From Oryzias latipes (taxonomy: Eukaryota > Chordata > Actinopteri > Beloniformes > Adrianichthyidae), in assembly GCF_002234675.1 (NCBI RefSeq), contig NC_019866.2:6367307-6431306 (forward strand): a DNA stretch of 64,000 bases, given 5' to 3'. This document shows, piece after piece, positions 1-64,000 of this stretch. Numbering within the stretch: the first letter of the stretch is position 1; each line of letters opens with the position of its first letter. The position numbers and the translations under genes are program-made. The notes below the pieces were generated by a model that was given only the letters and a program-made list of their open reading frames with translations, had not been told where the DNA came from and did not search any database.

Positions 1-540
1 TCATAATTTAAAAAGAAAGTTTTAGGACCATGTAATGTAGTAACTATGTGTCACCACTAGAGGTAGTATAGCTTTACAAGTTATTTAAGTCTGCAAAAGA
101 GAACTTTATTGGTTAGCTTATAGTTAAAATATTTGTTTTAAAATGGTAAAGAACGTTTCAAAGTTGTCTAAAATGTCTCAAATGACAGTTAAAAAAAGTT
201 TTATACTATTTTCATCACAAGAGGCCGCAAAAGCAACGTTCTCCTCAAACTTGTATATTTTTTAAATGAGGGTGCAGTTGTTCTTAAGCAAAAATAAAAT
301 AAGACAATGTTTAGGAGAGACAGCAAAGTTGTATATTTTTTGACGAATTTGATTTTAGCATTTTTTTTCATTGTTTTTTTTTTTTTTATTGAACAGAATA
401 TTAAATTACAAAACACAACATAAAGGAATCAAATAGGATTTTAGCATTAGCTTTACAGAGTTATCGAACTATTCGTGACAACAGTTCCGGTTCTGTGTTT
501 CAGATTAAAAGACTATAAATTAGGACCTGCAAGCAACAAA
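1..540. other. Intergenic, upstream of atp6v0a1
   Basis: AT-rich sequence with long A and T runs, including a T-rich tract at about 361-388. No exon with splice sites and no recognisable repeat family was seen. The short reading frames here are low-complexity and not credible as genes. Confidence 0.5.
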
Positions 541-544
541 ACAG

Positions 545-760
545 GGAGCCAATGGAAAGTAGTTTTGTGATCACGTGACTCGCGAAAGGGTCAGTCAATT
601 CTTCTTACTGGGACACTTCCGCTTTGAAATGACGGTGCCAGGCTGAATCCCTCAAGGAACCGACCTCAACATCAAACCTTCTGAGGAAAAAAACGTTTGG
701 TGACGCACAGACGAGAGGATTTACGAGTTTATCTGAACGGTAGGGAAGTCGGTTGAATTC
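545..760 (+). promoter_or_regulatory. atp6v0a1: Probable atp6v0a1 promoter with CCAAT box and CLEAR-type E-box
   Basis: A CCAAT box lies at 549-553. At 570-579 the sequence ATCACGTGAC matches nine of the ten bases of the CLEAR consensus GTCACGTGAC, the site bound by TFEB/TFE3/MITF; its core is the palindrome TCACGTGA (571-578). V-ATPase subunit genes are established targets of this lysosomal-biogenesis network. The first coding exon starts behind an acceptor at 1536, so at least one upstream non-coding exon is needed. A possible donor for it is AACG|GTAGGG at 739/740. No TATA box was seen. The transcription start is not determined. Confidence 0.55.
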
Positions 761-1583
761 GACCGTAATGGTCATCAATTAGCTAGTCAACAGGTGTGCT
801 AAACTTGTATTAGCCCATAACATTCCTTTTTAATTGTGTTTATTAGATAGGTGGAAGAGTAGAACGTAGGGCGAAATGGAACCAGTGTTGTTCGCAGTGT
901 CAGTTGGTAAAATAGGGTTGTAAATGAGCGCGCGAGCCCCTGTGTGTATCGATCCCTGGAACGTCAGGGATCCTCCCGTTCGGAGAACTTTGCTAACCCG
1001 CCTTTCTGACTGTTGTGAGCTTCAGGGGAGGTCCTGAGCGGCTTACAGTGGCTCTTTCAAAAGGGTTTTGCGGTGAATGAAACTAGAAGTGCTGTCACTG
1101 ACTGGTAACACTTGTCCACGTCGATAAGGAACTGTTCTTTTCCTCCGTTGGTTGGTAGGGCTTACTATAGAGGCAGGTCACATGCTGTCTTGTAATCCTT
1201 AGATTAAGTCTGTGGTGATTTCACAGTTGGAGGATATGCTGCTGCTTAGCTCTTTGGCATTCAGAAAATCTGAACATTAGGAGCTAAAAGACTTTATCAA
1301 AAGAGCTCCAATAAATCTGCATTGTCTGAAAACTTTAGGATTATATGAGCAGTAGAACATAAAAAAAAAGAACAGATTCAACTTTTAAAAATGAAATCTA
1401 ATGACCACTTTTCACCCCAGTGCAAAACTAGCACATATATGATTAGTGCAATGGTTTTCTCATGTTGGTGCGTACGGCCTTTGGGTCACGCACAGTATGA
1501 CTTTAACCTAACATTATTCACGTCTAATATTTGCAGCTCCTCGCTGGTTTTAAGGGTGCAGAGCCCCCACGGCCATCAGCAAC

Positions 1584-4500
1584 ATGGGACAGCTCTTCAG
1601 AAGTGAAGAGATGACGCTGGCTCAGCTCTTCCTGCAGTCAGAGGCTGCCTACTGTTGTGTCAGCGAGCTGGGAGAGATCGGGATGGTTCAGTTCCGCGAT
1701 GTAAGTTCAGCCTTGCTCTTAAATGCGTGTGGAAATGGCCCTATGAAAGAAATCGGCTGCATCAGCCATGCCCCGGAGACGGTGCATGCCCTCGTGCATC
1801 ATGTGCTCACAGCAGAACATTCCTAGCATGGGAGAGCTTACTCCTGACTTGTCCCAAGGCTAGCTTTGTCCTCGTGAACATGTGTTTTTTTTGTTTGTTT
1901 TTTAAAGAAAAAAAAGGAAAATTTTTCGGCGGTGATGGCTTATTCATGTGATTATTACATGATCCTGCTTCAACCTTGGCCCAGATTAAATAATAGAACA
2001 TGTAATATATAAATAAATAAATAAATAAATAAAGGTTCCTTTTTTTAGCCTAATGTTTGTATGTTTTTATCATTTGCAGTTAAATCCTGACGTAAATGTG
2101 TTCCAACGGAAGTTTGTGAATGAAGTGCGGCGATGCGAGGAGATGGACCGTAAACTGAGTGAGTGAAACGGCGTGTTTACACAGCGACACACGCCTACAA
2201 CACTGTTGTGGACGCTGTTCTTTGAAATTGACACTTCCTCTTTACAGGATTTGTCGAAAAGGAAATTAAGAAGGCAAACCTCGCAATTCTCGACACAGGA
2301 GAGAACCCGGAAGTCCCTTTTCCCAGAGACATGATCGACCTGGAGGTGACTCTTTTAACTCCCAACAGTACAGCTGTGCTTCTTCTGAACATCCCCTGAC
2401 ATTTATTTCTCATTTTGAAATCCTCGTAGGCGACTTTTGAGAAGCTGGAGAATGAGCTGAAAGAAATCAACACAAACCAAGAGGCGCTGAAGAAGAACTT
2501 CCTGGAACTGACCGAGCTGAAGCACATTTTGCGTCGGACTCAGCAGTTTTTTGACGAGGTTGGCTTTCTGCAGACTTCTGATACTTTTTTTTTTGTAAAC
2601 TCTACTTTGGACTTATACAAGCCACTTTCTTGTAGTTTTAGTGCACAAGCAACTGCATGACTTTACAAACCAGTTTTCTTTCTGTCATGCAGGTTTGTTT
2701 AAAAACCCACTCTGATGAAAATGTGGTTTTAACTTGTTCTTGTGGGATTTTTCTCATGATGGAGGACATGTAGTAGTAAACTTGCATTTGTGAGGATTAC
2801 GTGGTTGTGACTCAGGGGCAGACCATTTGTGATGTAGAAGGTTAGTAAGGGTTACCCAGAAATCCATGAACTCCTGGTTTAATGACCAGACTTTTCCTGC
2901 ATTTTCTCTTGTTTCCTGTGTTTGTCATTTCCTTTTTTAGCTTCTCTACTGTCTCATATCAACTTTCTCCCGCCTGATTTGGCAGAAGGCATTCTTACTC
3001 TTCATTCACATTTGCCAGTTCACATTTGGTTTTCTTTAAAGACCCATTTCGATCATCTTTTGATCTATTTTAAAAGTGTATTTTTAAATTATAATTATGA
3101 GGTTTTTAGCCCAAAAAAACCAAACTTGTTTTCTAGTACATTGTCTCTGCAGAGCGGCAGCAGTTCTTTAGAAATTTGCCACTGAGTTGTTGGCAGTACC
3201 ACTGTTGCAGTGCAACCCCGCCCCCCTTCCCCTCTGTAGAGGAGAGCAGAGAGCTTGTTTTCAGTCACAAACAAGCTATTTTTTTTTAAGCAGCATTTTT
3301 TCATTTGCTCTTGATTCACAATTATTTGAATAAATTAATACTCAGAAATGCAATTTTAAGCTTGTTTTTCTTACTAAATGCCCCCCATCCTCAGACAAAT
3401 GCCACAAGAACACATTTAAAAAAAACCTTTCCTCCATCTTTAGGTTTTTGTAGAACTCCCATGTCCACCTTTGCTCAGTCGCACTTCACTGAATCCTCAA
3501 GTGAACCCTGCTCAGCTCCTTTTGTTGGGTCATTTTTTTACAAGATGTTATGAGCTTGATTGTGGGAAATGATTTAGCCAAACGAGCTTCTGTTCAGCTG
3601 TTTCCTGAAGATGGAGGGTTTCTGTCATAAAAGAGTTTTGTTGACATTGTACGTGTGTACGTGCTGTTATTCCGCTTCCGCAATGATAATGTTCATAAAT
3701 GTGGTCGACTGTGATTTATTCTTTATCCAGATGGAGGATCCCAGTTTACTTGAGGAGTCTTCCACTTTTCTGGATCCCAATGAGCCCATCAGAGCAGCTC
3801 CACAAAGATTAGGGTGAGCCGGACTTCCATCTTCTACAGCGTTTTATTGAACACGTATACATTTGGCGTTTTCTTTTCCTGTCAAAGGTTTGTGGCAGGA
3901 GTCATTGGAAGGGAACGGATCCCAACATTTGAGAGGATGCTGTGGAGAGTTTGCAGAGGAAATGTGTTCCTACGGCAGGCAGACATCGAAGATCCTCTGG
4001 AGGACCCAACCACCGTCAGTTCTGACTGCAAAAGCACCCAGAACTATTGATATCGATGGTGTTGGCATCGTTTTTCTTTACATCTGAATGTTGTTTTTTT
4101 TCACAGGGAGACCAGGTCCACAAGTCTGTCTTCATCATCTTTTTCCAAGGAGACCAACTGAAGAACCGGGTCAAGAAAATCTGTGAGGGGTAAGTGCCTA
4201 CAAGCTCTGTAAAATGTTCAAATTAAAAGTTATCATTTAAATTATTTTTAATCTGTCCTTAGATTTAGAGCAACACTGTACCCGTGTCCAGAAACCCCCC
4301 AGGAGAGGAAGGAGATGCTGGCAGGAGTGAACGCTCGCATCGATGACCTGCAGATGGTAAAACAAACAAAATTTTTTAATGTTTACTATTAAACGACCCA
4401 TTTAAAACACTCACTTTAGTTGAATTTTTATTTCCTAGTTTCTAAATCCATCTTAGTTTCATTTTTTTCTCATTTTGTTTTTAAAAAGTGCGTAACACAT

Positions 4501-7500
4501 TTAAATCATGAATGCGGTGTCACATCTTTCTTTATCGTTCAGATTTTTGCATATCAGATGCATTCACTTTTTAAGCTTTGCAGACACTTTCCCTCAGTTC
4601 CCATCAGTTAAAAAGCTCCCCTCCAAAGCCCTCCTCTCTGCTCTGCATGCAGCACTCTGTCAAGGAAACTCCACTGCTAGTGGAGGCAGAGTTGTGCGTT
4701 TTGTGAGTCGAGTTTGTGACCTGACTGACGGACGGAGTAGCTTTTATGTGAAGGAATATAAAGTTTTGGGTGCGTAGCTGTGGGCGGATAGCATGCAGCT
4801 GATCATGTGGCTTTCCTATAACCACACATCGTAAAGCAGCATAACAGGAGAAACAGCAGTGACTCTGTCAGTCAAGCTTGAGGATTTTAAAATTCCACAA
4901 TTTGACATATTTGATCAATGTGTATATTTAAAGATGTGCAGAAAGGATTTTAGGTTCATGGGAAGTGAAATAATAATCTTTTAGTTGTAGCTCAACTGTT
5001 TTCTGCAAACTGCTAAGTCTGGTTGGATTTTAGTGACGACAGTTGCGATCTGGAGCAAATGACCGAAACACAAGCTGGCTTCAATCTATAGGAGGGCTGG
5101 GTTTGTGAGTCGCTTAAAGCTAAAACCATCTGATGAATGACTAATTATAACAACATGCCACTGCACATATTGGAGAAAAAAACTGCTTCCTACTGTGTAG
5201 GTCCCTGTCAATTAATTCAACTATTTCTTAGATAATCAAATTTGTGGTTTGAATAATAGATTGCTTTCTTTAGATTCTTCACTGATTTTGATCTGCCAAT
5301 ATTTTTTAAACGTCTCCTTCGAGAAAATCATAAAAAACGACAACTACTCAATAAACGGGGAGTGCTAATATGTTGCCCAAACTTATTTTAGGTATTTTTA
5401 CAATTATTATGCAAATTGAAAAATCTCTTAGTGTCCACAACAAATGTAAACTTTATTACTATTTAGTTTTCTTTTGTTTCCAAAGGTGTTGAACCAGACG
5501 GAGGATCACAGGCAGAGAGTCCTGCAGGCAGCAGCTAAAACAGTGAGAGTTTGGTTCATCAAAGTGAGGAAGATGAAGGCCATCTACCACACCCTCAACC
5601 TCTGTAACATAGACGTCACTCAGAAATGTCTGATCGCCGAGGTCTGGTGTCCGGTGTCGGACATGGACTCCATCCAGTTTGCTCTGCGCAGGGGGACCGT
5701 AAGTAGAGGAGCGGCCATGTTTTCTGGCAGCTCGCAATCAGAATGTTTAAGTTTTTTATTTTTAATTTTATTTTCTAAACCCCCCCCCCTCCAAAAAAAG
5801 TCCTAAATTCCAATAAAAATAAATCTTTCATAGCAACATTGATGTTGATTTCACAACCAATCTTTTCAATTTGATGTTTTGCAATTGCTTTTGAACTTTG
5901 ACTCCTAAACATCAATGCAAATTACAATGCAATAGATTTTTAAATGCTTTAAAATGAATTTGAAACAAACTAGGAAGTAAAAAGTCATTTATTTATATTG
6001 AATCGAATATTTCAAAAATACTTTATGTGAATTATGGCACAAAAAACCACAATAATTGAAAATGCAGTTAATTTTGTTTTTTAAGTTATTTAAAAAAAAT
6101 GTAAGATTGAATAGGAATGATTCTAAATTTCAAAATGTATTTTGAAATTAGAAATTGAATTTTCATACGAGAATTGAAAATTACTTTGATTTTTTGTTCA
6201 AAAAACTTCCATGTGATAAAATGGAAAAACAGCTTAAATGTTCTCATTTTTTATTTGTATGCTTCTTTTTTTTAGCAGAATTGTCAAATATATGACTTAA
6301 TAATGTTTTTAGTCTATTTAAGGTCATCACGATTCTTCTCTCAAATGCTTTTCTTCTATATTCTTCACTTTAGGAGAAGAGTGGCTCCACTGTGCCTTCC
6401 ATCCTCAACAGCATGCAGACCAAACAGACGCCACCCACATACAACAAGACCAACAAATTCACCTCAGGCTTTCAAAACATCGTTGATGCCTATGGAATCG
6501 GCAGCTACCGCGAGATCAACCCAGGTTAGTGCGTCACAGCCTTTTGTTCCGTTTTTGCTTTCGTTGTTGTCTGTCATTACATCACCGTCTGTAAACAGAG
6601 GCCTCCTGGAACACACTGTTTTTGTTTAAAAATGGATTACCCTCTGAAAGGGCATCATCCCCCCCCCCCGTTGGTCGATTTTCTCTCATTTTTCCACGTT
6701 TGTCTCCATGGTCTCTCATCTGCCTCCTTGTCTCCAGCACCATATACCATCATCACCTTCCCCTTCCTATTTGCTGTCATGTTTGGGGACCTGGGCCACG
6801 GGGCTCTCATGACCGCCGCTGCTCTGTACCTTGTGTTGAGAGAGAGCAGGCTCATGGCGCAGAAGAATGATAATGAGGTATGGATCTCATGGTGAGGATG
6901 AAGACGGATGTAAAGTTCTCCCAGCCTCTCAGAAATGTTACAGATTTGAGTTGGATCAGCTCCACAGAGCACTTCTCTCAGACCGTTTGTTTCCTGTAAC
7001 ATCATCTTTTAATCCTCTGCTTGGCAGATTTTCACCATGGTGTTCGCTGGGCGCTACATCATTCTGCTCATGGGAATCTTCTCCATGTACACCGGCCTTA
7101 TCTACAATGACTGCTTCTCAAAGGCCCTGAACATCTTTGGCTCTGGTTGGAGCGTCAGACCCATGTTTGGTGAACGAGGCGCCAACTGGTCGTGAGTTTG
7201 AAGAATCTGTTTTTTCCTAATCTAATGTTTACACAGTCTGGAATAAACCATTGCTGCCTGTGTTGAGAATTAAAGGGAGAAAATCACCAGTTCCTGTCGT
7301 CTTCAGGTTTACTACACTGTCTGAAAACCACGTATTGCAGTTGGACCCGGCAGTAGATGGAGTGTTTAAGGGACCGTACCCCATCGGCATCGATCCTGTA
7401 AGGATTCTCCTTATTATCTTGAATTATTTGTTATTATAGAACTAAAATTACAGTCAGTTTGTGGAAACCACTGATTTAATTTGCAGTGGTCTCTCGCTAT

Positions 7501-10500
7501 ATTGCGATTCAACTTTTGCAGTCTCACTTGGTTTTTTTCTGTTTTCATTTTTACAGCACATTGTTTTCTATGGAGCCCTTAAAGGGACATAGAAGTAGAG
7601 AGAAAAAAAACAAGTAGGACTGGTTTCTCATGCACACAAGAAAAACCAAGTGGTGCACACGGGAAACTAAGCGGGCACAGGGTACCTTTCCAGAGTCGGT
7701 TTCTTGAAAATTATATTATGTGAGCTTAATAAGTTTTATATTGCCTCCAAAGACATTGCAGCTCTGCTTTTGGCCGGCGTCACTAAGGATCTCTAAAGTT
7801 CACCTAAAACAAGTCATGAAGTCATTTGGTTTGTTTCTCTGCAGTCAAGTGATCCGCCGTTTGCATTTCCGTGGTCAATTCAGCCGTCACTTGATTTTAA
7901 GTGCTGGATATTTGATATTTATGGTAGCAGCGCTGCAATTGCGAGATGGAGCTGAGACTGTGGAGCTTTAAGAGAAAATCTATTAGAGCTCCTGATGAAT
8001 GTTACCAGTAACGCAAATGATACTAAGGTAATACTAACTGTGCACATTTGGAAATGGTCATTAATAAAAGGCATAAGGGCACAAAAATGACCTCTTTTAC
8101 TGACTCCGACCGGCTTTCGACATCGTCAGTCGATCTCCTCCGTGCCGTGTTTGCTCTTCGCCTTCAGCTTGCAGTGTTGAATAATTCTTCAGTCCCGATC
8201 AAATCTTTATTTTCGTTCTATAATACTGGCTTTATTTTTCTGCAAAGGTTTCATCTTTGAGAGTTAAAATGAGCGAAAATTCTAAGAATGTTCACATCTG
8301 ACTTAAAAACATCTATAATTATTGTAAAAAAAATAAATAATTCAAGTTGACTACTTTGTGGATGTTGTCTATCGCCGGTTATTTTTAGAACATGACTCCC
8401 TCAAGGAGCAAGGAACCACTGTATTCTATTAGCAGATTTTGTGTTCTGGTAAGTTGAAAACTCTTCTTTCTTTTTGTAGATTTGGAGTATTTCCATCAAT
8501 AAGCTGACATTCTTGAATTCCTTCAAGATGAAGATGTCAGTAATCTTGGGTGTGATCCACATGCTGTTTGGAGTCTCCCTCAGCCTTTTCAACCACCTGT
8601 AGGTTTTGTGTTCTATCAGATGTTTGCATTGCTCCAGTTTATGATGGTAACCACGTGGCTGCTTGTTTTCCACTGCAGGTATTTCAAAAAGCCCCTAAAT
8701 ATCTATTTAGGGTTCATCCCAGAGATAGTCTTCATGTCCTGTCTGTTTGGTTACTTGGTCATTCTCATCTTCTTCAAATGGGTTTCTTTTGATGCCCGCA
8801 CCTCCAAGGACGCTCCAAGCCTCCTGATTGCCTTCATAAACATGTTCCTCTTCCAGTACAGTGACCCCAGTAACAAGCCTCTGTACAGGGGACAGGTCAG
8901 AGACACTGATTCCTTAAAGACACAAAGATTTGGTTTCAGTGAATGCATCAAAATAACTGTCCTTGTTCTTTCTTCAGATGGGTCTACAGATATTTCTGGT
9001 GATCATTGCCTTGGCGTGTGTTCCCTGTATGTTAATCGTAAAAACTCTGGTTCTGAGGAGACAGTATTTGTGGCAGAAACATTTGGTAAGACTATGCCGA
9101 GTAAAACTTATCAATCATGTCCACTGACTGCATATGAGAACTGGACTGAGTGAATATGAGAGCTTCCAGCTCTCATGAAATGAAGTCAAATCAGTCGTCA
9201 TTTTTTTGTGTTATGGACGCCGCCATGTTGGTTTCAGACGACGTCTGTAAGCAGTGAGTTGGTCTGAAGGCCTCGGCAATGGCGTTCAAGCGACCACTTC
9301 TAAATTTCATGTCTAAATTTTCAGCTTGGGCTTCTGCGTTCAAAACCTTTGTGCTCACGCTTCGCTATGCAAGTTTCCATGATCGGTGTCAGGCTCTCCG
9401 TACCAAACGTGAGGCCATTGGACACGCGTTGGAAGTTAAACCAGGTTGAGCTTTGATCAGTCGGGTAGTGTCGTATGGATGGTATCCTTTTTAATTCACA
9501 GAAGTGCCAACCATTTAAAAATTGATCATGGAGGAGAAAGTAAAAATAAGGGTTTGTTCCCAACTGGAATTGTATGACCCCACATCTTTCCTATAGCAGA
9601 ATAGAACTGTGAAAGAGGAAATCTGGAGCAAGATTCACGATATTTGCACCAAACCTCTGAGTAAACAGTGGAAAAAGAAGAAACCCCTCCCTGCTTGTCC
9701 AGTGTGAACCCGCGTTTAGCACGTTCAGGAATGTGCATCGCTTACCTGGTGTGTCATAGCTTGAGTTATTGTTTCTATGGCGTCCACTCTGTCCAATCAG
9801 AAGTGAGCTTGATGGGAGTGGGTGAATGTTTGACGTGAGGGCCAGGAGTCACCACCTACTTTCATTCAGGCATCTGATTGGTCAGTGTATAACTTGAATA
9901 ACTTGCGCTACGGAAAAAAAAGTATCAGAGCAAGAATGGATATTCTGACAATTCTAACGGCTGAGTAACAGCTGTTAAGTCTATGGGGTTTTGGCTTCTT
10001 GTAACCAGGGGGTACTTCCTGTTTGGAATGAGAGGATGGAGGAGGTCACTCAGTCCAGTTCTCATTTACAACCAATGATAGTATCCCTTTTATCGCTTGC
10101 GCTCCTGTTTTTCAGGGTACGCAGAACTTTGGGGGAATCAGGGTGAGCAATGGTCCCACTGAGGACGAGGCGGGAATCATTCAGCACGACCATCTGGCCC
10201 CACAGACGGAGGACGACCCTGAGGTAACATGGACCTAAACACACGACCAGCACTGATGCCGTCCCACACGGTTGGCTGACAGCAACTTCTCGTAGTTGGT
10301 AACAGAGCAGCAGGAACAGCTGAAGTGAGCTGGAAGGATTCGTTTTACAGCTTTGAATAAGTCATGATTGGAAACTGTAGCGTTAGTATTGTCGCCATGG
10401 CAACATTAAAAATAGATGCAGGCCTAAATTAGTAAAACAGTTCAAATTTAAAAGTTTTAATTCTTTTTATTGTCATCATAAAAACAAGACAGTACAGATA

Positions 10501-12498
10501 ACTGGATGTTGCTCTCTGTGTGAATGGAGATTTCTCTTAGACTGCCCTCTTACCCTGTTTCCTATAAATGCATAACTGTTTTCTCTTGTTACTCTCCTGT
10601 TTTATTAATGTTTGTCCATGTGTGTCATTAATCAAGACTTGCCTTTTGTCACCTGCTTTCAAGGAGCATGAAGAGGAAGAGGTAGGACAGGAGCTCACAC
10701 TGCAAGATACCCCTCCCTGTCAAAATGCATGTGTAGTTGTCTTTTCCTGCCCCTTCCCCCTGTCAGCGGTGCTCTTAGCTGTGCGTGGGTATGTCTGTGA
10801 CGATGTAGTTGGTGTGTTCCTGGTGTTCCCTTTTGAAAGAGGGCGTGTATTCAGGCAGGCCAGAAGGCCTGTTGGTGCTGCATTCACGATGCTTTAGCAG
10901 AGCAGCTGATTTTACGGGTTGAAGGGTGGAAAATGTTATTCTGGTGAAGTTGGTGATCCACGTTGGCTAATGATTTCCCCATGAATCACTCCAATGGATA
11001 GGCCCGCACCATAAAGCAGAGTTCTCCCTCCTCATGTTGCCCGTGGTGACGTGCAGTTCTGTTTACCAGCAGTTTAACTTCACGGATGTGGCGGTGCATC
11101 AGGCCATTCACACCATCGAGTACTGCCTGGGCTGCATCTCCAACACGGCTTCCTATCTGAGGCTTTGGGCGCTCAGTTTGGCTCACGCACGTAAGGCTCA
11201 CCAACCGCAGAGGACGCTACGGTTAGCGTAAATGTGACGCGCTGCCAACGGGAAATGTGTGGTCCTCCACAGAGCTGTCGGAGGTGCTGTGGTCGATGGT
11301 GATGCGCATTGGCCTTTCTTCTAGAAGCTTCGGAGGCTTCATCCTGCTGGCCCTCATCTTTTTTTTCTTTGCTGTTCTCACTGTGGCCATTCTTCTCATT
11401 ATGGAGGGTCTGTCGGCCTTCCTGCACGCACTCCGACTGCACTGGTGAGTTTAGCCCCAGGCTGCTCTGGTTAACTGTTGCTAATGTGGCGTTCATTTAT
11501 TAAACGCCATTTACTAATCACAGTCAAATAATAGAACAGTTTTATTCTGTTTACGCAGCCTGAAGGTAGATTGAATTTAATCAAAGTCTTTTGTTTAGTT
11601 AATGCAAACAAAATTTGTTTACATTTGCTTATCTGTCAGAGAGGAAGTTGATGTATTTATGCATTATTATTGTCATGACTGTCTGCCCAATCTCAGCCTA
11701 AACTGGGGGCTGCTTTCCCCAAACCTACATCTGATCATAACTTAGACTTGGTGGGTTTAAAGATCAAGGTTCTCATTTCTGAGAACTTTTGTGGAAACAG
11801 AATTGCAAACTTTAGAGCAGCAGCGCCGCCTGCTGTCCGCATCCTTTCCTGTTTTTATCCTCGGGGCTGGTAAAGACCAGATGAAGAGAAATTCTATGAA
11901 AAGTATAGAAAATATTCAAACAGTTCATAATGTCAGTAAATCATTCTAAATGTTTATGATTGCAGAGGGAATTGTTTTTGTTTAATTATCCACCACCTAC
12001 TACTTAGTGCTCTAGAAAGGGTTTACCATTTTTTTTTTGGCGTGTCCGAATCCACAGTTCCAAAATCTAGTACCCTGGAAATTTCCCAGAAGGCTCTGGG
12101 AAAAACCAGCATAGAGCGACGCTCACTAGATTGTTGTTTACAGACCACAATGCATAGCGTGGGTGAGAAATTTAAATGTTATGCTTTAAATAGTTTGAAA
12201 AGAGGAAATCTTTTATCTGTTAAAGTGCAGACAAACCATTAATCAATAATATAGATTAATTAATTATTAGATTAGTTGTAAACCTATTGAGGAGTAGTTA
12301 AAGAAGCTGTAAACAAAACAGCTGATTGACTTATTTGGGGATCCAACCACCAGATTATCATCATTTTTTAGATTTCCTGACTGTGTTTCCTTTCTGTTTT
12401 CCAGGGTGGAGTTTCAAAACAAGTTTTATGGTGGTCAAGGTTTCAAATTCCTCCCTTTCACATTTGAAAGTATCCTGGACGGAAGATTTGAAGAATGA
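1584..12498 (+). CDS. atp6v0a1: V-type proton ATPase 116 kDa subunit a1 (V0 sector)
   Basis: Subunit a of the membrane V0 sector of the vacuolar proton pump; it carries the cytosolic half-channels and the arginine that drives proton transfer to the c-ring. Coding exons: 1584-1700, 2080-2158, 2248-2345, 2430-2558, 3731-3813, 3888-4014, 4107-4189, 4263-4356, 5486-5698, 6374-6524, 6738-6877, 7028-7191, 7307-7397, 8480-8598, 8679-8895, 8978-9085, 10116-10223, optional 10664-10681, 11073-11190, 11273-11444, 12405-12498 (stop TGA). Reading phase is kept at every junction, giving 834 aa, or 840 with the optional exon, as in vertebrate a1. The N-terminal cytosolic domain starts [16 protein letters not shown]. 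The C-terminal half has multiple membrane segments, and the essential Arg is at about residue 737 in [14 protein letters not shown]. Sequence such as [13 protein letters not shown] and the end DGRFEE fit a1 rather than a2, a3 or a4. Which teleost a1 duplicate it is cannot be decided here. The start ATG has a good context (AACATGG). Confidence 0.97.
2010..2033. repeat. (TAAA)n microsatellite
   Basis: About six tandem AAAT/TAAA units in atp6v0a1 intron 1 of the coding part. Confidence 0.9.
2703..2810 (-). repeat. Terminal fragment of a fish inverted-repeat element (family R1), atp6v0a1 intron
   Basis: The stretch from ACCCACTCTGATGAAAATG to about 2810 matches the reverse complement of the 3' end of copies at 18.6 kb and 47.1 kb; it shares the motifs ACTTGTTCTTGTGG and GATGGAGGACAT. 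Confidence 0.6.
3035..3430 (+). repeat. Family R1 miniature inverted-repeat element, near full length
   Basis: It begins TTTAAAGACCCATTTCGATC and contains CAGAGCGGCAGCAGTTC and later ATGCCACAAGAACACATTTA. Related blocks occur in the same order at 14.28, 29.4 (inverted), 44.5 and, for the 3' half, 18.6 and 47.1 kb. It lies inside an atp6v0a1 intron. Confidence 0.7.
4357..5485. other. atp6v0a1 intron, no recognised element
   Basis: AT-rich intron of about 1.1 kb. No repeat family, splice-bounded micro-exon or RNA gene was recognised. Confidence 0.5.
7484..8421. mobile_element. Pogo/Tigger-like non-autonomous DNA element in atp6v0a1 intron
   Basis: The left end CAGTGGTCTCTCGCTA and the right end, read in reverse as CAGTGGTTCCTTGCTCC, are imperfect terminal inverted repeats of the type seen on pogo/Tigger relics. 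The interior (CGATCTCCTCCGTGCCGTG and onward) resembles part of the element at 26.5-26.86 kb. No transposase reading frame remains. Family assignment is by pattern only. Confidence 0.5.
9134..10065. mobile_element. Inverted-repeat element A, interrupted by a second element
   Basis: ATGAGAACTGGACTGAGTGA at 9134-9153 has its exact reverse complement at 10046-10065, a perfect 20-bp inverted repeat. A second copy at 21.06-21.51 kb shares the interior blocks but lacks the central 490 bp, which here is another element. Removing that insert leaves about 440 bp, the size of the second copy. It lies in an atp6v0a1 intron. No coding capacity was seen. Confidence 0.75.
9270..9760. mobile_element. Element B nested inside element A
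   Basis: Homologous to 22609-23028: shared blocks include GTTCAAGCGACCACTTC / GTTCAAGTGACCACTTC, a GGGCTTCTGCGTTCAAAAC-like block, a GAAGTTAAACCA block, and the right end CTGGTGTGTCATAGC. The left terminal repeat is degraded here. Flanking sequence on both sides belongs to element A. Confidence 0.7.
10664..10681 (+). other. atp6v0a1: 18-nt in-frame micro-exon of atp6v0a1 (probably alternative)
   Basis: GAGCATGAAGAGGAAGAG is bounded by a pyrimidine-rich acceptor (CTGCTTTCAAG) and a GTAGGA donor. It encodes EHEEEE between ...QTEDDPE and FNFTD. Both flanking exons are in phase 0, so inclusion or skipping keeps the frame. Mammalian a1 has a small optional acidic insert at the equivalent place. 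Use of the exon is inferred. Confidence 0.7.
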
Positions 12499-13005
12499 AA
12501 TCACTTTTTCTTTTTTTCTGTGAATGTCTTTAGTCTCCAAATTCTGTTCTGTTCTGTAGTTGGAATTGTTTTCATTGGTTTTTGTGTGCATCAATGTTTC
12601 CACCTGTCCCAGCGTTGCCATAGCAAAATGACTTCCCGACTTCCAGTGAGAGCTGGTTTGACTCCCATAATTCAGTCTATTTCCTGAAATTTATTTCTTT
12701 GTTTATATTATATATTTTGTCAAAACAGAATTTCAGTTTATATCTGGGTAAGAAAGGCGTTTGCTAACCATAAAATGAAAATAAGGGCAGATTCATTTAG
12801 TGAACTTCATGCTGCATCCTTCTTGTTCTTTATATGTCTTATTTGTGAAGCTCACGTGTTTAGTCTAAATAACCCCAAATGAAGGCCGCACAATGACCTT
12901 AAACGCAGCACTATTAAGCTTAAACGCATTAAAGCTCCGTTAGTCTGAACGTCGGGCATTTTCTTTTTGTGCCCCAACACAAATAAACTTCATGTTTGTT
13001 GTCAT
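12499..13005 (+). other. atp6v0a1: atp6v0a1 3' UTR with polyadenylation signal
   Basis: No AATAAA is visible after the stop codon until 12982-12987, which is followed by GT-rich sequence (ATGTTTGTTGTC). This gives a 3' UTR of about 0.5 kb. The end is predicted, not observed. Confidence 0.5.
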
Positions 13006-14280
13006 AGAAACCTCTTAGGTTGTGTTTTCTGTAGAAAAATGAGGGGAATCTGTGTGTGTGGATGAATATGTGCATATTCTATAACAAACGGTCATATCCA
13101 TATCATCTTCCTTTCAAGTGCTGCATTTGTGACCTTGCTATTTAAAGGGAGCTATGAGAAGTGGCAGTGATTTGTCGGCGCATGTTTACCATTCAATCAA
13201 TCAAGCATTTATTCATGAATTAAATGGGAAAGGCTGGTAGACGTTGCTGTTGGTGTTTTTTCTTTTTTAAATTTGACGTATATATCATCAAATTATTCCT
13301 ATTTTAAAGCTGAAACAATTCATACAGTATGGAAAAAATATTTTCTTTAACAATAATTAAAGAAAAAGTGCTAAAATCCTCAGAGAAGATACTAAAATAC
13401 TTCTTTAGTAAGAAATTAGAGTTCAATGATTTGTTTAATTTGCACACATGTATATGTACATGACAATACTAGTATAAATTCATTTTTTTATGGCGTTTGA
13501 AATGTTATGACAAACTAACCTTTCTGGATCAGTGCACGGTCATGGAGTCGTCAATCCTCTTGGTGGTGCTGTTGTACAATGCAGTGATTTTATAAGTGAG
13601 AGAATTTATTTAAAAAATAGTTTAAAAAAACACAAGTATTGTAGATTTTTGTTATACATTTCAATTCCATTTATTTAACACAAAGTACAATTGACATGTT
13701 GACATTCATAGAATCTTCCTCTTTGTACTATTTTTTTTTTTTCTTCTAAATTTTACTACGAAAGCAATTATTTCTGTTTTAATATGACATCAATGTGTTA
13801 TAACAGAGGAATGGAAGTGTTACGTACCAAAATGACAGATTCTCAAAATGGCCAAATATAGTAAATTTATCCAGCTGGTTGTAGTTTAGTATTTTGTAAT
13901 TTAATGTTCCTTTAAGTTATCAGTAACTAAGTGTGGTAGAATTTTGCTCCACTCTGTTTATAAACATTTATTTTCTATGAAAATCTGCAGACATTTTAGC
14001 GTTCCTGTTTGTTTTCTTCTACAGTATTTAAGTCTGTCTGAAAGTCTGCAGCTCCAGTCGTTCAAATCTTCCCTTTTTGCATAGATTGGTGGACCTGCTT
14101 TTTGTGGCACCACCAATTTGCGTTAGGCTTTTCTGTTTGACTTCAGAAGACACTTGCAGAGTTAAACAGGAAGTTGCATTACAGCTAAACAAACCCCTAT
14201 GATTACCGCTCCACTGCCGTGCTTGACAACAGCCGTAGTTTTTTCATGGGACAAATGAGTTAACTTTTTTCATATTGGCC
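13006..14280. other. Intergenic, no gene recognised
   Basis: AT-rich sequence downstream of atp6v0a1. No splice-bounded open frame and no RNA gene were seen. Confidence 0.5.
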
Positions 14281-14465
14281 CTAAAGACCCACTCCAATCA
14301 TCATTTGATCAATATCAAAGCATTCCCAGTGATCTTTTAATTGTAATTATGCTGTTTTTAACCAAAAAAACCCTTGTTTTCGAGGACATAGTTTCTCCAG
14401 AGCGGCAGGAGTTGATTAAAAATTCACTTTTGAGTTGTGGGCAGGACTGTTGGCGTACAGTAAGT
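14281..14465 (+). repeat. Family R1 element, 5' half
   Basis: CTAAAGACCCACTCCAATCA at the left, then CCAGAGCGGCAGGAGTT and TGAGTTGTGGGCAGGAC, collinear with the copies at 3.0 and 44.5 kb. The 3' half is missing. Confidence 0.7.
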
Positions 14466-14644
14466 CTACCCGTGCTTCCTGATGTTCTTTTGTTTACACA
14501 CTATCCAAGTTAAAAACAGTTTTCCCCGGACCAAGCCATTTAAGGCTTGGTACTGAACGTGCAGACTTGGGGAGCAGCCATGAACATTAAAAAAAGAAGA
14601 GGCAACTCTTCCAAACCATTACAGTGCAGTCTTCTATTTACTCT

Positions 14645-14930
14645 CCATTCATCCATTTAATTTTAGAATCCCTTCTGGGGTCACGGGAGTCTGCCTAGCT
14701 GCTTTTGGGCAGAGGCAGGATGGCCTCTAAACAGGTCACCAGGCTGCTGCAGGGCTACACAATCTCATTCCAGTGAACCTATAAAGCATGTTTTCTGGAA
14801 AGGAAGCTGGAGTTCCCAGAGAGAACGTACTCGTGCACGGGGAGCATGCAAACTCCACATGGTCCCTGGCAGGATTCCAACCAACCAGGGCTTTCTCTCT
14901 GTGAGGTGAAAGTGCCTCTATTTGCTCTAA
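14645..14930. repeat. Fish dispersed repeat, decayed
   Basis: Contains CCCTTCTGGGGTCACGGG, GGCAGAGGCAGGATGG, ACAGGTCACCAGGCTG and CACGGGGAGCATGCAAACTC, a well-known block order in dispersed repeats of many teleost genomes. No open frame. Confidence 0.65.
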
Positions 14931-17900
14931 AGTGACTGATTATGTTTTTTAGGAGACTTTTTGTTCATCTCAGCTGATAGCAGGCACGATTTTAAGTAAA
15001 GCTTTGTTTACATCACATTAAAAGCACTGATTAAAAGTAAGACGCAGAAAAAAAACTATCAATTTAAGATGAAAGAACTATCCATTTAAAACCCTTAGTT
15101 TTTTCTTCTCTAGAGTCTGAAACCTTTGGCCACCATTTGGGCCACTTTCTGACCGACCAAAACCCAGCGAGAGCTGCAATATCTCACTTCACCGCTTAGA
15201 AAAATTGACTTTATGGATGTTTTTGTAACAATCAATTCTCATTCTAATATATTTGCTTTTAAATATTTATAATAATTGAATTATAACAGTCATATTTTGT
15301 TCTTCATGGAACAATTTTAATGTCTTTGAGGAGCAACACAAGCAAGTTCCTTTCAAAATAAAATGCATCCTGTGTCAAATAAGATCCTCCTGCCGCAGCA
15401 GATTAACTTGACTTTACGTGGTGTTTTCTATCATTCTGACTTTTGGCGCTTTCATCCTTCCCCTTCTTCTACTATCAAGTATAAACATGACAACATTGAT
15501 CGTTTTCTGTGTCAGAGTTTCATCATTTTGTCTTAGCTTTTTTTGTTTAGATAGAGTTGGAAAACAATGCTGGGAGATTGGAAATTTTCCCGTTGAAAGG
15601 TGGTCTTTGTCCATGGAAAAAAAGAAATAAAAAAAAACATCAAAGTGGAGAATGCACAGGTCCCCCTGCAGCACAAGGTATGAAGGAGCGTCTTCATCCC
15701 TCTGGCAACTTGGGAGGCCTAACTATAAAATCTTAAGCCACTCTTGGATGAAGAACATCATGTTCTCTAACAACATACTTTTTTTTCAAGGGGGGGCTTG
15801 TGCTTTACAACAGCCCAAGGTAATAATAGAGCTCTGTATTTATCTTTGAGTTTTTTTTCTTCGAAAAGCTCATTTAATTTGATATTTCCCAGCGTGCTGT
15901 GCATAACCAAGCTTGCATAAGAGCCCCAGAAATCTGTGTGTGTTTACACTCGCAGGGACGCTTTCAAAGCAAAAAGTTCCCAATGAGAGCAGGCTTATTA
16001 TTGTCTTCCTTTATCTAAAGCAAACATTAGGTGCACTTTAGCTTGGCACAAGACAGTCTCTAAGAATGTTTTGTAGTAGACTTTTGTTGTTGGGATAAGA
16101 GATGCTTTTGCAGCTGTTCTAAAGCTGTGTCCTTCTGGAGAAAAACAGAAGTCGGTATGTTGAACATTTGCCGCCTGAAGAACCCAAACAACAGAATATC
16201 TTCTGAATTTGGGTTGGCTGAACTGCGGCTTCTGCGACTCAAGCATCTTTCACATCTTTCTGCCATGGCAGACTCGTAGAAAGGTTTTTGTTTTCTTTCT
16301 AGGGTACATTGAATCCGTGGAAAAATATTGATCTTCGCTTTTCTGCCTTTGGTTTCCGTCTGCGATCTTTTTCATGCCTGGATTTTGGAAATCTGGAGGA
16401 ACCGCTTTGCCACATTTTTTTAAGAATGAAGAACAGAGTTGAGTTTTTCCAGGATATTTTTTACAAAAATCCATGACACCGGACACGTTTTCAAATACGA
16501 AGACAAAGTTGTCAAATAAACTAAAGCACATGTGACACCGAAATGTATTATCCATAAATAAATGAGCCAAAATGCTGACAAGTGTGAAGAATTAGGTAAA
16601 ATTTTGAGATTCTAATAAGAGGCTAAATATTAACAGAGTTCCAAACTGGATCAACATGATGCTGAATGTTTCTGCAAATTATATTTGAGTACATTTCAAG
16701 GAGAATTGGAGGCTTGCAGTGTGTCTGTAGTGCTGTGCTTGATAATTAAAAAGTGTCACACTGGATTCAGTGCCTTTTGAAATATTGACAGGGGCAGAGT
16801 TCCAAGGGGGCAGCTGGCCCCCCAGCAAAACGATGAATCCCCCACTTGCTCCCCAACTTTTGAGTCAATACTAGTATTTTTATTGACCAAAATTAAGAAA
16901 CCATCAATAGAAGCTGTTTTAACCCTTTAACCCCAGAGCTGTTGCCAGTGACAGAAAATGACACGCTCCCCCTTGACCGTTTGCGCTGTCGACAGAATTC
17001 CAACAGTTTCTGGAAGCTGAGAAAAGCAGCTTTGCGTTTTTCCACAGCGGTTCCTGAGGTGTGTTGAGTTTATCCGTGGTGACTTTCAGAGGATCAGCAG
17101 AGACGCGATGGAGAGTTGACAGAAGAAATATTGATTGTTTTTAGCTGTTTTAAGTGGTGTTTTATTGGACTTTTCTTAGTAGATAAGCTACTAGTGTTGT
17201 GAAAAAATATGTATATTAAAACATGAAGAGGAGAGCACCTGACAGATAGATGGAGGAGGAAGAGGAATTGGAAAAACAAAAAAGGGGGGGGGAGACACAG
17301 GGCGGGTCTTCATCCCAGAAACAGCAAAGCAAAGCATTTTTGTACAAAAAGTTACCTATGAGTAGATTTACCAGAGAAAACGTTTTAGTTATACTAACAG
17401 TGTCAAGTTTCTGTGAAACTCCTGTTTTTATTTCCTTTTTCTTGTATTGTTGCATATCTGTTTCTACAAATACAAGTTTTTGTTTTAGCAAAAATGCTAC
17501 GTACATTGTTTCTGTTATAAACTGTACATACTTGTCATACTTGATATCATCCTATCTGCAATTAGAGTTTCTTCTAATGAGGGGAGATCAAGAAAGGTGT
17601 GTTTTCCACCAAAGAAGCATTCCTTGGTCGTGTGTAGAATGTTGAGTTGGGTTTTGCTTTTCCGCTGGAAAAAAAAAAAACGCTTCCAAATCCACACATG
17701 ATCAAAAAACTGCCCTTTTATTGGAATAATTTATTGGTGGAATGTTACTATTATAGGGGTTACGAAAATAACAAAAGCAATATTTTTCATTTTAATCTTG
17801 AGCCCCTAAAGTTATTTGCTACGCCCCTGTACTGCGTATTCTTGCCGATCTGGGCCATCAGCACCCTGGACGTTTGCCAAAATCTGCGCTGGTTCCTTGC

Positions 17901-18599
17901 TATGGCAAAAGGAAATTCTTGTTTTTGGAAAACTCATTAATAACTCATCAATCGTAAAACTGTTTGAAATATGTATTTCTTGCCACCCTTCTGAAGTCAA
18001 ATGAAATGATTTAGGTGTTGATCTGCTTTTACTTCAATGTACAACTAAACAGACCTGAAGTCTCCACTGTGTTCAGACAGACCGCTTAAGCTTGAGATAA
18101 CTTCTGTTTTATCATTGATAAGAGCTTGGCACCTCCCCTAACCTTTTAAAAGCTACAAAAAAGATCTCTGGCACAGTGATGATGAGGTATACAGTCTTAT
18201 GGCGTGGTGCAGGAATGATCTCCTGTGGTCGCTGCAGCAGGGAAACTGCCTTTACCTCTTGGAAACGGCACTCATCTTTCCGTCCAGTACACGATGGAGA
18301 GGGTGATCAGGATAGTTTGTGATGGACATGTTTTTTTTCTATACCTCCTCTCCATTACTGCACTAACAGGCTTTCTTTAAATAATCAAGAAAAAAAAACT
18401 GCCATCGGCGTAAGAAAAATGGTCTTGCCAAGAATTTTTTAATTAAGAATAAAATTCTAGTAACTGAGACATGTTTCCTGAAACTAAGATTATTTGCCTG
18501 TTGGTGTTAAATAAGCCTGCCCTTACTTCACATGATCACTTTGCTTACACACCCCCAAGCTAACATTACTGGTGCGATAAAAATGGCGAGCAATATTGG
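14931..18599. other. Intergenic, no gene recognised
   Basis: AT-rich with low-complexity tracts. Sequences such as AACCCTTTAACCCCAGAGC near 16920 look repeat-derived. The open frames here (for example 17250-17645) start in A/G-rich low-complexity sequence and lack splice or homology support. Confidence 0.45.
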
Positions 18600-18620
18600 A
18601 GCTATTCAGACGTACAGTTT

Positions 18621-18740
18621 CTCAGAAATACAATTTTAAGTCACATTTTCTTTATAAAATGTCCTCCATCATCAGAAAAATGCCACACGAACATGTTAAA
18701 AACACCAAGAACATGATTTTCATTGGAGTTGGTATTTAAA
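18621..18740 (+). repeat. Family R1 element, 3' half
   Basis: CTCAGAAATACAATTTTAAG, then GTCCTCCATCATCAGAAAAA and GAACATGTTAAAAACACCAA, ending TTTCATTGGAGTTGG. Matches the 3' half of the copy at 47.1 kb. Confidence 0.7.
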
Positions 18741-20540
18741 AACAGTCTTGATAAGAATAATTTTCCTGTAAGACAGAAAGTAAGACATTTTTTTCCTGAA
18801 CAAGCATCTTTTTGCTGTCTTAAGATTCTGTTTTTTGCAATGAAAAGCCACGTTGGCTCTCAAGAAGAGGTTTCGAGGTGAGTCCCCTCTTCAAGTTGAG
18901 TTTGTGTCTTTCCAAAACAAGCCGATGTCTGTTTTGAGTTTAATGTGTTGTTGCAGAAAGTATCATCCTCCCAAAAGAGGGTACTTGAGTTTGCGTGTGT
19001 GTGTGTACTCCTTGATCCAGTAACGTAGAAAAAAACAGAAGTGATTCGAGCTGGGAAGCAAAAACTCAAAAAGATCCAGACCACCAGAAATTGTTCTCTG
19101 TTAGACCGAAACCCAGACTCAGCCCCCCAGGCTTGCAACAAGTCAGCAGACAGGGTTCACTTTAGTGTTTGACTGAGTGCAACTGCAGTTTTAGTACATG
19201 TGAGCGGGGCATTCATGTGCACCGCGTCCCACAAATCCAAACAACTGAATTGGCCGTGGTATTGTTGTTTCAAGGAACTTAGCCGCACTGAAACTGAACC
19301 TTTAGCGGATTATCTTAGCTGGATCCCTTGTTATGGTTAGGCTTCTCCAGCTTTCGAGTTGAAAAGTTCTCCCGGAGCTGATCGTGCCAATTGTGTGGTC
19401 TTCTGAATATTCTGTGCCCCCATATGGGGTCACCACAGATGAGAGGAAAACGGGCATCAGGTTGTGGTTCTGATTGCTCAGAATGCTTTTGTTGTTCCTC
19501 GTCCGTTTCCATGGGCAGAATAAATAGCTCAGCCTAACCAAAGGCATTTGCCTCCTTCACTGCCATGAATGCGCCACCATGAGAAACATATTACTGGTGG
19601 TTGCAAGTGTTGTCTCCCTTCTGGAAAGTCTCTCTTTCTGTTTTTCTGTTGCTAGTTCATCTGGGCCACTTGAAAGAAGGGTTACCCACTATTTTTCATG
19701 CACAACATCCAGAAAGTGAACATGGAGAAAATAAATCAAGCTCCTAATTGTCACACTGGCCTAATTGCTGTGAAATTCTCCAGGAATGTGGGTTTGGACT
19801 CAGTGTCAGATGACTTTCAGAGTTTTTTTCTCTCTCACTCTTGTTTTTATCCGAAGTAGTTGACATTCATCAGCCATAACAGCATGCAGACTTTGGATTT
19901 ACTGTTGGCTTCATGTGGATCACAGAGGTACTTAACATTTTTGCACCAAGAGCATTAAGTCAGCTCTTAAATGCAGCAGGCAGGAGCCAAAGTGTTGCCA
20001 TTTTGACTGATTATCAGCAAACAAGTTTTATTTAAAGAACGGAAAAAGCTGTATATTTATATAGGATTGTTTTGGATCCAATTCTCAGGGACTGCTCAAT
20101 GCTTTAGCACTTTTGACTCATTATAACAACAAACAGAAAATCAAGTGTGTTGCTTTTCATCTTAAAAGTTGCGTGCAAAGTATTAAAGTTCTGCCGAGTT
20201 TCCATAGAAAAAGGCTGATCTCTTCAAAAGAAAGTTGCCCCAATCTTATTACTGACTGTTAACCATTTTTCATTCTCAACAAAAATCTTTAAATATGCAT
20301 TAGAGGGGGATAGTTTCAAAATAAAAGTATTCTGGAAAAGCAATAGTGTTTATCATTTTTCTTCCTCCCCAAGCTGCTTGAGCATACCACACTTTCTGAT
20401 AAATAAACACAACCAAATCAAGTTTCCGGCCATCGTTTGACACAATTGGAGGGAGTCTATAGGTCAGAAGTTTGCTTACTTGACTACATCTTTATATACT
20501 ATATCAAGATACTGAACCTCATGTTGCATGTGGGAGTAAT

Positions 20541-20900
20541 TTTAAAGGGCCTATTTTATGCAAAATCAAATTTTTGAGCTTTTAAGTGTATTATAATGTT
20601 TACTACTTGCTATAAAGCATTTTTTGATCAATTTACCCATTTCTAAGTATTCCTCTACAAACCTGCACTCTGAGCACCAGCCCCACCCAACCCACAAAAA
20701 CGAGCGGGTTCTCACATTGTGATGTAGATCACTGAGGAACGACTCCTTCCAGGAAGAGCCTACGCTGCCAGCACCCCCCCCCCCCCCCCCCCGATTAACA
20801 CAAAGACCCACTTAACTCCACAAAGCTAGTGGTGATCTGCTAAAACGCTTTTATTTTATATACACAATATGCACAGCCATCTTTGCATAAGTTCGGACGT
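20541..20900. repeat. Probable miniature DNA element with poly-C tract
   Basis: Starts TTTAAAGGGCCTATTTTATG, a pattern like miniature elements found in other fish genomes. It contains an uninterrupted C run at 20774-20792, likely length-variable and error-prone. The right boundary was not found. Confidence 0.4.
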
Positions 20901-21049
20901 TAATTGTTTTCGACACGCTGTGCAGGACAGCGCTAGGTTGACGTCATGAAATGGAGAAAGAATGTGAATAGGTCAAGCTGAGCAAGTGTCAGAGCAAGAT
21001 GTAAAAAGAATTTATAATTTTATACTATACATTTATACTTTAAAAACCT

Positions 21050-21512
21050 CTGACTGCATATAAGAACTGGACTGAGCGAGTGTAATGTCATCCATAGAAA
21101 ATGGCTTACTTCCGCCTCTAACCAAATTAAGTCAATTCAGTCACCCCTTTTTCGAGAAATGGACATCGCCATGTTGGAACCAGAAATCATATCAGTAATC
21201 AGTGATTGGTCTGAGTCGATCTGAGTCATCATTCTTTTGGCGACCCTCTTTCCAATCAGGATGGAGTTTGTTACCTGTTGGAAGGCTATGAAATCTGTCA
21301 ATCCAATGTTTCGAACGTTTGACGTGAGACCGCCTACTTTTATTTAGGTATCACATTGGTCTGTTTATGACTTTAATAACTTGCACTACAGAAAAGAAAT
21401 GTGAAAAAAAATTGAATTAGGAATAAGTCTATGGGATTTTGGCTTCTTGGAGCCAGTAGGTACTTCGTGTGTTGGAACGCCAGGAGGGAGGGGTCACTCA
21501 CTCATACTGTGG
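21050..21512. mobile_element. Inverted-repeat element A, second copy (uninterrupted)
   Basis: TGACTGCATATAAGAACTGG at the left matches the left end at 9.13 kb. Shared interior blocks include CGCCATGTTGG, TTGACGTGAG and TATGGGATTTTGGCTTCTTG. About 450 bp long. The right inverted repeat has diverged (TCACTCACTCATACTG). Confidence 0.7.
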
Positions 21513-21889
21513 TCAGAGTTAAAAACTATAACGATGCAAATCAAGATTTTTTGAATCATAAAAGCACTTTCAGCCCTGTCCATAATTTTGACTTGATAAA
21601 ATGATGACCAGAAGTTAGCTTTAGCAAACATTTTCATCGCTTATTGTAGAGCATATCTAGTCTAATTGCATTTTGGACATTAAACAATGTTTTATAATAT
21701 CTTAATGAGCTAATATGGGACACATGGCCCATATTTGGAGGCCAGGTAATCTCTAAATCTACAGACGAGTTTGGTTTTGCTTAGCTGGCAGAAATAAAAC
21801 CCATGTGAGCGTTGCTACTTGTCCCTGATTCTCTTCATAACTTTTATGGACAGAATTTTCTGGTGGCAGCCAAACGGCAGAAGTGTTTG

Positions 21890-22305
21890 GGAACTGTAGA
21901 ATCCAATCTCTGCTGTTTGCAGATCACATGGTCCCATTGGCTCTCTAATGCCCTGACCTGCCAGCAGTGGTTTGCAGAGAGAAGCGTCTGGGATGAGAAT
22001 CAGTTTGAGGTTCAGCTGTAAAAAATCGGAATGCCCTCTTCTGGTAAAGACTGAATGACTTCCCCAGGTGGAAGAGTTGAAGCATCTGGGCATTCTGTTC
22101 TCTAGTGAAGGAATGATAGAACGTTAGATTAACGACCGGAGCGGCGCTTCGTCTGCAGTAATGCAGACCTTGTGGAGGAGAGAATCCTAGCGGTTTGTAG
22201 GAGAACGTTACTCAGCATGGCCGGCACTACCTTTCAAATGGGGAGCTCAGGAGATGTGCAACTTCTCCATATGAAGAGGGGCCAGTTGCAGTGGTTTGGA
22301 CGTTT
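21890..22305 (+). pseudogene. Decayed LINE reverse transcriptase C-terminal region, part 1
   Basis: The translated + strand, with stops and frameshifts, shows QVEELKHLGILFSSEGMIER and VQLLHMKRGQLQWFGRL. These match the conserved end region of a common fish non-LTR retrotransposon (consensus style ...VEEFKYLG..., ...LRWFGHLIRMPPGRLP...). It breaks off after WFGRL, where other sequence is inserted. Confidence 0.7.
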
Positions 22306-22608
22306 AAAAAAAAGGGATATTTTGAAAGTGTGTTTAAAATATTTAATAGTGAAGCATGAATAGTTAGTAGTCTTTGGTGGTTGGGCTCTGGGTTGCAGAC
22401 ATCTTGCATGTTTGAGATGACCTCGGACCATGTGAAGAGACCTAAGATGCTGATGGGGGTTAAGGTCAGACCGCCTATCGAAGATCCAGGAGGAGAACGT
22501 GAAGAGAGAAGACCAATTGATGAGTTTAGAGTGATGAATCAGCAACTCAGCGTACCTAAAGATGAGGTAAATCTTCCTTTTTGAAATTGCAGAAAAGTTT
22601 CACTTGAT

Positions 22609-23028
22609 GCTACGTTCACACCGGCCTCTGTTAGCACGTTCAAGTGACCACTTCCAATGAAAAGTCTATGTAAAGGCACGTAAATGCACATTTTGGGCTT
22701 CTGCATTCAAAACTACTGTGTTCACGCGCTACACACATTTTAAAGTATTTTTTGGGCTCTACATACTAAACGTGTGGCCATTGAACAAGTGTTGAAAGTT
22801 AAACCAATTGAACTTTGACTATCAGAGACTCCGGTTTGGTAGTGACGTATGCATATTGTCCTTTTCAATTCAAGGAACATTGACATTTTACACCAAGCGT
22901 CTTCCAACTACATGCGCTAGTGTCGGATAGCGAGAGACCAGTGTGAACACCCTATGCTAAAAATGCGTCCAAGAATTCCCGTTCAGCCCGCTTTTGAACG
23001 TGCATCAGATGCCTGGTGTGTAAGTAGC
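22609..23028. mobile_element. Element B, full copy with terminal inverted repeats
   Basis: The left end GCTACGTTCACACCGG and the right end, in reverse GCTACTTACACACCAG, agree at about 13 of 16 positions. TTGA occurs on both sides and may be part of a target duplication. About 420 bp, non-coding. It sits inside the LINE fragment. Confidence 0.65.
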
Positions 23029-23035
23029 TTGACAG

Positions 23036-23110
23036 CAATGCCACCCGGACGCCTTCCTAGCGAGACCTTGTGGGCATGTCCAACCAGGATGATGCCCCAC
23101 AGCGAAGCCA
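23036..23110 (+). pseudogene. Decayed LINE reverse transcriptase C-terminal region, part 2
   Basis: Continues the LINE after the insertion: MPPGRLPSETLWACPTRMM, the block that normally follows WFGHLIR in this family. Confidence 0.65.
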
Positions 23111-24044
23111 AGACTTACTGGAATAATCAGCCAGCCTGATTATCCATCATCAGCATTCTCCAGGAACAGATGGTCAGGGAAAGGGAGGTCCAGGCCTCCA
23201 CAGAACAGCAAAATGTGATGGATGGAAGAATGGAAACTTTTGATGCTTAGAAATACTTTTTATTAGTTGTATCAGGTTTTACTATTCTGGCTAACCATGT
23301 TAAAAGTTGAAATAAATGACAAAACCCCTCCAGCAAAGTGAACTTAGTTGAAAGGAGAAACCCTCCTCTATCAGAAAACCACACTAAAACCAAGACAAAC
23401 GCCTGCAAAACTACATATGCGCAAACCAAAGGACTTTAGGGTCATCTAACTGGGAACAGGTGGGATAGAAAGGGAGTTGTTTGGCCAAAAATAAAAGTTT
23501 TTTCAATAAAAAAAATAATCCTTTTGCTTCATATTTTAAGTGGTTGATGAGGAAATATGAGTTCAAAATGATGCAAAATGATAGTGTGAAAAGTGTGCTG
23601 TTGGGGATTTCACATTTCTTCACACATCAGCACACCTTCTAAATGCTTCCGCATCAACGGGATGGCAGTTAATCAGGAACATAAGCGTAAAGGAATTTCT
23701 GATTATGTAAGGTGCAATGAAAACCAGTAAATGGAGAGGAGAGCTAAACCTGATCCTAAGATGGTTGGATGGAGAGAGACAGAGAAGCAGTTGATGAAAG
23801 TATGAGGAAATAAAACTGCTCTGTAATTAGACAGAAACAGCCCAGAAAAGAATAAATAAATACATAAATTTGAACTTATTGATACAATTTACATGTCACA
23901 TTGAATTCAGTAAAATTATAATTGTCAAATACAGTTTGATAATTTGATTGAAAACAGAAGAAGATGAGAAGAAGCAAACTTTTAAAATGATTTACGTAAC
24001 AAATCCTCGATGTAAACATAACTGAGGATTTGTCCTGGACCATA

Positions 24045-24717
24045 CAGGTACATGTTAAAGACAGCCTGTCGAAGACTCTTGCTTCTTGAGAAAGCTGAGG
24101 AAGTTTGCTATGAATACTGACATCCTCAGGAACTGCTACAGGAGCACAATCGAGAGCCTTCTGGCGGGCTGCATCACGGTGTGATATGGTAACTGCAGCC
24201 AAATAGTGCTACAGAAGGTGGTGCGAGCAGCAGTGGACATCACTGGCAGCACCCTTCCCTCCATTCAGGACTTTTTACCGCAGCAGGAGTCTGCACAAGG
24301 CACGCAGCATCACGAAGGACCGCACTCATCCAGCAAAAGAACGTTTTTGGATGTTTAGGAAAAAACAGGAGCCTACCGGCCCATACCAGGAGACTGAGAA
24401 ACAGCTATACCCACAAGATATTAGCCAACTGAACTCCAAATAGCCCCTTCTATAATCAAGTCAACATTAAAAATGCAACAACATCCCCCAAATTCAACCT
24501 TTGTATTTCATTTCACCTGTACCCTGTTCCTATCCATCTATATTTATTTAATTCGTACTACACATTACTTCAACATGTATTTTATTATATTACATCTGAA
24601 TTAGTATCTCCCGGCCTTTTTGGTGAGTGAATTGGCTCTTCCCATCACAAGCATTTCATTGCATTGTTGACCTGTTTTGACTTGTGCATATAACAAATAA
24701 AGCTTCATTCATTCCAC
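24045..24717 (+). pseudogene. 3' end of an L2-like LINE
   Basis: The translation shows LRKLRKFAMNTDILRNCYRS and STIESLLAGCITV, then a stop, YGNCS and VVRAAVDITGSTLPSIQDF. This is the typical end of an L2-clade reverse transcriptase ORF. The copy has stops and frameshifts. Its 3' end has AACAAATAAAGCTTCATTCATTC, consistent with a short tandem LINE tail. Confidence 0.7.
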
Positions 24718-26490
24718 TTGTGCTCTACCATATACACACATTTTATTTCCATAATAGCCATTGTACATGGCAGATGTAAGAAAATAACTTCAGTCTTCTA
24801 GGAACTCTTTGGTTTTTAACTACTGATTAATTTGACTTTTACCGTCACATGTGGTTTCGTCTGAAAATCTCAGGGCTACATTTTCAAGGGATCTTAGGGG
24901 ATCAAAGTATTCCTGAAGTCACTGACAAACTTCTGTTTGGGTATGAAGCTGATTTGCTTGACATGACTGCTGAGTGCCTGCAGCAAAAACATCCTTCTTC
25001 CAAGATTCCTGTGTAATGTGGGGAGGAACAGCCTTTGTTATCTTAATGTCATCTTCATTTCTGCTTTCTTTTTCTGACTCTGAAGAGACTGGTGGAACTT
25101 TAAAGGTAAAAAGTGACACAGATGTCAAACCAAAAAGCACAATTTCTCGTCTTAAACATTTTTTTTTGTTTTATCATAATAAAGGTTTCTATCTAAACAG
25201 CAAAGGTTCATGAATAATAGTGTTTGCATTTGTTCCAAACTGTAAAAAAACAGTCCATTCAACTGCAAGATTACATTCAGAAACACCATTATCAGATCAG
25301 AGATGGGATAAACTGTGCCCAAACAAACCATAAATATCCAACCTGATCTAAAGAATTGCTCTTAAAAGCCATTTAATCAAAAACTTGAGACTGTATGAAG
25401 TCAATGCGTACTTCAGCCCCTGTGGAGAAAAAAAACCCCAAAGTAAGAGAGTAGGGAGGCATCAAGAACAAAGAATAAAAAAAAAAAAAAAAAGGAAGTA
25501 GGACATTTATGAACATTTCTGGCATTCCGCAGCTCAATGCTGAAGCGAGATTTTCTTTCGGGTAAGAAGTCCTTCCAGCTAAGAGCCACCGGACCAGGAC
25601 CCGGCAGGAAGCCCTGCTTTCTCATTACTGGCCCCTGCATGGCTGAAGTGGCTCAGTGCCGAAGACAAGAGGAAGACCACATTAAAGAAAGAATTCAGGA
25701 CATTGGCGGGCAAGGATGTTGTTTAACGTGATACAAGTAAACAAGCACAGGAGTGTGTGCACGAAAGGAAAGGAAAGACAGAGAAACCTCACTCTGGAAA
25801 GCATTATTCGGCGTTTCTTTTAACAGAATTGAAGCATTTCCTGTTCAGAGAGATTGAGATTTATGGAAGAAAGGCCCAAGAGAGGTCTTCTTTTTTCCTT
25901 TTATAATACTCACTCTCTGTAAATAGACATGTTGAGATGAAAAGCAGATGCTGTAAAAGCTGAGCCCGTCTTCCTGTTCTGTTTGCGATCTTCTTTTTTT
26001 TTTATACATACAGGTGAACTTTGAGGAATACTTTATAGATCCAAACCGATCATTGTGGCTTTTTTCACCAACTGTTCATTTTGTAGATGGAGGGTTCTGA
26101 TGATGTCAAAAAAGAGGCTAAAACATTGGCTAAACACAAGCCCAATTTAAACCAATGGGGTCACGTGACCACAAGGTCGGTCATTTCTTGTATAAACTAT
26201 CGTGTGAAAAAATCCTGCCATTAATCTTTCGTTTATATAAAGAGAGTCCCTGCTCATTTGCAAGTGAACCCTGATGTGTTCTGGCAACAGTGTGTATGCA
26301 CAAACACACTATTAACCTAAACCTTTTGGTGAAATGGGTTTAGTCTAGAGGTGAAAGGTCATAAATATATCTAAAGAACAACTAGCTGAACAAGAACATC
26401 AGTGCTGGTTTCAGGCATTACTGCCCCCTACTGAGCAGGTGTTGTAACTACCTGGCATTTCCAGACAGTTTGGTCTGTTCATTTAAAAGT
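24718..26490. other. Intergenic, no gene recognised
   Basis: Repeat-like patches (for example 26040-26240, with GGTCACGTGACC at 26159-26170) and low-complexity A runs. No splice-supported exon. Confidence 0.45.
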
Positions 26491-26857
26491 TCTGTGTTCC
26501 CTCTTTGTGGTTCACATTTTTGGTGGTTCGCAGATTTTTTCAGTGGAATGTGCAAAGGTGTTTTTTTTTCTGCATCCTGATTGGCCGTAAAACAGTGTCA
26601 ATCGATCCCCTCCGTGCCGTGGCTACATAAATCTTCAATCTTTTATTGCATTCTAATACTGGATTTTTGTACAAAAATTTGAACTTTGAAAGTTTAAACA
26701 AGACAGAAAAGCATGAAGATGTTCATTTTTGTCTGAGTAAAGCGTATAAAGTGTGCAGTAAGGAGTTTTACAGCCTTAAAACATGTATATTCCAACTTTG
26801 TGGACCATCAGGGTTTATTTTTTGATCACAACTCCCACAATAAATGAGGGAACACTG
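26491..26857. mobile_element. Pogo/Tigger-like miniature element
   Basis: The left end CTGTGTTCCCTC and the right end GAGGGAACACTG are inverted repeats. The interior shares CGATCCCCTCCGTGCCGTG with the element at 7.5-8.4 kb. Non-coding, about 370 bp. Confidence 0.55.
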
Positions 26858-27449
26858 TAAAGGAAAAGAAAGTGAAACATTTTTGGCCATGTTCCTTATC
26901 CAATCCAATTAAATCTTCAGGAATATTATATGAATGCCAATGGATCTAATGTTTTTGTCTGTATTTTTGCAAAATTGCTTTATCTATAAAAATATATTAT
27001 CGTCCCAAAATATCTGTCAAGATCAAACTACTAGGACCCTTTTTTTGTTTGCAACATTATCTCCTACAAGTTGAACGTTAAAAAGAATATAATCTTTTCA
27101 AAAAGTATGTTTTAAGTAAACCATCTAGATTTTACCGTCATTTATGATAAATTCTAGATTTATTATTAAAGTTAAACAATAAATTTTGGTTGGAAAAAAG
27201 AAAAAAACTTTTTAATAGAAGAAATGACTCAATATAAGGGTGGTGGTGACTTTCCTGCAGACACGTCTTTCTGGACAGGTTTTGTCTTTTTGTTTTGCCA
27301 TTAAAGTTACTTTAATTGAATCTTTTAAAGTCTTTTCAGACTTCAGACTCAGTGGGAAAAACCAAAATAAAGACTTAATTTTGTTGTGAAATAAACACAC
27401 AGAGACAGTGGAGTTCAATACAAAAGCACATGTATTTTTCCGTTACATT

Positions 27450-28772
27450 TTGCAATGATAGCCATCAACATTTATTTAAACAAAGTCCACAAGGACAAGT
27501 GCAAACATTCCAGAAATTCAAGAGGAGAATAGAACTAAAATTTGTAAAAGTTGCCGTACAAAACTATATAATGATGTTGTCATAATATGATCTCACCCAG
27601 AATAATCTTTAGGCTAAATCCTTCTATTAATGCACAAAATACATTTTCTCTGCTCTCAAAAATCATGGAGGAAATTCTTTCACATATTCACACAAATCTG
27701 AACCATCAGTCAACCATGCCTTTTACAGTTTGATTTTTTAACAACAAATCCCCCCCAAAAAAGTAAAAAAAAAAAAAAAAAATTATTAACCCCCTCAGCT
27801 TCCTTCTCCTAAAAATGTGGCATTTAAAGAAAATGAACCCAGAGGCAACATTGCAATTACGTACAAAACATTCTGTGCAACTTGTGCAATAACAAAAAAG
27901 AAAGTGAACAAACTCAAAAGATATACAAAAGTGAGGTTGACAGAGTGGCACATAATAAGTGGCACGTATGACAAAAACATCAGGTGTTACAGATAAACAG
28001 TACATCATGTGATGGCCGACTATGTTAAACGAGCGTTTCATTTTTTTGTTTGTTTTTCTAATTACACAAAAGTCAAACAAAGTAAAAAAAAGTGCTGAAG
28101 ATTTTCTTAAAAATTAAGAATGCTACTTTATCATATCTTAAACTTTGAACGTGGCTTTATAATATTTAAGGGGTTGAGGTGATACAACACACGCATAAAT
28201 AGACATAAAACAGTGAAAAATTAAACATCTTTCTGCATAGACACTGTTGCATTTCCTTTTCTGTTTTTTTTTTTTTTTTTTTAAAATTGAAGAACCTTCA
28301 CCGTCTTGAATGACACTCCTCATAGAAAGGATGAAGCTGAAGCGTAATTTGTTTAGATAAGTGAAGTCATTTCCTCGCAGAAAGCAGAACCTCTCCTCGG
28401 AAACCCAGTTCTTTTGGTATGAAGAAACCAGTGCAGGGGTGAACAGCTGCAGCGTTAAGCAGAGCCCTGTACAGTACAGTTCTGTCACTTTCAATGCAGC
28501 AGTGCAGTTGTACATCAAAAACCTCGGTGAGTCCTCTCCCACTACTTCCGCTTTCGTCTGCCCCATTTTTCTTCTTGTGCAGTTATATAAATGAGCACAG
28601 AAGTAAGAATTCAGTCACATCCATCTGTATGAAGCTGATCACAGCTCAGGTCACAGGCATCACAGCAGTACAGCCAGGTAAAAAAGCCCCCATCCAGCTG
28701 CAGGCTCACTGGCTTTCAGCATCAGCTCCACTGAGTTCTACTACATCCAGTCCCCCGCTTGTGAAACATTGG
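27450..28772 (-). other. stk17a: stk17 3' UTR (predicted)
   Basis: Minus-strand sequence after the stop codon. TTTATT at 27471-27476 reads AATAAA on the gene strand, about 20 nt before a plausible cleavage point near 27450. The region contains a homopolymer at 28264-28282 and a 142-codon open frame that I regard as non-coding. Length about 1.3 kb if this signal is used. Confidence 0.45.
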
Positions 28773-31700
28773 TCAGCAGATTAGCTCCTGCTTCATGTCA
28801 GGTCTCGTGGGGAATTGGGTCTCGTTAAAGCAGAAGGCATCCCGGCCCGCCTTCAGCTCCCCCTGCCCTGGGCACATGAGGTACGACTCGATCAGGTCCA
28901 GCTCAGGGGACAGAGCAGGGCTTTCGGGCTCCGACTCTGACTGGCTCATCTCCGGCTCATCCAAAGAGGAGGCCGGTCTCATGTGGAGGTGCTGGTGCGA
29001 GTTCAACCAGGGGTGACGGAGGCATTCTTCTGCAGTGGCTCTCTTCCTGCACACACAAACACAATAACATTGAGGAGGAGTGGAAGAGCTTATATAACCC
29101 GTGGATTCCTTGGATCATCCAATTCCATCAATCTCTTTCAAGACTGCCCCGATGAAAATTGTGTCTTTGGCTTTTTTTTAACATTCGTTCTAGTTGCTTT
29201 TTTCTGATAATTGAGGACATACATATAATATATATACATATATAAAAAGTCAAATCAAAATGACATTTCTTTATATTTATTTATTTAGATTCTTGTGAAT
29301 CAGGAGCAGACGAAAAAAAAAAGCAGTTTAAGAAATCAGCTATATTTGTTATGTAAAAAATATGGGCCACAAGCTCTCAGCAACGCAGAGGGGAAGGGGG
29401 GCGGGATTGTTCTGTACCAACTCTAATGCAAATTTCTAATGAACTACTGTCGCTCTACAGAAATTATGTCCTAGAAAATGACTTTTTTTCTTTTTCTTTT
29501 TACATTTTGGCTAAAAACGGCATAATCACAGTTGAAAGACTTCTATGAACGCTTTTAAAATAGATCCAAAGATGATCGGAGTGGGTCGTTAGTAACGTTC
29601 CTTTAACCCACAGGTTCTCTAATAACTTTCTTCCTCAATTCCAAAACACTGAGGAATCTAAACATCCATTTTGTTCTCCTTATATTCTGCTCCAATTATA
29701 TGAAACTGCCTGGAGATTGTGACTCTGGGAGGCCGTTGCCTGATTTAAAATGTGAAGCCCTCCATTATGAAGAAGAATTAGGCCAAGACTGGAGCTAATC
29801 ATAGCAATACAGCTATTTTCTCCTAACAAGGTGACACTTGCATAATAATATGCTCCAATATCCCTATAAAGACAGCGGACTACATTTCTTTTTAAAATGA
29901 GGAACGATTACAGTCACTAAGAGTAAAAAAGGAAATGACTTCTGTTGAAACTACTACGTAAATTGAAAAAAAAAATAAAACGCTATGTGTGCACATGCTG
30001 GCGTGCTTCCGTTAGTTGTAAGCCTGACTCATATCCTTGCTATGTGTAATTCTGATCACAGTAACGCAGATGGAAACCACATCTTTGCTGCAAACTGACT
30101 CACCTGGGGTTTTTTACCAACAAGGACTTGATAAAGTCAACTGCCAGGGAGGAGATCCCTTCGAATGTGTCCTGCGAGTAGTCTACGTTGACCTGGGAAA
30201 TGTTCAGGAACGTCTGCTGCTTTTCGTCACCCAGAAAGGGAGACTCGCCCGTCAGCATGACATATGTCAGAACCCCGATGCTCCTGTCACAGAGAGAACA
30301 AGAAGAGGAAAATGAGGTTGCAGATAGTTGTAAGACATGTGTGAACGAGCAAGGAATTATTTAGCGGTTACAAGTCCAGATGTTTTTTTTTTTTTTTACA
30401 TGTTTGGAACGTGAAGTGAGAATGAGTTGCATGCAACTAAGTGATGTACCTACCACATGTCTGTCGCTGTGCTGATGGGTTCATAGCTCAGAACTTCTGG
30501 TGCTGCAGGACAGACGAAAAGATCCGATAAATTATGATGTTAAAACAAACTAAGAGGAGACAGATGCATCTGTGGATAAAAAGCAAGACTTACCCACGTA
30601 CTCTGGGGTACCCAGGATCTCCCTGACCTCCCTGACATTGTCCATGCGTCTGGACAAGCCAAAGTCAACAATACGGATGTCACCCAGAGGCTTGGCGCAG
30701 GTCAACAGGATATTCTGGGGCTGGAGGAGAAGCACATCCCAGTTTAGAAAAACGGTGTGTTACATAATAGCTGATCTCAATTAAAGCAGTCTGTGAACAT
30801 GAGGTTTACGTCATTGATCGTCTATGTTAATAAACGACAGACTTCGAGCTCACAAGTCCTGAGAGAATTAGGGGTCTGTTAGGTTGTCGGAGTAGGAGCT
30901 GCTCCTTAGAGCCCAGATCATCCACTTAACTTATCAGCCGGCACTGAAAAGAGTTGAGGAATCAATGCCAAACACTTAGCTGGCTCTCTTTTTCACTCAC
31001 ACTAGAGTAGATACAACTCGGTGTGCTTTTAAGCCAAAGCTGGCTATTCACCACTATTTGTTTGGACAAGAAAAAAAACCAAAGTCTCTACATACTAAAA
31101 AATAAAAGAAATCCCTCAAATAATTTAAAAAGTGAATTTTCTGCAAATGCAGTGAATCAAAATAAGATTTGCTTTTCAAATATTTGGGATATTTAAAAAG
31201 GGCTTGGTAAAGAATCCTGCTAACTATTGAGTTTATTTGTTGATTGAATCTCCATGGAAAAAGGGGTCAAAATGTACAAAATGAACTTTGGTTGCATAAC
31301 AGAAATGTTATCTCAGTGGAGCGCTCCAGGGCAGAAAACCTGTTGCCTATTGTCACATAATCCCTCCGTGTCCTTACTTTTAGATCCAGATGCACCACAT
31401 TGTTTCGATGAAGGAAAGCCACGCCTGTCAGGATCTGCTTCGCCAGCCGAATCACGTCTTTCTCTGTGAAGGCCTCGTCGTTATCGGCCACACACTGGTT
31501 GAAGATTTCACCACCAGCGGCACTGCAATGAAAGCACAGGAAGGAAAAGTGAGGAACAAAAATAATAGAACGGAAAGGGAATGGTTTGTTTGGACACAAT
31601 CCACTTTGGCTTATTTTTAATATTTTATAATGCAACTACAATAAAATGAACAAGTACTGAGTTTTATTAACGCATCTGCAGCTGTAAATACTCAACATCG

Positions 31701-34700
31701 CACTTGTACAGTTTTAGCGAACCCATCAAACCCTTTGCTTCTCTCTCAACATTATCGGCGATTTTACTTTGACACGAGGTACAAAGTTTCTCCACATCTA
31801 CTTAAATCAATGCAAGTTGTGGGAAAAACCTCCCACAACTTAAGAATAACCTTATCAATATATATGTTTAGAAAACAGTCAAATCAAGTGAGCTATAGGA
31901 AAAGGGATAATCAAAGAGGTGAAAACGATGCTTTACTAACTCAACCCACATACAATTTTCACAAAAGTGAACACCGGCCTGCAAAAAAACCAACAAATCC
32001 CACGCCTTCAATTACAACTAAAGTTATTTTTTGGTCATTTCAAAAGAGTTTGTGAAATGTTTTGGTTTTTCACTGGATGGTCTTGTGTAACCCGATAAAA
32101 AGTATCTTAGATTTAAGTCGAATGCCTCAACAGTCAGATGAAGGCCTGGAGCTGACAGTTCACCAAAAAAAGTACAAGCATGTGTGAGGGATTTAGAAGG
32201 TACGCATGCTTTTCATCCTCGGGGGGGGGGGCGTTGTGACCAGGCTGTCGGCAAAAAATGTTACATAACCTGAACTTTTCTGTCTCTTCCTCAAATCCCA
32301 GAGCTTTTTCAACTGTGAAAAATGTCCTTTTTATATATATAGTTTTTCCGCCTTTTGACAGATAAATCCACCACATATTCTTCTTTTTTTCAACGGAAAA
32401 CACACTTTAAATTTACAAAACAAAAAATTGCTTTGTATCCCAAAATGAAGCTGGTGTTCTTTTTAAGGGTGATTAAAGCAATTAACACCAAGTCCATCCA
32501 CTTTTTTCTATACATGTTTAGGGGCACAGCTTAGTATACTTTAGGAAGCTAAAGAAAGAGCTTTCATTATGACATTCTAATTTCATTATAATTTACTTCT
32601 TTAGCTTTAGCTGTACTTAACTTCTCTAAAGTGTTAACACTTTACTAGAAAGTTGCACCAACATGCATACCTTACATTGTGACTATAGCCATAAAAGTAG
32701 ACACTAAAGGCTCAAAATTAGGACTAAGATAAGAAATGAAGACCAAATGTAAAGTCTAAGCAGAAAGAGGATTAAAGCCTGATGCTCATTTTTTAGACTG
32801 TTGACTGTATTACTGCATGGCAGTTTTTATTTCAGAACAGAAAATCCCCATAAAAATATTTCAAATAAATCTTCAAAAATGTTAATACTTGAAAAAAATA
32901 GGATACAACAGTTGATATAGAGCAGACATTGCTATAGATTGCTTTGACTAATTAATTTTTGAAAATAACTTTTGGAATTTAATTGTTGGAGGTCCAACTA
33001 TCCCAAGAAAACTGATTTAGACTGTGAAATGAGATGACTTTTTAAAAGTTTTAATCTCTAAACTCTACAAATGGGGTTATATCTGTGGTACTGACACACA
33101 CCGGAGCTAGATTGAAAGATTACAGATGAACTTTTGTCATTTCTCTGACATGGATGAGGATGTGGTTGCAGCTGTAAGCCATGTGCATGCATGCGCTTTA
33201 CACCATCTGCATGGTGTGCTGCTTCTCAGAGCTTGCCTGCTTACCTTTAAACCCACAGGAAATGGAAAATAGTTTGCAGCTTTTTTTATGCTCTCTACAG
33301 GCCTCACTGTGAAACCCGCAGCAGTTTTCTTTTTAAAAGAATAACTGACAGTGGTGATACCTGACATTTAAAAACCAGCGACAAATCTCATATGCAAGAA
33401 GGGTCGCCATGGCCTGTGCCGGCTGACCTCCTGCTTTTCTCTGCAGGCAAGCAGGAGTGAGATATGGCGCTACTTCCCCTTTCACACTGCATTCAGGGGT
33501 AATATGCAGCCCTCCCCACAGTGCAGCTTTTGTTCTGCACAGGAATTCCTTGTCTGGGATGAAAATGACTGCAGAGGACCAGAGAAGGCCTTTCGACTGG
33601 TCTCTCAGCAGCTCTGGAAGAGGGGCGAAGTCCTATCGCTCAAGCATAATTGCAAAGTATTATCCCCCTCTAATGAGCCAAGTGAGCTTATTTAAATGGA
33701 GTGGTTTTTCAGATTCTCCACAAAGTTTGTCAGAGGACACAAAGTCATTGCACAAGGTAATGTAATACCTAACCACACCAGACTGTTGGATGATGCTTCT
33801 ACATAAATGATCAAGACAAGCACACTTCCTCAATCATCAATCAAATGCTAAGATCCCACCGCAAAATCGAAATGACTCAGTTGCCCGTCTTCTCATACTC
33901 AGCTGTATGCAGTTTCGGCTGCATTAGCATTTAGAGTGTCAAATTCCCGTCCATCATAGAACGGAGACGCTAAAGCGACAACAGAAAGAGCAAATGACCA
34001 CAGCGAGTGAGAACTCATTTCATACAGATGCATTTCACATGGATGTGTGTGAATTCACACGAAACCGACGACTCCTTCCATTCTGCAACTGTGTGATGTA
34101 TTTCTGATCTTTGCTGATAAGAGTTCTAGACAACCAGGGAAACCCCAACTGACTAAATGATTTTTTTTAGTAGACTTTCAAAAATAAGGCTTAAACTTTA
34201 AGAAACACATTTCCAAGAGTCAAATTGATTTTACCACAAACTATTTTAGATTATCAAGGCAAGTAAAAAAAAATAAAAAAAATCTTACCACTCCAAAACG
34301 AGGATGATTTCAGAGGTGGTTTCGTAGACCTCATGCAGTGCCACCACATACGGGTTTGCCTTGGCTGACTCCAGCACGGCAATCTCGTTCATGATGTCCA
34401 TGCGGCAGTCCTCTCCCTTCCTTCGCTTTCGCAGGAACTTGGCAGCATATTGCTTCCCTGTGGCCTTCTCTGTGCACTTCTTCACCACTGCAAACTTTCC
34501 CCTGGGAAAAAAAAAGAAAGGGAGGAGAAAAAAAAAAAATGAAAACCACTTTCTTGAACGGGTCGGTCAAGACAGTTCTGTTTCCATATCCATTTATCCT
34601 CTGGATCACATCTAGGCTGCTGAAATAATTGCAAATAACAGTCCAAAACCACTGGGTGTCCTCAAGAACTCCACTCTGAAGGGTGCAACACTAATGATGT

Positions 34701-37117
34701 TAAGGAAGAGTGCAGAGATAAGAGGGTTAAATGGCATCATTTAAAAATACAGACCGTTGCTGTCTGCTGAGGGTGCGTCATTATAGTGTTGAGAGTCCCC
34801 CTCCACCCACCTTTTCAGCCTAACACTTTTGGAATGAGCATCTTAAAGTGCAAAGGCCTGATAAGGGTATTATCACTTCTATAAGCCACACAAAGAGATG
34901 ACACAGCTCGGTTGCCAGATCTGCAACAAGACCACGAAAAAAAAAAAAAGCATTCACTTTTACAAATAAGCCCCTTCTATTCATTTCCATGCATCCACAT
35001 TGATGGATTCAAAAGAGGCGTTAGGGGTCATCCGTGGGTGTGGGCAGGATGTCCAATGTGTGTAAAATAGCCTCCCTCTGTCAAACCAACACAATCACCA
35101 GCTGTCCCTCCCACACTGATAATGAGGCCTTGTCCACTTCCCTTTCTTCACAACTGACAGCAGAGGGGACAAATAAAGTTATGTTGTTGTTTCCATCCAG
35201 ACCCCTAAGCAAGAGGCTGATTCTTCTCTGACAGTCGTACAAAAGCTGACCAGTCAGACGCCTTCACACCAAGACCACCCACCCGACCACAGCTTGTTCT
35301 GCCTGACAGCGTGGGGGTCAGTGCTCATTCAGTGCTGTTGGAGTCCATGCAGTACGCAAAAAAAATACACACAAACTGAAACATCGACACCTTACATACT
35401 GGGCCATACACACATGAAAAACAAAACACTGAATACAGAAGCAACAAGATGACCAAACTGGGCAAAGTCAAAATAAAGAGTCAAAACGTTACAGTCAGCA
35501 CGGTTCCAGTCAATTTCCCGAAGTGTTATTTGAGAAACACTGTGTTGCTGACCAAAAACAGCAACTGTTCTGGCTGCAGTTAAGATTTTATTTTGGCTCC
35601 TGACTGCTGAGGGGCCCGGGGCCCTCACTTCTGTAGCTCTCACTTATTGATGATGCATCATTGTTTAGTGAAAGGCAAACAGGCGTCAGAGCCTTTACAT
35701 TCTTAACAAGCAGAATTCACACAGAAAAAAAGAGAAAAAGCGTCAGAAGAAGAGAGGGGACATTTATTTTTATTATTAAAAATAGGTCAGAAGTTACCAA
35801 AAACTAATCTGCAAGCTATCCATGCCATGTGTTGAATGAGCAGAACTGCTCGACTGATTCTGACAAAGAGATTCTCAGCAGAAACTTCAACAACCATCAA
35901 CCATTCTGTCAGACAGAACTCAGACCTCCCCGTGGGCTTGAGATGGTGATAATTTGGTTGAGAAAGTCATTTCCTGTGGAGCTTGTGTTTTGTCTTCCTC
36001 GGTGCACTGACTCATATCTGATGCGCAATGAGAAATGACAGTCCTCATTTGCCTGTTTCACAGACGCACAACAGGAGTTCTTCTTCCTGCTTTTGAGCGT
36101 GCTACCACTGCAAGCTGAAGGGGCCACAGCTGATGAGGAGTTTTGACTTAAAGACCCCACAGAGAAGCTTTAAAAATAATAACAGTAAAGAAAAGTACAT
36201 CCAAGTTTTAAAATCTCAATAAACATAATGAGGTCAGAAATTTTTGCTTTGGGAGAGGGAAGCATTTGGTCAGTTTTGGAGTGGTGGGGTACCTGCAACT
36301 GTTCAGTAGGAAGCTGAGACAGATATAAAAGCAGACAGTAAAATATATTTTTCAGCGGAACCACAGGGAATTGCAGCGCCTTAATTTAGCATCTGCTTTG
36401 GGGACAGTCATCTGATCTAGTGTGTGCCATGTCCACATTCTCTGTTAAACTGAATTAAGAAAGAACGGTGACTGCGTGGAAAAACAGGCAAGATATTATT
36501 CAGCAAATTGGAAAATAATTCTTTTTTTAAGGGTTGTTCTGCTTATTCACATAAAAATAGCACAAAACAACAAATCTCTGTACATCTTGAACCCTAAGGC
36601 TTTCTAGTGACAGAAAAACTACAATTTAGACCACACACGTGGGAAGAACACAAACGATACTGGGGGATGTGAAGTTTCTAAACCTAGACTCGTCTTTCTG
36701 CTGTTTTGGACAGTAGGTACAGTTCTCTAACCTTTGCTCTGAGGGTTTCCTTCATACATGGAGTTACAAACATGAAGAGAAAGGAAGTTGGGAAAGCTGA
36801 ATGCTCTTTCTACCCACTTTTGTTTAGCCGGAACCCCACAAAGCGCATTACCGTTCCGTGCGCCAAGCGCTCCACAGTCATCCAAACAACCGACAACTTT
36901 AAATTAATAACACTGGTTCCAAGCACGTGCATAGTAGATCTAATATATATGATTACAAGAAGATTATCTGGATATTGCTGCAAAGCCTCTGAGCGTTTTT
37001 ATGCTCCATTCAGCAAACTCACCTGCCCAGTTCTTTGCCCACCAGCTCGTAATTAGCGCTGAACGGTTCCTTCCTTATCCTGGAGTTGATTTCTGTCACC
37101 TTCCCGTTTTTATTCAT
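28773..37117 (-). CDS. stk17a: Serine/threonine-protein kinase 17 (DRAK family, STK17A-like)
   Basis: Death-associated-protein-kinase-related kinase; the family promotes apoptosis and is often nuclear. Coding exons in gene order: 37117-37023, 34501-34289, 31522-31378, 30720-30594, 30502-30454, 30283-30104, 29046-28773 (stop TGA). All junctions keep phase, giving 360 aa. The N-terminus is [16 protein letters not shown]. The kinase domain spans about residues 24-285: glycine loop ELGRGKFAVV (29-38), ATP lysine K53 in AAKF, catalytic HLDLK (147-151, HLD rather than HRD as in DAP kinases), DFG (170-172), GTPEYVAPE. The tail (286-360) is Ser/Glu/Pro-rich and ends [26 protein letters not shown] and [13 protein letters not shown] resemble human STK17A more than STK17[11 protein letters not shown] resembles STK17B. 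It may be the fish stk17a-like paralogue rather than stk17a itself. Confidence 0.93.
29385..29595 (-). repeat. Family R1 element (reverse), stk17 intron 6
   Basis: TTTCTAATGAACTACTGTCG, then GCTAAAAACGGCATAATCAC and GATGATCGGAGTGGGTC are the reverse complement of the R1 5' half seen at 3.0, 14.28 and 44.5 kb. Confidence 0.7.
31523..34288. other. stk17 intron 2, no gene recognised
   Basis: AT-rich intron of about 2.8 kb with a G run at 32221-32231. No exon-like open frame with splice sites on either strand. Confidence 0.5.
34502..37022. other. stk17 intron 1, no gene recognised
   Basis: About 2.5 kb. No clear repeat family and no alternative first exon recognised. Confidence 0.45.
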
Positions 37118-37480
37118 TCTAGCTAGGTGGATTATTTGGCATAGAGGTCCAGCCGTTAGATAAAACGATGTAAGCACTATTTCACTGCTCCGCTCCAGTA
37201 AACGCTCGCATGATAACAGAAAGAAATGTGTTGGTGTGCGTCAGGAGGAGTCTGTTTGACACCAGCCGGGAGATCGTCCAGATTCAACGCGTTCCAATGA
37301 TGAAGGACTATGCGTAAACGCACGGCACAGTCGGTGCGCTGGATCAGTCTGTAAGCCACTACACATTCTCACAATAAACTCCCAGGCGTGACCAACCCCC
37401 TGCGCCTGACGCGCAGCGGCACAAGCCAATGGACTTGCTGAGCAGGCGGGACCAAGGAACAGCTTCTGCAGCTTTCCAAA
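37118..37480 (-). promoter_or_regulatory. stk17a: Probable stk17 promoter and 5' UTR
   Basis: Sequence directly upstream of the ATG is locally GC-richer, with several CpGs (GCGCCTGACGCGCAGCGGC, 37402-37420) and a CCAAT on the + strand at 37426-37430, about 310 bp before the start codon. No TATA box. The transcription start is not placed. Confidence 0.4.
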
Positions 37481-38654
37481 CATAAAGTCAACATTTTTTT
37501 TATCTTTCCTTTTTTATTTTAGTTTTTTCTCTAAGTACCACCAATATGTTTTGCGTAATTTTCCATTTCACCAAAAACAACAACACTGGTCATGTTTACG
37601 CACCAATTTACTACATATTTAGGAGTATGAGGCGTAATTGTTGGCATGTTTTTTTGGCTGCTCGCCCAGAACTTAAGCAGCAATGCAGGTGAGGCCTTAA
37701 CGTTGCACCCACAAATTTCACCCATGACCTAGAAGCCGTCCTGGGGGTACAAATCGTTCCCACCTAGCTTTGTCTTCCTCCTTATCGGTGAGAGAGCTGT
37801 TTTAAAAAAATAAATAAAAGAGAGAGAGAGAGTTGTTTTCTCTGTGCCAAACTGTTCACAAAACAAGTCATCATCACCAGAACTCGACTTACAGATCCAG
37901 GCTGGAATGTTCTGTGATTTGGAGTAAAGATGCTCTACAGGTTCTCCCTGCTCACTTACATAAGACAAAGAAGAAGACATTTGGTTATCTGAGGTCATGG
38001 CTGTAAACTTGGAAAGGGAATTACAGGAAGGACAGATGCAGTTTGAAGATATAAACACTGATAATCAGATTTTTTTCTTCTTGTTCTTGTTTGTTTGTTT
38101 TGTGAGTGAGGGGATTGTCGGGCAATTTAAAGGCGTTTTTGAGGAGAAAATTAGGAAAAGAAAGATTTAAAAAAATTATCTGGACTGAAACTCTTTGCCA
38201 CAAGTGTCCGTCCTGGAGGAGGAGGGTTTCAAGTTTAGTTTAGAAAGAATACGCCAATGATGGGTTGAGCCTCAAGGAAACTGAAATGGTTATGAGTTTT
38301 TACATCTTGTAAAAAATAACTAAATTCCAGAATGATTTGTTATACATCCTGATTATGAGTAGTAAAATATATCTTCTGGAAATCCTGAGATGTCTTTTAT
38401 CATCTTGATCCATTTGTCCATGCTTGATGGTTCCAGGGTTTGGCAGTATTAAACTTTGTAATTGTATTTTCTAAGTGTCACGCTTTGCTTGATTAACAAT
38501 GTTTGGAGGGAGACAAAAAAAACACGTTCCTTTTTGTCTAATTCGGCATTTTCTGATTTATTTGGTTAATGAGCTACTTTTTTGAGTATTCATTGTGTGG
38601 GATCATTGGAGATAACTGTTGATGGGAGTAAAGGGTAGGTTGGGTATTTCTTCT

Positions 38655-38742
38655 AGTTTTTGTTTTGAATTGTAAATCACTTTGAATTGCACAAGTAAGT
38701 ACCTTTTTTAAAAAAAAGTTTGATTTGATTTGATTTGATTCA
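38655..38742 (+). repeat. LINE/SINE-type 3' tail with TGATT tandem repeat
   Basis: GAATTGTAAATCACTTTGAA, followed by AAAGTTTGATTTGATTTGAT, the usual retroposon tail order in fish. Confidence 0.5.
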
Positions 38743-39292
38743 AAGATATAAGACAGAAAATAATTTCAAATTCTTCTGTTTTACACCAGAGAATACTTGG
38801 AAAATTGTTTCACTTAGCTTTTTTCCTCATAAATTCAGTGTAACCCAGAAGGGTTGTTTAGTTCTAAAACTGCATTAACGTTAAGTAACAGTATCTCATG
38901 TGTGATTCAATAAAACACATGAAACTGAAACTTCTTTTCCCATCATAAAAGTGCCTCATGATCCTGAACATTTAGAGTTATGTTTGTGCAGCCTGGATAA
39001 GGGGGAATACAGAGTAAAATAAAGATCCAGTGTCGCAAGTTTTATAGCCTAAAGGTTGATCACATTTCCATTTCTGAAAAAACAACAACAAAAATAGACG
39101 GCACAAAATTGATTGAATTTTAATCGTATTGCTGCTAAGTTAGTCCCAGCCGAGATCAGAGAATCTAAGAGTGACAGAGGTGGACTGGGCTTTCGCCAAT
39201 CAGTAGTGTGATTCAGCAAAGTTACATAATCTGTTACATCTCTTAAGATTTCTACCTTCTACCATCCGTCTCTGCCAGACATCCCATTAAAG

Positions 39293-39301
39293 CCAAGGTC
39301 A
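39293..39301 (+). promoter_or_regulatory. NR5A/ERR-type half-site in a non-repetitive block
   Basis: CCAAGGTCA is an exact match to the NR5A (SF-1/LRH-1) consensus YCAAGGYCA. It lies in a block (39.1-39.5 kb) without repeat features, about 16 kb upstream of hsd17b1. A 9-bp degenerate match can occur by chance about twice in a window this size, so support is weak. Confidence 0.2.
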
Positions 39302-39536
39302 CAGTTCAGGGGGACCACATTAGTGAAGGAGCTCTACCTGGCCCCAGAGACCTAATGAAAATGCATACCAGTGAATTAACCTGCCAGCCTGCAGTTAAAG
39401 CTAATGTAAATATGAGAAGTTCAGCAAAGACGCAAAACTTTCCTGGAACAACATATGCCTTGTTGGCGTCAGAAAACAGCTCCGGGTTTCTGTCAAGACC
39501 TGGATTATAAACTAACACCTGGTAGTATTCACCTAA

Positions 39537-39544
<8 letters not shown>

Positions 39545-39572
<28 letters not shown>
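39545..39572. repeat. (AT)n microsatellite
   Basis: Uninterrupted alternating AT over about 28 bp. Confidence 0.95.
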
Positions 39573-39576
<4 letters not shown>

Positions 39577-42547
39577 ACTGTATCTATTCTTTTATTGTTT
39601 TATGATCTAAAATATTTAAACAGTAAATCAGTGTTTGCTAACAGTTTAGTGCTGCTGTAAATAATAAACTTGCTTTATACTAATATACAATACAACATAG
39701 TGCCACTACTAACAACATTATTAAGCATAGACAAACCAAACAACTGTCTATTGAACACATTTGAAGATCTAGATAAGGTCATAAGTGAACGTCAGGAGAA
39801 AATTCCACACAAAGTGGAATAAGAAAACTCAAGTGCAAGCATTGATTTGCATTTAAACCCCATTAAATGAATGAATTAAAAACACAGAGAGTCTATTATT
39901 TGCATTTGTAAAGATGTCCATTTTCCCCAATGATTTTTTTTTACCTTTGCTATGCAAAATGTTATTTTTGTTATTAAAGTGCTTTTTAATCCGTAACTCC
40001 GTTGTTTTAAATGTTTGCTTTTGTTTCTTTATGAACCCCTTTCCCTCTTATCTCTTACTATAAACATTGACTGGGTGGAAAAATTTTAGGGAAATGTCTT
40101 ATTTTGGAAAATTAGCTTTGGAAATAAATGCAAATGGGAAAAATACAAATGTGTTAATTGTAGCTGAGAATAAAATACAAGTATTATATTAGACTTTATT
40201 TTGTGAAAAGGGCTATCCAAAAAGAAATGACAAAAGTCCATGCAGAGAATGATTGCTAGTTCTGTAAATTCTTTGTTTGTGGATCTTGGTAGTAAATCAA
40301 TGTTTACGCAGAGGGAGGATCTCATTTAATGAATGGCTTTAGACTGAGAAAAGCTACTTGGTAATCCCAGCTCAATCTAGAAGTGATCCCCGTCTTCTTT
40401 GTTTGCATGCACAGATTGTCATCACGCTTGTGTGTTGTGCAATTTGTAATTTTGCATGCAGCTGATGTCTTTACCTGACAGTTTCATGCTTTCACAACGA
40501 CAGATACTAATTTGCACAGTTGGAGAGCCTGTGTTTTACTACTCACAAGGTTGAAACCACCCATACAGAAGTCTAGTAAAATATATGATGGCAGTGTTTC
40601 ATTAAAACTACAAATGAATTGTTTGGGGCTTTAAGATTTTACCACACACCGGTGTGATCTGTAAACTGTTATGTGCAGCAGAAAAGCACTAAATGCAATC
40701 AAACAATCAAAAGTCCAAAAGCTCGAGGTGATTTGAAATCTCACCACACCACAAACGTCCTTGTGACATCTCTTTTTAGGATAGATTACCTGCTGTGAGT
40801 ATAAGAGAAAAAGACAAAAACAATGACCGCTGTGGTCAGGCAGGCCAGGGAGGAATCAAGTGGTGAACCGAATACCGGCACACAAAAGCCATTCACCTCA
40901 GGAGAGTAGGATGACATGCTGAGCTGACGCTTGTGTGGCATTAAAAGATCCTAATCCCTTTGGCAACAGAATAATACGCTGAAGCAAAGATAAAAATAAG
41001 TCATTAGAATAGCTCCAGAGCTGATTTCCTACTCTAAGAAGTAAACAAACTAGAAGGAGGAGTGAGTGGTCAGTACATCTTTTGGTTACTACGATGCAGT
41101 TCATTTTTAGTAAAGGACCCCTCTAATTCATTAAAAATCTTTCTCTGCACATGTTTTTCACATAAACAGTCCAGATTCTAGTGATCTTGTGCATGCTGGT
41201 GTTTTCCTTAGGCTTCAAATTTCCACCACAAGCAAATGCTGCTCCTAACCAACTTTTGAGGAACCAGTCTCCATTTTTCCAAATAAGTGCATCCCAGAGG
41301 GAGACAGACAAGGGCATTGGGAAGGATCTCGCCTTTTACACCCACAGATTGCAGTGAAGCATTTTCTCCCCACAAATATGATAAAAGATTCTTGCAGAAG
41401 GTTTTTTTTTTTTTTTTTCCATTTGATGCAGCAACGGTATTTTTCTTTTCTTTTTTTCTTGTGCAAACTGTGTGGGTTGGTGCAAAGTATGAAGACAGAA
41501 AAAAATAGCAGGATTAAAAGAAAAAAAATCAAACGCAAACTCTGTTCTCAGGTATACGCAGACGAAAAAATGTTGGCCACATCCTGCTCGTCTTCCTGGC
41601 AGTGTGAGCTTTGACTTCAGGGGAATGCGTAACTCTAGGTTTCTCGTGTCTGCAAATGCAAAATGATTTCCCAAGCAGTGATTACGGTCAATTTGGGTAA
41701 TTTTGCACAGCTGATAAAATCATCAGATTGTTTGATATTTTCAGTTAAAAAGTAAGTTTAGCTGGCTAACTGTGTGACGAAACACAGAGGAAATGTGTAA
41801 CTAGGTTGGCATAGATGCATGCAGAGTAAATGGTGCATCAAAGATTGTTGAGGGTGTGGAGGCGTTTCAACAGAAGCTCAGTCCTTATACACGACACAGA
41901 AGACCAGCTATGAAACTGGAAGGATTTTCTTAACCTCCGCTTATCATCAACTTAACTAGATCTAATTATGCATAAAAGGGGGAAAAATCCAATCTCTTTA
42001 AAATAACCTGAATCTCACAGAAAGGAGAACGTTTTGATTACCTTTTTAGATAAATGCAATTTTACTGGCCTCACTTGTGATTATCAATCAGAAGCTTATC
42101 TAATTGGGTTAAACACAACCTGTTTAATCAGCAGAATCACAGCGACACGCCAAAAGAATGCTGCTAAAGTCTGAAAGTAATAAAGATACTGATCTGCCAC
42201 AAGACAACTTTTCTGAGATTATTCAATAAGGCTTTGAGGAAAGTTGCCAAATTTAGCTTGGGGAATTTTAAAGAAATAAAAACATGACAGGGGAAATAAA
42301 TTATCTGATCTTATAGGAATATAAATATTTGATAAATATCTTATCAAATAGGAAAAACAAAAACGTACTTGGTAGCAGAGGTAAATGTTTAAATTGTGGC
42401 CTTGTTGGATTGTCATGCAATAATAAATCATGTCAGAAAAACTTCTATTCAAAAATTTAAGTTAAGAAACCATTATTGCCAAAAATTGTTGATTTTCTAA
42501 AGTTTAATTTCTACAAGTTAACTTTCCATTAGCAAATAGTAGTCTGA

Positions 42548-42945
42548 GTGTACTACAAGTATCCTCAACATTGCAGTCTGATTGTGGAAAATCTCCATTA
42601 ATAAGTCACATCTAACCCTTTTAGAATTTATTTTAATGCTTAGTAGTTGGTGGCATCTCATATTATCTTTTACTCATTTTATGGATTTCTTATCTGTCTT
42701 TTATGTATTTTGTTGCTTTGTGTCATTTTATGCGGCTCTATTTTAAGATGTTCTTGCTAATCTGCTCAATTTTGAAAGTTCCTCTATTTATATTTTTTAT
42801 CGTAAAGCACTTCGGTTCCCTGATGGTGTTGTGTGTTTCTATGTAAATAAAGTTATATTCATTCAGAAGTCATATTTAAGAAGATGCCTCTTAAACTCTC
42901 AAATTTTAGTACATTTGACACCTATATCTTTAGAAAATAGTTGTT
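42548..42945. repeat. Dispersed repeat split by a retroposon-like insertion
   Basis: AACATTGCAGTCTGATTGTGG (near 42569) and TATTTAAGAAGATGCCTCTT (near 42870) are close together in the related copy at 58.45 kb but about 250 bp apart here. The intervening piece ends with AAAGCACTTCGG and ATGTAAATAAAGTTATATTC, like a LINE/SINE tail. Confidence 0.5.
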
Positions 42946-43456
42946 TGTTTATCGTAAGTGTACTACAAGTATACTTAGTCCATACTAAAAGAGAAGCAGT
43001 ACTAACGGTTGACTTTTTTTATAAACTATCTATATTTTATAAACTTAAAATGTCCCAATGTACTCCGAACAAATCATCAGATATTATACATGTATTGTAT
43101 ACTTGCTAGAGTTATGTTCGACTGTACTTAATAAAGTAAACCTCAAGTGTAATACTTTTTGTTAGATGTTTCCTGACAGATCTTGGATATACTTTTTAGA
43201 ATCAAATCAAATGATATTTCCCAACATCTAAAGAAGATCAAAGTTAGTCATACAACTGCCCATATTTTGGTCCTTTTGTTTTCGAATGGATTTGCGGTTA
43301 AAAGGTGTGGCGTTTACTTTAAAGTCGTCCTTTGTTCCTCGTAAAGAAAACCTACACCCTTGGTTTTGGGTGCCACAATGTCACAATGGATTACACGGCC
43401 CGCTGAATACAGTGACAGCAGGCAGACGTGACCAAAGGTGATTCGAGCCACGGCAG

Positions 43457-43469
43457 AGGTCAAAGGTCA
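43457..43469 (+). promoter_or_regulatory. Perfect DR1 nuclear-receptor element
   Basis: AGGTCAAAGGTCA is an exact direct repeat of AGGTCA spaced by one base, the site type used by HNF4, RXR/PPAR and COUP-TF. It lies in a repeat-free, locally GC-richer stretch (about 43.40-43.57 kb). Function is inferred. Confidence 0.35.
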
Positions 43470-44473
43470 GGTTGCTGCTAATGATTACCTGGTGAAGCGT
43501 GCGGCCTCAGCTTGGTGTTTGTTTGTGTCGTCATGGTGACAGCTCAGCCTGCTGTTTAACACTGTCATGTCCTTGTTATGAAAAAAACAAACATTTCTGT
43601 TTTTGTGAGAGGACTAAAACAGATTGATTTTTTTGAGAATTTTTTCTCATACCTGTTGATGCTGAAAAGTAAATTACAAAGTAAATTAAAAAAAAATATA
43701 ATCTTTAACGTCTTCTGTAAAACATTTAGTTAACAGATTTTGACCATGGCTTACATTTGTCCTCCTAATTTGACTGAAAATACCACAAAAACAAATGTAG
43801 CATAGCAAGAACTTATATTTATTTGTAAAAAACAAAAACAAAAACACATAAAATTTGTTTTGGATATTGAATATTCTGAGATTTAAAGGTAATATAGTAG
43901 CCCAAGCATTTATTGAATTTAATCACCATTGTACCTGTTTCCACTGCATCAGAAATAGCCAAAGTTTTTTGCACGTTTAGGTTTTCTGTTTCTCATTCTT
44001 CTGTTGGCGCTGCTTCCTGACTCATTAGGTGACGTGGAGCCATCTGTGTTGCTTTGTTTTCCCTTTGAGACGTGACGTAAGGGGAGGAGACTTGGATCGA
44101 TGGTCAGATGCTTTGCCCTTTTATGCTGCAAATGTCACACTTCATGGCTTCTTTTTATTCATTCGTCAAGCAACCCATCCCTTTTTCCACACCTGTTGAA
44201 TCCTCTTCAGGGTCACATGGAGTTGGGAGCTGAACCCAGATGTCAGCCAGCAAAGGACAACGGAAAATAACAAAATATACACCAAAAAATACTATCAATT
44301 ACAAAGACACCAGATGTGCTTAGTTTTATGTTGTGTAATTTTTCTACATCATCTAAAAGTACTTATCACTGTTGGTAAAAACATAAAATATTGCGTTAAT
44401 TTGGGGGATAATTTAAATTAAACACACACAATAGAAAATAATCTTTATATCTTCTTTTAAAATATTTTGAGAA

Positions 44474-44830
44474 CGTTCCCAGTGATCTTTTTATTATGAA
44501 AAAAAAAAAATCCGACTAACATTTATTTTTCTACAACATAGTTTCTCCAAAGCGGCAGTAGTTCATTAGAAATTCACCTTTGAGTTATGGGCGGGACTTT
44601 TGGCACCTCCCATTTTCAGCGTACTTTCAATGTCAAATAACACTCTTTTTCAAACTGTATGTTCTCATATATTTGCTCCTAAATCACAGCAATTTGAATA
44701 AATAAATACTTAGAAAAGCAGTTTTTAAGCTTAGTTTTATCGATATATTTCCTGTATATTTAGAAAACTGCCACAAGAACATGTTAAAAACATTAAAAAC
44801 ACAATTTAATCAGAGTGAGACGTTAAAACG
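44474..44830 (+). repeat. Family R1 element, near complete
   Basis: CCAGTGATCTTTTTATTATG, then AAAGCGGCAGTAGTTCATTA, AACTGCCACAAGAACATGTT, and an end ATCAGAGTGAGACGTTAAA. Confidence 0.7.
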
Positions 44831-45057
44831 ACTAACGACAGATTTATTTACGGCTTGACACAACCTTTTTTTTTGCAGCTTTTAAAATTTCTTAAACTTT
44901 GTGATTATTGTGAACAAATGTGGAAATTATGCTTTTAAAAATATATATATTTTGTGATCCTGCTCAAAGAAGGCAACTTTTTTACTTTTTATTATTTGAT
45001 GGTGCTTTATTAAATTAAACAATTTGAATTGATTTCATAATTACAAAACAAGTCAAA

Positions 45058-45300
45058 AGGGGCTGCACGGCGGTGAGGTGGTTAGCTCTGTCGCATCACA
45101 GCGGGAAGGCCCTGCTGGTTTCGGTGTAGAACCGCCATGTTCATCTCGCGTGTGCGTGGGTTTTCTCCCGGCACGCTGGCCTCCTCCTGCAGTTCAAAAA
45201 CATGCGTCACAGTTAGGCATCCTTCAAGAGCATGTATCTGCCCCCTGTGATGTCCATGTGTATAAGAGGCTTGACTCTCAACGGGGCTCCTCATCAGTCA
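45058..45300 (+). repeat. tRNA-derived SINE-like fish repeat
   Basis: GGGGCTGCACGGCGGTGAGG, GTGGTTAGCTCTGTCGCATC, ACAGCGGGAAGGCCCTG and GCGTGGGTTTTCTCCCGGC follow the order of a very common fish repeat with an A-box-like head. The B-box region has decayed. Confidence 0.65.
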
Positions 45301-45949
45301 GAGCTCTGTCATGCAAAGATCTAACCATTCTTAACAATGTGAGGCTCAAAAGTAAAAATTATTTAAGAGGCTGGGATTGGAGGAAAGCACATAAACAACC
45401 AAAGATATCTCATGAGGATCCAAATCTCCCAGATCTGAATTTAAATCCAAACTGCAGCATTTTATAAAGCATTCTCCTCTGTGATAACTGTGCACTGAGA
45501 TCTGGACTCACATTGCTCAATATCCCGTGGCTTTGACTATTTCTATAAATTTATTTTGCCGAAAAGCCAAAACTTCGATAAAAAGAAGATACATCGACTA
45601 AAAGTTTAACTTCTTTGTTAAAACTGAAATAATATCATAAAAATAAATATTTTTGAAAAGACACTTGCAGATTGAAGTATGTCTGCAGTTTTGTCCCCAG
45701 AATGAAAGAGTCCAGGGTGAATTTACACAGTTTTAACCCTTCAACCCCACATCTATGACTATGCTGAGGGCGTTCCTTCATACTTTGATGAGCCACCTGC
45801 CTCTGACAAGCCCTCCTCTAATTCAAAAGCCTGAAACCCCACAAGTAAAGACAAGGATTACTGCCATCTGTTGGGTTTTAGCATAATCTGCCTAATCAAT
45901 TCCAAAGGTTTACTTCTGGTTTATAATGTTTCCACCTGTTTCATCTCAT

Positions 45950-46310
45950 CCAGTTTAAACACAAGCAGCGATTTTTATCACCCAGGCCACAAGGCTTATC
46001 TTCATTCGTAGCTTACTTTTTGTGACACACAGGCCTTCTTGTGTTAAGTGACCCTGAATTGTTTCTTTGTCTCTCCTCCTCCAATTGGGCGTAGCATCCT
46101 GCTGGAGTGGGGACGGTTGTGGCTGTGGGATGAGGATATTTGGTTCTGCGCTTCCATTCGCCTCGTTGGCCATAACTCTGATCTCAGTCGACGAGTTTCT
46201 CACACCCCTCAGTCCAGCTGGAAGACAGGAAACAACTGTCTGCGGCTGCGGGAGTCGCATTGTTGTGTCATGTGAACGTTGTGATGGCAATTGGCAAAAA
46301 AGCACGGGCT
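45950..46310. other. Unassigned GC-richer block open on both strands
   Basis: A minus frame of 116 codons and plus frames of 75 and 81 codons overlap in sequence of higher GC than its surroundings. I recognise neither product and see no convincing splice sites. It could be a decayed exon, a regulatory block or chance. Confidence 0.2.
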
Positions 46311-47081
46311 AAGCAGGAATGCAGCACGCAGATGGTGGATCTTAAGGAATCCCACTTCTGACGCAAGGTCAGGGAAGAGGAATCTGCTGCCGCATCCCTG
46401 TTAAATGAGAAGCAGCAGTGAAGACACATGAGATGTCTGCAAACTGAAATCCCCTTAACATTGAACTTAACAACCCCACGTCATTGTCTTTCTTGTGAAA
46501 AATACATGAAAAAAAATATATATATAAAATTTGTGGAAATTCCATCCTTTTGGTTTTTTAATTCCACTTGGTAATTGGTTAGCTTGTTTTGTTTAGCACA
46601 TATTTAAAGTTACATCTCTTTTCGCATAAAAATAAAAACTATATTTCGTTCCTTATTTGTAGAAATGTACACTTCTAGCTCTGGGAAATAGCCTACCAAC
46701 GTGAGGAAAGCAGTAAAAAGAGAGCCTTATATTTTTAACTGCCTGGAACGAATAATAAGGTATTTCTTGTTGGTTTATCCCCCCAATAAACCACTTTTCT
46801 TTATCCACAGTTTGTTTCAATTGTTGGAGTTTGCAAAGTTGCATGTAAAATTAGAACTAACACCTCCCAATAAATAGGCTAAATTATCCTTGCCCCAGCA
46901 CACCACAGAGAACAAGTTGGTACGGTCATCTTTTGGTCAAATAAATCATTTAGGTTTTTGTCGTCATGCTTTCATTATTTTCAAACCTGACAGTGACAAA
47001 GTTATAGAGACATAGTCTCAGGCTTACATTTAGATCCCAGATGCCAGCTCAGATGAGGAAAAGGATTTTATTTAGGAAATA

Positions 47082-47202
47082 ATCAGAAATGCGATTTTGA
47101 GCTTCATTGTCTTAATAAATGTCCTCCACCATCAGAAAAATGCCACAAGAACATGTCCAAAACACCAAAAAACCTGATTTTCACTAGAGTGAGTCTTTAA
47201 AG
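47082..47202 (+). repeat. Family R1 element, 3' half
   Basis: ATCAGAAATGCGATTTTGAG, GTCCTCCACCATCAGAAAAA and CACTAGAGTGAGTCTTTAAA; the end is an inverted match to the R1 start TTTAAAGACCCA. Confidence 0.7.
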
Positions 47203-47860
47203 TAAAGAAAAAAAATAAATCTTGTGTCAGTTTGAAACAAAAATTGATGAAGCTTTTCCTGTTTACTGGAAGGAAATGAAGGGCACCGACACCACCCCTT
47301 CCAAGAAGACGTCATCCTGCCACCATCCTGAAGTGAAACAAGGAGGGAATGTGAGAGTGACATAACAACCTGATGAGCAGAAACTGAGACGAGCCGGAAT
47401 GCGGCAGGGAGTCGGACTCGCCCATCAGCTGAGAATGATGCCTGTATAAGGTTTTAAACTTGTGACATTCTAGACATGCCCATCCTTATCATGAGTCACT
47501 TTTGCAGCTTAAATTTATTTTCCTTGGGTGAGAAAAGCCCCTGGAAAAATCTCCTCGCATGAGCAGCAGCTATAATCATACAATTAGGAACTTTTCTGCA
47601 GGAGCATCAAATCGAAACCAAAATTACAGCCATATAAATTCTTAGTAATAATTACAAAGTGAGTTGAATTGCTGTCATATACTGCCCCAGATAAAGTGGA
47701 ATAATCAGCTCATGTTCTCAGAGGATCATGCAGCACAGCACGTTTCCCAGAGTTTTATTCTGACCCTTGCACGTCATCTAAAGGTCCCAACTACCACAAG
47801 GAATCATGGGAAATTCACCAGAATCACCATGACACCATGTTTCACTGTCAGAAAGTATTT

Positions 47861-47873
47861 TGACCTTTGACCC
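47861..47873 (-). promoter_or_regulatory. Second DR1 nuclear-receptor element
   Basis: TGACCTTTGACCC reads GGGTCAAAGGTCA on the minus strand, a DR1. It lies at the end of a repeat-poor block (about 47.46-47.89 kb) that also has TGAGTCA (AP-1 type, 47493-47499) and AGATAAAG (GATA type). Confidence 0.35.
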
Positions 47874-48676
47874 CTCCTTTAATCACGAAGCAAAAGATGA
47901 CATATGACGGGTATTTTGTGTATGGAAAAACAGGAGGAGCTGCTCACACAGGGACTGACTTTGAAAGTCACGTAGGACAATTTACAGTAAATAGAAGAGC
48001 ACTGCAGGGATTCCACCGCTGGTTTCAAGAATATTAATGAAGGAAAGGATACTGAGAAGGGATAAGAGCCAGACGCTGCTCCACAGCCCACCGCAGCCAT
48101 CATTGGTCAGGAGCCAGGATGCATACTGGACAGTTCACCAACATCATTGCGCGGTCAAATCACCATCAGTTTTAACTTACATATGTGAGAAAGTGGGAGA
48201 AGACTTGAAAAAAGTCTAAGTATTTATAAGGAAAGCACATGAATGCCAAACAAGAAAACCCCAAGCTTTTCTTGATGTGAGGTAATGACGTCAGATGAAA
48301 GAGATGAAAGACACATTATACAGGACATTAGCTTGTTTCTTTTAGTTTTTCTGCTCATTACTTGTTCCTAACGTGATTTTTATTTTTCAACACAACAAAT
48401 TTTAAGTGGCAAATCTAATTTGATTTGCTTTTAAAATTATTTGCAAGTGAGATACAAACTCGAGCAGTTCTTTAAAAGTGGAATTCTTTAAATTATCATT
48501 TTTATTTTCATTGTATTTTGGACATTTGTTTAACATAAACAAACCTTAGTTGTTTTTTTTTCAGCGAACTGGCATGACAAAGTTTGTTTTAAAAAACATC
48601 TTGAGAAGTAGCTCATCATGACGCATCAGACACATAATACCCATGACTATTTTCCAATCCAGTCATGGCACTATGA

Positions 48677-49050
48677 AGCCTCATTTCCACTGAGTGGTAT
48701 AGTTTGGTCCAGGGTGGTATTTTAAGTGTTTCAACTATAAAATGGACCCACTAAGGCGGCCCAAACTGTACAATTTTTGGTTCCTTTTGGTTTTAGGTCC
48801 ATAGAAAAATGGAATGGACCGGTTAGGGCGGACCTACTGTTGAAACCCGTTGGTAGGCTGAAGGTCATTGCGGCAAAAGAAAGTGCCAAGAAAGGGGCGG
48901 TATTCATTCTTCTCTCAAACGACATTAAATGCTTTGTATATACGAAGTACCAAAAGCCAAGCGGTAAACTGAGCTGCTGGATGACCTCCATTGTTGTTGT
49001 TAGCTTCATCCTACATGTGCCGTGACGGTCCAAGTCTGAGTGGAAACGTT
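48677..49050. mobile_element. hAT-like miniature element
   Basis: The left end CCTCATTTCCACTGAGTGGT and the right end CTGAGTGGAAACG are inverted repeats. This end type (TTTCCACTGAGTGGTA) is widespread in fish miniature transposons. The open frames inside are element-derived. Confidence 0.6.
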
Positions 49051-49059
49051 CACCCAAGG

Positions 49060-49320
49060 TCCACAAGTAAATGTTGTATATTTCTATAGTGTACTACTAC
49101 CTATTTAGAAGGCACAAAGTGCTTTACAGTCACAGTCCCATTCGTCCACACACACAATCACACTGATGGTGGCTGGCTGCCTAACACTGGCATCAACCTA
49201 TAACCACCAGGAGCAATGTGGGATTCTGTGACACCTTGACACATGGGCAGGCAGAGAGGGGAATCAAACCTACATTTTTCCAATCAGGGGTCGTCCGTTT
49301 TTATATCTGTACCACAGCTA
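49060..49320 (-). repeat. SINE-like fish repeat, reverse orientation
   Basis: AAGTGCTTTACAGTCACAGT, AACCACCAGGAGCAATGTGG, CACATGGGCAGGCAGAGAGG and GAATCAAACC follow the order of a common fish repeat. GAATCAAACC is an inverted B-box-like motif. Confidence 0.6.
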
Positions 49321-52300
49321 CCACAGGCTCAAATCTAAGGATTTGTTAGTGTTGTGATTGATTCTACAAAGTTGATAACTATTTCTATTGTGTTTTGTTT
49401 ACATTTGATTACGGTAATTTATAAAGTTTATATTAATTATTACTGTTCTTTAGTATTCAGCTGTTTTTTTTACTCATTAATAATGTCATATAACTGTATT
49501 GCTCATTTATACTCACATTGTAGTTTTACTTTTTTTTAATGCTGAAAAACACTTCTAATTGTCATTTATATTTATGTTGTAGTTGTTGTTTTTCACTTTG
49601 TTTTTTGCAAGACAGATTTGACACGTGAAAAAATACAGCCCATCGACTAACTTTGGTCCCTGTCAAATAATCTGAAAAATAAATGGAATACACAAACCAA
49701 GAATCAAACGAAAAACAGAAAAGCAGTTAGGAGCTCAATTCAGCTGAGACTGAGAGAAACTACAGCAGGACTTAGAACAAAAGAAGGAACTTAATTAGCT
49801 TCTGCGGTTAGTTTTGTTCCTGTAAAACAAGTTGCTATGATAGTTATTAATTCTTATTTCTAACTTAACATAGCATTTGCAAAAACAAGCCAGCAGATGG
49901 GAATACCAGAGGCGGCAAAGTAAACAGAGGAGTAGGAATGTCACAAATGAAGATGGACAACATTGTTTTTCTACTCAGTAATGGGAAAGTAGTATCTGTT
50001 GAGGCAGGGATTTCTACTGAACGGTGTGAGTGTGGTAGAATCTGAACTCATAACAATAGCAGAAAAAAAGGGTTCAGGAAATCTGATCTATTGTTCATGA
50101 CAGTTTGAGACCACAAGAATTCTTGCGATGACAGATATGTACCAGGTTTGCATGCCTCAGGTGTGTAAAACTCCCCCCACAGGCACTGAAACTTGAGGAA
50201 TGCAATCAACAACAGTGCTTTGGATTTGTTCTTCAAAAATTCTACAGCCGCTCCTATTCCCCGAAGCTTCCTACCAACTGACGTTTTGAAGCATGGAAGC
50301 ACCTTTGAGCTTCTATTTGAATAAAATGTCTCATCTTAAACATGCAAATCCCTTTTTTGCAGAGCGACATGCACCCGAGAGTTATGGGGAAGTGTGTTTG
50401 CTGCGTGCATGAAGCATCCGAGAAGCAGAGGCAAGGACATCTGCAAGTGCAAAATGCAAATGGGAAGGTTAACAGCTGAAAAGCAGCACGGTGTGCTTAT
50501 ATTGAGTCTTCAGAAGGAAAGGCTGTTCGGCTAATGAACATGCTCGAAAACACAATTCATGTTAAGTCTGCACACCCAGCGACAGTGTTTTCATAAGCAA
50601 AGAGTGTCCAGGTAACAGGGTGAGGTTCAAGTTCAGTCTGCGGTAAGAGTACTTCAGTCACCCTCCATGTCATTGTAGCTGAGGACTTTTTAAAGGTGTT
50701 GACTAAACATGGAAGTGGCTAAGTCACTTTTCAGAATTGAATATCTTTTCTTCAGTCCACTGATAAATGCTTGAAATTTACCATCTGCTGCACTAGAAAC
50801 CAAAAATAATAACATTGAAACGTGTATCTCACAACTTTTCACGCATTTATAAATACCTGAGAACTGTTTAACTAGAACCTTCCTTAAGTTATTAACACAT
50901 CTTCACATCTCAAGACTTTCAACTATTTTTTGTCTTTCACTTTCTCTGCCAGACTAGAAAGATGAGCCCGCATTTTCCAACGATCGTATCTGCATTTGGA
51001 ATTTTCAAATTTCATTGTGTTATGTAAGAAGCTGGATCGTGTCACAGAACAAGTTTTCTATTCTGGGCTGCCGCAGACCTTACGGCATTTCTTATTTCAA
51101 TAAAAATGATCGAAAGATAAACACTTCCTACAATAGAACGGCTGTGAAAGATATGCAAAAAATACTCTGCTGCCCTAAATACAAGACAGGCTTCAATATG
51201 AGGTAAAAGAGAGTGAACAAGATGTACTCAACAACAAAAAAATGTCTCTACCAGCTGATTTAGAACAGAGAAGCCATTTCCCATGACACAATCCCAACCA
51301 TTTCCTGAGGGGCTTTGTTATGCAAGCAAGTCTTGTGGACCACAACAGGTCAAATAATGCCTCTTTAGGGTTACAGCTGATGAAGAGCATCACGTCTACA
51401 AGGGTTCTAAAGTTATTATTTTTGTTAAACTATGGATATATACACTAACTGAAATATCATGTCCAGAAATAACAGGACGTAAGTGAACAATGGCTCTATC
51501 TGGAATAAATTTCCTTCTCAAAACAGGTTAAAAAATATAGAAATCAAGATGTTTTTTCCCAATGCTTTGCAAATATATAGGACAATTTGTCTTGGTGAGG
51601 TATCCTAAAATCAATTGTGACATATTGGCCTTATAAGACAAAAATTAGTCTTGAAAATGTAAAAACGTACGTTTAGGTTAATTACTGAGGTAATTGAAAA
51701 CATTATGTCTGAAAATAAATTGTTTTGCTAAAAAAAATTAGGTACACACTTTTTCCACACACACAAAAAGCGATTTTAAAAGCTACAACAGTCCAACTAT
51801 TCCTATCTGTAGACCATAATTGTTTTAATGACACATTTTTAGGATAAATGTGTCTTAAAGATTAAGTGGAAAAAGGTCAAATACAATTTTCAAGTTTCTC
51901 TAAATCAAGCACATCAGGTTCGAAAAGTGACAACTCACCATTCACAAATACAACTATAACTTACAATGTAGAGGAAAAATAAAACAGAAGTTACACGAGA
52001 GGTAATGCTTAAGACAATATGTGTGTTCGAGATTAAGTGACTCAACAAGAGATTTAAGATTTTTTGTCTTAAAACGAGCATGTCCAAAGTCCGGCTCTTG
52101 GGTCAACACTCAAATTTCCACTGGCCAACAGTTCCTGTCATTAAATCAATCCTATGAAGCCCCAGTACTTTCTAAGAACTCTGTGTAGGATTTCTTGATA
52201 GTGTTTGGCTAAATTCCGTCATAGAGCGTCGTAAACCTGTCGCACAATCCTTCTAGCTCAATTCTAAGATTGTAAATGAAATAAAAAAAGATTTGTTTGA

Positions 52301-55200
52301 TCAAACCACAATGTTTTGTATTTCTAAATAAGATAACTACTTGTGTTACTTTCCTGTTCACACGATTTACATTTAGAAGTTAATTTGTTATGATTAGTAT
52401 TTAATGAATTTGTGTTTTTTTCAGGATGTCTTTACAGCAATGTGCTTCATCAGCAAATAACCGATTCCTATTTCTCCCACAAATATAATTGAAGTCAGAT
52501 TCTGTTTTCAAAAAGAAAAATCCACTGCTATAGATATGAGTTTAATAAAGCTTTGCTCTGTAGATCAAATCCACTCACACTTTAACACATCCCCAATGTG
52601 TTTTAGCCATGATGATTTTACCAGGACAGTGTAACAACTTGAGAAACATTTCTCAAAGACTCCTTCTACCCCTTTATTAAATAAACTATCATTATGGTAG
52701 CTGGAGCTGAATAATTCATCAAACATCCCTTCAAATTTGGCGCTTTGTAAGGAAAAATACATCTGAAATTCACAGAAATGGGAATACGTAGGATCTCTCT
52801 GTCCTCCGTGTCCTGATGGGTTTTCCAGACCTGGAGAGATTCTTTCTATTTTTACCACTTCCTTTTTAAAATATTTCAGTGTTATGTGCAACTGCAACAC
52901 ACATGGGCACATTGTTGGAGAGGAAGGTCACACACGGAAAAGTACAGTAACTTCTCTGAGTTATAATGTTTTCAATACTATCAGCCTGCCGTCATTTGAC
53001 ATTTTGAACACACCAGCATGAGTGTGTCATTCCAGATAAGATCACAAATGGTATATCTTTTTTGAGAGGGAAAAAAACAACATTTTCCAGGTTGTCCTTC
53101 AGAGGAAAAAGTAATCTAATGTTCCTCATACCAGGATGACACGAAAGATCTAGCAAGAATGCTAGGAATTTAACCTTTCTTTCATTGTCAGATGATTAAA
53201 AATAACTTTGCTTAGTCTTAAAAGGCCAAGAAGTGTTTCTAGTAAGGTGATCCACTCAAACTGAACTATGTTACAAAAAAGAGACGCTCAATCCGTGTTC
53301 GTTAACAGGTAGTGTGACTTCTGAGTTTCACCACATTCGCCGCAGCAGATTTTCACAGTTTCATTTGTACTCAGTGCTCTCACACTGTGCATCCTGTCTG
53401 CTTCTGCAAAACCATGTACCATTCAGCGTCATGACGGCACAACAGTTGCATCATGTCCTCATTGTAAATCGCTTTTCTTGAGCCCTCCAGGGTGAGCACA
53501 TGAATGGACTAAAATCAGAAATAAATGTCACTTTTCCTTAAACAAAACAGACCAAAATAAAGTTTGACTTACATAATCTTTACCTGAGTGCTGCACCCGC
53601 TGCCTCCATTAAGTGCATCAGACTGTACAAGTTGTACACACACATGATATTTGTGTTCCTCAAAGGCTCATTTATTCTTGTCATGTGGACCAGTTTGACC
53701 AAAGAGGCATTCTGAATTCTTTTCCAGACCTCTACACACTTAGTGGACCTCTTAGTAATAACTGGGCCACAAGGAGAGCATGGGTCACATGTGGAGCAAA
53801 GCTTCCCAAATAAATTACACACTGGACCTCAGACGTCCTCACACATGCTGGAATAGTTTAGAACTGCTGAAGCAACTGAAGCCTGTAGGGTTAGAACTTT
53901 TCAAAAGTTAGGATTCTAACACAAAAATGTATTTAAACCTGTGCAAACCTTTGCACCATTCAGCTCAGACTTTGCTGTCATGAAGGTCAACCAGTTCACC
54001 AGCTTCAACAATGAATGTAGTTTACATTTTTTTACAAAGGGTCAAGGCTTGTTGTTATCTGTGCTGCAGACCCTGGGACCCCAGCCAAGCCGATGCCATC
54101 TGAAGAAGAGGAACGCAACAAAATGGCAGGAAATTCTTTACAGTTTTGTCCCAGTAGCAGAAGAAAACAGTAACATTTAACAATGGGCAGCCAGTTGAAG
54201 AGGTTTATAAATAAATACGATTTTCTGAAAGAAAAAGGAAGAAAAAGAAACTGTTGTTGCAAACCTTATGTGATGTAAAGTCCTTTTACATCATAAAAAT
54301 AATTAATCAAAATGATATTTGACAGCACCCGGAAGGGTTTTCATACAATATCAGCGAAGCTGCTTTTGATTTTAACCAATGTGGGAGCTTTTTTTGCAAA
54401 AATTGGCTCCAACACAAAGACCACTTTTATAATCCATGTGACGTTTTATTCTACATCACATTGAATTTTCTTGATCCAACATACCATATGACATTTTTAT
54501 TCAGCCAAAAGTGTCTGAAGTGTCCTAATTTCAGAAAAGTTTATCTCAACATTTCATCTGTAACAAACAAAACAATTTTTATGTTGATGCTAAAAACTTA
54601 ATAATCCTTATTTGTGATGTGCTTTTAGTATAATAAATCCTAATTAATAAAACAAAATACTTTTCTTGAAGGTTGGTGAATTGCTGAAGACATTTTTTTT
54701 TTTTTTTTTTTAGAAGCTATGATATACACTTTTTCTATGCTCTTTCAGATCCTAGAGGGTTTGATTCCCCAATTTTTTGACAATGAGACCCTCCAAAGGC
54801 AGGATCTCTGGTCTGCAGTGTGTAAATCGGTTCTGATCTTCTGCTGCCCTCTGGTGCTCAAATAGGTAAACTACACTTCACATGGAGTCGGAAATTCAAA
54901 CACATTTGGACTAAGAAAAACAGCTAAAGTTACAGTCTGCATGATGTACGTCTACACTACCAGTTATTTCTGCTGCAAGAAATGTTATCAAGCTTCTAGC
55001 AGGAATGGAAATGTTTCCAAAATGTCTTGGAGAAATGCAAAACAAACCAGAGAAACAGACATGAGAAAAAAACCCTGAAGGTCTCCAGGTGGCCGATAAC
55101 GGGCAGATGTTTAGGATTGGTGGTATTATGATGACCGGAGAAGCTTTTTCACATGCATCCCTTCTTGTTTTCTGGATCACTTTGAGGTGCCCTGGTTTTC
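49321..55200. other. Gene desert between stk17 and hsd17b1, part 2
   Basis: About 5.9 kb of AT-rich DNA ending at the hsd17b1 5' region. No splice-supported coding exon, RNA gene or clearly assignable transposon was recognised. The open frames are short and lack homology. Confidence 0.45.
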
Positions 55201-55247
55201 TCCCACTTCACCTTTCTGAATAGAGGAACATTTTTGAAGGAATTTCA

Positions 55248-57131
55248 ATGGAGAAGAAAGTAGTGCTGATCACAGGCTGCTCCTCCGGGATTGGACTCAG
55301 CCTAGCTGTCCGGTTGGCCTCAGATCCTACCAAAACCTTCAAAGGTAATGGACATGTATTTGTCTTTTTTTTATTTTCACTAAATTGGATTACATGTCGG
55401 CTGAATCAACTGAAATTGAATTTTCTGCTCATAAACCATCTTTGAATTCTTCCTCAGAGAATCCTAAAACAAATTTCTGCCTTCTGTTTCAGTCTATGCA
55501 ACAATGAGGAACCTGGGCAAGAAGGAGCGTCTTTTAGAGTGCGTGAAAGGGCTCCACAGGGACACTTTGGAAATACTCCAAATGGATGTAACAGATCAAC
55601 AGTCCATCCTGGACGCAAAAGAAAGGGTTGTGGAGAAAAGAGTGGACATTCTGGGTAAGCCCTCACGGGTTCAAACGGCTTCATTTGAGATGATTATTTA
55701 TGACTTAACAGGTCGATTCCCCCTCTTTCAGTGTGTAACGCAGGTTTGGGTTTGATGGGGCCGCTGGAGGTACAGTCTTTGAACTCAATGAGGCATATTC
55801 TTGAGGTCAACCTCCTGGGCACCATTCAGACCATTCAGGCCTTCTTGGCTGGAATGAAAGCACAGGAACAAGGTCATATTTTGGTCACTGGAAGCACCGG
55901 AGGACTCCATGGTAAAATTAAATCTTTTTATAACATTTCTGTGATGATTTTCTAAATTTGTCAACGCGATTGCTCCTGCAGGGCTTCCTTTCAATGAACT
56001 GTACTGTGCGAGCAAATTTGCCATCGAAGGAGCATGTGAGAGTTTGGCGATCCTCCTTCAACATTTTAACATCAAGTGAGTATTTTTATCATCATCTTTA
56101 CTTCTGCTTAGCTGAATACACTGAATTGTTTTGATGTTTAAACAGCATAAACCAATGATCTAACGTTCTCCTTGTAGTATGAGTCTCATTGAGTGTGGTC
56201 CAGTCAACACAGACTTCCTGGTTAACCTGCAGAAGGCGGAGCTTGAAGACATGTCTGTTGAACAGGTTGATGGCAAAACACTCAGCCTCTACGAAAAATA
56301 CCTGCACCACTGCAACTCTGTTTTCCAAAACGCAGCACAGGACACTGAAGACATCGTAAAGGTATGTGGTGTCCCACAGCCTCACTAGTCAACTTTGACT
56401 CAGAATTTGCTGCTCTGCAGATTCTGATAAATTTACACTTATCTAAATTCTAGTGGAAATGCTTCTGTTTTTGTGAACAAGTCACCCTGTGATATATGGT
56501 ATTGTCTATTTTTGCCGGAAAAGCTTCAATCTATAAGTAAACAAATATATCAGATATGTTCTCACCCTAAATAGCAGGAGGCAAAATTTCATCAGCGAAT
56601 CTCAAAATATTATTGTGGTTTAAAAATTGTCGTCAAATGCATTATTTTTGATTTGGGGCGGAGTTTAAAAATGTATAAATGGAGGGTCAGAAGACTTTGA
56701 AAGGGTGGCAAAACACCAGAGTGAAAGGCCTTTACAAATAGAAGGATCAAAAACATGGACAGTTTTACTATTTCTATTTCATTTAAAAATATTGTTATTT
56801 TCTTGTTTTTGCAACACTTTAAAAAGATTGTATTGATGATTTCTTAATTTTTGTTGATAATGTTACTAATATTGACTCTGCCCCTCCTGTGATTAAGTCA
56901 ACATATACATGCTTGAATTCAGTACACGTCTATTCATATATCTGTGCGTTTTCTCTTGTTTTTGTCCCACAGGTGTTTCTAACAGCCATCCAGTCGCCCA
57001 GCCCTGCATTCAGATACTTCACCAACAGTGTGGTGGAGCCACCTCTGACCAAACTGAAGGCCGCACAACCAGATGGAGTGCAATACATCAAGGCTATGAG
57101 CGAAATCGTTTTCTCTGGCGAGGAGCAGTAA
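55248..57131 (+). CDS. hsd17b1: 17beta-hydroxysteroid dehydrogenase type 1
   Basis: Short-chain dehydrogenase that reduces estrone to estradiol with NADPH, mainly in ovarian granulosa cells. Coding exons: 55248-55344, 55493-55654, 55732-55911, 55982-56075, 56178-56361, 56973-57131 (stop TAA). Junctions keep phase, giving 291 aa, shorter than human (328) because it lacks the Gly/Ala-rich tail. Residues: cofactor loop TGCSSGIG (9-16), NAG (89-91), catalytic Ser141 in VTGSTGG, Tyr154 and Lys158 in [15 protein letters not shown] and [12 protein letters not shown] are type-1 signatures and argue against the related RDH8 family. The steroid-recognition His (human 221) aligns with His in YLHHCNSVF, but human Glu282 aligns with Ile (see findings). 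Start context TTTCAATGG. The nearest upstream coding gene is stk17, 18 kb away on the opposite strand. Confidence 0.96.
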
Positions 57132-57540
57132 CTCAGAAAAGGCTTTGTTTTCAACTACAACTTCATAGGTTTAGATGCATCTGCTTTCAGCTTCCTTGTA
57201 AGTGATGACACGGCTTTAAAGTAGCTGTTTGATCAATGCTCCTGCTAAAGTTTGCATCCCTTCACCTGGTAACTGTGCCGTGTGATTGATTCTCATTGTG
57301 TTCCTAAAGTGGAAACATTCTAGAAGAAATGTTAAGCCTTTTTGCTTCAGTAGATGAACGATTCCTAGTTTTTTCCATTGCAGTTACAGAAAAGTTAGTT
57401 CCTGTCCAAAGCGATCTTCCTGTTTAGTTTATTCTTTTTTTTTTTTTGAGGGGGTAAGGGTTGCATACTAAAAAAAAGATGCAAACATAAAATATTTGAA
57501 ATGAACTAAATTTAAATAAAATACAATGAAATGTTCTGAT
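57132..57540 (+). other. hsd17b1: hsd17b1 3' UTR with polyadenylation signal
   Basis: AATAAA at 57515-57520, about 0.4 kb after the stop codon. A later AATAAA near 57763 is an alternative. The end is predicted. Confidence 0.45.
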
Positions 57541-59340
57541 TAAATAACAAAAAATCTTAGGTGCCATATTTATAAGATTTCATACCAAATGCAATTTTAT
57601 CTTTGTTATATTACTTTTTTTTTTAAATATTACCACAAAAAAGTAACTTTTTATATATCTAATTATATTTTCTTACTTTTTTTTCATAATCCAATTTAAG
57701 TACGGTAATCAAACTGAATCTTAATATGGTTAAAAATGTCTATCAACTATAAACACCTTAAATAAAATGCAAAGCATAAGTAAGGTGATCCTGTTTGTGA
57801 TTGATGTCATCATTTAATGCAGTGAAACTGGTGAAAGTCCTGTGACTGCAATCAACACTAACAAACATAAAAAACAAGGAATCAGATATGTGATTAAAGA
57901 TAACAGAAACAGAGGATGACCTGTGGATTTTATGAATGCAATCCAGAAAGGGTACAAATCAAATAAAATGTAAGGGCTAGCTGAACTGCAGGAGATTACG
58001 AGGATAATATCAATTTATTGAATCCAATCTTTGGAATCCATGTATAAAGTTCAGGGATCAAAGACTGGATGACAGAGGAGGCAGCTGGAAAGCATCCATG
58101 CTCCATGTAATAGTTGGCTCCGTCTGGGACTCAGTGTGCTCTCTTTAGCCTCAGGCAGGTTAAGCCGACTCTACTATTACGTGTCACACCCCTGACCTGC
58201 CTTTAACAGGACTGAGGCATTTAAATTTACCTCTGATCAGGTGTCCTGATTCTGGGAAGGTTTGAATCCCACGGTGATTCTACATAACACCATGTGGGAA
58301 ATGGAAAAAGCTGCTTTCTATTGCAAAGTTGAAATAAATTAACAAAGGATCAGAACACTGGGTTTGTTTTTCTATATTCTACTAATTTTTCCAGTATCAG
58401 TGTGAAGGTTCATGTGGTGCAACTCCTGTGTTTCCAGAGTTATGCAACATTGCAATCTGGTTGTGGAAAATTCTTTAAATAAAAGTAGCCACATTTCTAA
58501 AAATCAGTCTTATTTAAGAAGATTGCAACTTAAACTCTTAAAAGATTTGCAAATTTGACCCCTATGATGATCATGTCTGACCCAGAACTGCCTTTTGTCG
58601 CTGACAAACTGTGGTAAAAGCGTCTTTATGTGTCATAGATGCTTAGGTGACCAAAAAATTCTTGGAATTTGTTTGTAAATAGAAAAACAAATGGTTTAAC
58701 CCTCAGAAGTTTCTGAACTTCTCAGTAAGTTTGCAAATCACTTACGCTGTTTATATTGAAGACGGATTGACAACGACCCCTCCAATGGCCTTGTTTTCAT
58801 TCAGAATTGAAAGTGGAGGTTTCAAAAGGTTTTTAGCTTTGAGATTTTTGCTTGAAAGAAAACATATATAGGTGTACATAGGTGTGATAACCCTTCAAAT
58901 AAATCCTTTACCTGATACTTTTAAACTATTTTCACATTCATTTGACCTTGCATGTGCTTTGTTTATCCATAAATGTTTAATCTTTTGTTATAAAATATAA
59001 AACCTTTCTCAATCTTACTTTCTGTGATTTTGTTCCAGGAAAAATTACATCATTTATCACTCAGAATTGAGTTTTTGGACATTTTCAGGTTCATTGTGGA
59101 ATTACTGTTTAAAAAAAAAAGATTGTTGTCAGCTACTAAAAATACTGATATGAAGCATAGTCACAAAACAGAGAACTGTAAAGTAGGGTGAAAGAGCCCT
59201 AAAAATGCTACAAACAAATTAAAACACTTTAAAGTCAAAACAATTAGGAAAGTAAACTTAAAATGTGTGGTTTAATGGCAAGTCTAACGATTCTTTATAG
59301 GTAATTATATTTAAACTATTTAAGAGACTGAAATGTCTGT
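57541..59340. other. Intergenic between hsd17b1 and coq10
   Basis: AT-rich. It holds one dispersed repeat at about 58447-58565, related to the copy at 42.55-42.95 kb (CATTGCAATCTGGTTGTGG, TATTTAAGAAGATTGCAACT). No exon recognised. Confidence 0.5.
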
Positions 59341-59364
59341 TTTTGTTGTGAAGAAAAGAAGGAC

Positions 59365-59550
59365 CATCGCCCCGCCCCATAGATCATCTGATTGGCCGGA
59401 ATCCCGGCCGTGTTTGGTGACGTCAGAGGATCTCCTTATAAGGCAAGCGGAGCAGGTCTGGCAGGGTCATAATAAGGCAAGCTGCTGCCGCTCTGGGAGA
59501 AACTGAGCAACCTCAGAGGGAAATTTGGTTTATTGTGTCGAGAATTCTTC
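59365..59550 (+). promoter_or_regulatory. coq10: coq10 promoter: GC box, inverted CCAAT, CRE, TATA-like box
   Basis: In order: GC box CGCCCCGCCCC (about 59368-59378), inverted CCAAT ATTGG (59391-59395), a full palindromic CRE TGACGTCA (59418-59425), and TTATAAGG (59436-59443). The start codon is at 59551, so the transcript would begin near 59465 with a 5' UTR of about 85 nt. The order and spacing are those of a classical promoter. Confidence 0.7.
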
Positions 59551-61723
59551 ATGGCGTCCAGAAAAACGTCCCTTTTTGTTAAAGCGCTGCTGGATCTAAA
59601 TGAAGTCCACTTCTACACGGCTGCCAGAGGGATCAGAGGAGCCCAGCTCAGGTGAGTCCCACCAAAGATGGGTGGAGCGCCAAAAAAGACTCTTTCCCAC
59701 CTGTTGGGGGTTAGATTTTAAATAAACATGTCTCGTTGTATTTTAACTGTATATTTCTTGCTTAGACTTTTTGTTGTAGCTGCTTTATTGAAGAGCTGCC
59801 TTTCATAGGAGAGTGATGTAACACAGAATATTGAGTGTCCCATGACATTAACATCCTAGGGGGGTGCAATCCATTTCAATTTTCCACAGAACAGTGACGT
59901 GAATGAACGCCCTTGACTCTAAATTCAGATCATTTCTCTTGACTTAGACCAAAAATGCATAGACTTTAATAGTCCAGGTGTTGCCAAAATTACAATTTTA
60001 GTGTACCTAATAATGAAAAAAAACTTCTTAACTTAAATAAATTAAATTGTCATTATTTATTTTTCTTTAGATGCTTACAAGAATCTTTTCCCCTCAGCAG
60101 ACATCTAAGTTCCTTGATTGCCAGGAGAAGCAGTCTCCAGCTCTGCCCTGTCAGCCCCCTGAACACACCCAGTCGCAGCTTCATCAACCTGGCCGCAGCC
60201 ATCAGCCCCCGCAGGGTGGAATACACAGAGTCTCGGACACTGGAGTGAGTCTCACGTCTGAATCTTCAAAATGCCTCCAAAAAAAAGGATTTGAAGTTTA
60301 AAACGGTACAATGAAAACATTAATTAAATTATTTTTTTTTGCATCTCTACATCCAGGTATACTCCGGAGCAGATGTACAATGTAGTTGCCAATGTGGAAA
60401 AGTACCAATATTTTGTTCCTTGGTGTAAAAAGTCCCGGGTGATTAAAGGACGTAACGGCAACGTCCAGGCAGAACTTGAAATAGGATTTCCCCCCATTAC
60501 GGAGAGATACACTTCTGATGTAACCTTTGATCCAAATCGCCAAGTTAGAGTAAGTAAAAAAAAAAACTCTAAACACCTTTGGGGTTTTTTTTTTGCAAAC
60601 AATACAATTTTTATTTATTTATAAAAATAACAAGGGATTATAAAAATCCTTCAACCCAGTTTTGTTTTTTTGAAACAGGCTATTTGCACTGAGGGGTCCC
60701 TGTTCAACCATCTAGAAACAATATGGAGATTTTCCCCCGGAGCCAAAGACCAGCCAAACTCCTGCCTAGTGGACTTTTTGGTAAGATTTTACTTTAATTT
60801 ATTGGTATTAAAACATGCATTTGGATGTTATTGCAGTAAAAACTAAAAATATTGACTTGTTTCTCATCAGTTAATATCGAGCTGTTCAACATCAGTATTG
60901 AAATGCATTCTTGAAAATCGGATGATATGCATGAATTGCCAAAAAAGAAAAGTGGCCATGACCTAAAATCTATTTAAATTAGGACATTTTCTTGTCCTTA
61001 AATCTGGCCTGCAAGTTGTAAACTCATGTTTTGCTTGTAAAATGACTAATTTTTAGCAAAACATTTTTTTTCTTAAAATTAGCAAGCAAGTTTATTAATC
61101 TTACACTTGCTTTTGTTGGTGTCTAAGATCAAGACTATACGATTTTTACAACTATTTTTAAGATGAATAATCATAGGTAGATTGATAAAGTTTGCAGTGT
61201 CTTTGCAGATCAGTTTGCAAAGCTAATGAGAGCTCATCAGCGATCCGGATGTTTTGACTTCCATCTTGTTACGCTCTAAATGTAGCTGTGATTAGCATGC
61301 TGCTGTTCCCATTTGAGACTTTAAATAGCAACACGAACAGGTAACACTAAGGAGAAGCTGACAGAGCCCTGACCTCTACCTCAAGGCTTGAGCTAATTAC
61401 CTCCAGGAACTGGTTGAGTTTCATTAGAATAGCTTTTGTAAGGCCAATGGTTACCACTTTTAAAATTCAAAGAAAGTCCTGTATCAATTCTAAAAACAGA
61501 CCAGAAAATCAAGATTGTCTCACTATTTTCTCTCCTGCTTTCATGTCTTTTGCAGGTGTCCTTTGAGTTCAAGTCTCTTTTGCACTCTCAGCTGGCCAGT
61601 ATGTTCCTTGATGAAGTGGTGAAACAAATGGTCGGTGCCTTTGAGTCGCGGGCAGCAGCACTTTACAGGAACCACACCAGTGCAATAATAAGAAGGCAGC
61701 CGGCTATAAGCAACTCCCTCTGA
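59551..61723 (+). CDS. coq10: Coenzyme Q-binding protein COQ10 homologue, mitochondrial
   Basis: START/polyketide-cyclase-fold protein that binds coenzyme Q and supports its delivery in the inner mitochondrial membrane. Coding exons: 59551-59651, 60071-60244, 60357-60549, 60679-60780, 61556-61723 (stop TGA); phase is kept, giving 245 aa. The N-terminal 60 residues are rich in Arg, Ser and Leu and poor in acid, like a mitochondrial presequence. The core has [36 protein letters not shown] and [13 protein letters not shown], all family hallmarks. The C-terminus ([19 protein letters not shown]) lacks the PREL...HEVH end shared by human COQ10A and COQ10B. The core agrees with COQ10A at some diagnostic positions (for example AQLE-type, VDF, TMF-like) and COQ10B at others (EIGF, KQM), so I do not assign it to either. 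Confidence 0.93.
61040..61360 (+). repeat. Segmental repeat copy 1, coq10 intron 4
   Basis: From GTGTCTAAGATCAAGACTAT through GTAACACTAAGGAGAAGCTG the sequence is nearly identical, with scattered substitutions, to 63758-64000. Weaker similarity extends about 80 bp to the left. It is in direct orientation, about 2.6 kb from the other copy. Confidence 0.85.
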
Positions 61724-63674
61724 CCTCTTTTGAAATGACACATTCATTGAGACTTTATGCTTCCAGCCTGCTGACACTGGATCTTCTCTTTGCACACTTT
61801 TGTCAAGTAACCATGTTGATAATGTTTTAAACTTTATTTATAAACCAGAAGTTTTTTGTTTTTTTAAAGCAGTTCTGTATATTTTTATTTATTTTATGTA
61901 ATGAAATGTTTTCAACTTGTCATGGCAAATTTGGTGTGAAAATGTTCAAGTTCTTTCATGTCTTTGCTGGATTGTCCACCAAGGATGTGTTAAACAACTA
62001 TCAAGGAAAAGTTAAAGTGTGATTTATTGGATTTGTTTATCTTCAAGTGCGTATAGTCATTGCTGAGTTTATAGGTAAGCATACCACAAAATGCTTGGAC
62101 TTACGGGAATATTGCGTAAATGACCTGTGACCTCAGGGCACTGTTGACCTCTCCCTCCCACATATTTATTCTGACAACAGCAGGGACTTCTATAGAGATG
62201 GCTCTTGGTTTAACTAGACTCAATTTATTCCAATTATTGCATTGTAATAATTTTTTTGATTTAACTATTGTCTCACTAAATTTGACCTAAATATGGAGAT
62301 TCTGTGTGCATATATGCTCCTGACCTCTTGACTATATCGTACTTAAAATATTTCAATGGATCTGGTTAAATGAAGGTTAATAATCATAAACTTCTCACTA
62401 AAAGGCAACTTGGTGTAGATGAATGCATCATGAGTGAGATCAACACACATGTAGGTCAGAAAAAAAAATGCCCGTTACGTCAGAAGGAAAGGAAGATCTC
62501 ATGATGAGGAAACCTTCTGCTGCTGAGCTTTGACCTGACAACAACCTGCTTCAACACTGACCTACAAGCTAAATGAAGACCTTTGGATTTTTTTTCTTTC
62601 ATCCGTCACTCTTTCTGCTCTGTTCTTGTCATGGTGGAATTGGGTGAAACTGGACTCGTCAGATCAGATGACTTGGTTCTCCACTGTTTGCTCCTTCCAT
62701 GCTTTACTGAGCAAACAGACACCTTGTTAGTTTGCTCATAGATTTGTTTTCACTACAAAGAAGTTTATCTTGGGCCAAACTGTTTTTCCAAAGCTTGTTT
62801 AAGTTTTTTTCACCTAAAAGGCTGAAAGAGTACGTACTTACTTTCGCAATCAAGGTCAACACACTATAAAGGTGAGGGTTATTATTCCTCACATATCAGG
62901 AAGTCTTCAAAAGTGTTTTTGCTCTTTTTTTTTTTTTCTCTCCCCAAAAATAAAATTCAAGCGACTAACTTTACATCATCTAGGTTAGTAACTGTGTTTT
63001 TTTAGCTGTTAAATAATTATCCATCCATTTTCTCCAACCCACTGAAACCCATTCAGGGTCACAGCGTTGCTGGAGCCTGTCCAAAAACAGGCCACTTGGA
63101 AATCAGTCAACAATTTCAACCCCATTGGCAGATTTTCTTTAAATAAGCAAAGAAAATCAGCTTACAGAAAAAGAATTCTAGTTTTTAAGACACGCTTTCT
63201 TAAAACTTTCTCTTGCAAGATAGAACATATTTTTCTTCAAATTTTCTTAAGATTTTGTTTTTTCTGTGTTGACAGGTTGCCAGTCTGTTGCTGGACCACA
63301 CAATCGCAAATTGGGAACAATGTAGAATCTCAAAATACCAAACAATAAGTAATGGCAGAGTAATTATACTTCATTCAATAGTATTTTTTAATCATAAAAC
63401 TTTGATGAGCTTCATAAGAACAAAAAAAATATTGCAACAATTTATCTTGAGTGTATTTCGAGAGTCCTCATCAAATATAAACCTCAACAAATTAGTGTCA
63501 AAAACAGCAAATTACCTTCCTAAATTGTGTTTTCTAGATTTTTATGATGATTTTCATGGATTTAATGGTGGTTAGTTCTCCGACTACAAACACAATGCTA
63601 AATGTTTGATTTTCTTTTATGACTTTTTACACTATTGAAACCATACCAAGGTAGTCCATTTCAAAGGCTTTTTG
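61724..63674. other. coq10 3' UTR and intergenic
   Basis: No canonical AATAAA was found within about 500 bp of the coq10 stop. A short SINE/LINE-like scrap (ATCCATCCATTTTCTCCAAC, ATTCAGGGTCACAGCGTTGC, about 63020-63085) is present. No further gene recognised. Confidence 0.45.
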
Positions 63675-64000
63675 ACTCATTTTTAAGTAGAATTAGCAAA
63701 TTAACATTTTTTTTCTTAGAAGAAGTTTAATATTCTTACACATCCTATTGTTTGTGTCTAAGATCAAGACTATACAATTTTTACAACTATTTTTAAGATG
63801 AATAATCATAGGTAGATTGATAAAGTTTGCAGTGTCTTTGCAGATCAGTTTGCAAAGCTGAGGAGAGTTCATAAGCGATCCGGAAGTTTTGACTTCTGTC
63901 TTGTTACTCTCTAAATGTAGCTGTGATTAGCAAGCTGCTGTTCCCATTTGAGACTTTAAATAGCAACACAGACAGGTAACACTAAGGAGAAGATGACAGA
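63675..64000 (+). repeat. Segmental repeat copy 2, cut by the window end
   Basis: Direct repeat of 61040-61360. Most positions are identical; differences include CGATTT/CAATTT and GCATGC/GCAAGC. It runs to the last base of the window, so its true length is unknown. Confidence 0.85.

Follow-up and report, generated by a model that had tools for sequence, protein, structure and literature searches.

STK17 and COQ10 genes beside ATP6V0A1 and HSD17B1 in Oryzias latipes as probable HOXB-side ohnologues

The locus and its chromosomal setting

The sequence considered here (hereinafter the window) is a 64,000-nucleotide stretch of the Oryzias latipes genome (734 Mb in 25 contigs), namely C8:6367307-6431306, where C8 is contig NC_019866.2. 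It carries, in order, genes for the V-ATPase subunit a1 (ATP6V0A1, plus strand), an STK17 kinase (minus strand), HSD17B1 (plus strand) and COQ10 (plus strand). This bears out the preliminary description, which had claimed STK17 and COQ10 genes interleaved with ATP6V0A1 and HSD17B1; the STK17 and COQ10 genes are intact, with seven and five coding exons, respectively. ATP6V0A1 is represented by a series of exon ORFs at 1584..12498 (ends approximate), and one 68-aa exon piece finds its best match in V-ATPase subunit a chains, of the a1 type where the chain is so named. HSD17B1 comprises six exons at 55248..57131 (ends approximate), assembled by eye from ORFs into a product closest to the 17-beta-HSD1 structures. 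A tRNA scan and an Rfam scan yielded no matches.

With the flanks included, the order on C8 is STAT3, CAVIN1, the window, a MYLK-like gene, a frizzled gene and MEIOC. Assuming the human 17q21 gene order as we know it, the neighborhood to either side is human-17q21-like (STAT3, CAVIN1, ATP6V0A1, HSD17B1, frizzled, MEIOC). C8 also bears a Hox cluster at 24.1 Mb, which we take from the karyotype to be HOXB, the A/B/C/D names of the Hox clusters in this genome being likewise our assumption. The window thus combines a Hox-bearing chromosome with human-17q21 neighbors, as expected of the HOXB side. Proximity to hoxb, which the preliminary description had asked about in gar, holds here at the chromosome scale only, as the window at 6.4 Mb shares C8 with the cluster but lies ~17.7 Mb from it. 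That ~17.7 Mb gap was itself counted against a HOXB-side ohnologue reading. NAGLU, another 17q21 gene, is found on C19, which also has a Hox cluster, and this fits C19 being the teleost duplicate of C8. One MYLK-type gene adjoins the window on C8 and another is on C19, suggesting that further kinases of the paralogon survive on the HOXB side.

The STK17 kinase

The kinase gene (28773..37117, minus strand) was delineated from splice sites, a single frame and homology, and its seven coding exons lie at 37117-37023, 34501-34289, 31522-31378, 30720-30594, 30502-30454, 30283-30104 and 29046-28773. All six introns are of the GT..AG type and the exons join into one 360-aa frame. The best PDB chain is Serine/threonine-protein kinase 17A (7que; E 1.4e-129, 435.5 bits), followed by 17B (3lm0; E 1.8e-119, 402.2 bits), both of which we take to be the human proteins, with DAPK1 third in the ranking (best chain 285.7 bits). 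The protein is hence a member of the STK17/DRAK family, possessing a DAPK-type kinase domain nearer to STK17A/B than to DAPK1. The catalytic motifs GRGKFA, HLDLKPQN, DFG and APE read intact in the protein. By analogy with its relatives, it would be an active DAPK-type Ser/Thr kinase with neither calmodulin nor death domains.

The kinase had been described as mixing STK17A-like and STK17B-like residues, and the alignment agrees: STK17A is distinguishable from STK17B in 86 of 260 shared columns, and among these the window kinase shows the A residue at 37, the B residue at 20 and neither at 29. It had also been credited with a tail of its own; this stands to the extent that the KENI...FRF tail of the C21 STK17B is absent, while the difference from the human STK17A tail is presumed.

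Two STK17 genes were found in the genome, the window gene on C8 and STK17B on C21. Among five-taxon kinase trees, 11 of 15 were rejected by the AU test, including all six uniting the window kinase with an STK17B, which rules out its being an STK17B duplicate. Three of the four surviving trees pair it with human STK17A, the only STK17A in the tree. Branching below both A and B is unrejected (AU 0.185) and was counted against the HOXB-side ohnologue reading. The identity between the window kinase and human STK17A (73.7%) exceeds that between the human and C21 STK17B orthologues (68.0%); thus, nothing forces an older split. Accordingly, the proposal that the kinase is a HOXB-side ohnologue gains from its pairing with STK17A and its separation from STK17B, but the same is expected of a relocated STK17A. 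Judged from these comparisons, the kinase as a putative HOXB-side sister of STK17A is compatible with the data but not proven.

In a rather unlikely alternative, COQ10 would be a true HOXB-side ohnologue, whereas the kinase would be the fish STK17A orthologue moved from the HOXA side to a place next to ATP6V0A1. HECW_N matches were obtained on C20, C2 and C21 only, with none on C8, and the window kinase therefore lacks the HECW1-linked, HOXA-side position of an STK17A orthologue; we infer that the C20 and C2 genes are HECW1 and not HECW2. Among the candidates scored (113 of 536 and 141 of 613), an STK17 gene was seen only by the HECW-type locus of C21 and not by those of C20 and C2, and no second STK17A-like gene was seen in the genome, so that the window kinase may be STK17A itself, displaced. 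That it pairs with human STK17A points the same way. However, relocation needs a single gene to land on a paralogous chromosome ~22 kb from the third COQ10, and in humans, too, STK17B lies close to COQ10B, on 2q32-33. Further, a review places zebrafish STK17A on chromosome 24 (PMC13141761), and another paper mentions a zebrafish gene named stk17al (PMC9065160), which together suggest two A-like genes in fish. As naglu, a 17q21-type gene, is also assigned to zebrafish chromosome 24 in a third (PMC10890730), even the zebrafish STK17A might be a HOXB-type gene, a point counted against the HOXB-side ohnologue reading.

A third COQ10

The COQ10 gene (59551..61723, plus strand), recognized from splice sites, frame and homology, encodes 245 aa in five coding exons (59551-59651, 60071-60244, 60357-60549, 60679-60780 and 61556-61723) with canonical splice sites in all four introns. 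It matches Pfam PF03364 (E 2.6e-28), and its nearest PDB entry is the bacterial 1t17 (E 4.4e-16); the START-like PF03364 domain follows an N-terminal extension, predicted to be mitochondrial, as is typical of the COQ10 family. Going by its relatives, it may function as a START-like mitochondrial coenzyme-Q carrier. The matches of both this gene and the kinase are far beyond chance, as they are multi-exon, intact, full-length homologues. Their intact frames and splice sites and the intron layout shared with their relatives rule out retrocopies or pseudogenes.

Three COQ10 loci were found in the genome, on C8, C7 and C21, all of them different Hox-bearing contigs. The C7 and C21 copies are 75.1% identical to each other, and the window copy shows 57.4% identity to the former and 53.8% to the latter. 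The C7 protein ends in ...PRELMFHEVHQT and the C21 protein in ...PRELMFHEVHHT; the window copy is devoid of the ELMFHEVH block of these two, confirming the earlier remark that it lacks a C-terminal block.

With 1t17 as the outgroup, the window copy falls outside the C7+C21 pair (AU 0.998 vs 0.003 and 0.003), and two bacterial outgroup sets concur (AU 0.972 and 0.987); trees uniting it with C7 or C21 are rejected in these analyses (AU p 0.0002-0.046). These tests rule out a COQ10A/B duplicate, less strongly once both motifs by which the bacterial outgroups had been picked are masked: the outside position then obtains AU 0.759 vs 0.256 and 0.263, which is not significant. At 28 sites where C7 and C21 agree and differ from the window copy, 1t17 shares the residue of the window copy at 5 and that of the pair at 1. 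The outgroup majority sides with the pair at 6, with the window copy at 7 and with neither at 13 of 26 such sites without masking, and at 6, 3 and 10, respectively, of 19 with masking. Lying inside neither the COQ10A nor the COQ10B clade, with a placement that loses significance on motif masking, and being one of three loci on three Hox contigs, the window gene is well supported by these sequence comparisons as a likely third ohnologue, as had been proposed.

An improbable explanation is that one or both genes arose by duplication at the teleost doubling or afterwards, changed fast and form a third clade only in appearance. The non-significant motif-masked test and the rapid evolution of medaka-like lineages would suit it, but the kinase is rejected from STK17B, the union of the window COQ10 with C7 or C21 is rejected with the unmasked outgroups, and the window copy (30.9% identity) is no farther from 1t17 than are C7 (27.9%) and C21 (25.7%). 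Still less probable is a COQ10 split predating vertebrates, through an ancient tandem or other duplication, with the window copy being no 1R ohnologue. The long stem to C7+C21 in the 1t17-outgroup tree (0.51 substitutions/site vs tips of 0.07 and 0.23) might be so read; however, the position on a Hox chromosome and the shared intron positions are what an ohnologue is expected to display, and the root is poorly fixed with bacterial outgroups so distant.

Origin of the two genes

We posit that both genes are probably HOXB-side copies from the two doublings at the base of vertebrates, kept here and lost in humans. The window chromosome would be the fish equivalent of the human HOXB/17q21 side, and two doublings of the Hox-bearing chromosome would have furnished it with COQ10 and STK17 copies that were retained in this fish lineage and lost in the human one. 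The window COQ10 would have split off at the first doubling, and so lie outside COQ10A (HOXC) and COQ10B (HOXD), while the window STK17 would have parted from STK17A (HOXA) at the second, and so pair with it. These topologies follow from the doubling order 1R=(AB)(CD) as set out in a 2025 paper (PMC12198301), and the neighboring STK17 and COQ10 genes appear to give the different trees that it predicts.

A statement in that paper has the HOXB and HOXC chromosomes devoid of STK17-type ohnologues and other connectin-family genes after the second doubling (PMC12198301); the window, together with the flank to its right, offers candidate exceptions for HOXB chromosomes. We lean towards the broader view that the fish HOXB chromosome keeps a hidden copy of a HOXD-side block (STK17, COQ10, MYLK-type and frizzled), in which adjacent genes have the opposite topologies predicted by the doubling order, contradicting the 2025 statement on relatives of the connectin kinases.

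Human paralogue counts, two for STK17 and two for COQ10, serve to infer which genes outlasted the genome doublings of vertebrates. With its presence in fish, a third copy alters the retention pattern, and the trees of two neighboring genes offer independent tests of the (HOXA,HOXB)|(HOXC,HOXD) order. It also warns that studies of fish "STK17A" may concern another paralogue. The literature matches listed, comprising titles and the beginnings of abstracts with subscription journals mostly outside, held no third COQ10 and no STK17 beside HSD17B1.

Comparison with known relatives

The window kinase has the DAPK-family kinase domain in common with human STK17A/DRAK1 (identity computed over 259 kinase columns), and the human gene likewise has seven exons according to PMC13141761. 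They differ in setting: human STK17A is at 7p13, whereas the window side is human-17q21-like and C8 has no HECW match. The zebrafish gene stk17al, to judge by its name, may be an extra STK17A-like gene in fish. STK17B/DRAK2 (human 2q32.3; C21 here) also shares the kinase domain, with identities to the window kinase of 66.4% (human) and 65.3% (C21), and the C21 gene has the same exon lengths of 213, 127, 49 and 180. Similarly, COQ10A and COQ10B (C7, C21) have the START-like PF03364 domain in common with the window COQ10, along with the positions and phases of the three introns checked.

Gene content and chromosomal setting

The window carries ATP6V0A1 (~1584–12498, plus strand; exon ORFs, with one exon piece matched), an STK17 kinase gene (37117–28773, minus strand), HSD17B1 (~55248–57131, plus strand; exons picked by eye from ORFs and then matched) and a COQ10 gene (59551–61723, plus strand). 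The kinase and COQ10 genes are resolved into coding exons, each with canonical splice sites at all coding introns and an unbroken frame. Splice sites, frames and homology matches thus confirm the genes and the arrangement noted in the preliminary description. ORF lists read by eye showed no further genes in the rest of the window, and tRNA and Rfam scans of it returned no matches.

The window spans C8:6367307–6431306 of its assembly (734,051,031 bases, 25 contigs). The left flank contains STAT3 (probe match) and CAVIN1 (with a PF15237 match), and the right flank contains a gene for a MYLK-like kinase bearing a telokin-type Ig domain (probe: human MYLK; closest PDB chain: MYLK4), a frizzled gene (Fz domain) and MEIOC (PF15189). 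We take human 17q21 to carry STAT3, CAVIN1, ATP6V0A1, NAGLU and HSD17B1, and later FZD2 and MEIOC; NAGLU of the present genome lies on C19. A Hox group-13 homeodomain query gave grouped matches on contigs C7, C8, C11, C15, C16, C19 and C21, which we read as Hox clusters. By the medaka karyotype these are presumably HoxC (C7), HoxBa (C8, the contig of the window), HoxA (C11 and C16), HoxDb (C15), HoxBb (C19) and HoxDa (C21). C21 also bears two titin-type kinases (C21:27416802–27417599 and C21:1120961–1121731, loci L009 and L010), agreeing with its being a HOXD contig because connectin (titin) genes are confined to HOXD chromosomes according to PMC12198301. The two lie ~26 Mb apart, contrary to that paper's description of teleosts, in which the pair of titin genes are near neighbours.

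The MYLK-like gene (C8:6462848–6465747 and 6453509–6454676, minus strand; loci L031 and L032) has its 3′ part duplicated ~9 kb away. It has relatives on C19 (10.00 Mb; 62–69% on three exon matches) and C21 (0.906 Mb; 59–60% on two), a pattern that would be expected if teleosts duplicated a HOXB-side gene and a HOXD-side one is present as well. Right of the window, a small gene of secreted-protein type that looks C1q-like by eye also recurs several times (stretches L005, 486–785; L006, 2484–3423; L031, 348–1244, 4261–4696 and 8529–9367), and just beyond the window's right end lies a LINE-like element, named by eye (L005, 4608–8090), with endonuclease- and reverse-transcriptase-like open frames.

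Relationships of the COQ10 gene

A family search (3 matches, 4 candidates scored) recovered three COQ10 loci, on C8 (the window copy), C7 and C21. We read the latter two as probable COQ10A and COQ10B, respectively, from a few residues of the human proteins; overall identities to the human sequences scarcely discriminate (C7, 80.1 and 79.4%; C21, 74.3 and 75.0%). Over 169 columns C7 and C21 share 75.1% identity, and the window copy 57.4% with C7 and 53.8% with C21. With the bacterial structure 1t17 as outgroup, the tree placing the window copy outside C7+C21 received an AU value of 0.998 against 0.003 for each of the other two, and at the 28 sites where C7 and C21 agree but differ from the window copy, 1t17 matches the latter at 5 and the former at 1. 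Adding human COQ10A and COQ10B gave 0.999 (six other tested trees, ≤0.004), and 24 bacterial outgroups gave 0.998 versus 0.002 and 0.002. These 24 were hand-picked from 80 bacterial homologues, all found via two short motifs; with both motifs masked the same tree was best, at a non-significant 0.759 versus 0.256 and 0.263. At the 19 sites of the masked alignment where C7 and C21 agree but differ from the window copy, the outgroup majority shows the window residue 3 times, the C7=C21 residue 6 times and neither 10 times (unmasked: 7, 6 and 13). Two outgroup sets that each hold one of the motifs, with that motif alone masked, gave 0.972 (all 6 loci used) and 0.987 (the first 24 out of 70), with competing trees at 0.012–0.046. 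The window COQ10 probably, though not certainly, branches outside the C7+C21 pair.

Relationships of the STK17 kinase

Over 259 columns the window kinase shares 73.7% of its residues with human STK17A, against 66.4% with human STK17B and 65.3% with a kinase on C21; the C21 kinase in turn is 68.0% identical to human STK17B. The C21 kinase has the MSRRR start and KENI...FRF tail that we take to typify human STK17B. It also lies ~30 kb from a HECW-type gene, and pig STK17B and HECW2 fall within one region of <1 Mb (PMC3016419); on account of these features we identify it as STK17B. Two whole-genome searches, one querying the window kinase (113 of 536 candidates scored) and the other human STK17A (141 of 613), showed STK17-level exons on C8 and C21 only, among the matches listed. 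HECW-type loci occur at C20:6.76 Mb, C2:0.23 Mb and C21:16.89 Mb, with an STK17 seen nearby only on C21 among the matches listed. We also observed single open frames of ~830–1350 aa on C1, C6, C9, C21 and C22 (e.g., C9:19748057–19751365 and C21:16836825–16840121), several matching at two to four kinase-like stretches ~1340 bases apart; one such frame lies ~11 kb from STK17B.

The AU test rejected 11 of the 15 kinase topologies, with all six trees uniting the window kinase with an STK17B rejected at p ≤0.007. The highest-scoring tree joins it to human STK17A (AU 0.882); one that places it basally also survives the test (0.185). The window kinase could also be STK17A itself, moved to C8, a reading kept alive by the single A-like STK17 gene among the matches listed and by a distance to human STK17A no greater than that separating the STK17B orthologues. 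Zebrafish STK17A lies on chromosome 24 according to a review (PMC13141761), as does zebrafish naglu (PMC10890730), and the fish also has a gene under the distinct name stk17al.

Predicted functions and the HOXB-side ohnologue proposal

As its kinase motifs are intact, the window kinase would naturally be expected to act as a DAPK-type enzyme with targets like myosin light chain, in line with the role of STK17A given in PMC13141761. The window COQ10, with its lipid-binding domain kept and a different C-terminus, would be expected to work as a coenzyme-Q carrier like its relatives.

According to PMC12198301, which cites the hagfish genome papers, HOXA/B and HOXC/D parted at the first doubling; A then parted from B, and C from D, at the second. 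Therefore, a HOXB-side COQ10 is expected outside COQ10A (HOXC) and COQ10B (HOXD), and a HOXB-side STK17 is expected to pair with STK17A (HOXA); the best trees match both predictions. The preliminary description had suggested that both genes may be HOXB-side ohnologues lost in humans. We consider this probable for COQ10, and likelier than not for STK17. The same paper states that STK17A/B were retained on HOXA and HOXD chromosomes only, with none on HOXB or HOXC, and we propose the window kinase and the adjoining MYLK-like gene as candidate exceptions to its statement on HOXB.
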